From NCBI GenBank assembly GCA_947650365.1, contig OX393549.1, forward strand, positions 18,767,532-18,831,531: DNA of 64,000 nt, in the 5' to 3' direction. Shown one piece after another: positions 1-64,000 of this stretch. A program made the translations under genes and the position numbers. The stretch's first letter is position 1, and each line of letters starts with the position of its first letter. Source of the DNA: Chamaelirium japonicum (lineage: Eukaryota; Streptophyta; Magnoliopsida; Liliales; Melanthiaceae). The notes beneath the pieces were generated by a model, which did not search any database, was not told the DNA's origin, and saw only the letters and a program-made list of their open reading frames with translations.

Positions 1-224
1 TCATAATTATATTCAAGGTTACATTTGTTTTTGGTATTCATTGTCTTGTATTCGTTTTTTTTTATGATTAACAATTGTTGACACTGATAATTCACTGTAC
101 AGATCATCTCTGTTGATCCTTTTTTTGGAATAACTTTCACTTGCAATATCTAACTATGGGGATGGAGATCGAATGAGGCTAATTAGCTGATATCATCAAA
201 TCAAGGGGTGTTATATGTGATACA

Positions 225-992
225 CTATACAGTCAAAAGCTCAGGTGCAGCCCAAGCGCAAGCGGTGTGCCTTTGCCTAAGTGCAAGCTTGTGCTTTTGA
301 CTGCATTTTCTGTTTTTTTTAGGGGGGCCTAGAGACCCCTCCCCCCCAACACACCCACCCACCCAATATTAAAATCAATCTATATATGGGGTATATAAGG
401 AAAACAACCATGATATAAAAACTAATAGGGCACATATATCCGCAAATAGTATAAGCACAACATTAACTGAAATCTCTAATAAAAAACTAATAAAGAGTAA
501 AGAATCGTAATTATCTTGGTAGGAACTTAAATGATAAGATTACAAAAGCAAGAAATTGTATGCTAGGAACTAAAAATAATAAGTCTAACATTATCGAGGG
601 TAAAATGTATTTTGAGCTTTGCACTCACATTTCAAACTCCAATTGCATTTGGGGGATGAACCTAGATTGGTGAAGAATTGAACAAATTTAGGTTTGAGGA
701 TAAACATAGATTTTCATTTAAGTCTAATATTTTGGAGGGTCTTTTGGGTAAGAAAGCAAATCATGATATTTAGGGGGGGGGGGGGGGGGCTCTTAGGGCT
801 TTAAAGAAGAAGTGGGGAGGAAAAAAGTCAAAGAGTGCAAGAAATAAAGAAAAGTTCTAGGCTGTAAACTGGGCACCCTAGGCATAGCTAGGTGCGCGCC
901 TAGGCATACATGCATCTCAAGGGGCCTAGGTGAGGTGCCAGGCTTGAACCATAAGGAGCCTAGTGAGCCTAGGCGCACCTTTGACTGCTTAG
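225..992. mobile_element. hAT-like non-autonomous element
   Basis: The ends are imperfect inverted repeats: CTATACAGTCAAAAG on the left and, reverse-complemented, CTAAGCAGTCAAAGG on the right. The 8-bp direct repeat GTGATACA flanks both sides (217-224 and 993-1000). An 8-bp target duplication is typical of hAT transposons. The interior has no coding capacity and carries a run of 17 G at 773-789. Class is inferred from the duplication length only. Confidence 0.6.
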
Positions 993-1321
993 GTGATACA
1001 TCATTCATTCGAATTACTTTTGAGACCATGACATAAATCCCACTTGAGTTCTTTGCAAGTTTATCAAATTCGATATCATGAAAATGATGCCTAAGCAAGC
1101 AGTGAATGGCCTTTAAAAAGAATTAATTACTCCCTAAGTACTATATTGTTTTCATTCTACAGTGTGCTGAGTGTGGTACATAAACTAGTGCCCAGATGTA
1201 GGGGAATTATTTTCTTTACTAGTAAATTTGTGAAATTGCCTTCCATAATTATGTGGAACCACACATTTGGGGAGACCTTTCCTTTCTAAGAGCACCCAAT
1301 TTTAATGATATTAAATGTGCA

Positions 1322-1643
1322 TGTTAACGGATAGTCCCACATCGGTAAGGGAGGCACCCATCACCCGCTTAATATACCCCCTGTGGACCTCCCCTTACAA
1401 GCCGGTTTTGTGAGGTGCGAGGGTTTCTAACATGGTATCAGAGCTAGCCCGTCTCTTGCTCCTGCTCCTGCTCCCGCTCCGGGTGCTCCCCACCGATGAT
1501 GCCTTGCCACGCGTGCTCCGCGTGAGGGGGGATGTTAACGGATAGTCCCACATCGGTAAGGGAGGCACCCATCACCCGCTTAATATACCCCCTGTGGACC
1601 TCCCCTTACAAGCCGGTTTTGTGAGGTGCGAGGGTTTCTAACA
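1322..1643 (+). mobile_element. Very small LTR retroelement (TRIM/SMART type)
   Basis: Two 111-bp direct repeats (1322-1432 and 1533-1643) read identically and start TGTTAACGG and end TCTAACA. They flank a 100-bp interior. The interior begins exactly with TGGTATCAGAGC (1433-1444), the usual initiator-Met tRNA primer site, and ends in a purine tract (about 1522-1532). The 5-bp duplication GTGCA lies on both sides (1317-1321 and 1644-1648). This is a structurally complete but non-coding LTR element that needs proteins supplied in trans. Identical LTRs suggest recent insertion or gene conversion. Confidence 0.9.
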
Positions 1644-2975
1644 GTGCATCATCATCAACCATTGTATTGTAGTAGATTACCATGTACTCACTAAAACGGT
1701 AATAATAAGTTTAGAAACTGCCTCTAGTACTTGTTTTGAAATCCTAGGACTCCCCTTTGTGACCAAGGAACATGGTACTAACTGTATTGGAGCATTTTGA
1801 TGGATTTTGGACATTCATAAAATTATCTCCACTGTTTTATCTTTTGCGTTTTGTGATACTAAATAGCATCTACTTCTTTTCATCATTTTCTTTTATGGCA
1901 CACATGCAATGAATTTTAACACAGATCTCGATGGATTTCATGCATGCACCTTTTGTGTCAATAGGGTCAATACTCAATAGGATCATCTTAATATATTAGG
2001 GGTTGAGGAATTAAGGAATCTAGCAAAATATGTCCGATTGAAATACCACTTATGTAGGAAGTCATATTGGAATTTGTTGGTGCGTGCCGGAATGTGTTGG
2101 TTGATCCTTTTGAATTGCTTGGGCAAGGAGAGAACCCTATGAACAACGGGGAGGCAACACCAAGAAGGTAAAGTTCCAATCTGTACGTTTATGGGAAGCT
2201 TAGTCCACAAGCTCACTGATTGAATTGCAGATATGCACCAGTACTTATTGGAGGGTGAATTTAGGAGGTTTGCCAAAATGAAACTGATCGAGGCAATTCA
2301 AATTATATTGGACTATTGAAAGAAAACACAATTAATGATTTGGGAACCAGTTGATAATTGATGAGTGCAAGAAGTTGAGATACATATTTGCATACTAGTT
2401 CACATAGAGATATTGTCATGGAGTATCTGAGCAAGTTTGATGAGTTAATGGTCCGTTCTTGGCTGAAGAAGAACATGGCTCTGTATAGATGATGTATTTG
2501 AGGGGACATGAGCTATATAATTGCTTCATTTTGTGAGGATCGAGGTCTGGCAATGGCTGAAGTGGTCATTCATTTGGAGGCTTGGAAACGGCTGAAGCGC
2601 TCGTTCCCTTGGGCTATGCTGTTGACTCTGAGGGAACAGGTGGTCCTCATTCTCCTCTTCTTTGCAAAATAGGCAAAAAGACCTCTTTCGGCTAGATTGT
2701 AAATTGTCCATGATAGAGAAGGCTATGGAATAGGGTCCACATTCTCTTCTTTGCAGAAGAGATAACTTTTGTCTAGTTAAAGATCTCTTTTAGTCAAATT
2801 ATAGAGTGTAAGAACTAAGAACTTTGTTGCGAGTTAGAAGCAAAAGATAAAGTGCAACGTTTAGCGGGCGCGCGGGGTGGGTGGGTTAGATCTGCATGTA
2901 TTGAAGCCATCTGAGAACTCTATATAAGAGAATGTTGGACAATGATGTCACTGATTAGATGCCTTTGGCGCCAAG
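1644..2975. other. No intact gene; AT-rich with a possible gag relic
   Basis: No open frame of convincing composition is present. Around 2415-2470 on the plus strand a short frame reads VMEYLSKFDELMVRS, which resembles the retrotransposon gag region around EYxxxFDEL. It is followed by a frameshift and stops. It is noted only as a possible relic of a Gypsy-type gag. Confidence 0.3.
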
Positions 2976-3524
2976 CTATGAAGCACGGGTACTCCGAACA
3001 GATACCGTACCAGTATCGGGTACTTACCGGGTACGGGTACGGCATAATCTGTACCCGGTACAGCAAACAGTCTTCGGTACGGCTTTGATACGGCTCTGGT
3101 ACGGCAGACAGTCTTCGGTACGGCTTCGGTACGGCAGACAGTCTTTGGAGGGTGCTGATTTACTTGAAATTGCAAATCTATCACTTGACTAGCCCGACTT
3201 GGAGGTCGTGCTATTCGGAGATGATGATGAGAATGAACTTTGCTATGCATTTTGTTTTGTATTGCTACTTTGCTTGGTTTGGTTCTAATGTAATGGACCG
3301 TATCGTCATATAGCTCATGCTTAAAAATTACTATACATGAGATTACAATGTATTTCTTGCATGAATGCATTACCATATCGTCGTATGGCTCGCATCGAAT
3401 AATCTTGTTTTTATGGTTTTGGAGCTTTGAAGCTAGAGCTTTAATGATGATGAAATTATGGTTGCATTTGGATCTGATTCATATCTATAACGATATTATA
3501 CTAAAAGTACATATATATATATAT

Positions 3525-4440
<916 letters not shown>

Positions 4441-4448
4441 TCTCTCTC

Positions 4449-4533
<85 letters not shown>

Positions 4534-4536
<3 letters not shown>

Positions 4537-4920
4537 GATACGGGGTATAGGCTGGCGGCCTATTTTGACGAAATGAGCAGCCACCCATTTGATGCCCCTA
4601 GGAGTCCTAGAATGTGCTGATTTTTTGTGAGCATAAGCATCTTATCTTAGATAGAACACCCACAAAAAATCAGCAAATTCTAAAACTTTTAGGGGCATCA
4701 AATGTAATATTTCAGATTAACGGTGACAACGAACGCTCGATAAAACTTCTAACATTTGATGCCCCCAGGAGTCTTAGAATGTGCTGATTTTTTGTGGGTG
4801 TTCTATCTAAGATAAGATAGTTATGCTCACAAAAAATCAGCACATTCTAAGACTCCTAAGGGCATCAAATGGGTGGCTGCCCATTTTTTCGAAATAGGCT
4901 GGCAGCTCATTTCCCGTTTC

Positions 4921-4923
<3 letters not shown>
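4534..4923. mobile_element. Foldback element of about 390 bp in (TA)n
   Basis: The outer arms carry CATTTGATGCCCCTAGGAG and its complement. Within each arm is a smaller inverted repeat around the motif AAAAAATCAGCA. The copy is bounded by (TA)n on both sides. Size and setting resemble the microsatellite-targeting Micron elements described in rice; membership is not shown. Confidence 0.65.
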
Positions 4924-4975
<52 letters not shown>

Positions 4976-4978
<3 letters not shown>

Positions 4979-5106
4979 GTATGCTAAAATGCGGCATGCG
5001 GTGCGTGCGGCATCACACCGCAGCCGTTTGATGCATGCGCTGCATGCATGCGATGCACGCAGCAGTGCATCAGACGGCTGCGGTGCGATGCCGCATTCTA
5101 GCACTT

Positions 5107-5110
<4 letters not shown>
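4976..5110. mobile_element. Second copy of the GC-rich palindrome
   Basis: It opens with ATGCGGCATGCGGTGCGTGC and closes with GCGGTGCGATGCCGCAT, the inverted counterpart. Both ends abut (TA)n. It shares its arms with the copy at 4310-4440. Confidence 0.65.
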
Positions 5111-5178
<68 letters not shown>

Positions 5179-5431
5179 CGCCGTACCCATACCCTAGTTT
5201 TTTAAGATTTTGCCGTATCAGTGTACCCGTACACATACCTGTACCAGTACCCGTGCCTCATAGGCGCCAAGAAATTCTAGAGCATCTATTGGGTGGCAAT
5301 TCTGTCAAACATTGAGTATGGAATGTGCCTTTGAAACAAGTTCATTAGTGAGCACTCTCCAGAGTTTGGGAGAGCAAAGTGGTTGATCTTCTAAAGTGTA
5401 CTAAGTTGGAGGCTACTGAACAACAATGGTC

Positions 5432-5895
5432 ACTGTTGTTAAGGTATCGCTTAGGCGATCACCTAGGTGTTTTCGGGCCTGGTCACTTGGGCAAAAGCCT
5501 ATGGGAGTGCTGTACTGTAAAAGGGCATTTTTTTCTCCTCTTTTTTTTAATTTCCCTATGTGCCTATGATTCATATACTTATAGGCCATTTTACTCATCT
5601 ATCAACATGTTTTTTTGTATTCACATTACGGTGATTTAGCATGACAATGATGACACAAATACTCTTTTTGGATAAAAAAATGTTTCTTTTCGGTTGTTTG
5701 ATTAAATTTACTTAATTTTTTTTATGATGTTATGTTTATTATATGTTAAAATGTTAAAATTATCTTATATATAATTTTTAATATTAAAAAAAATGTTGCC
5801 TAGGCCTCGCCTAGCGGCCTAGGTCCCACTGAGGCCGTACCTCGCATAGGCAGGCTTGGCATTCTAGGCATGTCTAGATGCTTTGACACCACTGG
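5432..5895. mobile_element. hAT-like MITE with GCTTAGGCG ends
   Basis: The imperfect inverted ends are ACTGTTGTTAAGGTATC and, reverse-complemented, AGTGGTGTCAAAGCATC. CAATGGTC (5424-5431) and CAATGGTT (5896-5903) form an 8-bp duplication with one mismatch. The subterminal zones hold CGCTTAGGCGATCACCTAGG-like repeats. Non-coding. Confidence 0.5.
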
Positions 5896-6439
5896 CAATG
5901 GTTTAAGCTCTATTGAAGAGGTAGAAAAGGGTTTGGCATGCACTTTCGAACATTCGCGACCATCACATCATTCCAACTGACACCCACCACATCCTGGGTG
6001 AACTTTTGGCATGGGCCTTATGCTCCAGGCTCCTTCGCAAGGCTACAACTCATGTAGCTATTATGGCGCAAACAACTCTCACGAATGCTAGGGAATTTGT
6101 CATGCTATCACGCTGTCAATCCAAGGTGCTGCATTATGGGTCTCGTGAAGATTATGTCTTGGTTTGGAATGCTGGCTCTTTCCTTGGGCAAGCCTGACTG
6201 GTAGGGGTGTAGGGATTATCGTTAAGCCAGGTGTCTATCTTAGCATCGGGATCTTTTGTTGGCAATGCTGATTCCACTCGACCTAGAAATTGGAATCGTT
6301 GGCTATATCGGCAGCATGACAGGAGCTTACGCGTATCGGTTTAGGTAGGGCCTTTTTGCATATGACTCGATGGCGATGATTGACCTTTTGGACAAGAGTC
6401 GGCGTCCCTAGCCTCCATGGGTTGCTGGAGGTGGCTGAA

Positions 6440-6541
6440 TATCGTCACAGGGTCCAGCGAAGCCTACATGATATTTGGTTCTGGTGGATTGATTGTAGTG
6501 CCAACTCCTGCACGGATTGGTTTGTTGAACAAGCCAGATTG
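6440..6541 (+). pseudogene. Possible RNase H-domain relic
   Basis: A frame here reads DIWFWWIDCSANSCTDWFV followed by EQARL. This resembles the C-terminal part of plant retroelement RNase H domains, where a W-[IV]-x-R-x-x-N-x-x-A-D-W-L-A pattern is usual. The flanking frame is interrupted. It is probably debris of a LINE or of a captured RNase H gene. A comparable relic lies at 24142-24246. Confidence 0.35.
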
Positions 6542-6848
6542 TTTGTCTCAAAAGGGGTTTTGGGATTGATTGTAAGTTTCGAGAATGGTAATGATGAACC
6601 CTCCTACTGGAAAATCTTCGGGTCATGTGTTCGTGATCTCGAACACTAGTTACCCAACCAAGTAATGTGAAGAGAATTAGTACCATCTGTAGGAACATTT
6701 ATATATTTTCAGTAATGAATACATGGTAGAGAATACAAGGAAGATAATGGTATTAGCTAGAGCATTGAAACCCTGATGTTTAAATTGAACAAAAGCTAGT
6801 AAATGTATCGATGGCGCCCAAAAAAAGCGGTGTCCCGAGTTTCCTCTC

Positions 6849-10288
<3,440 letters not shown>

Positions 10289-10337
10289 TCTCTTTCCCCT
10301 GTGTTGCAGACCTCCCGACCTTCACATGCCTTCATGG

Positions 10338-10346
10338 TTATTTATT
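10338..10346 (-). promoter_or_regulatory. TATA-like element of gene A
   Basis: The minus strand reads AATAAATAA about 50 bp upstream of the gene A start codon. Position fits a core promoter with a short leader; sequence match is only partial. Confidence 0.3.
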
Positions 10347-10349
10347 GGG

Positions 10350-11590
10350 AGGAAACCCAGTTGTCCAAACAGCAAGAAGCCACTGAAATCTGCACTCACT
10401 GCCTTACTTCTCTTGAAAGAGAGGGAATTGTGGAAACTTGTATAACCTTGTGGTTTTTCAGAAGGTAGTCCTAGCCATGTCCATATGGGTTGGAGAAAGA
10501 GTCCGAGCACAGCCGGGCCTCCGTCGGCCCACATCAAAGTTAGGCCCGTTCGGGTCGATATAATGGACTTAATGAGTGAAGAGAATACAGGTTCGATTAA
10601 TATTTTCGTCCTCGACCTCGTCATCCACACACGAGGAGGGTTGGTGGCCGACGGTGTGGTCGAATATAGGTGTCCTCGAACAAATATTGATACCCCTCAT
10701 CGATTGTGGGTGCTCTTATCGAAAGTGTTTTGTTGCGGAAGACAACCGCTGTATTGCCAAAGACGGCTGTTCAAGTGCAGACAGACATGGACATTATAGT
10801 AAATTTATGACCTTCACGTCGTCTCCTATATGTTTCTAGTCAGCTTTATAAATCATTATTCATCTATCATTGTTGTCACTGGTTGTTTTTTTTTTTTTTT
10901 TTTTTTTTCATTTTAACAACTTCTATCCATGTTATTTTAGGTCTTTTATTACGTTTTTTTTGGGTTTACCTAGAAAAAAAACCGTATCGTAGTTTAAGTT
11001 GATTTTTATGACCACCTTTCGACCTAACATTAACCCTCAACCTTTTTCATCCGGGCTTATGACTAGCATTGACTGCTTTACCCAGGCTGTAATTGGACCC
11101 TCTCCTCTGCTGCTAAACCCATCGAATGATCGAATAAGCATAGGCTGAGAGGAACGAGCTTGGAAATGTTAAGCGGTTAGTGCCACATCGGTAATGGGAG
11201 TATAGGTTGTTGTCTTTTTATACCCGATGTGCTCTTCTCCCTCCAAGAGGTCGGCCTTTTGGTGCACTCGGGTGTTGCCACTGGAAACTTGAGCCCTAAT
11301 GTCTATTGGGCCTTGAGAACCAACAAGTTTCACTTGGCCCATTAACAGCCCTAGGTTTTTTCTCACCTAACAGACCAAAAGTTGTTTTAATCCATTGCAT
11401 GAAGGCAATGACTCTGCATGGGCAAATGATTGGCATTGATGAAAGTCATACCAAAGCTGAAAGAAATCGAAATTGGTTAGGTAATGACAATTCTTCTGCC
11501 AATCTTTTGATGAGGAACAAGCTATCCCCATTGACATTTCTCATCTATTTTTATTGTTGTTGTGTCTTAGATTACAAGTTATAATTATAC
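10350..11590. other. Intergenic, no gene; possible LTR relic
   Basis: The segment includes a T run at about 10886-10907. From 11168 the sequence TGTTAAGCGGTTAGTGCCACATCGG resembles the LTR start of the small element at 1322, suggesting a degraded relative. No coding frame is recognised. Confidence 0.35.
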
Positions 11591-11711
11591 TTGGGGTGGA
11601 CATGGGCCGGCCCATGGGCCTAATTTTATACTATATTGGGTCGAGTTTTTGGGTCGGATTTATTCAAAATATATATTTACTAGGCCCATGCCCGGCCCAT
11701 GTCCATCCCTA
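11591..11711. mobile_element. 121-bp hAT-like MITE
   Basis: Inverted ends are TTGGGGTGGACATGGGCCGG and, reverse-complemented, TTAGGGATGGACATGGGCCG. AATTATAC (11583-11590) and AGTTATAC (11712-11719) form an 8-bp duplication with one mismatch. Confidence 0.65.
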
Positions 11712-11909
11712 AGTTATACCCCATTTTGGCTATTTATAGCAAACTTGCATTTGAGTAAATCTTGGATTTTGCACTTTAGTAAGTGAAGCTTTTGGGTCCC
11801 TAAGGGTGTGTTTGTATTCAAAGCAGTAAAGTGAAGGAAATTGCATAAAGAACCGAAAGGGAATGATTATTATCTTAAACATGATTACCTAAGTAAAACG
11901 TCTTCTTAG

Positions 11910-12348
11910 TAGGGGTAGCAATGGCCAATGGGTCCGGTCGGGTTGAGACATAGGTATAAGGGCAAAACCCCCAACCCGAACCCAACCCGTTTAATAAACG
12001 GGTTAAAAACTTAAACCCAAACCCGACCCGCCTAATAAACGGGTTGACCCGACTCGACCCGTTTACTAAACGGGTCGGTCGTGTCGGGTTGGCTTGGGTT
12101 GGGTCAACAGAACCCATGTAAACCTGCCGGGTTGGGTCAAGACAAGCCGGATTGGGCCGGGTTGGGTCGGGTCGGGTCGGGTTGACACGACCCATTTGGT
12201 AAACGGGTAAAGTTGGGTTATAAGTACAAACCCGAACCCGATCCATTAAATAAACAGGTCAATCAGGTCAACCCGTTTATGACCCGAACCCGTTTAGGCC
12301 AAACCCAAACCCACTAACTTCGGGTCGGGTCAAGGATTGCCACCCCTA
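11910..12348. mobile_element. hAT-like MITE, GGGGTGGCAAT family, copy 1
   Basis: It begins TAGGGGTAGCAAT and ends ATTGCCACCCCTA. The 8-bp duplications are CTTCTTAG and CTTCTCAG. The interior consists of many GACCCG/CGGGTC and TTTAATAAACGGGT blocks, shared with copies at 18190, 22055, 37967 and 45598. Confidence 0.75.
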
Positions 12349-13010
12349 CTTCTCAGCGGGTTAACCAATAAAAGAAAGAAAGAAATGAAATGGAAGGATT
12401 ATTGCCTTAAACATCTTTAACTTTTTTTGTTTTTTTTTTGAAGGTAAGTAAGATTTTATAGAGAACCCCAAAAAAGGATGAGACAAAAATTACACTATAC
12501 TCGGAGTGAGCTAGTAAAAAGACTCCAAATGAGCTAAAGAAGAACAAACAATTGTGCGCAAACAACTCTACCATGACGGGGGGGGGGGGGGGGGGGGGGG
12601 GGGGGAGATTATCTGCCTTCTCCTCTCTCTTTCAAAATCTTCTCTCTTCGAACCATGCTTCATTATCCATGACAATGTTACCAGGGATGAGGTGGGAGAC
12701 ATCAGGGTCTCGAGCCAGTTTCAATGGAGGGATCCAGTGCATCCCCTGCAGGTGAAGCCGAGGGGACTAGCTCCAACACTCCCGTATTCGGGTCAGCCAC
12801 CATTACCCCGGAAATGGTAAAGATACCTTTAGTCGGCTTCCCAATGGCCATCCAAGGGGTCCGCCATCCCTATCATACGCGAGAGTGCACCTTCTTTATC
12901 AATACTAAACATGTTTACTTCAGTAGACTCACTACTCAGTAGATGTTTATCTTAATTTTACTCAAATGCACTTCACTTCATTGTACTTGTTATATACCCT
13001 CACACCTCAA
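12349..13010. other. Intergenic with a 28-G run
   Basis: Nothing gene-like is seen. A run of 28 G lies at 12578-12605, and a T run near 12423-12440. Confidence 0.6.
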
Positions 13011-13011
13011 A

Positions 13012-13265
13012 ACCTGGGTTGTAAGGGGAGTTCCACAGCGGGTATATTAAGCGGGTGATGGGTTCCACGCGTGCTCCATGTGGGAGGATCCTTGCCAAGG
13101 GTATCTAACATGGTATCAGAGCTGGATTCACCATCTCCTTCTCCTGCTCCCGCTCCAGGTGCTCCCCACCGATCGTGCCTTGCCATGCGTGCTCCGTATG
13201 GGAGGATCCTTGCCACGCATGCTCCACGTGAGGGGGAGTGTTAACGGATAGTCCCACATCGGTGA
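13012..13265 (+). mobile_element. Degraded TRIM related to the 1322 element
   Basis: A sequence ending GTATCTAACA (13110) is followed directly by TGGTATCAGAGCTGG (primer site from 13111). The CTCCTGCTCCCGCTCC interior resembles that of the 1322 element. The second LTR begins at 13239 with TGTTAACGGATAGTCCCACA and stops after about 27 bp, where unrelated repeat DNA joins. Confidence 0.6.
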
Positions 13266-13333
13266 TGGTCAGGATGCCTTTAGTCAACTCCCCAATGGCC
13301 AGTAGTGAAATGGTAAGGATGACTTTAGTCGGT

Positions 13334-13623
13334 TTCCCAATAGCCAGTAGTGAAATGCGTCGATGCATTCTACTGCGACTCGCAATGACATACTCCGACA
13401 CATTCTACTGTGTCTCGCAGTGAAATGCTCTGGCGTATTCTTCTGCGACCTGCAGTGAAATGCTCCGGCATATTCTACTACGTCTTGCAGTGAAATGCTC
13501 CAGTGCATTCTACTGCAACCCGCAGTGAAATGCTCTGACGTATTCTAATGCGACCCGCAGTGAAATGCTCTAGCTCATTTTACTGCGGCCCGCAGTGAAA
13601 TACTCTGGTGCATTCTACTGCGG
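13334..13623. repeat. Minisatellite of about 41 bp, about 7 units
   Basis: Units of the form GTGAAATGCTCYGGCGTATTC followed by TACTGCGACYCGCA repeat with drift. Related sequence recurs at about 13858-13992 and 16350-16440, on either side of the solo LTR, so the LTR appears to have inserted into this repeat family. Confidence 0.8.
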
Positions 13624-14283
13624 CAACAAAGTAAAATGAGAGATAAAAATAAGAGTCAGAGACAAGTTCGACATGGTGTATCTTATTTGTTTCTCATCAG
13701 AATTCAGTGATTTCAGAGGCATTGCGATCCTCGAGTGATCCTCTATGAGAGCATCCAAAGTTGAATATAAAATGAAGTCTACACTATCAGTAGCTTTTAA
13801 TAGAAGATTGGATGGATGTAATGTAAAAATAGTAAACAAGAGGGAAGAAATGAGAGATGAAATGCACCGGCGCACATAATGCGCTGACACACCAGTGAAA
13901 TGCATCGGCGCGCATTATTCGTTGGTGCATCAGTGAAATGTGCTGGCGCACAGGCACATCAATGAAATACTAGAGCATTTCACTGATGCACCTGTAGACA
14001 CACAAATTGTGTCTAACCCAGACCCGACTCGCATTCGCTAATTCGGAGGCAAACCCGGCACGCACTCTGACCCGGACCCGACTCGCATGCACCAAGTTGG
14101 AGGCGAACCCGACACACTCTCCGACCCGGACCCGACTTGCATGCACCATTGCGGAGGCAAACCCGACGCGCACTCGGACCCACCCGACTCGCGCCCAACA
14201 GGGGGTCGGGTGGGCCCATCCTCAAGTGGGGCCCACTCGGCCCCTACTAGAGATCTGAACCCCTCATGGGGTGGCCGGCCATG

Positions 14284-14440
14284 CAAGGGAAAGAAAAGAA
14301 AAGAAAAGGAAAGAAAAGAAAGAAAGAAAAGGAAAGAAAAGAAAGAAAGAAAAGAAAGAAAGAAAAGGAAAGAAAAGAAAAGGAAAGAAAAGAAAGAAAG
14401 AAAAGGAAAGAAAAGAAAGAAAAGAAGAGGAAAGAAAAGA
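14284..14440. repeat. Purine tract (AAAGGAAAG)n
   Basis: About 150 bp of GAAAA/GGAAAG repeats with no pyrimidine on the plus strand, inside the solo LTR. Confidence 0.9.
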
Positions 14441-14710
14441 CCAAAAAGGAAACAAATACCGCCATGCGCGGGGGGAGGTTGCGTATGACGTCTACGTAAG
14501 TGTGGATCTGCACCGATCCCTCGATCCGACGGACAAGAAACGAAGCCGGGTCGCCATCAACTTTATATGCAAGATTCAAAGTAAATCCAAAAATGATTGA
14601 GCTATAATTACCCCGCCAGAAAAGGAAAGCAAATAAAGGTTTATTCCCCTCTTCAATTGAAGAATAAATCTTGGGTAGTTATGGAAATAAACCTATCCCT
14701 TTGGGACCGG

Positions 14711-15560
14711 CAAGCCTATCCCTTTGGGACCGGCTTAGTCCATTGAAAATCCTCATCAACGTGAAGACCCTTGCACAAGAAGATCATCCCTTCGACTCTG
14801 TGCACGAAGAAGAAAGCTCGGAGAAGAAGAACTCCTCGACTCCGAAGACGCCAGAAGAAAAGGCCGGAGAAAAAAATCAGAGCGGCACTACCCCGTCGTC
14901 TCTAACAAGCCTTCGACTCCGATCAAGCCCAAAAGCCCGGAGAAGAAGAGAAGCGGCGCTACACCCGTCATCTTCAACAAAGCCTTCAACTCCGATTACG
15001 CCAAATACGCTCGAAAAAGAAGCCGACGCCACAACCGTCGCCAGGTCTAAAAGGTCACAAGCCGAAGACAAAGCGAGGAAACTCTGCAGAAGAGGAGACG
15101 TTTCTTCATCGACCCAAGGCTTCACGAGGCACGGGCAAGCCTATCCCTTCGGGACCGGCTTAGTCCATTGAAAGCCCTCATCAACGTGAAGACCCTTGCA
15201 CAAGAAGATCAAGCCTTCGACTCCGTGCACGAAGAAGAAAGCTCAGAGAAGAAGAACCCTTCGACTTCGAAGACGCCAGAAGTAAAGACCGGAGAAGAAG
15301 ATCGGAGCGGCACTACCCCGTCGACTCCAACAAACCTTCAACTCCGATCAAGCTCCAAAGCCCGGAGAAGAAGAACGAAGCGTCATCACCCCCGTCGCCT
15401 TCGACAAACGTCCACTCCATCCATAAAGAAGAAAGATTGGAGAGGACTGCCCGAAGCGTCGCTACACCTGGCGTCTTCAAAGCAAAGCCGACGCTACAAC
15501 CGTCGCACAGAGATTGGTGCTACCCTCGCCGTCTTCAAATGTACCCTTCGACTCCGATCA
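14711..15560. repeat. Tandem duplication of about 425 bp inside the solo LTR
   Basis: The segment starting CAAGCCTATCCCTTTGGGAC at 14711 recurs at 15136 and then runs parallel, with drift (ATCAACGTGAAGACCCTTGC in both). It explains the two similar lysine-rich frames. Confidence 0.7.
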
Positions 15561-16330
15561 TGCCAAAGAAGCCCGGAGAAGAAGCAAAGTCTAGCCGACA
15601 CCTAAACCGTCGAAGAAGCCTGAAGCATTGAAGACATTGCCACTGTCGTTCGAGAAGAAGATCGATTCGACATCGAAGCAAAAGCCCACGCAAGAAGCCA
15701 AAGCAAAAGCCCCGGTAAAGCCTGTGCCAAAGCAACGCAAGTGCCAAAGCCAAGCGACTACGCCGGTCACGAGCAAAAGCACTGCACGTTCTAGCCGATA
15801 CGACGCGAAGTCCGGAAGAACGAAAGCATCGCAAGTCTCCCCCGTCTACGTCCAAGCGCAAGCGCCAAAGCACAGCAAAAGCCAGAGCCACGCCAAAGCC
15901 AAGCCAGAGCCGAAAGTCGAAGCCAAAGCCGACGCTAAAAGCACGATCAACGCCGCGAACCGACGATCAAGGACGCTGAGGTCAAGCAAGGAGCGAGGAA
16001 GACACGAAGACCGAGGAACAAAGCCGAATACCCCCTAGCCGAGAAAGCGCGAAGCACGGAAGGGACAAAAGCCACGACGGACACTCCTTAGCCTCTCAAA
16101 AACCCTCACCCTGTAAAGACCTCTGTCCTGGGCAACCCCTTCAGAGCTCTCGCACGAATACCACGTGGAGACGCGGATCAAAGGGACCCTCCAGAGGATC
16201 TCTCCCACAATCTCCTGATCAACACTCGCCACACCCGGACTCGCCACATCCGAGCCCCCGGGTCCCGGCCACTCTTGTAATCTCGTGTGTTCGCAATAAA
16301 GACGACCCGTATCTTTTTTCTGCGCCCACA

Positions 16331-17012
16331 GCGCCGCCCCATGTGCGTCAGAGCATTTCACTGATGCACCGATACATTCTACTACGACAACGCAATGAAA
16401 TACGCCACACATTCTATGGCGCGCTGCAGTAAAATGGGAGATGGAATTGAGAGCCAGAGGTAAGTTTGGCATGGCAGACCCCTCATCGGCCACCACTCAC
16501 CACCATCACCGCTGGCCACCACCCTTGCTGCCCCATCGGCCACAGCGGGTGGTGGCTGATGGGGTGGCGGGTAGCGGACAACCGGTGGTCAGTGGGGGTA
16601 GTGGCGTCGACGACGGCGGCGGGTGGTGGCCGACGGGGTGGCATCGTCGGTGGGAGGTGCTCGCTGGTGAGGTGTTTGCCGGTGGTCGACGACAACGAGC
16701 GAGCGACGACGACTGATGGTGGGTTGCGGTTGATCGTCGTACTGGCATGCCTCTATGACACTAGATCGCGTGTTAATTGTGGCCATTGAAATTGAATGCA
16801 CCACATGTCTCTTCCTAAAGTGTCAGTGATCGAAAGGGAAGACATATCATTAGTGGAGCAGAGTCAAATCCCTTTGAAATTGGGAGTGAAGTCCTTTATA
16901 AGTCTTGGGAGTACTTTAGTCCGAAACAAAAAATTGGTCAGAAAAGTAATACAAAAAGAACTGGGTCTATTCCTAGTAATACAACAAAGTTGGGGGCCAT
17001 TCTGGAAAGAAA
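16331..17012. other. Minisatellite remnant and GC-rich DNA, no gene
   Basis: The first 110 bp continue the 41-bp repeat family. From 16490 to 16740 the DNA is GC-rich with GGTGGC/CCACC bias and overlapping open frames on both strands, which is a composition effect. Confidence 0.5.
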
Positions 17013-17191
17013 AATGTGATTCAGCCCGAATGCCTGTCCCGAATTCGCCGGCCCGAAAGATGTGGCAGCGTGCAACTAGTGGCTGAAACCCACTAGCGAT
17101 TTTAAAATCTTTAACAGCACCAGTTGCACACTGCCATGTCTTTCGGGCCGACGAATTCGGGACAAACCTTCGGGCTGAATAGCATTGCTCT
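17013..17191. mobile_element. MITE of about 180 bp, GCTATTCAG family, copy 1
   Basis: The left arm TGATTCAGCCCGAA and right arm TTCGGGCTGAATAGCA are inverted. The arms share the core GCAACTAGTGGCTGAAACCC. The same family occurs at 19206, 21831 and 23166. Confidence 0.6.
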
Positions 17192-17316
17192 TCTGGAAAA
17201 AACCTAGCTCTTCAAATAACAAGGAGGCGGTAGTGGTGGTAGTTGTGATTGAGCGAGAACGAACAACATCAGCGGCCTACACGGGACTGGTAGGATTCGA
17301 GGTGGGGCACCGACTG

Positions 17317-18189
17317 GTAGGGGTGCAACACGGGTCGGTTGGGTTCGGGTTTGAGATAACCCGAAACTGAACCGAACTAGTTCGGTTCTACCATATTGAA
17401 ACCCGAACCAACCCGACTTGGGCATAAACCCGAACCAACACAACCCACACTAAGGTCGGGTTGGTTCGGGCCGATTCTCGGGCTGGTAGTTGGTCTAAAA
17501 CAATAACCGGAGGTCCACGTTGGGCTTTAGACTTTAGCCACCCTTTGAGTTCTCTAGGTAGTTGGGTCAACATTAGCAAACAACATTAGTTTACTCAGGT
17601 GCTAGTGTGATGTAGCCCAAAAGTCCATCCCGTGACATATATATGTGGCCTAATATATATGAGCTCAGTTCTCGAGTTGGGTCGGGTTTACCAGAGCCCC
17701 AATCCGGAACCGACCCATATTTAGTCGGGTCCACAAAACTTAGAACCGAACCAACCCGTTTAGTTAAAATACCAAATCAACCCGATCGATTTAGATCGGG
17801 TTGCATGAGGTGCACTCATCCATGGGGTCCACCAAATAATTTCTAATTTTGAATTGGATGCACCAAATAATTATGGGCACTTCGTATTCTTATGTGTACA
17901 AATAAGACTTTCCTGATAAACGCTATTCACAGTGGCGGAGCCAAGAGGTTCACTCAAGTGGAGGCGGCCATTGATTGGTTCTAAGTGTTTCACGCATCAC
18001 CTAAAAGCGAGTATCTTCAAAATTATAAAAAGGAGCAAAGAAGGGGGAAAATCAAATAAAAAAAATTAGGCTTCACATAATCATTAGGGATTTGAGAAAG
18101 GGTTTGGCCCTCCCTAAATCAGATCAGCTTGACATTCAGATTTTACACAGCACCTCGTGATGCCGATTGCCACATGCATAATATGTAAT
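17317..18189. other. CGGGTT-rich repeat DNA, no gene
   Basis: A TAGGGGTGCAACACGGGTCG start at 17317 looks like the left end of another hAT-like MITE. A clean right end and target duplication were not found. The rest is AT-rich and non-coding. Confidence 0.3.
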
Positions 18190-18604
18190 TAGGGCTGGCA
18201 ATTTTGGACCCGACATGAAGTTAGCGGCTCTGGGTCAGGGCTAAACAGGTTCGGGTCGTAAACGGGTCTACACGATAGACCCATTTAATAAATGGGTCGG
18301 GTCCGGGTTTACGGTTAGGACACGGTAGATCCGGGAAGACCCGTTTAATATTCAACAGGTCGGGTCTACCCGCAATCCGATACTGTAATATATATTATCA
18401 GCCGGTCAATCGGGTTAGGTCGGGTCGGATCGGGTCAACTGCATAAACCCGTGTGGTAAACGGGTCTTATCGGGTCTACCCGTTTATAAACGGGTCGGGT
18501 AAGAGTTTAGGATGTAGACACGATTAGTTAAATAGGTCGGGCCAGGGTATAGGGGTTTTGGACACGGCACCAACCCAACCCGGCACGACCCATTGCCACC
18601 CCTA
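18190..18604. mobile_element. hAT-like MITE, GGGGTGGCAAT family, copy 2
   Basis: It starts TAGGGCTGGCAATTTTGGAC and ends ATTGCCACCCCTA. Flanking TATGTAAT and TCTGTAAT form an 8-bp duplication with one mismatch. Confidence 0.7.
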
Positions 18605-19205
18605 TCTGTAATAAAGATCACAAGCCAAAATGCAATAAGAAATTATTTTTATTTTTTTCCCCACAAATATTAATAATTGGAAATTTTTATTAGAAAAGGA
18701 AAATTGGAGAGAGAGCTCAGAAGGCATACCACTTGGAAATGAAATGGGAAGCATAGATTGATTTGAGTTCCCTTTTTGGAATTAGAAACATAGATCGGAT
18801 TTGGGACAGATCTCGTTGTCTGAATGGCTCAATGGATTCTTTTTTATTTTGCTTCTCTCTCTCGTCTATCTCTTTAAAGGGACACCTGGCCGGTTGGGGA
18901 TACGCTCTGGTGGCACCGCAGCTTGCAGATCTCGTGCCGCGTGGAATGAAGAAAGGTTGTGATGTGGGCTAGCTCTGGCTCTTGATGAAAGCCCGCAGCC
19001 GCAGGTACTTTTTTCATTTTTTTCTTCCAAGGATTCGGGTCTCGCACGGTGGGATAGCTTCTTGCCACGTGTGATGCACGGACGGCTCTAATGGGCATGA
19101 GGGCAAAGTTGCTAAAGAGATCGACTTCGATCAAAGTTGCATCCTAGGTCAAAAAATTTCTAGATTTTCAGTGGGGGCAACTGCCCCCACTGTAGCTCCG
19201 CCTCT
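18605..19205. other. Intergenic, nothing recognised
   Basis: AT-rich stretch followed by mixed-composition DNA; an inverted GTGGGGGCAACTGCCCCCAC lies at about 19171-19190. No coding frame is supported. Confidence 0.4.
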
Positions 19206-19371
19206 GGCTATTCAGCCTAAAGGTTTTTTTCGATTCCGCTCAGCCCGATTGACGTGGCAGCTGTTTGATCACACTAGCGACATTTAAATCTCTTACACCA
19301 CCTATCTTATGCTGCCACATCAATCTGGCTGAGCGTAATCAGGAAAACCTTCGGTCTGAGTAGCATTTCTC
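19206..19371. mobile_element. MITE of about 170 bp, GCTATTCAG family, copy 2
   Basis: Inverted ends are GGCTATTCAGCCTAAAGG and CCTTCGGTCTGAGTAGCA. The interior TGACGTGGCAGC and its counterpart GCTGCCACATCA mark the arms. Confidence 0.55.
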
Positions 19372-19464
19372 ATGCTTCCACCATGCATTGAAGAGATGGT
19401 AGCTGAAATTCCGAGCAAAAAATGAAATTTTTATGTCCGACTCATAGGACACGGCCCACACATT

Positions 19465-19468
<4 letters not shown>

Positions 19469-19545
<77 letters not shown>
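19469..19545. repeat. (GA)n microsatellite
   Basis: About 38 uninterrupted GA units. Repeat-coded open frames on both strands here are artefacts. Confidence 0.95.
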
Positions 19546-19550
<5 letters not shown>

Positions 19551-19789
19551 TCATTACAATCATTCAACTGCATTTTCTCTGCCACCGACGGGGAGGGGAT
19601 GCAGTCTGAACGTCCAAAGAGTAATGATCCGAACGAACATCCAACCACGAGGACAGGGACAACAGCTAACGGTATTAATCTCGGAGTCCATCCGTTGAGA
19701 CCAGCGTCCAACGGAACCCACCACTAGAGCCACGTTCACACTGTGATTGCTTCACACAACCACCCCCATTAGATGCCACCTCACCTAAA

Positions 19790-19799
19790 TTTTTTTTTT

Positions 19800-19843
<44 letters not shown>
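19790..19843. repeat. T run joined to a 34-G run
   Basis: About 20 T (19790-19809) are followed by 34 G (19810-19843). A run this long is prone to length error in sequencing. Confidence 0.9.
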
Positions 19844-21830
19844 CTCCTTAGTGAGCTGTCCCTGACAAAGAGGTCAGTTTAGCCTAAGGGGTTGTGGACG
19901 AAAATGTTAAGATTTTATTATTTATTTATTTGTGTTTTAAAAACAAAAGATCATCATGTAACCTATAACAGCTATAAACGGCTACAAACGGATATAAATG
20001 TTCACACTAAATATGATCTAATAGTTGGGCTTTAAAAGCACATTAAATCCAAATAAATGGGCAGCAATCAACACAACTTGGGCTGGGCCTATATAAGAGA
20101 CCCAAGACCATAGAGTTTTTAGAATAACAAATTGTGCTTTTGCTACCAAAAACTCTGTCTCTTTCATTCTATATTCGTGTTTCGATATTTGCTACTTGCT
20201 GGGTTCTTGAAAACTACGTTGTGGTTCGCCGTACACCCTCTCGAAGTCGTGCCGACGGGAGGGAGAGCCTACCGGCTGGGTCGTCGTATCTTTACTAATC
20301 GTTGCCGGAAGACCTGCACGCAAGGGGCAATCAACTTTTAGGACAGCGCTTGCGCGTTTCGACCAAACAAACTCCATCCAAACTCTATTTTTGATTTCTC
20401 TATTTTGCAAATTAGAAATCCTAGATCATAGTCAACTAGCAACTATATATCTAATATTCAATATTTTTATTCTAGCATAATAAATATAAAAATATTCATG
20501 AGATCTTTATCCTATCTTTATTAGTCATTGCATGATTAACATAGTATTTTGTTTCTAGCATTATAGGATTGACTTAATCTTGTTAAAAGATTTTATATCA
20601 TCTAATTTTTTAAGTGAGATATTTCACTTGTAGCAAACAGAAAATGCCCACCACAGTATTTTAAATTTTCTTTTGTCATGCCACCGAACCAGTGAACCTG
20701 CTCGGCCTCGAGGATTCTGCCGGAGCTGCTCATCGCCACCGAACCGAACACCGAACGCCACTGTTGGAGCTACTCGCCACCGTCGCCGCCGAATCGAACC
20801 GAACCTAAGCCTAACCCTGAGATCTACAGGCCATGGGATGAACCCTAAACCTAGGATCCTCAACCGAATCGAACGCCGCCGCCGGAGCTACTCGCCATTG
20901 CCGCCACCGGAGCTACTCACCGCTGCTGCTGCCTCTACTGCTTGATGATGTCGCCGCTGCCGGAGTTGCTCATCGCCGCCGCCTGAGATGTTAGCCGCTG
21001 CCCCCGCCGCCTCTGCTGCAGCCACTACTGTCGGAGCTGCTCGGGAGAGATGGGAGAAGAAATCGGGGGTAGTTTTGGATTTACCAAAAAAAGCAAGGAT
21101 CTTAGGCTAAATGAAACTTTAAGGTGTCCCGGGATGGATCTGTTGTCAGGGAACTCTCACACATTAACACTTTTTTTTTTGGGCAGTACATAGTGTGGCC
21201 AAGCTAAACCCAAGAGTCACCATAAAGGCTTGCGTACTACTCCACAGCGACTGGAGAAAGGCTCACCTGGGCCACATAAAACGCTATACAAGTGAGCGGA
21301 AGCTCCACACCAAGGGAAGAATTTTCAGTACATCCTTCGTACCATACAACAGCGGGGCCCACTACGATTCAAGAGAAATGGGGTAGCGGGCCCAACAACA
21401 CTTGTGGATAGTGGCCCCCAACACTTAGAACGTGCATGCTGATAGTCTCTGGAGACCGTGGGCCCCATGGTTGTATGGTAGGCAGGATGTGTTGAAAATT
21501 TTCCCCACACCGAGCGAAGGAAAGGGCCCATGCCTGGTCCCAAGAATCCGCCACACTAACAAGCGGGAGCACCACACCGAGCAGGGAAAGGGTATCGAAC
21601 CTGGTTAATCCTAACCAGGAGGGGTACCACCACTAACCACCTCACCTATTTTGCATTCGCATTATGGACCAGACAACCGGATATCATTTTTGGGTCCAAT
21701 GTCTCGAGATGTCTTGCTGTCACACTTACTTTTTTTGTTTCGGCAAATTAGGTATAGATCCTTAACTATTTTGCAATATTAGCTGCAGGACATCTTAATT
21801 TGCTATATTAGCAATTTATAAATTCATCTA
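19844..21830. other. Intergenic repeat DNA, promoter-like motif, no gene
   Basis: TATATAAGAGACCC at about 20090 with downstream T-rich transcript-like sequence suggests part of an LTR, but I could not place paired ends. At 20680-21060 GC-rich CCGCCGNCGGAGCTACTCG repeats resemble a retroelement leader. Segment 21184-21650 holds a repetitive CCACACCGAGC sequence. No coding frame is supported. Confidence 0.3.
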
Positions 21831-22011
21831 GGAGAGATGCTATTCAGTCCGAAGGTTTGTCTCGATTTAGCTGGTTTGATTGACGTGGCAGCATGCAACT
21901 AGTGGTTGAAATCCACTAGCGATTTTAAAATCTTTAACAACACCAGTCGCATGCTGCCACGTCAATCGGATCGGCGAAATCGGGAAACCTTTGGGCTAAA
22001 TAGCATTTCTC
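21831..22011. mobile_element. MITE of 181 bp, GCTATTCAG family, copy 3
   Basis: The best-preserved copy. Inverted ends are GGAGAGATGCTATTCAG and, reverse-complemented, GAGAAATGCTATTTAG. The 9-bp ATTCATCTA occurs exactly on both sides (21822-21830 and 22012-22020), which points to a Mutator-type mover for this family. Confidence 0.75.
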
Positions 22012-22054
22012 ATTCATCTAGAGGGGCTTGAGCTATATTTGTCTTTAGAAAGAA

Positions 22055-22504
22055 TAGGGGTGGCAATCCTTGACCCGACCCGAAGTTAGCGGGTTTGGGT
22101 TTGGCCTAAACGGGTTCGGGTCATAAACGGGTCGACCCGATTGACCCGTTTATTTAATGGGTCGGTTTCGGATTTGTACTTATAACCCGATTGACCCGTT
22201 TACCAAATGGGTCGTGCCAACCCAACCCAACCCGACCTAACCCGATCAAATTAACCTGGCCCAATCCGACTTGTCTTGACCCAACCCGGCAAGTTTACAT
22301 GGGTTCTGTTGACCCAACCTGACCCGACCCGTTTAATAAACGGGTTAAACGGGTCGGGTCGGGTCAACCCGTTTATTAGGCGGGTCAGGTTTGGGTTTAA
22401 GTTTTGACCCGTTTATTAAACGGGTCTGGTTCGGGTTTGATGTTTTGCCCTTATACCTATGTCTCAACCCGACCCGAACCCGACCCGACCCATTACCACC
22501 CCTA
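22055..22504. mobile_element. hAT-like MITE, GGGGTGGCAAT family, copy 3
   Basis: It starts TAGGGGTGGCAATCCTTGAC and ends ATTACCACCCCTA. AGAAAGAA flanks it exactly on both sides (22047-22054 and 22505-22512). It ends 236 bp upstream of the gene B start codon, so it lies in the promoter region. Confidence 0.8.
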
Positions 22505-22678
22505 AGAAAGAATATGCATTCGTCTTTAGGAAGAGTATGTATTCATCTAAAGGGGCTTGAGCTATATTTTAAAATATTAACATGTCCTGCAACTAAAAAT
22601 CACCTTTTTGAAAATCACTTATGTCAAACTTTTCCTTTTTTCCTATTACCTCCAACCAAGACCAATCCCCTTCAAGGC

Positions 22679-22685
22679 TATAAAA
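22679..22685 (+). promoter_or_regulatory. TATA box of GDSL gene B
   Basis: TATAAAA lies 56 bp before the start codon, which would place transcription start about 25-30 bp upstream of the ATG. Confidence 0.6.
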
Positions 22686-22740
22686 CGCCTTTCCAGTATG
22701 CAAGCTTGTCAAGGACAGAGGCAGAGACAGTGAGAGAAGG

Positions 22741-23011
22741 ATGAAGGTGAAGGGCTCTTATCTACCATGTGCTCTACTTCTCTTCTCTCTAGTTCACGCC
22801 GCCGCTGCCGTCATCGCCGCCTCTCCTTTCCAGCGAGCGACTCCTCTGGCTCCAGCCGTGATCACGTTCGGAGATTCCATCATGGATACTGGGAACAACA
22901 ACGCGATCCCGACCTTCGCCAGGGCGAACTTCCCGCCCTACGGGATGGACTTCGATGGCGGTGAGCCGACGGGGAGGTTCTGCAATGGACGGATCCCTCC
23001 AGACTTCATAG
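22741..23011 (+). CDS. GDSL gene B exon 1
   Basis: It encodes the signal peptide, [12 protein letters not shown] with the nucleophile Ser46, and [12 protein letters not shown]. The ATG follows the TATA box by 56 bp and is the only suitable start. Donor G|GTATCC, phase 1. Confidence 0.9.
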
Positions 23012-24037
23012 GTATCCATCTACAAAAGAGAGATTCACACCACATGCACGGCTGGCCACCTTTAATTTCTATCTGTCTTAGTGGCAATTTATACACGAGG
23101 GGTGCTATTTGTTTATATAACAGGACATAATGCTATAGGCCTTCCACGTGTCAACTTTATGCATTGAGAAATGCTATTCAGACCCAAGGTTTTCCCGATT
23201 CAGCTCAGCCTGGTTGATGTGGCAGTGTGCAACTAGTAGTGTAAAAAGATTTAAATGTCGCTAGTGGGTTTCAGCAGCCAGTTGTATGCTGCATGCCAAG
23301 TCGATCGGGCTGGCGGAATCTTAAAAATCGTCGGACTGAATAGCATTGCAACAATCCCCCGCCGCGAAAAAAAAAAATAATAATAAGAAGCAATTAAAAT
23401 AAGGGTTATTTTGACTTTGCCCCCCAAATTTTGCCTTGAATTAGAATTTACCCTCATTTTTCATTAATTAGACTTTACCCCTCAAAACTAAGTATTCCGT
23501 CAGCTCACCATCTAAGAGAAAGGGTAAGCTGATGGAAAAGAAATAAAGTTTTGGGGAGTGAGCTGAAGGAACAGTTAGTTTTGGGGGGTAAAGTCTAATT
23601 AATGAAAATATCGAGGGTAAAATCTAATTCAAGATAAAATTTGGGGAGCAAAGTCAAAATAACCTTTAAAATAAATGCAAACATTCCTTTAATGATCGTG
23701 AAGAGAGAGAGAGAGAGACTTAAAGAGTGACAACCTAATCTCAAATAGGAATTAGTAGTGAAGTTCAACACAACGGTTAGATAGGTCATTTAATGATAAT
23801 GGTATGCAATTGTAATATTAACAACTATGCTATAAAGTAATATTAACAACTTTCAATGTCCGGATCCTAGTGTCCTCTAAATCAACGAATAGGATCCGTC
23901 CCTAGAAAGCGACAAATTGGCTAATCTAATTAAGTTCCTCCGAATCGTTGGAAGGGAAAAGATTTACATGATCGACAAAACAATTATTAAAAAATGGTTT
24001 TAAAAAAAATGCGATTTTAGAGAGAGATAGAGATACA

Positions 24038-24104
<67 letters not shown>

Positions 24105-27100
24105 GTACCTGTGCACGCAACTTCTCTCTGGTGTCTCGATACAATGGGTGAATCGAGTGGGGAATAGGGCTGCTGACTGGCTAGCTAGGGAGGCTAGGAT
24201 GTACGGTAGAATCAGATTTCCCTCGTACTTTAACGCAACCTATTAAAAGCTAGTATTCGATATGGTCGAGAACCAGATCGATCGCAATGCGAAGGTGAAC
24301 ATCGACGAACTCCTAGCTAAAAACAATGGCGTGGAGACCATGTGAAAGATATCTCATAAACCTTCGTCTTCAGAAAACGGTGGCACGAAGGGCCAAGGAA
24401 TTGGGTGAACGCCATGAGAGTAAGCGCATACCCTATTCCCTTCAAGAAGATTCGCTCCTCAAACTAACAAACACCCAAAGGCCTCCAAAGAAGCTTCATC
24501 ACCAAAAAGGTGAACAAGTTGTGGGGGCCTCTTTAATAGATAGACCATCAATGCACATACTTTGATTATGATATTGCGATACAAAAGCGCTGAAATTTGT
24601 GCAAACTCATGATGCTTAGTTTTATAGACTGTTGGGTAAAAATATACAAGGTTTCATCCACACATCTAGAAATACAAAGAAACAACATACGAGGGAATTT
24701 TTACGTGGAAACCCAACCGAGAAAACCATGGTGCTTTCATATATTGATAAGGTAATCTACTATAAAACTTGGCATGCTTTACACTGAATTACAAAAATCC
24801 CCCAAGACAGACTCGATATTTGCACAGTTACTCGCTCTAGACTGTTGCTGCCCTTCCCGTATAGGCCGCCACCTATCATTCGGATCCTCCCCGCTGCAAC
24901 CTTGGTACCTGACGCACTGATAACGACGAAACTCACATATGTTGCTTTTATCAATGAAATCCTCACGACTGATGGCTCAAACAAATATCAATCGACCAAT
25001 CTCATCGGACACATTGTCGAGTAGGGACCTCGAGGCTTTGGAGGCTTCCTAACTTGCTTCAAAGGGATCTCACCAAATTTCAGTAATAACTGCCACTAAT
25101 CAAATCTTCCAATCGATAGTTTCGATTGAAACCATGAGGGAGAAAGGGATTTTTTAAACCAATAGGTAGGAGGGAATGGGGTCTATCTACTCTCTTAAGA
25201 ATCAAAGCCATAAAATCCATAATGAAAACAAATCAAATCACCTACCTAATGGAAAAGAAGGAAGACTTAGCCAATTTGGGGTTTTTCTCTCCAAGAACTC
25301 TTTGCTGCAAAAGAGGCTATACAAATCCATACCCTAATGAGCCAACATGGCGATTTATATAGGGTACAATTCCCCTATTGATTGTCATTGGATCTGGCCA
25401 CCAATGATTGAGATATCTCAACTTAAAAGAGAAAATCTGATTGTTGGTCTAGCAGTCGCAAATAAGGTTTAAAATTTTGGTTTCGTGTCGGGGTTCGATC
25501 CAAGTCTACCAATATTTTGATCGAAATTTAAAATTTATAGTTTCAGCTCCGAAATAGAAATTGATCAAAATTTATCATTCCAATTCTAAAAGCCAAAGCC
25601 CAAATTGATCAAAATTTTGATCAAAATTAACCAAAAATTACTAAAATTGATTGAAATTGACCACAATGGTCAATCCCCTACCTCATTTTGTTTTGGTCCG
25701 GCCGAAATCGAAATAATTCGCCAAAATTTCGTTATTTTAGTCAAAATTTGAGACCATCATAAAGCTGTCCAAACGAGTGTCCGAACCACTTGGACCCATC
25801 AGAACGAGTATCCGGCGGCCCGTGGTAATTCTGTTAGCTCATTCGGACCAATTGAACGGTTCAAATCTAAGAATGGCGGTCTGAATGACTATTCGAACGC
25901 GTAAGGGGAACCCGTCCGAACGAGTGTCTGGACTGCCCCTGCAGAATCTGAACACTTACAATAATTCTAAGTGTTTGGCCATGACGGAGTTGATTTTGAG
26001 AATCTGATAAAATCCAATATGGTCCGAAAAACCCATGAAGCATTAAATCAATATAAAAGTGGTGGTTCGAAGTAAATTTTTTTAAAAAGCATTCGAACTC
26101 CGAAAAATATGAAACAATCGAATTTGTGAAATCACACAAATCCGAACAGACTCGCAAAGACCCCGATTTTCTATATCTAATCCACATATCACTGAGCCAA
26201 ACACGTTGTATACCTTTTGGAGACGGCTGAATCATGTCTTTTGATCTCCATGAAGCATTGTACCGCAATTGAACATCTTCAGCGACTGAGGAGCACGATC
26301 ACAACCTAGCCTCATCGGATATTACACAACCTTACCGAAAGTGGCTTGTGTACACAAATTAAATGTGAAACGACGATGTATCGTAATGCAGTAACATGCG
26401 TGAATCAAAGAGGTGGACCAAAATATTAAGACTACGGGGGCTAGCCAGAGTGCCTGGTCCGAAGCTGAAGACTTAAGGTGTCATCCAAGGAGGTAGACCC
26501 GTAGCCACACTACCATGGGCGCTAGCTAGTGCAATGGTCCCGAAGCTAAAGACTTTGGGCGCATGCCAAAGGGTCGGTCCCTAAGCGACACAATTATGAA
26601 GCATAGACTTGTGCGAAGTATCATGAAACGATGCACCATAATCTATAATGCATGATGCACTACTAGGATCTAAAGACAAAATTATGGCATCAAAAGTATC
26701 TTTGTTAAAAATATATATCAGATCTTTACCTCCTTGATTATTGTCTTCTTCTGGCTTCTTTGGTGTTTTGCAATTCCGTGTCTAGTACCCTTTTGCAATT
26801 TACGTCTCCTCGACTTTGATTAACCACGATATTTGTATTCCGCTATACGACTTTCTTCCCCTTCAGTATTTGGAGCAGTCCTTGATGCTTATACTAAGGG
26901 TTTCTGTGGGCTTTCTCGCTTAGGACACCCATGATATCATCAAACTTTAGTTTGCCTGATCTAGAGGAGTTGCTCACCGTTATGACCAAACTGTCCCGAC
27001 TATCTGGGAAACCTGATAAGAGTAGAAGAGCAACTGATAAGAGCAGAAGAGCAACTATGTTGATAAGAGTAGGAGTTTCATCATCAAAAGTAATGCTTAC

Positions 27101-30100
27101 CAATTCTAACCGACTTGCTACTGTGTTGAGATTATTCAGATGTTCAGTCATACGCCATTCATTGCCCATCTTCATGTTAAACAACCTCTTCATCCGAAAA
27201 ACCTTGTTGGAATTATAAGGTTTTTCTTATATCTTTGATAGGGCAACCACTAGATCTATTGTCTTCTTCTCTTTTGAGATGTTGAAGGCTATATATGTGG
27301 CAAGGGTAAGTCGCACTGTACCTAGGGTTTTCTTGTTGAGAATCCCCCCCACGTCATCGACCAACGGCTTTAGCCTCTTTGATTCTCCTCCAAGACAAAG
27401 ATAGATATCCTTATGATAAAGGTAATCATCTATTTGCATCTTCTAGAATTCAAAGTTCATGCCATTGAACTTCTCGATCCTAATCTATTCTTCTTCTGTC
27501 ATCATTGTCTCTCAAGCATAGATCTCTGATATTAGTTGTAAAGGAAAAACGACAAGAAGAATATGCAATCACGCAACTAGAATAGACATAGATTTAGCGA
27601 GATTCGGCAATGGGCCTGCACCCTCCCTTCATGATCGATTCCACTATGCTCTGAGGTGAAAATAAAAGACGATACATAGATTACAGGCCCTAACGGCTAA
27701 CTATCAATATAGACCTACAGTGAGGGTTTACATAGAACTAGAAAAGTATCGAAAATCCCCCAATTTGACTGACACCAATCAGCTTTGTTCCCCATTGGGA
27801 GACTGTCTCATTACCCTCGGGAGGCCTTCGGCAGGTCGAGGGATTACAACCCAATCTTCTAACCAAAACCATCATACTCCATCCAACATAACAAGCACAA
27901 CCAACAACTTTTCTCTTTCATTTCCACCTCTTCTTCTATGTAGACTCTTCTCTTGATCGCTCGCATATCCTTCTAAACCGCCATCTCCTTCTACCTCCTT
28001 TATTGTCACCACCAAATCCACCATGGTTTTCCTTTCGGGGTTGTGGGAAAGAGGGTGTGGTTAAGGTAATTGTCACTTAACACTTGGGTCAACTATGAAT
28101 CAAACTTTGATGTAATACTTGAGGAATTTGTGCATATCCTTTTCAACAAAGAATTGTAGTTTGAACATGTGCTTTAAATAACCTATTAATTACATTTAAT
28201 TAATTTAGTATTATATATCTTTTACTTTCTCCCCTATTTCTACTCTATAATTTTTTTGAGATATGAAAGGCAAGACATATGCAATAAAAAAGAGTTTCTT
28301 TTAGTGTAACCCATAGTTTTATGGATTAATTAGGTGTAGGTCTAGTATAATGGTATATACTTACATTATGTTCAACAAAAAGTTCCGGTTTACATCTAGT
28401 CCGTATAATGGATTTAGTTTAAGAGGTGATCATGTACAATTGTTTTAACGCATAAGAGGTATTTTTTTGATTGCTTTTAACGATATTTTTAAAAAATTCC
28501 AAATCTGCCCTTGCAAACCTCTCCCACGTGAACGCAATTTAGTTCTAGTAGCCATGCTACCAAGTTGTGCGTTTTTTTGAAAAAAATAACATGTTAAAAA
28601 CATGAGTTATTGTTGTGGCGTTTAGTACACGACTTTTTCCTGATTTTTTGAAAAAGTTACGATTCTTTGAAAAATCATGAATTTTACGTTTTAATTCCGA
28701 TTTACACATTTTAATCCCGATTAATCACATTTTAATCCCGTCATATATTGCTCAAAAAAATTATTGAAAGTTTGGAACAACTTTATATAATTTTTAAAAA
28801 CTTCTACCGTCTTTTTCCTCGACTCTTTCTCGGCTTTCCTTACTTTTTTCCTATTTATCCGGCTTCTCCCATAGTCGATTTTTTCCAAACTTCCTACTTG
28901 ATAACTTTGTATTGTAGTTTGTTGCTACAGTGATTTCATTGTAGCAGCTACAACGATTCCACTGTAGCAGCTACAGTCTACAGTGATTTTGGTTTAGTTA
29001 TTAGGTTAAGTTTAGGGTTCACTAATAGAGGTATAAAATTAGGGTTAGGGTTCACTATTTATTTTATAGAATTAGGTTTACGGTTAGGGTTCACTATTTA
29101 GGGTATAAAATTAGGTTTAGGGTTAGGGTTCACAATTTAGGTTATAGAATTAGGTTTAGGGTTAGGTTCACTATTCAGGGGAAAAATTAGGTTTAGGGTT
29201 AGGGTTTCACAACACGACAAAAACACTTCAGAATTCTGAAATGTTTTTTGTCGTGTTGTGAAACCAGTTTAACTAGATGATTAATGGAAGGGCATATGAG
29301 TCATTTTACTAGCCGTTGGATCTATTGCAATTGAAACTTTTAGCCGTGGATCTTTCTTAATAGGAAAGTTTTGTCGGGACCTATAGTTACTGAAATGTTA
29401 TTATATGGACCTAATGCAAACTGCCCCTAGTTTTATTGATATCACTCTGCTAAGTAGTGGTTTAAACTCTATCCTGATTTATATTATAATAGGTTGCAGT
29501 AGAAGTCCCATAATTTTGTCAAATGAAAATCTCCATCCTTCAACTAACCTATATGGAATGGATAGGAAGGGAGTGTGAGCTGTTTAGCTAGATATTTGCT
29601 AATGAGTTTCTTATAAGATGTATTCTTATTATATTGATAGGAATTTTCACTAAACTCTTTAGTACCCTCTTGTCACCTGTGCATGTATTTAAAGATGGAA
29701 TTATTAATCTAAAGATTCAAATGATTATCAGTTCTTATAGGGCCTTTTTCCATAACAAAATTTTCAAAATATACCCTTAACTTTTTCTACACAATTTCAC
29801 ATTTCTTAAGACAATAATGTGTTATCCTTATTTCTGACCTATATTCTCAGTCTTGTTGTTGCAACCATAGTTATCAAGTAGGAAAACGGGAAAAAAACGG
29901 CAAGGAAAAAAATCAGAAAGATACGATGAAAACAGAAAAAACGGAAAAAAAACGTGAAAATATCGAAAAAACAAAAAAAATCTTTAAAATTATACCAAGT
30001 ATGTATAAATGTCATTTTCCAACATTAAGTAATCAAAAGTTCAAAACATATAGCATATGCGTTTATTAAGCACGAACAAAATAAAATCCGAACCCAATTT

Positions 30101-33100
30101 AAATCCGGACCAAACCCGACGTGTTTTATACGCGTTTTCCTGTTTTAAATGCGTACGGATGTTTTTTTCAAAAAAATGATTTTTTTTTCTATTTGCTACG
30201 ACTGCGGATTGATACGCGTTTTATACGCGTTTTTTTTTAAAAAAAGCCCGATTTGGTAACTATGGTTGCAACCATGAATCAAACTTAAAACTTGGGTCAA
30301 CTATGAATCAAACTAAGCTGCAAAATTTGTGTTGCACCGGAAAAGAGGGTGTGGTTAAGTCAAATGTTGCTTAACACTTGAGTCAACTCTGAATCAAACT
30401 TAGCTGCAAAATTTGAGAGCTTATTGTGATGAAACTTTCAGTAATAGAGAAAATTTTGGAAATGATATAAAAATATCATATTTTGGGTGGAACTATTTGA
30501 AATAGGAGTTATTTTTTAAGGTGTAATGCAAAACATCCTTTTAGTAATTAGATATTTATATAATGAGCAAAATCACAAGAATCAGTTGTGATCCAATATT
30601 TCCAGCTTCAAGGTTGGGTGTAAAGGAGCTGCTACCTGCTTATCTTGGCATGGCCCTCAGTCCCGAAGACATCCTCACTGGTGTGAGCTTCGCTTCGGGT
30701 GGGACAGGATACGACCCCCTGACCTCTAAGGTTTTGGTATGTTTCTTCACATCACCATGTTAAATTCTTATTTTGTTTGTTTAAATCTTGTTTTCTAGTT
30801 AAAAATCGCGTGTTTGTTATATTTTATTTCAGTCGGTCATACCGATGATGGATCAACTGAATCTATTCAGAGAGTACAAAGAGAAACTGATCACTATCGT
30901 AGGCATCGACGGAGCAGCCACCATTGTTTCTCGAAGTCTTTACCTAGTGTGCGCCGGGTCCAACGATGTAGCCAACACTTATTTCACATCAGATTTGAGG
31001 AGTCCATATTATGATATCCCATCCTATGTGGACTTGATTGCCACTTTTGCTTCTAACTTCCTTCAGGTAAATTCTATCTTTCATTTTTTTTTTCCCTAAT
31101 GCTCCTCCAATTCATTGCAGCAACATAAAGCAAAGGCTGGTCCCTTTATGTGTTTAATCCTTATACAACATTCTTATACAATCTTTGTTTAGTTGATACT
31201 CATAGTTTATCTCTGATTTTAAAATTTTTGAATATTGATGCTTTACACTTTAGAGTAAACAGAGATGATCAATAAGACTTTTATTTAAGTTGCTTTTTAC
31301 AGGTGAGTATTTAATCCATACACCTACTAAACTGGTAATATCAAGTGTTATTAACTTAGCTTTCATGGTACCTGTGATTTTGAATTGTTATCAAAAATCC
31401 CCATAGAAAATGACAGTTCAGGGGAGAAAGATAGACCTTCAAAAATCTTAAAACATAAGAGCAGAGCTTCATTATCCCACCATAAACAAGGTTTAGACCT
31501 TCAAGTCAAAGCTTCCAAAAAAGGAGACACTTCAAGAGGTAAGGCAAGGGAGGCAGGCAAGCGCGACTCGACTCCTCAAGACCCAACTAGGGGTGTGCAT
31601 TGGTTCGAAACCGACCTATTTGGACAAAACCCAAACCGATCTAACCTTGATCGGTTTTGAGGATTTTCAATCCGATCCAAAACGAACTAAGATTGAAATC
31701 CAATCCAATCCAATTAAAGTCAGTTTGGATTGGATTGGATGGTCGGTTTAGGCTTTAGACCATGTCCTTATTGGGCTTTTTTGCCCCTTCTATTAGGACC
31801 TAGTTCAAACTTAAAAAATAATAATTGTTATCAAATCATTAGGCCTAAATAAGATTTTCAATTGATTTTGAGTCATCCTACAGTATTGCAAAGGTTGTTG
31901 GTAGCTAGGGTATATGAGGACATATGGTATATTTAATAAAATATTATATGTATATACATATGTTGGTTCGGTTTGGTTTTGGTCGGTTTTAAATTTACAA
32001 ATTCGTCAACCGATCCAATCATGCCGGTTTTTTAAAAACCCAATCCGTTCCAATCCATTGAGTGTGTCGAAACCAATTAAAATTGGTTGGTTTGGTTTGG
32101 TCGGTATGATCGATTTGGTTTGGATTGTGCACCCCCCTAGACCCAACCATCACCATCCTAGAGTTGCCTGAGCGATGAACAAGAGGATATAAAAGGAGGA
32201 AAGGTACCTTGACGATGGCCAAAGCTCATCTTGCGACTCACCAGCAAACTATGACTCGGAAGTGAACTAGCTTGGATCAAAGGTCGAGGTGCGTCAACCG
32301 ATCCAATCATGCCGGTTTTTTAAAAACCCAATCCGTTCCAATCCATTGAGTGTGTCGAAACCAATTAAAATTGGTTGGTTTGGTTTGGTCGGTATGATCG
32401 ATTTGGTTTGGATTCTGCACACCCCTAGACCCAACCATCACCATCCTAGAGTTGCCTGAGCGATGAACAAGAGGATATAAAAGGAGGAAAGGTACCTTGA
32501 CGATGGCCAAAGCTCATCTTGCGACTCACCAGCAAACTATGACTCAGAAGTGAACTAGCTTGGATCAAAGGTCGAGGTGCGTTAACCGATCCAATCAGGC
32601 CGGTTTTTTAAAAACCCAATCCGTTCCAATCCATTGAGTGTGTCGAAACCAATTAAAATTGGTTGGTTTGGTTTGGTCGGTATGATCGATTTGGTTTGGA
32701 TTCTGCACCCCCCTAGACCCAACCATCACCATCCTAGAGTTGCCTGAGCGATGAACAAGAGGATATAAAAGGAGGAAAGGTACCTTGACGATGGCCAAAG
32801 CTCATCTTGCGACTCACCAGCAAACTATGACTTGGAAGTGAACTAGCTTGGATCAAAGGTCGAGGTGCGTTAACCGATCCAATCAGGCCGGTTTTTTAAA
32901 AACCCAATCCGTTCCAATCCATTGAGTGTGTCGAAACCAATTAAAATTGGTTGGTTTGGTTTGGTCGGTATGATCGATTTGGTTTGGATTCTGCACCCCC
33001 CTAGACCCAACCATCACCATCCTAGAGTTGCCTGAGCGACGAACAAGAGGATATAAAAGGAGGAAAGGTACCTTGACGATGGCCAAAGCTCATCTTGCAA

Positions 33101-33804
33101 CTCACCAGCAAACTATGACTCGGAAGTGAACTAGCTTGGATCAAAGGTCGAGGTGCGTTAACCGATCCAATCATGCCGGTTTTTTAAAAACCCAATCCGT
33201 TTCAATCCATTGAGTGTGTCGAAACCAATTAAAATTGGTTGGTTTGGTTTGGTCGGTATGATCGATTTGGTTTGGATTCTGCACCCCCCTAGACCCAACC
33301 ATCACCATCCTAGAGTTGCCTGAGCGACGAACAAGAGGATATAAAAGAAGGAAAGGTACCTTGACGATGGCCAAAGCTCATCTTGCGACTCACCAGCAAA
33401 CTATGACTCGGAAGTGAACTAGCTTGGATCAAAGGTCGAGGTGTGGCCAACCTTTCCAAACACTCAACCTACCAGAAGGCACTACACAGAAAATTGATTA
33501 CTCAGCAGAGCCTGCAATCCAAGTGGGAGCTATGTGTGTGAAGTATAATCAGACGGCTCTTTTCTTCCATCCATGGTCCAAATGCCTCACTCAGCATATG
33601 CAGTGAAATCCCCACGCATCAAATTTTTTTCCATGAAAACACACCGCATGGAAAACAAGTGTCATGTAATGTCAGACTTTTCTCTTCTAGCTTTCATTAT
33701 AAAAGAGAGGCTAGGGGCACAAAGGAGAGGGTTGATCATTTGCACACTTTGATGTAAGAGCATATTATCATTCTAGAAAGAATAACAAAACTCACACTCC
33801 CCTG

Positions 33805-33853
<49 letters not shown>

Positions 33854-36800
33854 AAGAATAGGAAGAATAATCTGAGGGCACCACTCTAGGGGGTCTCGGA
33901 TCTTCTTATGATTCGAATCAAAGCTAAACGGTGTTTGTCGGGTGCCTAAACTCTAAGTAGTCAAAGCCCTCGATACATCACCCAACTCTCGACTCACCCA
34001 CCTGAGACAATAAAGTAGAGTTTCGGGTCGCTACTTCCAAGGAAGGTGCCGACTTTGGTTGTAGATGTAGTCTTCCCAAAAAGCTACCCCACAATTTAGC
34101 ACCCACTGTGGGGCCCCTCAAACAGAAGGTATCACTCTCACGATCAGGGTTTTAAATCTCAGTCGATACCGTTACGTACCTGTTTTGGCCTGTTCGAGAG
34201 CTGTATTGCATCCGATCCCGATACCTAGCCCGTACCGGCCAGTACCGGTCCATATCGGCCGGTACTGACAGGTTAAATTTTTTTTTTCCTCAACCAGTAT
34301 CGGTCCATATCAGCCAGTACCGATACGTACCGGTTCGGTGCCGACCGATACCGCGACCAATACCATGATTTTAAACCTTGCCACAACCCATAAGGAAGAA
34401 GTCATCGAGGCCACAAGCAATGAGGCCACGTGTATGTGTCCTTGTTGTGACGACCAAGATCCAATAGCCAAGAGCCAAGACTCATGAGGCTGGGCTGCCA
34501 AGATGGATGAGGTAAGCTGAGGTGAGGTGAGGTGCACCAGGCCACGAGTTAGCCTCCACATCGCCTAGAGAGAAGTAGATTATGAACTACTTATATAATT
34601 TCCCTCTCAAACATATAAGATGCGTTTTAAAATCGTGCGCCGCTACGGATTTCGTAAGAACTTAGTAGTTAAGCGTGCTCGGGCGAGAGTAGTACCAGGA
34701 TGGGTGACCCCCTGGGAAGTCCTCGTACGGGCACGAGCAAAGCAAACAAAATCTTGTGTGTTTAGGGTGGATGTTACAAAATGGTATCAGAGTCAGTTCT
34801 CCTCGCAGGGGGGGTCTAACCCTCTACACGAGGACGTGTAGCCCTGAGGGGGGTGGATTCTGATGACCAAGATCTAATAGCCAAGACTCCTGAGGCTGGG
34901 ATGACAAGATGGAAGAGGTGAGGTGAGGTGCACAAGGCCACGAGTTAGCCCCCACATTGTCTGGAGAGAAGGAGATCCTGAGCTACTTATATAATTTCCC
35001 CTCCCAAACATATAAGACGTGTTTTAAAACCGTGCGACGCTACAAATTTCGTAAGAACTCTATAGTTAAGCGTGCTCGGGCGAGAGTAGTACCAGGATGG
35101 GTGACCCCCTTGGAAGTTCTCGTACGGGCACGGACAAAGCGGATAAATTTTTGTGTGTTTGGGACGGATGTTACACTTATTTTTTGAAAATATCGTGTTG
35201 GCGTATTCGTGTCGTGTATTTTCCTGCTATTAGAAACCTGGGCGGAACAGACCACAGAGGCGAAGGACCAAGATTCTCCTTTCTTTTGCATGGAAATGGA
35301 GCAAGGAAATTAATAAGTGCGTGGAAATGAGATTTCCTGATCCATTTCCGGTGTTCTTTTGCGATGAAATCTTGTTTCCCTGAAATTTTCCTGCTATTAG
35401 GGAAATGAGTTTCTGCCCAAAACCTGCAGAAAATCGATTTTCCTTCTTCTTCTTCTTTTTCAAAACCCTAATCCAGTATGCGATTTTTGCCCGAGCTCCA
35501 GCCGACCTCATCGACCTCCCACGAACCTCCTGACCTCCAGCGACCTTCCGACGGACCTCCTCGACCTCCGGCGAATCTCCTCAACCATGGCAGACCTTCA
35601 AGCGGACCTCATCGACCTTCAGTGAACCTCCTCAACCTCCAGCGATCTTCCGCCGATCTTCCGGCAGACCTCCTCGACCTTCGGCGACGATGATCGGCCA
35701 CTCGATCTTAGTCGATTGCCACAATCCATTTCCCTATTCAGAAGAACGGTAGAAATTTTGTGGTGTGAAAACAATTTCTGTAGAAATTATTTCTTTTGTT
35801 TTTTTTTCCCTGGAAACTAAAAAAACAGACCCTAAGGGAGAGATTTCTATATACTGATCTGACCGAGGAGTCCCGGTTGTCCCATTTACAAAAAATAGAA
35901 TCAGGAAAGGGTGACGAGGAGTTTAGAGTAGTCAAAAGAAGGAAAGAAAAGCTGGAAGTAAACAAGGGGCAATGTCTGAGAAATTTAGTAGACCAGAACG
36001 TCGAGTTTGAAGAAAAAAATATCTGGAAGATCACAGTATAGTTGGGTTCTATGGAAAACAGGGCAGGCAAGGAAGAGACTGGAGGAAAAAAAAAAAAGGG
36101 TTATTTTGACTTTTCCACCCAAATTTTGCCATGAATTAGACTTTACCCCCATATTCTCATTAATTAGACTTTACCCTCCAAAACTAACTGTTCCGTCAGC
36201 TCTCCCCCCCAAAACTTTTTTTCTTTCCGTCAGCTCACCCTTCCCCTTAGAAGGTAAGGTAACAGAACAGTTAGTTTGGGGGGGGGGGGTAAAGTCTAAT
36301 TAATGAAAACTTGGGGAGTAAAGTCTAATTCAAGGCTCAATTTGGGGGGCAAAGTCAAAATAACCCAAAAAAAATCTAAAAGCCCCTTTATAGGATATCA
36401 AATTCACTGAACGTAGAAAATTACAGTTTTTTTTTACAAATGCTATGAACCCAAGGAACCCTTCAAGAATCTTCATTTCTGTGTCTGTAATTACATTTTT
36501 TTTTTCTTCTTGGTACATTTCAGAAGGGGACACAAACGAGCCTCCGGGAGGCGCCATATGTCGGCGCTGCATAAGAAACCACCAGTAGGTGGGAAAAGAC
36601 GATCGTCGTCCGACGAGATATAGACAACAGTGCTACAACTGGCACACCTACATAGACCTCCACTAGACGGTGGCACATAGATCACACCAAAGGGGAGGGC
36701 GCCTCCACCGGCGTCACATACATCCCGGCCCATCGGCCACCAACCCAAGAGACACGGGCTAAAACAACAAACAAAAAGATACAAACCAAAATTGACGACC

Positions 36801-39800
36801 CATCGTCATCTCCAGCAAATCGGCTCCTTTAGATATTACCTAACTTGTGGCTTTTTTTTTTTGTTCAGCAATTGTCTCAACTTGGGGCACGAATAATTGG
36901 GTTCGTGGGGCTTCCGCCTCTTGGGTGCTTACCATCGCAAAGGACTCTCGCCGGAGGGATTCAGAGGGATTGTGACCCAACACGTAATCAAGCGGCATTG
37001 CTGTTTAATTCGAAGATGAGATTGGAAATAGAGAAGCTTACAAGAAAACTCCATGGCACAAAGATTGTCTTCCTTGATATCTACTCAACATTGCTTGATC
37101 TTATTCATCAGCCCTCCGATTATGGTAATTCGATCCTTTCCATTTTTCATTTCGTTTTCATCGGCACTTTTTCTAGGAACCAAAACCATACTAAATAGTA
37201 ATTGTGTTCCAGACAAATATTCACATTTCTCAGCACAAACTATTCGACCAGACCCAACCAAACTTGACCAAGTTGATGCCTGCATGAATTTTTTTTGGGT
37301 TATTTTGACTTTACCCCCCAAATTTTGCCTTGAATTAGACTTTACCCCCCATAATTTCATTAATTAGACTTTACCCCCCAAAACTAACTGCTCCGTCAGC
37401 TCACCATCTAAGAGAAAAGGTGAGCTGACGGAAAGAAATAAAGTTTTGGGGGGTGGGCTGACGGAATAGTTAGTTTTGGGGGGTAAAGTCTAATTAATGA
37501 AAATATGGGGGGTAAAGTCTAATTCAAGGTAAAATTTGGGGGGCAAAGTCAAAATAACCCATTTTTTTTTGGGAAATTTTATTCATATCCCATAAATCTG
37601 TAATTAGCCCCCATTTCCAACAAACTTGAACACACCTCAAATTTTTTTTTCATACCCCATTCCTATCCCAAAAATACCCTTCCCCCTTACACCACACCTT
37701 CAATACACCCCAGTAAAATGGCCCGCCCCAACTTGATTATATCCCAATCAAACACATACCCCCTTAAATATACCCCAATTGTATGCACTCTTGAATACAC
37801 CCCACTCTTAAATAAACCCCATGCAGTTGGCTGATACTTGAAGGCACAAGTAGAGCTGCAACTTGGGTGGGCCAACCTGAACCCAACCCGAGTCCAACCC
37901 GAACCCAACCCAAATTTGGACGGGCTAATCCGAGCCCAACCCGAATTATTTCTCCTCGACTTGACAGGACCCAACACGAAATTAGCGGGCCTGGGACAAG
38001 GCTAAACGGGTTCGGGTTGTAAACGGGTCGACACGATAGACCCGTTTAATAAACGGGTCGGGTCCGGGTTTAGGGTCTAGACACGGTAGACCCGGGAAGA
38101 CCCGTTTAGTATTCAACGGGTCAGGTCTACCAGCAATCCAATACTATAATATATAATACCAGTGGGTCTTTCGGGTTAGGTCGGGTCAAGTCGGATTGGG
38201 TCGGATCGGGTCAACTGAGTAGATCCTGGTGGTAAACGGGTCTTACCGGGTCTTATCGTGTCTACCTATTTATTAGCGAGTCGGGTACGGGTTTAGGATC
38301 TAGACACGATTAGTTAAACGGGTTGGGTCCGGGTCTAGGGTTTTTGGACACGACACGAAACTAGACACGACACGAACCCGACACGACACGACTCATTGCC
38401 ACCCCTAGCTGCAACTTGGGTGGGCCAACCCGAACCCAACCCGACTTTGGGCGGGTTAACCCGAACCCACCCCCGCACAACCCGGCCAACCTGACGGGTT
38501 GGGCTTGGGCTAAGTTTAAACAAACATTGGGTTGGGTTGGGGGTACAAAAGACGCTGAGCAGGGGCTTTGGGGTTTGGGGTACAAAAAAAAGGGCATTGT
38601 TGGTATTAAAGGATTGTTGAGTAAGTTATTGAGAAACGCTAGGGATACGGGGGCTAATTACAGATTTTTGGGGTATGAATAAAATTTCCCTTTTTTTTTT
38701 AGGTAACTGTTGAGAAAACGTTATTGTATTATTCATTTACCCTCCTATATATAGGCATAATTGGAGGTTGGGATAGAGACGGGGAAATCTCCTATCCCAT
38801 GAATCTAGGGGTATTTATCCGGTGGGCATCCATATCCGATGCAACCACCGTTTCATAACACTCCCCCTTGGATGACCACCATTTATCATTGATTGCCTCA
38901 TTAAAACCTTTGATGGAAAAACCCAGTGGGAAAAATCCTATCACAGGAAAAAGAGTACAATCTTAGTTCTTCAGGAACTATGGTGGGTGCGCATAATGCT
39001 GCCTCGTTAAAACCTTTGATGGGAAAACCCTGTGGGAAAAACCCTACCAAAGGAAAAAGAGTACAACGCGCATAAATTTGCATCTTCAGGATGCCCTCCG
39101 CCTAACTATTACATTATCACTATTACATCTCTCCCCCTGATTATATCTCCTCCTTATTACATTATTACATCTCTCCCCCTGATTATATCTCCTCCTTATT
39201 ACATCAATTTGTTTGGTGATTGAGCCGTCGCAGTCCGATGCCGTACACCATCTTCTGGAAAGTAGACTTGGGCAAAGCTTTGGTGAAAAGATCCGCAAGA
39301 TTGTCGCTTGACCGTACTTGCTTGACTTCAATCTCCCTTTTCTTCTGAAGTTCGTGGGTGTAGAAAAACTTTGGTAAGATGTGCTTTGTTCGATCTCCCT
39401 TGATGAAGCCAGCTTGAATTTGAGCAATACATGCGGCATTATCTTCGTGGATAACTGTCGGCTCTTTGGTAACTGAAGCCAACTGGCAACTGCTTCTGAT
39501 GTGCTGCACAAGTGACCTCAACCATACGCATTCTCTACTTGCTTCATGCAGGGCTAATATTTCAGCATGGTTCGATGATGTAGCCACAAGTGTTTGTTTG
39601 GTCGATCTCCAAGAAATAGCTGCATTGTTATTCAAAAATACATACCCTGTTTGGGATCGACCCTTATGGGGGTCAGAGAGAAAACCTGAATCTGCATAAC
39701 CAATCAAGTGAGGAGTACCACAAGAATAAAATAATCCCATATCAGTGGTTCCTCGCAAATATCTAAATATTTGCTTTATTCCATTCCAATGCCTAAGAGT

Positions 39801-42800
39801 CGGTTCTGAACTGTATCTAGCCAATAGATTAACAGAAAAACATATATCTGGCCTAGTACATTGAGCTAAATACAATAAAGCACCAATAGCACTTAAATAC
39901 GGTTTTTCAGAACCAAGAATAGTTTCATGTTCCTCTTTAGGTCTAAATGGATCTTTATGAATATCAAGAGGTCTAACTACCATGGGAGTGCTTAGTGGGT
40001 GACATTTATCCATATTAAATTTCTTTAACAAATTTTCAGTATATAATGATTGATGTACTAAAATCCCACTAGAGTTACGCTCGATCTGCAGGCCGAGACA
40101 AAACTTAGTATCACCAAGTTCTTTCATTTCAAACTCCCTTTTTAGATAATCAGAAGTTTTCTTGAGCTCTTCAGGAGTCCCAATCAAGTTTATGTCATCC
40201 ACATAAACGGTAATTATAGTAAATCCATTTTCTAATTTCTTTATGAAAATGCATGGGCATATGGGATCATTCTTATAACCTTCCCTAGACAAGTATTCAC
40301 TAAGGCGATTGTACCACATCCTTCCGGATTGCTTCAGGCCGTACAATGCTCGTCTTAGTTTTATCGAGTGCGCACTCTTTGATGTTGCTTCAGGCAACTT
40401 GAATCCTTCTGGGACTTTTGATGTTGCTTCAGGCAACTTGAATCCTTCTGGGATTTTCATATAAATATCTGTGTCTAGGTTCCCGTATAGGTATGCCGTT
40501 ACGATATCCATTAGCCTCATCTCTAGTTTTTTAGAAACTGTGAGACTAATAAGATATCTAAATGTAACTATATCCATAATAGGGGAATAGGTCTCTTCAT
40601 AATCAATCCCGGGTTTCTGCAGGAATCCCTGGGCTACAAGCCTTGCCTTATATCTAGCGATTTCATTATTTTCATTTCTTTTTCTTACAAACACCCATTT
40701 GAAACCTACAGGGTTTACGTTATTTGGTGTTTGTACTATAGGTCCAAATACTCCACGTTTCTTGAGAGATTCAAGTTCAGCTTGAATAGCTTCTCTCCAT
40801 TTTGGCCAAGCAGTTCTATGTCGACATTCATAGATACTACGTGGTTCATTATCTTCATCATCGCCCTTTGTTATTTCAGTAGCTACTTTGTATGCAAATA
40901 TGTCATCGATGACTATTTCCTTTTGGTCCCAAATTTCACCCCTCATATGGAATATTGAGCTCTCATTATTTGGTACCGGTACCTTATCCATAATCACTGC
41001 AGGGATCTCTTCAGGAGTTTGAGGGAAATTTGGCCGTTGGGAAATATTTTCTTCTTGAAAAATATGGTCCATAATCTCTTCTGGAGCATTATGACCAGGT
41101 TCTTTTGGAACCTTAACTTCTTCTGGAGTTTTAGGGCATGATTTCTCATTCAACTTCCTCTTCCGGGGAACTGAATTTTTGGAACCTATAGGTCTGCCAC
41201 GTTTCTGACGTGCAGCAGTTTCATTAGAGGAGTTGGAATATTAATTCTTGCAGGTACATTCTTGACTGGAACAAACGACTTAGTTACATTAGTTGCATCA
41301 TTGAAGGCATCAGGTAATTGATTTGCGATATCTTGCAAATGCAAAATCCTTTTTACTTCTACCTCACATTGGGGAGATCTAGGATCTAGATGAGACATAG
41401 TGGAAGTATTCCACGATAATTCACGCCGTTCTTCAGGAACAGGTCGTTGCCTAGAAACTTCTTTATCTCCCCCTAACGGCGGGAAGACTGTCTCATCGAA
41501 ATGACAATCTGCAAATCTAGCAGTAAATAGATCACCTGTTAAGGGTTCTAAAAATCTTATGATTGAAGGTGAGTCAAAACCGATATAAATCCCCAATCTA
41601 CGTTGAGGACCCATCTTAGATCTATTTGGAGGGGAAATAGGGACATGCACAGCATATCCAAACTTTCTAAGATGAGATATATTGGGCTGAATACCTGACA
41701 CAAGTTGTGCAGGAGAAAAAATATGGTATGAAGTAGGTCTTAGTCTGACAAGATTAGCAGCATGCAAGATAGCATGCCCCCATGTAGAAATTGGAAGTCT
41801 GGATTGTAAGAGTAATGGTCTAGCTATTAATTGCAAGCGCTTGATAAAAGCTTCAGCAAGACCATTCTGGGTGTGGACATGGGGGACAGAATGTTCGACT
41901 TCTATTCCGATGGATGTGCAGAAGTCATTGAAGATTTTAGAAGAGAATTCAGCTGCATTATCCAATCGGATAGATTTGATAGGGTTATCAGAAAAACTAG
42001 CTCTAAGTTTGATAATCTGGGATAATAATCTAGCAAATGCTAAATTTCTAGTAGAGAGTAGGCTCACGTATGACCATCTAGTAGATGCATCTATTAGGAC
42101 CATAAAATATCTAAATGGACCACTAGGAGGGTGTATAGGACCACAGATATCACCTTGAACCCTCTGCAGGAAGGTAGGTGATTCTGTCTCTATTTTCTTA
42201 AAAGAAGGTCTAGTGATTAACTTCCCTTGGGAACAAGGGTCACAAAAATGGTCATTTGAAAAAGTCAAACTTCGATTGTTAAGAGGATGACCATAGGAAT
42301 TATGAATGATCTTTCTAAACATACCTGACCCTGGGTGACCTAATCTATCATGCCAAAGGACCAAATCTTCAGGATTTGGGAACTTCTGGTTCAAGTGAGT
42401 GGCATAGGACTCCATAACCCCAATGTGGGTAAAGTATAACCCTAAAGATAGGGTTGAGCATTTTTCTAGTATTGAAATATGCTCTCCGTTTTTAGATGTG
42501 ATGCAGAGGTATTCTAGATTGCCTTCATTTGTAGTTTCTAAATGATATCCATTTGCTCGGATGTCTTTGAAGCTCAGTAAATTTCTTCTGGAATTTTCTG
42601 AGTAGAGAGCATCCTTAATTAGCAAATGAGTACCATTAGGTAAAAGTATATGGGCTCTTCCGGACCCTGTAACTATGTCAGTAGGGCCAGCCACTGTAGT
42701 AACCATACGTGAATTATATTCAAGATTTGTAAAGAATTTTCTGTGTTTCAGTATGGTATGTGTTGTTGCACTATCTATCAGGCAAATCTCTTTGCAGTTG

Positions 42801-45800
42801 GTCATCGTTCCTAAATGATAAGTTATGAGTCAATAAATACCATAAGAGAAGTATCAATGATAAAACTTACTAACACAATTTCTAAGTAAAATCACCAAAA
42901 CGATAATATGAATTGATAATATCCAATAGAATATAAAAATTACTCAACAATGTTTGACAGAATAAGAACTACTGAGTAATGTCTGACTGGAAATAAAAAC
43001 TACTTAGCAATGTTTGACAGGAAATAAAGACTACTTAGCAATGTCTGACGGAATAAATAAAAGAAAAACTAAAGTCTTCAGAGATCCCAAGATTCAGGGA
43101 TTTAATGTGCCATCGTCTAACTCATCAAAGTAATCTGAACTTTCCAGGTACGATGTCTTCAGGGCATCGGTCTGCTTCTGGTAATCTTCAGGCCACTCAT
43201 TGTTATCTTCATTCATATTTGTCTCTGTAGGTACCCCTGTACTTTTGTACTTATTCTTCTCATGTTTACTAGCACGGCAGTTTCTGGACCAGTGTCCTTC
43301 CTTTCCACATTCAAAACATATGTCCCTCTTATCTTCAGGTTTAGAGGGATTATTTTTTTCTGGATTCTGAGGAGCGATCCACTTGTTTTTAAAGTGTGTG
43401 TCCTTCCTAGGACCATAATAATCATCTCTTCGAGGATGATTCTGACGTCCACCTCTTCCAGGGTGATTTCTACCTCTTCCAGGGTAGTTATTGGGCCCTC
43501 CTCTGCCGTGTCTTCCACCTCTCCTTCCTCTGCCTCTACCTCTGCCTCTACCTTGGTAGAAATCATTGGCGTTTGCTTCTGGCAATGCCAATGATTTAGT
43601 GGGTCTAGAATTGTGATTCTTTACCAGTAGGTTATTATGTTCTTCAGCGATCAGGAGAACCTCTATGAGTTCCGAGTACTTCTGGTACTTCATCCCCCTG
43701 TATTGCTGTTGTAAAATAATGTTATTTGGGTGGAAGGTAGAGAGTGTTTTATCGATCATCTGAGCATCATCTATTTTCTCCTCACAGAGCTTCAGCTTGC
43801 TGACGATGTTGAGTAACTTCGAGTTGAACTCAGCCACGGTCTTGAAGTCCTGGAACCTGAGGGTGATCCATTCGCTCTTTGCTGCTGGCAAAGTGATCAT
43901 CTTCTGGTGATCGTAGCGTTCCTTGAGTGCCTTCCAGAGATCTGCTGGATCTACTATGTTCATATATTCATTCTTTAGATCTTCGTGTATGTGGTGCCTA
44001 AGGAAGATGAGTGCTTTAGCTTTTTCATCCGGTTTCAAACCATTATTCTCTTCTAGAGCTTTCTCTAAGTTCTTCGCTTGTAGATGTAGCAAACTATCTA
44101 CTCGCCAATTCAGAAAATTGCTTCCATTGACATTTAATGCATGGAAGTCTAATTTTGTAATGTTCGACATCTGAAGATTTAATGAATATTAACATTAATT
44201 ACTATGATTACCATATTCAACATGTGAGTATGTAGAGACATAATATAGAAAACAATTTGACATATCAAATACAAAGCCTATTAATACTGGGTATTAATAG
44301 GGTCCCTTTAGAAACCACTTGCCAAGGTAGAGCGGGTTCTATGGAACCGTCATGCGCCTTGCCAAGCTTTTCTAAAAGGTTCTAATTACTTAAATACAAC
44401 TAATGCAGAGAATAACATATTATGCACAAGATAAATATACAGTATAGAGTCTGTTACAATTAAAGACAATTCTGTCCTTATTTGTAAAACCAATATTGCA
44501 AATTGGTCCCTTAGGGGCTAAACAGTTAAATACATAAACAGTGTGTATGAAATAATAAAATCTGATCGTACCGATGCGTCCAGAATATTTCAGATACCCA
44601 AGATCCATATATGGATCGAACAATTTGGCTATAGATCGGACTTACGAAGCAGAATTGAAATGAATGGTATATATCAAAACAGGCAATCATATATATGTGA
44701 GTGCATATAAGAATGGACGGGTCAGATCTGCATAATGCAGTCGGGTCGGGTTTATGCAGTCGGGTCTGATATAGATCACAGTCGGGTCGGGTTCAAGTAG
44801 GCAGTCGGGTTTAGAGATTAAAACCCAATAGATGAACACTGTTCATCTTCTCCCACCAAAAAAAAACAGGAAACCCTAAACCGTCGCCGACCCCGCCCGC
44901 TGCCGCAGCTTGCGCGACCGGCGCTGGTGCAGCCGGCTGCTCGCACAGCCCGCTGCCGCCGCTCGCGCCGGTGGAGCCCGCTGCCGCTGCCACCGGAGAG
45001 TGCAGCCAGCAGCCGTCGCTCGCGCCGGTGGAGCCCGCTGCCGCTGCCGCCGGTGAGTGCAGCCCGCAGCCGTCGGGGTTGCACGCTGGTGCAGCCGCCG
45101 GTCGTGCGTGTTGCTACCGCCGGCCGAGTGTCTAATGGGTCGGGGAGGACGAGAGCCGGAGTTCAGGCGTACCTTGTTCACGTGATCGAAGCCGGAGTCG
45201 GGGAGGACGAGAGCCGGAGTTCTCACGGGACTGGATCTCTCTCTCTTCTTCTCTTCCTCTCTCTCTCTCCGATCTCTTCTCTCTCGTGCCGGGCTCGGAG
45301 CGTTCGTTCTCTCTTCTTCTCTTTCTCTCGTTCTCTCGATGGGGTCGGCCGGGTCGTGCTCTCAGCTCGTGCTGATAACGTGTTGAGAAAACGTTATTGT
45401 ATTATTCATTTACCCCCCTATATATAGGCATAATTGGAGGTTGGGATAGAGATGGGGAAATCTCCTATCCCATGAATCTAGGGGTATTTATCCGGTGGGC
45501 ATCCATATCCGATGCAACCACCGTTTCATAACAGTAACCTTTCCGAATAGGGGGGGGGGGATTGGTATGAACCCCAAAAGAGACAAAAACACAGAGCTAG
45601 AGCTAGGGCTGGCAATTTCGGACCCGACACGGCAGACCCGACTCGACCCGACACGAAATTAGCGGGTCTGGGTCAGGGCTAAACGGGTTCGGGTCGTAAA
45701 CGGGTCGACACGATATACCTGTTTAATAAACGGGTAGGGTCCGGGTTTAGGGTTTGGACACGGTAGACCCGGGAAGACCCGTTTAGTATTCAACAGGTCG

Positions 45801-48048
45801 GGTCGGGTTGGGTCGGGTCGGATCTACCCGCAATCCGATACTATAATATATAATACCAACGGGTCTTTCAGGTCAGGTTGGGTCGAGTCGGATTGGGTCA
45901 ACTGAATAGACCAGGGTGGTAAAAGGGTCTTATCGGGTCTACCGGTTTATTAGAGGGTCGGGTACGGGTTTAGGATCTAGACACGATTAGTTAAACGGGT
46001 CAGGTCCGGGTTTAGGGGTTTTGGACAATACACGAACCCGACACGACACGACCCATTGCCACCCCTACACAGAGCTATCCTAGATTGCTAGTGAATCAAA
46101 GCAGGTTTACAATAGGACTACAACCCAACATGGTGTCGCTGGAGTCTGACACGTGACTCGATTCAACCCAGCCGTATCCAAACATGATTCGACCCAACTC
46201 AAGCCAATGTGTCATTACCAAACCCGACCCGACAAACCCCATGAATATACTACAAGAACCCCATAGTAAAAAGGACATAATTTTAGATTTTAGCATTTTT
46301 TTTAGTAGATTTGAAAAATATTTAAAAATTAAGTAGTACCCCATTTGATTTTTTGAGAAACCTGTCGGCATCACACCTGCGGGATGTTAAGACTTGGACC
46401 CCTGCCATTCTGTCGATGTAGGCATGATTCGATCCCGGGTCTCTGGTACAACCATAGTTACCAAATCGGGCGTTTTTTTGAAAAAATCGCGTATAAAACG
46501 CGTATCAATCCGAAGTCGTTGCAAACAGGAAAAAAACTTAATTTTTTGAAAAAAACGTCCGTACGTGTTTTATACGCATATAAAACGGAAAAAACGCATA
46601 TAAAACATGTCGGATTTGGTCCGAGTTTAAATTGGGTTCGTATTTTATTTTGTTCATGCTTAATAAACGCATATACAATATGTTTTGAACTTTTGACTAC
46701 TTAATGTTGGAAAATGACATATACATACTTGGTATAATTTTTAAGATTTTTTTTGTTTTTTTTCGATGTTTTCATGTTTTTTTTCTGCTTTTTTCGTTTT
46801 CATTGTATTTTTCCGATTTTTTTCCTTGCCGTTTTTTTTTTTCAGTTTTACGACTTGGTAACTATGGGTACAGCCAGAAAAAAACTACCGGCTGAGCTAG
46901 CTAGCACCTTCGGCCTTTTTTTTAATGCCTATTTTAAGTTCTCCTTACTTTAAACCACACTAATTTGCCAAATATGACTTATATGGCATTGCTTGCCATT
47001 GTTGTCTATGATCACAATTATATGTTTTAATAATGTTACTAGTCCAACTTCCAAAAAAATTTAAAATAATGTTACTAACCCGGAGTGCTCCAGAAGTCTA
47101 ACCTCTTGGAACATTCCGGGTTATATTAAGCGGCCTAATGATGCCCCCCTTTTTGATGTGGGACTAAACTTGTCTCAACACTCCCTCTCACGTGGAGCAT
47201 GCATGGCAGAGAAACCCATCAACATTACCTGAGGGGTGTTAAGGCTTGGACCCTTCCATTCTATCGATGAAGGCATGATTCGATCCCGGGTCTCTGGTAC
47301 AACCAGAAAGAGACTACCGGCTGAGCTAGCTAGCACCTTCGGCCTTTTTTTTTTAATGTCTATTTTAAGTTGTAGTTACTTTAAACCACACTAATTTGCC
47401 AAATATGACCTATATGGCATTGCTTGTCATTGCTGTTTATGATCACAATTATATGTTTTAATAATGTTACTAACCCAACTTCCAAAAAAATTAAAAATAA
47501 TGTTACTAACCCGGAGTGCTCCAAGAGGATAACCCGGAGTGCTCCAAAAGGCTATCCTCTTGGAGCACTCCGGGTTATATTAAGTGGCCTAATGATGCCC
47601 CCCCTTTCTGATGTGGGACTAAACTTGTTTCAACACTCCCCCTCACGTGGAGCATGCGTGGCAAAACACAATTGGGGGGGGGGGGGGGGGGGAGAGGGCT
47701 AGCCCAGATCTGATACCATGTTACTAACCTGGAGTGCTCCAAGAGGGTGAACCTCTTGAAGCACTCCGGGTTAGTAACATGGTATTAGAGCATAACATGT
47801 ATATTAAGCGGCCCCCTTTCTGATGTGGGATTAAATCTGTTCCAATGTTTGCAGGATTTGAGGAGTCATCCAAGGGATGCTGTGGTACTGGAGAATTTGA
47901 GCTTTCATTCTTATGTAACAGTAAGACCACACTTACATGCGCGGATGATACAAAGTATGTTTTCTGGGATAGCTTCCATCCCACAGAGAGAACATATGAG
48001 ATCATGGTTGATGAATTGTTGAAGAGATACCTGCAGGATTTGTTTTAA
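22741..48048 (+). CDS. GDSL gene B: secreted esterase/lipase, 5 exons over 25 kb, 361 aa
   Basis: This is a second plant GDSL (SGNH) serine hydrolase, the paralog of gene A. Coding exons are 22741-23011, 30606-30736, 30833-31066, 36869-37124 and 47855-48048; they join to 362 codons with no stop or frameshift, and every junction is GT-AG in the same phase as gene A. A signal peptide covers about residues 8-27. Block I is ITFGDS with Ser46. Block II is the SFASGGTG region (118-125). Block III is GSND (176-179) with Asn178. Block V is DSFH with Asp336 and His339. Length matches the usual 350-370 aa. Introns 1, 3 and 4 are 7.6, 5.8 and 10.7 kb and packed with transposons; intron 2 is 96 bp. Whether the full pre-mRNA is spliced cannot be seen from sequence. 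Confidence 0.88.
23166..23350. mobile_element. MITE of about 185 bp, GCTATTCAG family, copy 4
   Basis: The left end is GAGAAATGCTATTCAGACC and the right end GGACTGAATAGCATTGC. It lies 154 bp into intron 1 of gene B. Confidence 0.65.
23403..23665. mobile_element. Foldback MITE, GGGTTATTTTGAC family, copy 1
   Basis: A near-complete palindrome: GGGTTATTTTGACTTTGCCC opens it and GTCAAAATAACC closes it. The 9-bp TTAAAATAA is duplicated exactly at 23394-23402 and 23666-23674. The inner motif GTCAGCTCACC and its complement form the loop-proximal arms. A 9-bp duplication suggests Mutator-type mobilisation. Confidence 0.8.
24041..24103. repeat. (GA)n microsatellite
   Basis: About 31 GA units in intron 1 of gene B. 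Confidence 0.95.
24142..24246 (+). pseudogene. RNase H C-terminal relic
   Basis: A frame ending in a natural TAA encodes [19 protein letters not shown] and then [12 protein letters not shown]. This fits the end of plant retroelement-type RNase H domains (R-x-x-N-x-x-A-D-W-L-A-[RK]). The rest of the domain is missing upstream, where a (GA)n tract intervenes. Confidence 0.55.
24247..26889. other. Intron 1 repeat DNA, no intact gene
   Basis: At 24700-24730 ACGTGGAAACCCAACCGAGA resembles retroelement LTR or leader sequence. At 25460-25760 AT-rich ATTTTGATCAAAATT repeats are self-complementary. Nothing coding is supported. Confidence 0.35.
26894..27475 (-). pseudogene. Copia gag relic
   Basis: The minus strand encodes first [16 protein letters not shown] and [18 protein letters not shown], then after a frame break [20 protein letters not shown] and [14 protein letters not shown]. 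These match the UBN2-type gag of Copia elements in order. A stop sits just before MQIDDYL, and a small in-frame duplication (VALLLLS twice) disrupts the second part. A primer-site-like TAATATCAGAGATC on the minus strand near 27520-27533 supports a 5' end on the right. Confidence 0.7.
27540..29004. other. Intron 1 DNA, probably LTR debris
   Basis: The segment beginning TGTAAAGGAAAAACG near 27538 is placed where the 5' LTR of the Copia relic should be, but its far end is not identified. The remainder is AT-rich and contains fragments resembling the MITE at 29866. Confidence 0.35.
29005..29204. repeat. Telomere-like TTTAGGG-rich tandem repeat
   Basis: Four to five units of about 45-50 bp, each with TTAGGTTTAGGGTTAGGG or a variant followed by TTCACTATTTAGGG. 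TTTAGGG is the plant telomere heptamer, but here it is interspersed, not an uninterrupted array. Confidence 0.6.
29205..29263. repeat. Strong hairpin with about 29-bp arms
   Basis: TTTCACAACACGACAAAAAC pairs with GTTTTTTGTCGTGTTGTGAA, and the arms meet at CAGAATTCTG. One bulge and one mismatch are visible. It directly follows the telomere-like repeat. Confidence 0.75.
29866..30264. mobile_element. MITE with CATAGTTAYCAA ends, copy 1
   Basis: The left end is CATAGTTATCAAG and the right end TTGGTAACTATG. The 8-bp GTTGCAAC is duplicated exactly at 29858-29865 and 30265-30272. The interior is rich in A/T runs and CGCGTTTTATACGCG. A second copy lies at 46453. Confidence 0.75.
30606..30736 (+). 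CDS. GDSL gene B exon 2
   Basis: At 131 bp, its acceptor is TTTCCAG and its donor TTG|GTATGT. The split codon joins exon 1 as Ala91. It encodes [12 protein letters not shown] and [17 protein letters not shown]. Confidence 0.9.
30833..31066 (+). CDS. GDSL gene B exon 3
   Basis: At 234 bp, acceptor TATTTCAG, donor CAG|GTAAAT, phase 0 at both ends. It carries [13 protein letters not shown] and block [15 protein letters not shown]. Confidence 0.9.
31588..32139. mobile_element. hAT-like MITE with TAGGGGTGTGCA ends
   Basis: It starts TAGGGGTGTGCATTGG and ends TTGTGCACCCCCCTA. GACCCAAC is duplicated exactly (31580-31587 and 32140-32147). The interior is CCGATCCAAT and TTGGTTTGGT blocks. Its right end is included in the 288-bp tandem array. 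Confidence 0.75.
32004..33443. repeat. Tandem array, 5 x 288 bp
   Basis: Five units repeat at exactly 288 bp (about 1440 bp total) and differ at only a few positions. Each unit contains the last about 135 bp of the hAT-like MITE, its GACCCAAC target copy, and flanking DNA with GATATAAAAGGAGG. A 67-codon frame on the minus strand recurs in every unit; this follows from unit identity and is not taken as a gene. Confidence 0.93.
33444..34110 (+). mobile_element. Right part of a Gypsy-type LTR with primer-site-like junction
   Basis: TATAAAAGAGAGGC near 33700, (CT)n at 33808-33851, and a CTCGGATCTTCTTATGATTC segment precede a CCCCACA end at 34093. This is followed by TTAGCACCCACTGTGGGGC, resembling the TGGCGCCCACCGTGGGG junction of some plant Gypsy elements. 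The left end is not found; the MITE and tandem array at 31588-33443 interrupt the region. Confidence 0.45.
34146..34380. mobile_element. Degraded inverted-repeat element
   Basis: The ends are AGGGTTTTAAATC and GATTTTAAACCTTG, inverted to each other. The interior has repeated TACCGGCCAGTACCGG-type sequence. No clean target duplication is seen. Confidence 0.4.
34619..34737 (+). ncRNA. 5S rRNA-like domain in left Cassandra LTR
   Basis: TTAAGCGTGCTCGGGCGAGA and CTGGGAAGTCCTCGT are 5S rRNA hallmarks, with internal pol III boxes at 34667-34679 and about 34697-34709. The 5' third diverges. It is part of the retroelement and not a ribosomal gene. Confidence 0.8.
35016..35135 (+). ncRNA. 5S rRNA-like domain in right Cassandra LTR
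   Basis: The same boxes are preserved (A box from 35064; GGATGGGTGACC from about 35095). TTGGAAGTTCTCGT shows drift from the left copy. Confidence 0.78.
35176..36097. other. Intron 3 DNA, no gene
   Basis: The part at 35490-35690 repeats CGACCTCC/CCAGCGAC motifs. Other parts are A/T-rich. A frame at 35796-36041 has no recognised similarity. Confidence 0.4.
36098..36366. mobile_element. Foldback MITE, GGGTTATTTTGAC family, copy 2
   Basis: It opens GGGTTATTTTGACTTTTCC and ends GTCAAAATAACCC. It sits in A-rich flanks that hide the target duplication. It is 502 bp upstream of exon 4 of gene B. Confidence 0.75.
36869..37124 (+). CDS. GDSL gene B exon 4
   Basis: At 256 bp, its acceptor TTGTTCAG follows a T run and its donor is ATG|GTAATT. 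It encodes [17 protein letters not shown] and [14 protein letters not shown]. Two copies of one foldback MITE flank it, at 36098 and 37297. Confidence 0.9.
37297..37560. mobile_element. Foldback MITE, GGGTTATTTTGAC family, copy 3
   Basis: It opens GGGTTATTTTGACTTTACCC and ends GTCAAAATAACCC; ATTTTTTTT (9 bp) is on both sides. It starts 172 bp after exon 4 of gene B and abuts the next element at 37571. Confidence 0.8.
37571..38690. mobile_element. Long-TIR element (Mutator-like), 1.12 kb
   Basis: The left end GGGAAATTTTATTCATATCC is the complement of the right end; the match runs about 45 bp each side (through CTGTAATTAGCCCCC). T runs flank both sides. It is non-coding and contains the MITE at 37967-38407. 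Confidence 0.65.
37967..38407. mobile_element. hAT-like MITE, GGGGTGGCAAT family, copy 4 (left end lost)
   Basis: The interior (AAATTAGCGGGCCTGGG, then AAACGGGTCGGGTCCGGG) and right end ATTGCCACCCCTA match the family. The left terminal repeat is missing or diverged, so the start is approximate. Confidence 0.55.
38708..38860 (-). repeat. Copia 3' LTR
   Basis: 153 bp, with a TATATATA core. It differs from the other LTR at two sites (CCCTCC versus CCCCCC; GAGACGG versus GAGATGG). Confidence 0.93.
38861..38869 (-). promoter_or_regulatory. Copia polypurine tract
   Basis: The minus strand reads AAGGGGGAG directly before the 3' LTR, as needed for plus-strand DNA priming. Confidence 0.75.
39204..41153 (-). 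CDS. Copia pol, reverse transcriptase and RNase H part
   Basis: 649 residues from the first ATG after the frameshift. The reverse transcriptase has the start [14 protein letters not shown], the first catalytic Asp near 216 ([12 protein letters not shown]) and the YVDD box at 317-320. The RNase H domain follows with ADSGFLSDP and [13 protein letters not shown]. The N-terminal hundred residues are the low-complexity linker from integrase. A 13-residue stretch is directly duplicated at 235-247 and 248-260, just after the first active-site Asp. In the parent element this part was continuous with the frame at 41186-42805. Confidence 0.92.
   Translation of the reverse strand: MNEKSCPKTPEEVKVPKEPGHNAPEEIMDHIFQEENISQRPNFPQTPEEIPAVIMDKVPVPNNESSIFHMRGEIWDQKEIVIDDIFAYKVATEITKGDDEDNEPRSIYECRHRTAWPKWREAIQAELESLKKRGVFGPIVQTPNNVNPVGFKWVFVRKRNENNEIARYKARLVAQGFLQKPGIDYEETYSPIMDIVTFRYLISLTVSKKLEMRLMDIVTAYLYGNLDTDIYMKIPEGFKLPEATSKVPEGFKLPEATSKSAHSIKLRRALYGLKQSGRMWYNRLSEYLSREGYKNDPICPCIFIKKLENGFTIITVYVDDINLIGTPEELKKTSDYLKREFEMKELGDTKFCLGLQIERNSSGILVHQSLYTENLLKKFNMDKCHPLSTPMVVRPLDIHKDPFRPKEEHETILGSEKPYLSAIGALLYLAQCTRPDICFSVNLLARYSSEPTLRHWNGIKQIFRYLRGTTDMGLFYSCGTPHLIGYADSGFLSDPHKGRSQTGYVFLNNNAAISWRSTKQTLVATSSNHAEILALHEASRECVWLRSLVQHIRSSCQLASVTKEPTVIHEDNAACIAQIQAGFIKGDRTKHILPKFFYTHELQKKREIEVKQVRSSDNLADLFTKALPKSTFQKMVYGIGLRRLNHQTN
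40374..40451 (-). repeat. In-frame 39-bp tandem duplication in RT
   Basis: The DNA encoding [12 protein letters not shown] occurs twice in tandem without breaking the frame. It falls between conserved reverse transcriptase blocks and would lengthen a loop. Confidence 0.85.
41186..42805 (-). CDS. Copia pol, protease and integrase part
   Basis: 539 residues. The aspartic protease motif is LIDSATTHT (Asp11; Ala replaces the more usual Gly in DSG). The integrase HHCC zinc site is His152, His157, Cys188, Cys191. The catalytic triad is Asp219, Asp282 and Glu318, with 35 residues between the last two. The frame runs off into a short unrelated tail (about the last 12 residues) before TAG at 41186; the expected basic linker continues in another frame, indicating a 1-nt indel near 41216-41230. 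Confidence 0.9.
   Translation of the reverse strand: MTNCKEICLIDSATTHTILKHRKFFTNLEYNSRMVTTVAGPTDIVTGSGRAHILLPNGTHLLIKDALYSENSRRNLLSFKDIRANGYHLETTNEGNLEYLCITSKNGEHISILEKCSTLSLGLYFTHIGVMESYATHLNQKFPNPEDLVLWHDRLGHPGSGMFRKIIHNSYGHPLNNRSLTFSNDHFCDPCSQGKLITRPSFKKIETESPTFLQRVQGDICGPIHPPSGPFRYFMVLIDASTRWSYVSLLSTRNLAFARLLSQIIKLRASFSDNPIKSIRLDNAAEFSSKIFNDFCTSIGIEVEHSVPHVHTQNGLAEAFIKRLQLIARPLLLQSRLPISTWGHAILHAANLVRLRPTSYHIFSPAQLVSGIQPNISHLRKFGYAVHVPISPPNRSKMGPQRRLGIYIGFDSPSIIRFLEPLTGDLFTARFADCHFDETVFPPLGGDKEVSRQRPVPEERRELSWNTSTMSHLDPRSPQCEVEVKRILHLQDIANQLPDAFNDATNVTKSFVPVKNVPARINIPTPLMKLLHVRNVADL
42933..43058. repeat. Three 42-bp repeats in the gag-pol spacer
   Basis: AATGTTTGACAGGAAATAAA and ACTACTTAGC-type segments repeat at about 42 bp between the gag stop and the protease start. 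Confidence 0.7.
43094..44170 (-). CDS. Copia gag
   Basis: 358 residues. The N-terminal UBN2-type capsid region includes [14 protein letters not shown] and [13 protein letters not shown]. An RG-rich basic segment spans about 207-248. A CCHC zinc knuckle (Cys285, Cys288, His293, Cys298; [14 protein letters not shown]) binds nucleic acid. It ends in a stop well before pol, so gag and pol are separate frames with a 288-bp gap. Confidence 0.92.
   Translation of the reverse strand: MSNITKLDFHALNVNGSNFLNWRVDSLLHLQAKNLEKALEENNGLKPDEKAKALIFLRHHIHEDLKNEYMNIVDPADLWKALKERYDHQKMITLPAAKSEWITLRFQDFKTVAEFNSKLLNIVSKLKLCEEKIDDAQMIDKTLSTFHPNNIILQQQYRGMKYQKYSELIEVLLIAEEHNNLLVKNHNSRPTKSLALPEANANDFYQGRGRGRGRGRRGGRHGRGGPNNYPGRGRNHPGRGGRQNHPRRDDYYGPRKDTHFKNKWIAPQNPEKNNPSKPEDKRDICFECGKEGHWSRNCRASKHEKNKYKSTGVPTETNMNEDNNEWPEDYQKQTDALKTSYLESSDYFDELDDGTLNP
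44948..45075. repeat. GC-rich tandem repeat in the Copia leader
   Basis: Two units of about 61 bp with GCTCGCGCCGGTGGAGCCCG. It lies in the untranslated leader between 5' LTR and gag, and creates spurious Ala/Arg-rich frames. Confidence 0.7.
45381..45533 (-). repeat. Copia 5' LTR
   Basis: 153 bp. Immediately inside on the minus strand is CGTTATCAGCACGAGC, the position of the primer site; the tRNA is not assigned. Confidence 0.93.
45598..46067. mobile_element. hAT-like MITE, GGGGTGGCAAT family, copy 5
   Basis: CACAGAGC is duplicated exactly (45590-45597 and 46068-46075). The left end carries a 6-nt repeat (TAGAGC TAGGGC) before TGGCAATTTCGG. The right end is ATTGCCACCCCTA. Confidence 0.7.
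46380..46915 (-). mobile_element. tRNA-derived SINE, split by a MITE
   Basis: On the minus strand the head holds TAGCTCAGCCGG (46888-46899, pol III box A) and GGATCGAATC (46426-46435, box B). In the uninterrupted copy at 47229 these are about 30 bp apart. Here a MITE at 46453-46866 separates them. Confidence 0.6.
46453..46866. mobile_element. MITE with CATAGTTAYCAA ends, copy 2
   Basis: It begins CATAGTTACCAAATCGGGCG and ends CGACTTGGTAACTATG. GGTACAAC and GGTACAGC (8 bp, one mismatch) flank it. It is inserted into the SINE between its pol III boxes. Confidence 0.75.
47070..47180 (-). mobile_element. Solo-like TRIM LTR
   Basis: 111 bp; reads TGTTACTAACCCGG on the plus strand and ends TCTCAACA. 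The minus strand has TAGTCCCACATC, shared with the 1322 element. A CTCCCTCTCACGTGG (purine tract on the minus strand) follows. Confidence 0.6.
47229..47345 (-). mobile_element. tRNA-derived SINE, uninterrupted copy
   Basis: Minus-strand box A is TAGCTCAGCCGG (47317-47328) and box B GGATCGAATC (47277-47286). Spacing and order fit a tRNA-derived SINE head. No tRNA cloverleaf can be drawn confidently, so it is not called a tRNA gene. The SINE plus the following TRIM LTR is a duplicate of 46380-47228. Confidence 0.6.
47501..47845 (-). mobile_element. TRIM abutting the gene B exon 5 acceptor
   Basis: The plus strand has TGTTACTAACCCGG at 47501 and TGTTACTAACCTGG at 47719. The interior between the LTRs ends GATCTGATACCA (to 47718), the complement of the TGGTATCAGATC primer site, and begins CTCCCCCTCACG (complement of a purine tract). 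So the left LTR is about 47501-47635, and the right LTR runs from 47719 to about 47845. A G run lies at 47667-47691. No target duplication is evident. Confidence 0.65.
47855..48048 (+). CDS. GDSL gene B exon 5 and stop
   Basis: At 194 bp, it follows the acceptor TGTTTGCAG. The split codon completes Gly298 of the DYGFE motif. It encodes [10 protein letters not shown] and the catalytic [13 protein letters not shown] block, ending in TAA. A small LTR element ends about 9 bp before the acceptor AG. Confidence 0.9.
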
Positions 48049-49425
48049 AAGAGAACATCTCGTACCGCGCTCTATAGTGGCGGGCCTACCTCTCGTCTAA
48101 GCGGCAAGCTGCTTTTCGACTTGTGAGATTCTTCCTTTCTGTCGCTCGTGTGGCGAGTTTTGATCCTTGGTCTATCTTGTGCCGACGGGTGATGTACTGA
48201 CCACTATAGTGGTCTCTTCAGAAAGAAAGAAAGAAAAAAAAAAAAGATATACAAAGTCTGGTTCCTTGCATATGTACCCTCCCTAAATGTTCTTATACGA
48301 ATGTATACCTTGTTTTGTTGAGAATTGCATATATGTCCTTATCTGTTTAAAACTTAATAATATAACCCTTGAGCTTTGACATATGGTTGGCGAAAGTTTT
48401 GAAATGACCAAAATACCCATTTTCCTCGACATGTGATAGTATTCTTTTTTAAGAATAATTCATAAATTATTTGAAAGCATAAACCCAAAAAAAATAAAGT
48501 ATTTTAATTATTCAAAAAATATTCAAATGAATTACTCATTAATGATTCATAATAATTTGGTGGGCATGGAACAATGATATAATTTTTCATTTTTTTTGAA
48601 TTGTCGTCTCAAGACCCCTTTCTACGAGTATGTTATGAGATGAGATACACGAAGGTGGACCAGAGACTAAATCCCTGATACTAGATGTGAGTATAATTTA
48701 ATCGTGTATACCAGTAAGCTACAAATTACGCTAGTCTGACACCCGTCCATTCGATTCGAAAACTATGGGTTGAGGTTTATTTAAGGCTGGGCTGAGCTTG
48801 CGCCATATTAAGTTACCCATCCGTTCGATCCGCAAAGTATTGGTTGAGCCCAAAACCTAATGATGGTATTTTAGGCATTTCATTTGTATATATAAATAAA
48901 AGTGCATGACCCAAGCATTTCATACAAAAGTCGCTTGTTTGATGTACCAAGTTATATTGGTATTTGTTTGGATAATTAAATGTTTGAATAAAGTAAAGAA
49001 GTGTTTTGACTACAACATGTTATAATAAATAAAATTTTGTATTGATATTTATTAAACTTACTCACTAGTTGGAGGAGTATGTTGTATGAGTATAGAGAAT
49101 AAATCTTTGCCATTTTTTTCATCATGGCACTTATTTGGGCTAGTCCAAACTTGACCCGAAGCCCAAGAAGAAAAATGGGCTAAATTTGGGCTGGGTGCTG
49201 GGTATGTTGACAAAATTTTGCACCGAGCTTGGGCTTTGGGATAGCCACCAAGAGTTTGGACTGAGTATGGGCAATCCATAATTGACCAAGTCCGACTCGA
49301 TTGATAGGCGTATCTAACTCGACATAAAACATGTGGGAGCACTCAACGATCTGTCACACACCTTGTGTCCACAATCCAAGCAACAAGCCAACCTTTCTGG
49401 AAATCTCTCTTGCAAAGGTCCAGCC
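48049..49425. other. Gene B 3' flank, no further gene
   Basis: The first few hundred bases are the likely 3' untranslated region; AATAATATAA at about 48355 is a weak polyadenylation-like signal. The rest is AT-rich with no recognised frame. Confidence 0.4.
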
Positions 49426-50246
49426 AGGCCGGCCCTGAGGTTTTAGGGGCCCTAAGCAAACTGCAAAAATTGGGGCCCCATACATATTAATAAAATACAA
49501 AATTTACTATCAACATATGATTTTATCATTATCAACATGGTGATGATTGATGAGATCGGCTTTACCCATCAGAGGACCAAGAACGTCGGCGAGGGAATAA
49601 GAGATAGAATCATAGATCGGATTCGGAGGACATAGGCTCCCAGCTTCTGACCGGTAAGTCAGCAACCCTCTCGAGGGAATGAGGGATCGATCGAAGGCCG
49701 GACAGAGGCTCATAGCTTTTGGCCGGTAACCCTCTCAAGTCTCGTCGCTTTAGCCTCTCGAGCCTCTTCTTTCTCTCCCGTAGTTCGCAGCGTCCGCCGC
49801 ACAGCTGCACAATATTTTTTTGGGTTATTTTGACTTTGCCCCCCAAATTTTGCCTTGAATTAGACTTTAGCCCCCATCATTTCATTAATTAGACTTTACC
49901 CCCCAAAACTAACTGTTCCGTCAGCTCACCATCTAAGAGAAAGGGTGAGCTGACGGAATAGAATAATAAAGTTTTGGGTGGTGAGCGGATGGAACAGTTA
50001 GTTTTGGGGGGTAAAGTCTAATTAATGAAAATATGGGGGGTAAAGTCTAATTCAAGGCAAAATTTGGGGGGCAAAGTCAAAATAACCCTATTTTTTTTGG
50101 GATGAAGGCGAGCACAGCCGCACAGGTTAGCCGGTTAGGGCTTCTTGGTGAGTTGGTGTATGGAATTGACTATTAGGCCCCCCCTTAGCATTATACTTGG
50201 TTGTGGGCCGGTTTCCTTACCCGCCTACCCTCAGGGCCGGGCCTGG
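49426..50246. mobile_element. hAT-like element with GGCCGGCCCTGAGG ends
   Basis: The left end AGGCCGGCCCTGAGG and reverse-complemented right end CAGGCCCGGCCCTGAGG are inverted repeats. GTCCAGCC and GTCCAGCG flank it. A foldback MITE is nested at 49822-50088. Confidence 0.5.
49822..50088. mobile_element. Foldback MITE, GGGTTATTTTGAC family, copy 4
   Basis: It begins GGGTTATTTTGACTTTGCCC and ends GTCAAAATAACCC. TATTTTTTT (9 bp) is duplicated on both sides (49813-49821 and 50089-50097). Confidence 0.8.
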
Positions 50247-52893
50247 GTCCAGCGTGATGGCAGGAAAAACCCGGACACACAACCAAACCACAAAGAGAAA
50301 CAGATCTACAATCAGAGGACGGAGAGTTATCCTTGAAGTATGTGATGCTTTCACAACCCAACCCTTGAGCTTGGCACCGTTAGTCAGCAACCACCGCGAC
50401 GACGATCCACCTCTCGGTTATCTCCTCTTATGATGCTTCTCCTCTGCTTGAGTCCACGAAACATTTTTTAAAAACAAAAATGAAAGGGACGATTACAATC
50501 CAAGCTTAGCTCTGAATGGGAAAGCATAATGTGTTCCAACGGAACACCCAATAAGAAAAATAATACTTACAAACTTGTACACACATTAATCAAGAGAACA
50601 CCCAAGAGTTACCTTAAGTACCACAGAGAAGGCTACCTTATATTCCTCGAGGAGTATCCAACAGAGCTGAAGAGTTTCTGACGGCCTCCTCTTGGCCTCC
50701 CCGGATGCTGTCGGTGGCTCCGGGGAGGCCAGGGGTTCGGTTCAGACTGTCTACGGGGACGGATCTGACCCCAGTAGCGGTTTCCGACGGGAGTTTTTGG
50801 ACCGTCTCTGCTGCACGGTGGAGCGGCTCCCGGTGGCTCGCGGCGGCATCTTCAACGGCTCCCCTCTTTGTGGCCGTGCTGTTAGTGATGGCGTCGGTGA
50901 TGTTCCCGGCATTTTCTTTTGGTTTTTTTTTTTTTGGTTGGTTGTATTTTCCAATGTTTTTCTCTGTGTTAGGATCATGTTGATCCCTGTTCTTCGCCGA
51001 ATCGGGCGTTGTGTCTGTGGTCTGGTGTTGGCCATAGTGGTTTTTTCTGCCGGAGGCGATGTTGCTGGGTGTTGCGCCCGCATGTGGCACCTCTTTCTCT
51101 ATCGGTGTGCTAGTGCTTGCTTGCGTCGAGCTGTGACGCCTACTAGGGTCTGGTTGAGACCCCCACTTCGAATGAACCCAAATAAAAAAAAAGGGTTATT
51201 AACGTTAGCTCCTTAAAAAGGTTTATGTTTTACGTTAAGGGCATGTAAAGTTTGAACTCAACGTTAAGCCCGTGTAGTTGGACTTTGGCTAACGCAAGCT
51301 CCTTCTCTCGCGCACATGTAATAACAAAAAAAATTAAAGAACCATTTTACCCCTATAAAACCTCTGCGTCCCTCGATTTTATAGCCTGTTTGGCTCGTTG
51401 CGATCTGAACTACATGCTGCAATGGGGTTCCAATGTGTGTAGTTAGAACACGCAACTTTTCGCTGCGTGTTCGAACTATCGACTTTTCTGTAGAAATTTG
51501 AATGAGTGGTATTTTGAACGGCAACACTTGAGCAGGACTACACGGAACCAAATTGGCGCTTCGCCACAATGTTGACCCGCACGTTACCACTCAGTGAACT
51601 AAACAGGCTGTTAAGGGAATTAAGTTATGTATGCCTGAATCTAGTTTTAGTTTTTAGATTATAAAGAAGCTACATAATGATGGCCATGTAGGTATTGTTT
51701 GGATCATGTGCAAATACAGGTGTGTTTCTATTTACACAGGTACAAATAAAATTTTATGTTTAGTTGTTGCTTTTTTAGGTGTAACCGGTTGAGCATGTTC
51801 AAATATGTGACACTAGCTGGTCTTTTCAGAATTCGTCTTTACTATGAACAAATAGGAAACCACCACTTATTTATATTTATGGTTCCCACTGAAGACATAT
51901 AAACAAGCACAAATATGTATAAATGATAGAAACAGACAAACAAGTATATATGTTTCTTTACATATGCATTAATGCATATGCAAAGAAACACACGTCATAT
52001 ATATGCAATATCCAAACAAGCCCGTAGGGAGACAAAACATTATCAACTACTTGTAGATTGTCATTTTTGCCCTTCAATGCGTCGATAGGTTTATAAGATT
52101 TTGAAAAGATTCCGCATTTGCCATTAGGTGCCAACTCCTAATGGTCTATCTGTTCACTCCCCCCTCTCTATTCTCTCAGTTCTCATCTCAAGACGGTGAT
52201 TAAGTAGAAATTTGCGGGATTCACAGTTGTCGTGTATCAGTTTGGTATTAGAGCCCGTACATGGCGGGTCCCGTTCCGTCAAGTGATCGTCGATATCGTC
52301 AATGTCATCGCTCCCGTCAACGTCAACTTGAGAAACCCTCGATGATATCGCTACCCATCATACCCCACCTTTTCGCTGCCTGAGCATCGTCATCCACCAA
52401 GCCCTTGTCGTTATCCTCTATATATAAAAAAAGGAACAAGTTCCAGATTTGATAATGTTATGAAAAGAGAGACTAGGGTTTGAAGAAAAAACTCCTTGTA
52501 TTATCTCACATTATTATATAAGACTACCTCTTCTTATTTGAAGAGAGAACACACACTATTATAATACCACAACTAAGGTGGGACTAATAGTAACTCTATA
52601 TCTAATACCCCTGCCTAACTGATGTAAGGTATAAACCGACATCAGTTTGCTTAATAAAAGAAACAAAAGAAAAAGAGAAATGAAAAAAAAATTACATCAA
52701 ATATCCCATTTTTCTGTTGCAAAGTAAAAATAGTGTCAAGGCGACCTACAAGCACGTCATCTTGAAACTCGATTGACCTGCAAGCAGGACAACCGGGGAA
52801 ACCCGGTCAACCTGTAAGCAGGTCAACCGGAGAATTGACATAGATCACTAAGGATCAGAGTGGAGGAAACCGACGGTGATGGAAGCCGGTAAT
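50247..52893. other. Repeat-like DNA, one unidentified open frame
   Basis: A 174-codon plus-strand frame at 50692-51216 is GC-biased with a hydrophobic middle and overlaps long frames on the other strand; I do not recognise it and doubt it is a gene. At about 52240 TTGGTATTAGAGCCCG resembles a degraded tRNA primer site after GTGTATCA, hinting at an old LTR upstream. The rest is AT-rich. Confidence 0.3.
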
Positions 52894-55800
52894 TGTCACG
52901 CCCCAGAAATCTGAAAACCGATCCCTGGGGTGTGAAATGAGAAAAAGATGGGATTTTGGGTCTGGTCAATTGATTACACCAATTTGGGTTCTCACAAGGC
53001 TTCTTCTACGCTCTCTAATATGAAAAACAAAGAGGAGGGAGAAACAAGAGGGGAATCTTTTAATTTTAATTTTTCAAAAAACATTTTTATTAAAGAGTAA
53101 AGAAAGAGAAATTATCAACAGAGAGAAGATATTATCTAGTCAAGCTCAACCTTCAAAAGTCCTATCCTCTCAGTATGTGTGACCTGTCGATGCCACTACA
53201 TACTGACAGGACTCTATCTGAGGGAGCACGAGGCTCAAGCCTCTTACGGCTAGCCAATTAGTCTCATCCACTCCCTAACACTCAGGTGCACCAGTCTAGG
53301 GTTCCTATCTACAGGGTTAATCAATTTAGTCATTTATATGCACTTATATTTTTATTATGATCTATCCTAAGCTTAGGGCCTTGAGGAGAGGCCTACCCAA
53401 AAGAATTCAGCTGGAACCATTGCAACTACAACCATAGAATACTAACTAACTAATAAGGACTCTTATTCCAATACAATTACAATGTCTAAAGAGAAAAGAC
53501 GACAAGCTTAACGTACTAAGCAGAAAGGTAACACTGCAACTCTAATTCCGCCTCTGGACTCCTACTGCTACTCCTGAGCCTCCGGACCTGCAACTGAGCC
53601 TACTCGTGGGAAGAGTAGCCCCCAATAGGAAATTGAGAGATTAGCCAAATTAATGGCTAGTGACATCCTAATAGTCTTTAATAATAAGAGACAACTAATC
53701 TTAATAAATTAAGATAAGATCTATCAGTTCTAGTAGAATCAAAGTTTGCAGAATGAAATCTAAACCTATCAGTAGTCTATATTCATATGCAATTCCTACT
53801 GTCACTAGGTTATCTAACATAAAGTCCATTCAAAGTTCTACAGCATTAAAGAACAAATTAAATAAGACGTTCAGATAAAGTCACGAAGTCATCATGTAAA
53901 CTGTCACTCAATTCTAAATTCATATATAGATAAAACACACACTATCAAAATGTGAACCCCGGATATTTTGTTCATCCTGCCCCCGGTCGGGCATTACTAT
54001 AGGACCTTTTATTTCGATGTAGAGGGCCAACTCTCTCGCCGTGCATCCACCAACACCATGCACTAGTCACCCAGATGATCATAAGGGGTTTCCCGTCTTT
54101 CACGATGGAGCTCTACCGCCCAACTTGCTTTACTATGGGGACTTCAACTCCCCGGGACAGGATTGCTAGGCCAATCCCTACTCGAGAGCACCTCCTATTG
54201 GCTTTACCACAACCCTTGCCCGTGACCCCTAACCTACTTAACTTCGGCTGTACGCGCAGGGTGGTTCACGGCCCTTGCACGCACGGGGTCCCTACCCTCT
54301 AATCAGGTAGATTCTCATATAACATCTTTCAACATATATACTGAAGCTACAAAAGGTATATTTAATGCTTAACAATTTTCAACAATTTACCCCTGATCCC
54401 GTACTGCTCTCGCAACCCATGCGACATAATAAATAAATAAAGTAAGACACTTATCTCGATGACCCGTGTGCTAGGGTTGCTATACTCCTCTCAGGAGGGT
54501 GGGCTCCGATAATTACTAATTATTCAATTTATTGTTTAATTTAAGGGAATCCTAATTACGGTGTCCATACAATTAAAAGCAATCATTATTATTATTCTAT
54601 TAATATTTTAAGCATGCGTCGCCGGACTCGCGACTCCGCATGCAAGGCGGGGTCCATTTGACCACATGCGACGATGCCCGGCGGGGCCCGCATGCAGTGT
54701 CATGAACACCTACCCTTAGTCATTCTCATTTCCCACTATTAAAGACCACGCAAGGGTAGTAGATGTCACCTGGTTGTCGATCGCACACGACTTCGGCTTG
54801 ATAGTTGCTTCTGATCCGCCTCCGTTGGATCACCACAATCACAGTCTGATAACATGCACAGCTCTATATCACAATGCTATCGATTAAAACAAAAGAATCT
54901 ACAATGAGGGTTCTATCCCAAGGATAGTCGGGCACCCTCGATAGGGGACCAACATTGAGTCGACAACACGCAAAACCGTGCGATTGAAGAACTCGAACCT
55001 AAACAATACTAGGCCAATCAAGTAAATAGAAGCTAAACCTACTCATCGAATCGGGCTCGAAGAACCCTTTCCGATGGTTCCGGTTTTGCTAGAATCCGAC
55101 TTCAGTCGGATGGTTTCGGGTCAAACCACGTAGAACCGATAAAATTGATCGCATGGCTGGGTTGCTAGGGTAGAAGGGGTTCTAGGGTTATCTTCTAGGT
55201 TTAATAGGTAGGACTCAATGTTCTGAGCACGATGCCGCAGGTTTCGTTCGAATCCGAGTTCGGACGATGAAACGGCGATCAAACCACGGTACCGTGATAA
55301 TATCGGGTCCAAGGATAAAACATGGGATTAAACAGTATAATTACTATTCTAGATTATGACCAACAGGTAGGAATTTTCGAGCCGGTCGAAATGGCGCTGG
55401 TTTCGTCCAATTCCGAGTTCGGACGGAGAAATGGCAGTCGAACCAAAATCGACTGGTTCATGGGTCTGGTTCAAGTGAACCAGACCGAATCACTATATGG
55501 GTTGGGGTGGGTCTGCTGGGTCGGGTCGGGTCTGCAGTGCCATGTTGGGTCGGGTCGGGTTCAGGGTTAAACAGGTCGGGTCTGGGGTTAATTAAACTAA
55601 CCTATGAAATTACTGATTTGCCCCCCCCCCAACTTCTTCTTCTCCACGAGACCGAACCAGCGGCGCTGGTTCCTGCGCGTCGGCGGCCGATGGGAGGGGC
55701 GGCCTGGAGCGCCGGCGAGCACTCGGCCGGCCTCTCCCGCACCACCCCCACAGAGAAGGCGCGGGGGGCGGCGGCCGGAGCGGCCGTCGGAGCCCAAGAG

Positions 55801-57058
55801 GTCGGCCGGAGGGGGGCTTCACGAGGGTTGGTCGGATCGGAGGTCGGTGGTCGCCGGGGAGGCTCGGTGCGGTGGCAGTGTCCGCCCGTGCGGGCCGTGG
55901 CAAGGGAGGAGGAAGGGCCGGGGGTCGCGGGGTTGGGTCGCGGAGGGGATGAGAGGAGAAGGGTGGCTGACCTGGGGGTCTCGGCGTGCTCACCGGGGCT
56001 CCAGCGAGGGGCGGGTGGGGTGCTCCGATCTCTTCTCCTTCTCCGTCTCTGGCTCTCGCTCTCTTTCTCTCTGCATCCCGTTCTCTCTCTCTCTTTCTCT
56101 CTATTTCTCTCCCGTTCTCTCTCTCTCTCTCTCTACTACGTCCTTCTCTCTCTCTCTCTCCCCCGTTCTCTCTCTTCTCCTCTCGTTCTCTCTCTATTTC
56201 TCTCCCTCTCTCTCGGTTCATATATAAAGGGGGAGGCTGTTGCGATAAGGGTTGGGGATAGGGTCGGTTAAGGTTTCCTAATAGGGGGGAAGGGATAAAG
56301 GAATGAAAGATAATGATATATCATCCCAAATCTTGCCCGATTATTCTCATCCGAATTTCGGATTTTAAATAACTGGGGAGGGAGGTCAAGAGAGCTTAAA
56401 TTATGCTAGGAGACCAGGAGGCAGGATCTAAGGCTGGTCGGGCTCGGTCCCGAGCCCTGAACCGGGCTCGGTTGGAATCCGGGTGCGATTCGTCCGTCAA
56501 CCGGGCTGAAAAGAATAATAAGTCGTAACTATCAAACCGGAAATCGGAATAGGGTCCGAGAGGATTCGTTGGAAAGGTCTCGTCAACGCGAACGCGTTAA
56601 CGCTTGGTACATAATTTTCTGACTTCTGAATCTTCCGAAAAGAAGGAAAGACTACAAAACCTAAAATAGCAATAACTATTCACCCGGGTGTCGGATCGAC
56701 CCTAACTCAGGCTCATTTGAAGGATCTCTCAGAGCCTCATCTAACGTATCTTGTTTCGTTACGATCCGATCACCCGATCTCTTGTGGAAAACAAAACGGC
56801 TACAACTATCGACCAATTATCGCTTTTCTAGGGTTTATCTGCCGGGCTGCGGAAACTGGCTGCGCATACACCTGATCGTTGCACGGAACGCACCATCGTG
56901 ACATGCTCGAAGTTACGGAGAATGTGAACGTAAAACATCTCATAGGTTTATGATCCATTTATTGGGAAAAAGCCCAAAGAAAAAGTCTGGCTGTAAAAAG
57001 ACGAAACTAGCCATTGAGGATTTCTATTATTCTCAAATCTAACACCACAGGTGTTACA
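52894..57058 (-). repeat. Large LTR, copy 1 (4165 bp)
   Basis: On the plus strand it begins TGTCACGCCCCAGAAATCTG and ends CAGGTGTTACA; on the element strand it therefore starts TGTAACACC and ends GGCGTGACA. It contains a GC-rich part (55600-56040), CT-rich sequence to 56216, and TATATAAAGGG at about 56221. Confidence 0.85.
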
Positions 57059-58796
57059 ACCTACACACCTTAAAAAAATTTTCGTCCCAAAAATTCAACT
57101 ACAAAAACCATATATACGAGTCCACTCATCTCTACTACCAAAACAAGAACATTTTGGCAATGAAAAGTTAACTATAACGAGTACGAAGATCCTCACTAAC
57201 ACTACCAACAAGAAAGCCAAGTCACTACACCAAATCTTACTAAAAGAAAACCCTGACCCTCTACTACTCACAATCCTACTCTCTCTAGTACTCTAAATAT
57301 TATACGAATCGAGTCTCGTAATTATTGGGATAGAAATGAACCTCCAAATTCTCGCATCGATCGCGAATACGAGTTTTGGTTTCCATTTCCCTTTCTAAGC
57401 ATTACGGATTATACCAAAATCATGAGTTCTGATCATTAACCCTGCCTTGATAAGGGGCATCATATCCCCCTTATTAGTACCGCCGAGGGGTGTCCTCCTC
57501 GGTAGGGTAACTACCAAAACTCATAGATTCAGAAACTTAGAATACACTCAATTGTCAGTGCCGATATAAAAGGTATATCAATGTATATGAGTGCCCATAC
57601 ACCCATATATAATTTATACTTTTGGTATCGAATCTACAATCATAGCAATGTATACTACACATATGCGCCCATACACATATGCTTAAGTACACATTCCAGA
57701 ATGATTTGACAAAAGAGATGTCTCAACTAGTATGCCTAATGTGTATCTAATACTAAACTAAAATCCTATAAGATTCCTATGAGACTAACGCCTACACTAA
57801 TCAAACTATCAATACTGCTCAAGGGACTAACGAATAAATGCCCCAAAATCTATTTCTCAAGTGGGTCCAAACTAGATAGCTACCCTCTGACAATAAATAG
57901 TTATCTCATTGGCTCACTCCAAGACGAGGGGATCAATTCTAAACCAGAACTATTATGAGTTGGCTGAAGAAACTACCTACTAGAAAACTAATGGCCAACT
58001 AATATCGACTGAGCAGATCGATACCAAGTACTAAATTCTACCCTAAACTAATCATCGAGATAGCTAGACGGAAACTTCGCAACCATACAAAAAAGAGAAT
58101 AAAGGACCCGAGACAATTAGAGACAACTTAGAAAAAGGACAATCGAGAAAACTATCATAATCTCAACATTCTGAGAACTTAAGGCAATCACTCAAAAGAA
58201 ACTGAAGCAAATAAAAGTTACTAGAATTAAATAATAATTAGAAACAAAACGGGGTGAATCAGCAGAATAATGATCATTCTTAAGAATCCAACTGATAAGG
58301 TATTCCCAAATTTTATAAACGTAGGCAATCCATTTGACATCGTCGCTAACATCTTTTTAGTACTCCATTATCTCAATTCGATCTTAACGTCACTGTCATC
58401 TAGCCAGTGCGCTCTCTCCCGCGAGTTCCAATAAGTACTACGAAACCAACCGCCAAAGCATCCGAAGAGTCAGTGCATAGCCACAGTATGTCCTCTACCG
58501 GACAATCATCATCCACCGCCAAAGTTCCCTAGGAACAGTGCGTACTCTTTCGCAAGAGTCACTATCAAGGTATCCCGTAATCTACTAACCATGGGAAAAT
58601 CAAACGACCACCTAAGATTTCTATCTCCTGGTGTACTCATTGAAACCACTATCCCCAAGAGTCAATATCATTACTCATAGGATCTAAAAAAAGAAACACA
58701 CAAGCTCTACACCAAACTAATTATAACCCACGATACACCAGAAAGATCTAACAAGAAAACTAATTTAATTATTGCATCTATATCGAGATAATGGAC

Positions 58797-58956
58797 AATC
58801 CTAAAAACAACAACTAGGTCTCTGATACCAAGGGTCAACGAAGATCAAGGGATCCTAAACACCGACTAGGTCTCTAATACTAAGGGTCAATAAAGATCAA
58901 GGAATCCTGAAATACCGACTATGTTTCTAGCGCTTAGGGTCAACGAAAAATAACAA
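58797..58956. repeat. Three 55-58-bp repeats in the LARD interior
   Basis: ACTAGGTCTCTGATACCAAG and AGGGTCAACGAAGATCAAGG recur with drift. The first unit contains CTCTGATACCA, similar to the primer-site complement. Confidence 0.65.
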
Positions 58957-59616
58957 AACTAATAAAAAGAGTAACCTCACAACCATGCCAGATAAACCAT
59001 CAAGGATATACATCCTTCCAGATATATTTAAATACATCCATTCCAAAACCAATCAACCAAATTACTAACTAGAGTTGAATCTCTAGTCCTTGGCCAGCTC
59101 CTTACCACTAGAAAGTTCAAGAGAATCCATATTAGAAGACTCCCAACCTATAGTCTAATATAGACTCAAACACTATGCTTCTGCCTAGAGATCAAGAAAC
59201 ACTACCCTTGGTTAAGATGTTCCACGTGGCTCCTTCTTAAGAACTATTACCCGAGTTACAACGTCTAACTCTAAACCTAAACATTATAGCACATCAGAGT
59301 TCAAAAACAATCATACTCACACGACATATAGATTGATTCACGATTCTCGATCAATCAAAAACTCAATCATAGACAGTTCTTATTTACAGATCAATTCCTC
59401 AAACAAAACCAGTTCTCCAAGTATATAATTAACCCTAGGTTCTTATCCTTAGAAATAATCGCTATACCACCACTAGCTACTACGAGAATTCTATCGACTC
59501 ACTATCTATACAATCTCTAGAAAACATTCTAACGCCACTAGAGTCTAAACATTCCGAAGAAAGAATCGCAAGACACGAACCGCATCCTAACAAAACCCCT
59601 AGGAACATATCCCTAA

Positions 59617-59628
59617 GCTCTGATACCA
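59617..59628 (-). promoter_or_regulatory. Met-tRNA primer-binding site of the LARD element
   Basis: The minus strand reads TGGTATCAGAGC two bases after the LTR end GGGCGTGACA. This fixes the orientation of the element. Confidence 0.85.
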
Positions 59629-59630
59629 GC

Positions 59631-62600
59631 TGTCACGCCCCAGAAATATGAAAACCGATCCCTGGGGTGTGAAATGAGAAAAAGATAGGATTTTGGGTCT
59701 GGTCAATTGATTACACTAATTTGGGTTCTCACAGGGCTTCTTCTACGCTCTCTAATATGAAAAACAAGGAGGAGGGAGAAACAAGAGGGGAATCTTTTAA
59801 TTTTAATTTTTCAAAAAATATTTTTATTAAAGAGTAAAGAAAGAGAAATTATCAACAGAGAGAAGATATTATCTAGTCAAGCTCAACCTTCAAAAGTCTT
59901 ATCCTCTCAGTATGTGTGACCTGTCGGTGCCACTATATACTGACAGGAGTCTATCTGAGGGAGCACGAGGCTCAAGCCTCTTACGGCTAGCCAATTAGTC
60001 TCATCCACTCCCTAACACTTAGGTGCACCAGTCTAGGGTTCCTATCTACAGGGTTAATCAATTTAGTCATTTATATGCACTTATATTTTCATTATGATCT
60101 ATCCTAAGCTTAGGGCCTTGAGGAGAGGCCTATCCAAAAGAATTCAGCTGGAACCATTGCAACTACAACCATAGAATACTAACTAACTAATAAGAACTCT
60201 TATTCCAATACAATTACATTATCTAAAGAGAATAGACGACAAGATTAACGTACTAAGCAGAAAGATAACACTGCAACTCTAACTCCGCCTCTGGACTCCT
60301 ACTGCTACTCCTGAGCCTCCGGACCTGCAACTGAGCCTACTCGTGGGAAGAGTAGCCCCCAATAGGAAATTGGGAGATTAGCCAAATTAATGGCTAGTGA
60401 CATCCTAATAGTCTTTAATAATATGAGACAACTAATCTTAATAAATTAAGATGAGATCTATCAGTTCTAGTAGAATCAAAGTTTGCAGAATGAAACCTAA
60501 ACCTATCAGTAGTCTATATTCACATGCAATTCCTACTGTCACTAGGTTATCTAACATAAAGTCCATTCAAAGTTCTACAGCATTAAAGAACAAATTAAAT
60601 AAGACGTTCAGATAAAGTCACGAAGTCATCATGTAAACTGTCACTCAATTCTAAATTCATATATAGATAAAACACACACTATCAAAATGTGAATCCCGGA
60701 TATTTTGTTCATCCTGCCCCCGGTCGGGCATTACTATACGGCCTTTTATTTCGATGTAGAGGGCCAACTCTCTCGCCGTGCATCCACCAACACCATGCAC
60801 TAGTCACCCAGATGATCATAAGGGGTTTCCCGTCTTTCACGATGGAGCTCTACCGCCCAACTTGCTTTACTATGGGGACTTCAACTCCCCGGGACAGGAT
60901 TGCTAGGCCAATCCCTACTCGAGGGCACCTCCTATTGGCTTTACCACAACCCTTGCCCGTGACCCCTAACCTACGTAACTTCGGCTGTACGCGCAGGGTG
61001 GTTCACTGCCCTTGCGCGCACGGGGTCCCTACCCTCTAATCAGGTAGATTCTCATATAACATCTTTCAACATATATACTGAAGCTACAAAAGGTATATTT
61101 AATGCTTAACAATTTCCAACAATTTACCCCTGATCCCGTACTGCTCTCGCAACCCATGCGACATAATAAATAAATAAAGTAAGACACTCATCCCGATGAC
61201 CCGTGTGCTAGGGTTTCCATACTCCTCTCAGGAGGGTGGACTCCGATAATTACTAATTATTCAATTTATTGTTTTATTTAAGGGAATCCTAATTACGGTG
61301 TCCATACAATCAAAAGCAATCATTATTATTCTATTAATATTTTAAGCATGCGTCGCCGGACTCGCGACTCCGCATGCAAGGCGGGGTCCATTTGACCACA
61401 TGCGACGATGCCCGGCGGGGCCCGCATGCAGTGTCATGGACACCTACCCTTAGTCATTCTCATTTCCCACTATTAAAGACCACGCTAGGGTAGCAGATGT
61501 CACCTGGTTGTCGATCGCACACGACTTTGGCTTGCTAGTTGCTTCTGATCCGCCTCCGTTGGATCACCACAATCACAGTCTGATAACATGCACAGCTCTA
61601 TATCACAATGCTATCGATTAAAACAAAAGAATCTACGATGAAGGTTCTATACCAAGGATAGTTGGGCACCCTCGATAGGGGACCGACATTGAGTCGACAA
61701 CATGCAAAACCGTGCGATTGAAGAACTCGAACCTAAACAATACTAGGCCAATCAAGTAAATAGAAGCTAAACCTACTCATCGAATCGGGCTCAAAGAACC
61801 CTTTCCAATGGTTCTGGTTTTGCTAGAATCCGACTTCGGTCGGATGGTTTCGGGTCAAACCACGTAGAACCGATAAAATCGATCACATGGCTGGGTTGCT
61901 AGGGTAGAAGGGGTTCTAGGGTTATCTTCTAGGTTTAATAGGTAGGACTCAATGTTCTGAGCACGATGCCGCTGGTTTCGTCCGAATCCGAGTTCGAACG
62001 ATGAAATGGCGGTCAAACCATGGTACCGCAATAACATCGGGTCCAAGGATAAAACAGGGGATTAAACAGTATAATTACTATTCTAGACTATGACCAACAG
62101 GTAGGAATTTTTGAGCCGGTCGAAATGGCACTGGTTTCGTCCAATTCCGAGTTCGGACGGTGAAATGGCAGTCGAACCAAAATCGATTGGTTCATGGGTC
62201 TGGTTCAGGTGAACCAGACCGGATCACTATATGGGTTGGGGCGGGTCTGCTGGGTCGGGTCGGGTCTGCAGTGCCATGTTGGGTCGGGTCGGGTTCAGGG
62301 TTAAACAGGTCGGGTCTGGGGTTAATTAAACTAACCTGCGAAATTACTGCTTTGCCCCCTCCCCCCAACTTCTTCTTCTCCACGAGACCGAACCAGCGAC
62401 GCTGGTTCCTGTGCGTCGGCGGTCGATGGGAGGGGCGGCCTGGAGCGCCGGCGAGTACTCGGCCGGCCTCTCCCGCACCACCCCCATAGAGGAGGCGCGG
62501 GGGGAGGCGGCCGGAGCGGCCGTCGGAGCCCAAGAGGTCGGCCGGAGGGGGGCTTCACGAGGGTTGGTCGGATCGGAGGTCGGTGGTCGCCGGGGAGGCT

Positions 62601-63785
62601 CGGTGCGGCGGCGGTGTCCGCCCGTGCGGGCCGCGGCAAGGGAGGAGGAAGGGCCGGGGGTCGCGGGGTTGGGTCGCGGAGGGGATGAGAGGAGAAGGGT
62701 GGCTGACCTGGGGGTCTCGGCGTGCTCGTCGGGGCTCCGGCGAGGGGCGGGTGGGGTGCTCCGATCTCTTCTCCTTCTCCGTCTACGGCTCTTGCTCTCT
62801 CTCTCTCTCTGCATCCCGTTCTCTCTCTCTCTCTATTTCTCTCCCGTTCTCTCTCTCTCTCTCTACTACGTCCTTCTCTCTCTCTCTCCCGTTCTCTCTC
62901 TTCTCCTCTCGTTCTCTCTCTATTTCTCTCCCTCTCTCTCGGTTCATATATAAAGGGGGGAGGCTGTTGCGATAAGGGTTGGGGATAGGGTCGGTTAAGG
63001 TTTCCTAATAAGGGGGAAGGGATAAAGGAATGAAAGATAATGATATATCATCCCAAATCTTGCCGGATTATTCTCATCCGAATTTTGGATTTTAAATAAA
63101 TGGGGAGGGAGGTCAAGAGAGCTTAAATTATGCTAGGAGACCGGTAGGCAGGATCTAGGGATGGTCGGGCTCGGTCCCGAGCCCTGAATCGGGCTCGGTT
63201 GGAATCCGGGTGCGATTCGTTTGTCAACCGGGCTGAAAAGAATAATAAGTCATAACTATCAAACTGGAAATCAGAATAGGGTCTGAGAGGATTCGTTGGA
63301 AAGGTCTCGTCAACGCGAACGCGTTAACGCTTAGTACATAATTTTCTGACTTCTGAATCTCTCGAAAAGAAGGAAAGACTCCAAAACCTAAAATAGCAAT
63401 AACTATTCACCCTGGTGTCGGATCGACCCTAACTCAGGCTCATTGGAAGTCTCTCTCAGAGCCTCATCTAACGTATCTTGTTTCGTTACGATCCGATCAC
63501 CCAATCTCTTGTGGAAAACAAAACGGCTACAACTATCGACCAATTATCGCTTTTCTAGGGTTTATCTGCCGGGCTGCGGAAACTGGCTGCGCATACACCT
63601 GATCGTTGCACGGAACGCACCATCGTGACATGCTCGAAGTTACGGAGAATGTGAACGTAAAACATCTCATAGGTTTACGATCCATTTATTGGGAAAAAGC
63701 CCAAAGAAAAAGTCTGGCTGTAAAAAGACGAAACTAGCAATTGAGGATTTCTATTATTCTCAAATCTAACACCACAGGTGTTACA
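59631..63785 (-). repeat. Large LTR, copy 2 (4155 bp)
   Basis: Collinear with copy 1 throughout, including the GC-rich and CT-rich part. About four differences are seen in the first 100 bp and a 3-nt indel near 61325, so divergence is a few percent. Confidence 0.85.
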
Positions 63786-64000
63786 ACCTACACACCTTAA
63801 AAAAAATTTTGTCCCGAAAATTCAACTACAAAAACCATATATACGAGTCCACTCATCTCTACTACCAAAACAAGAACATTATGGCAATAAAAAGTTAACT
63901 ATAACGAGTACGAAGATCCTCACTAACACTGCCAACAAGAAAGCCAAGTCACTACACCAAATCTTACTAAAAGAAAACCCTGACCCTCTACTACTCACAA
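63786..64000 (-). mobile_element. Start of a second interior, cut by window end
   Basis: ACCTACACACCTTAAAAAAA and following bases match the interior beginning at 57059 with single-base differences. This shows that the array continues past the right-hand LTR. Confidence 0.85.

What the first reader, a model, noticed from the sequence alone, without database searches (positions are those of the whole stretch)
22741..48048. An intact GDSL gene stretched to 25 kb by nested transposons
Five exons totalling 1086 bp join in frame with all catalytic residues and canonical splice sites, although about 24 kb of insertions lies in three introns. Its paralog gene A spans only 3.4 kb. Keeping a clean frame suggests selection and tolerance of very long repeat-filled introns, which in plants usually needs special handling of intronic heterochromatin (inference).
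Basis: partly seen in the sequence, partly recalled or inferred. Interest (0 to 1): 0.72.

Follow-up and report, generated by a model that had tools for sequence, protein, structure and literature searches.

The report
Plant GDSL gene with transposon-filled introns
A plant enzyme gene whose coding parts are intact is spread over 25 thousand bases because mobile and repeated DNA has piled up in three of its introns, a situation already known from rice; the one less usual detail is that a repeat relic reaches to within nine bases of the last exon.

Summary
Five exons (271+131+234+256+194 = 1086 bp) at 22741-48048 (+) join into a 361-residue GDSL protein with no internal stop, GT-AG at four of four introns, and blocks FGDS, SFASGG, GSND, DSFH. 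Introns are 7594, 96, 5802 and 10730 bp. Exon structure matches the compact paralog A (span 3440 bp, 190 of 355 residues identical). Two details need correction: I could assign 13.5 of 24.2 kb of intron to repeats, and nesting is shown clearly for one insertion only. Contents include a young copia (LTRs 151/153 identical, TSD GTAAC), a Cassandra-like TRIM with 5S rRNA-like LTRs, palindromic elements, a 288-bp tandem array, and repeat sequence ending 9 nt before exon 5, so intron 4's branch point would have to be repeat-derived if exon 5 is spliced. Neutral simulation and A-B dN/dS point to constraint but do not prove B is alive. No transcript or ortholog could be tested. Not new in kind: rice GDSL genes reach 24,799 bp with repeat-holding introns of 12-13 kb (PMC3412167, passages), and about 11% of rice gene models have heterochromatic introns (PMC7145194).

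The parts
22741..23011 (+). gene B exon 1 (271 bp): start, GDS block I
23012..30605 (+). intron 1 (7594 bp)
23396..23679 (.). palindromic MITE-like copy in intron 1 (91% to copies at 37297 and 49822)
26894..27226 (-). degraded copia gag remnant in intron 1; PF14223 at 25.3 bits, below Pfam's cut-off of 27
29012..29212 (.). telomere-like (TTTAGGG-type) minisatellite in intron 1
29865..30268 (-). element Q with inverted ends in intron 1, 86% to the inverted copy 46449-46867
30606..30736 (+). gene B exon 2 (131 bp): block II SFASGG
30833..31066 (+). gene B exon 3 (234 bp): block III GSND
31067..36868 (+). intron 3 (5802 bp)
32004..33443 (.). five tandem copies of a 288-bp unit, 98% matches
34446..35175 (+). 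Cassandra-like TRIM: LTRs 34446-34778 and 34859-35175, 80-bp internal part with PBS-like TGGTATCAGAG 3 nt after the first LTR, flanks CTTGT/CTTAT; 5S rRNA-like stretch in each LTR
36088..36375 (.). palindromic MITE-like copy in intron 3
36869..37124 (+). gene B exon 4 (256 bp)
37125..47854 (+). intron 4 (10730 bp)
37290..37574 (.). palindromic MITE-like copy in intron 4 (94% to 49815-50102)
38708..45533 (-). copia retrotransposon: 153-bp LTRs 38708-38860 and 45381-45533 (151/153 identical), TSD GTAAC; gag, integrase and RT reading frames
46355..47845 (.). tandemly duplicated repeat unit (SINE-like and LTR-like pieces, labels by eye) with element Q inserted in the first copy; partial third LTR-like copy 47719-47845 ends 9 nt before exon 5
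47855..48048 (+). gene B exon 5 (194 bp): block V DSFH, stop
6849..10288 (-). paralog gene A, five exons, 359 aa, span 3440 bp

Best explanation
Gene B is a plant GDSL esterase/lipase of the common five-exon structure, a nearby paralog of gene A (opposite strand), that still makes a full-length mRNA although three of its introns have filled with retrotransposons, MITE-like elements and tandem repeats. Insertions in introns are removed by splicing and so were tolerated; exons stayed under purifying selection. Shown: intact frame, conserved splice positions, elements and several of their boundaries. Inferred: that it is transcribed and spliced, and that the plant's intronic-heterochromatin machinery (IBM2/EDM2 type) lets the polymerase read through. 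In intron 4 the branch point and most of the pyrimidine tract would have to come from LTR-like repeat sequence, because repeat homology reaches to 9 nt before exon 5 (usual branch-point distance recalled).
For: Open 1086-bp frame, four of four GT-AG introns, conserved exon lengths; PF00657 score of B (117.2) not below that of A (114.5); all four SGNH blocks present in B; codon-position differences A-B 131/88/208 of 355 codons and dN well under dS; neutral simulation leaves an intact gene in 0.015-0.5% of 20,000 runs on the Cassandra-like LTR clock and 0.2-3.7% on the R1/R2 clock; in intron 4 the repeat-derived stretch holds candidate branch points CTGAT at -32 and TTAAA at -21. Published precedent for giant repeat-holding introns in rice GDSL genes (PMC3412167, passages).
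Against: No transcript, methylation or ortholog data. The simulation without frameshifts is weak (5-12% intact on the older clock, 20-39% on the younger) and the frameshift rate rests on three gaps per pair. dS is saturated and A-B dN/dS cannot be assigned to B. The donor of intron 1 matches 5 of 9 consensus positions, and the last 60 nt of intron 4 have the lowest A+T (0.58) of the eight introns of A and B. The branch-point scan does not discriminate: the loose motif was found near 7 of 8 acceptors, the strict one near 3 of 8.
Confidence: 0.68

Rival explanations
1. B is a recently dead or dying gene: the frame is still open only because too little time has passed since the insertions stopped full-length transcription (for example since the young copia or the repeat at the exon 5 acceptor).
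For: Copia LTRs differ at 2 of 153 sites, so that insertion is young; repeat sequence reaches to within 9 nt of the exon 5 acceptor; without counting frameshifts, simulated neutral copies have no stop in 19-54% of runs, and no stop with start codon and splice dinucleotides kept in 5-39%, over both clocks and both rate models.
Against: The Cassandra-like element (K 0.13) and the R1/R2 duplication (K 0.075) are more diverged than the copia LTRs (K 0.013), and the frame has no frameshift, stop or lost splice dinucleotide; block residues all kept.
Confidence: 0.22
2. B is transcribed but mostly ends early or skips: the product is a truncated isoform polyadenylated in a heterochromatic intron, with full-length mRNA made only in some tissues or conditions.
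For: Premature polyadenylation inside heterochromatic introns is documented in Arabidopsis and rice when the machinery is impaired (PMC7145194 section 10).
Against: Exons 4 and 5, which such an isoform would not use, are not less like A than exon 1 is: 48 of 89 and 39 of 67 positions identical against 43 of 97 in the matches.
Confidence: 0.08
3. Assembly artefact: exons of different copies were joined across misassembled repeats.
For: Repeats of near-identical sequence (288-bp array, copia) are the usual places for misjoins.
Against: Exons are in order, on one strand, in phase and of nearly the same lengths as in A; the copia carries a perfect 5-bp target duplication, which a misjoin inside it would not give.
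Confidence: 0.02

Closest known systems
Rice OsGELP21 and OsGELP97 (GDSL genes with 12,861- and 11,743-bp introns; family spans 1009 to 24,799 bp), PMC3412167 (passages)
   Same: Same gene family, five-exon plan common (49.1% of OsGELP), giant introns holding MITEs, transposons and retrotransposons, similar greatest span
   Different: Here three introns are expanded and the species is unknown; repeat sequence abuts the last acceptor; no transcript evidence here
Genes with heterochromatic introns regulated by IBM2 (rice, PMC7145194; Arabidopsis IBM1, and RPP7, PPD7, PMC10241880 passages)
   Same: Coding exons separated by long TE-bearing introns
   Different: Heterochromatin and dependence on IBM2 not testable here
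Cassandra TRIM (5S rRNA-like LTRs; PMC4717578 passages; PMC10886601 passages)
   Same: Two LTRs of 333 and 317 bp each with a 5S_rRNA covariance-model match, 80-bp internal part with a tRNA-Met-type PBS (primer type recalled)
   Different: Not compared with a published Cassandra sequence; LTRs have diverged (K 0.13)

Membership tests
Plant GDSL esterase/lipase (SGNH hydrolase) | PF00657 domain above gathering score | tested here: met
   117.2 bits against 23.6
Plant GDSL esterase/lipase (SGNH hydrolase) | Ser, Gly, Asn, His (with Asp three before His) in blocks I, II, III, V | tested here: met
   FGDS, SFASGG, GSND, DSFH in B's translation; definition from PMC3412167 passages
Plant GDSL esterase/lipase (SGNH hydrolase) | Esterase or lipase activity | not testable with these tools
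   needs expressed protein
Gene with heterochromatic introns under IBM2-type control | Long introns containing TEs | tested here: met
   introns 7594, 5802, 10730 bp; 13,456 bp in delimited repeats
Gene with heterochromatic introns under IBM2-type control | CHG methylation and H3K9me2 over the intron, 3' transcripts lost in ibm2 | not testable with these tools
   no epigenome or mutant data
Cassandra TRIM (34446-35175) | LTR pair carrying 5S rRNA-like sequence, short internal part with PBS | tested here: met
   RF00001 49.2 and 43.7 bits (gathering 38) in the two LTRs, PBS-like TGGTATCAGAG 3 nt after LTR1
Cassandra TRIM (34446-35175) | Sequence similarity to a described Cassandra | not tested
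   no repeat library on hand
Copia LTR retrotransposon (38708-45533) | LTRs, TSD, gag, integrase before RT | tested here: met
   PF14223, PF00665, PF07727 in that order on the minus strand; LTR pair and TSD GTAAC

The most novel reading that the evidence does not exclude
The gene survived an LTR-type insertion that replaced the branch point and pyrimidine tract of intron 4, leaving only about nine original intron bases, and now splices its last exon through a branch point supplied by the repeat: a natural case of a transposon-built 3' splice-site region in an otherwise old intron.
Probability: 0.4. Interest if true: 0.42.

Novelty: new member of a known kind. Interest (0 to 1): 0.27.

Why it matters
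It is a clean example of how far plant introns can be stretched by mobile DNA without harm to the coding frame, with a compact paralog in the same window as control and insertions in the introns that can be ranked by age. The junction at exon 5 offers a testable case of a splice acceptor region taken over by a repeat. It does not open a new question, since rice GDSL genes of like size and make-up are in print.

Tried and rejected
Orthologs for a B-branch dN/dS: the search for related loci with B alone in viral contigs (5 pattern stretches, none confirmed), with the A-B alignment in genome contigs (52 stretches, none confirmed) and viral contigs (140 stretches, none confirmed). These collections are of viruses, bacteria and archaea, so this says nothing about plants. 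The PDB search gave 19 distinct sequences, named thermolabile hemolysin, SGNH/GDSL hydrolase, ChoE, cellulose-binding GDSL lipase and lysophospholipase A; best E 2.7e-08, too distant as outgroup (that they are bacterial is recalled, the listing names no organism).

The two direct repeats 37967-38407 and 45645-46067 that flank the copia were first taken for LTRs of an outer element; their ends read as a terminal-inverted-repeat element (45609-46067, by eye) and a third copy at 18206-18611 is about as similar to each (77% and 82%) as they are to each other (80%), so they are treated as separate copies. The 5S rRNA matches were considered as real 5S genes and rejected because they sit inside an LTR pair with a PBS. 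Ajax, the other TRIM with 5S-like LTRs, is known from nemerteans only (PMC10886601, passages). The R1-R2-R3 repeats were considered as a tandemly arrayed TRIM; rejected as a firm label because the two internal parts differ (about 320 and 83 bp; by count). L2 against L3 agreed at only 90 of 122 aligned positions (my L2 there was shifted by one base), and I saw no target duplication around them. YN00 failed. My first exon 2 boundary of gene A was off by 8 bases and was corrected. Ten ORFs were scanned for Pfam domains, six of them in the introns: none of the six matched; one outside gave a sub-threshold match (NolX, 16.4 against 26.1). Of six ORFs, two outside the gene (2948-3478, 15595-16038) had no match.

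Literature on LTR-supplied branch points: two searches, one with 2 papers whose titles are unrelated, one with none; this is not evidence of absence.

Full report
Gene model. Starting from paralog A (minus strand, exons 10288-10021, 7978-7848, 7758-7528, 7460-7205, 7042-6849; 1080 bp, 359 aa), tblastn against the window found gene B in four separate significant matches covering five exons. The exact joins give 22741-23011, 30606-30736, 30833-31066, 36869-37124 and 47855-48048, 1086 bp, no internal stop, GT-AG at 4 of 4 introns, introns 7594, 96, 5802 and 10730 bp, 24,222 bp in all. A and B share 190 of 355 aligned residues; their exon lengths are 268/131/231/256/194 and 271/131/234/256/194. 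Both match PF00657 (114.5 and 117.2 bits, cut-off 23.6). B keeps FGDS, SFASGG, GSND and DSFH; A has GTDD at block III.

Selection. Between A and B, NG86 gives dN 0.375, dS 3.22; LWL85 0.376 and 2.54; ML 0.375 and 1.90; YN00 failed. dS is saturated and the ratio (about 0.12-0.2) belongs to both lineages. To ask about B alone I used repeats in its introns as clocks: the Cassandra-like LTR pair (316 sites, 26 transitions, 12 transversions, 3 gaps, K 0.133) and the tandem copies R1/R2 (339 sites, 18, 6, 3 gaps, K 0.075). The second clock assumes that the duplication happened in this intron. In 20,000 simulated neutral histories each, no stop arises in 19% and 41% of runs; no stop with start codon and splice dinucleotides kept in 5.4% and 19.9%; and with no frameshift either in 0.015% (3 runs) and 0.24%. 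With a cautious transversion-based clock these figures are 26% and 54%, 12.5% and 38.6%, and 0.5% and 3.7%. The frameshift rate comes from three gaps per pair, so the strong figures lean on little data. Constraint on B is likely, not proved.

Intron contents. Intron 4 holds a copia element on the minus strand: gag (PF14223, zinc knuckle PF00098), gag-pre-integrase and integrase (PF13976, PF00665), RT (PF07727), LTRs 38708-38860 and 45381-45533 with 151 of 153 sites identical and the same 5 bases GTAAC on both sides. Intron 3 holds five 288-bp tandem units at 98% and a TRIM-like element 34446-35175 whose two LTRs each match Rfam 5S_rRNA (49.2 and 43.7 bits, gathering 38), with a PBS-like TGGTATCAGAG three bases after the first LTR and flanks CTTGT/CTTAT, 4 of 5 alike. 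PMC4717578 (passages) found 5S rRNA in no TRIM family but Cassandra; a later paper adds Ajax, in nemerteans only (PMC10886601, passages). Introns 1, 3 and 4 each hold a copy of a palindromic element of about 285 bp, and a fourth copy lies downstream of the gene. Element Q is in intron 1 and, inverted, in intron 4 (86%); in intron 4 it sits inside a repeat unit whose second copy lacks it, flanked by GGTACAACC and GGTACAGCC against a single GGTACAACC in the empty copy (my reading). Intron 1 also has a degraded gag remnant (25.3 bits, below the 27-bit cut-off) and a telomere-like minisatellite. The delimited stretches add up to 13,456 bp, 55.6% of the intron total; the sum uses a gag remnant extended to 27500 by eye. 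The other 44% is unassigned, not shown to be inserted.

The exon 5 acceptor. Downstream of R1 and R2 a partial third copy of their LTR-like part begins at 47719. Its 3' end, 34 bases ending at 47845, matches R2 at 30 of 34 positions (E 1e-9); exon 5 begins at 47855. Nine bases lie between. If exon 5 is spliced, the branch point and most of the pyrimidine tract are of repeat origin. Loose branch-point motifs there are at -48, -32 (CTGAT, which also fits the strict motif) and -21. This scan does not discriminate: 7 of the 8 introns of A and B have a loose motif in range and 3 of 8 a strict one. Pyrimidines make up 12 of 20 positions before the acceptor, within the range of the other seven (8 to 16); A+T of the last 60 bases is 0.58, the lowest of the eight (0.62 to 0.77 in the others). 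Whether the repeat was inserted there or the border was made by deletion is not known; I saw no target duplication.

Comparison. In rice, GDSL genes span 1009 to 24,799 bp because of large introns; OsGELP21 and OsGELP97 have introns of 12,861 and 11,743 bp with 13 and 12 repetitive elements, and 49.1% of the family has five exons (PMC3412167, passages seen). In rice 5,809 introns in 4,227 gene models, about 11%, carry heterochromatic domains and many such loci are transcribed; OsIBM2 loss reduces transcripts downstream of such introns through premature polyadenylation (PMC7145194, abstract and sections 6 and 10). Two orchid genomes are reported to have longer average introns than most other sequenced plants (PMC4709516, one passage). 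A 25-kb GDSL gene with repeat-filled introns is therefore a new member of a known kind.

Limits. The species is not known; that it is a plant follows from the gene family and the Cassandra-like element. The window's own genome could not be searched. No transcript, methylation or ortholog evidence was available. Element names for MITE-like, SINE-like and LTR-like pieces rest on their ends and repeats in this window and on recalled features, not on a repeat library.

Noticed in passing
window 6849-10288 (gene A): The compact paralog A has GTDD where SGNH hydrolases have GxND in block III, so its oxyanion-hole Asn is Asp; B keeps Asn. Whether this is common in its subfamily was not settled (one search, 2 papers listed, neither opened on this point).
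   Followed up: partly
window 52894-57273 and 59631-64000: A direct duplication with a 6.7-kb start-to-start spacing, alignment of 4385 columns at 96.6% identity, reaching the window end.
   Followed up: no
window 34446-35175: Cassandra-like TRIM in sense orientation in intron 3, so two 5S-like stretches would lie inside the gene's pre-mRNA.
   Followed up: yes
window 3481-5175: Large inverted repeats with long (TA)n and (GA)n runs.
   Followed up: no
window 14703-15418: Direct repeat with 425-bp spacing and open frames on the plus strand; no Pfam match for the one overlapping frame tried.
   Followed up: partly
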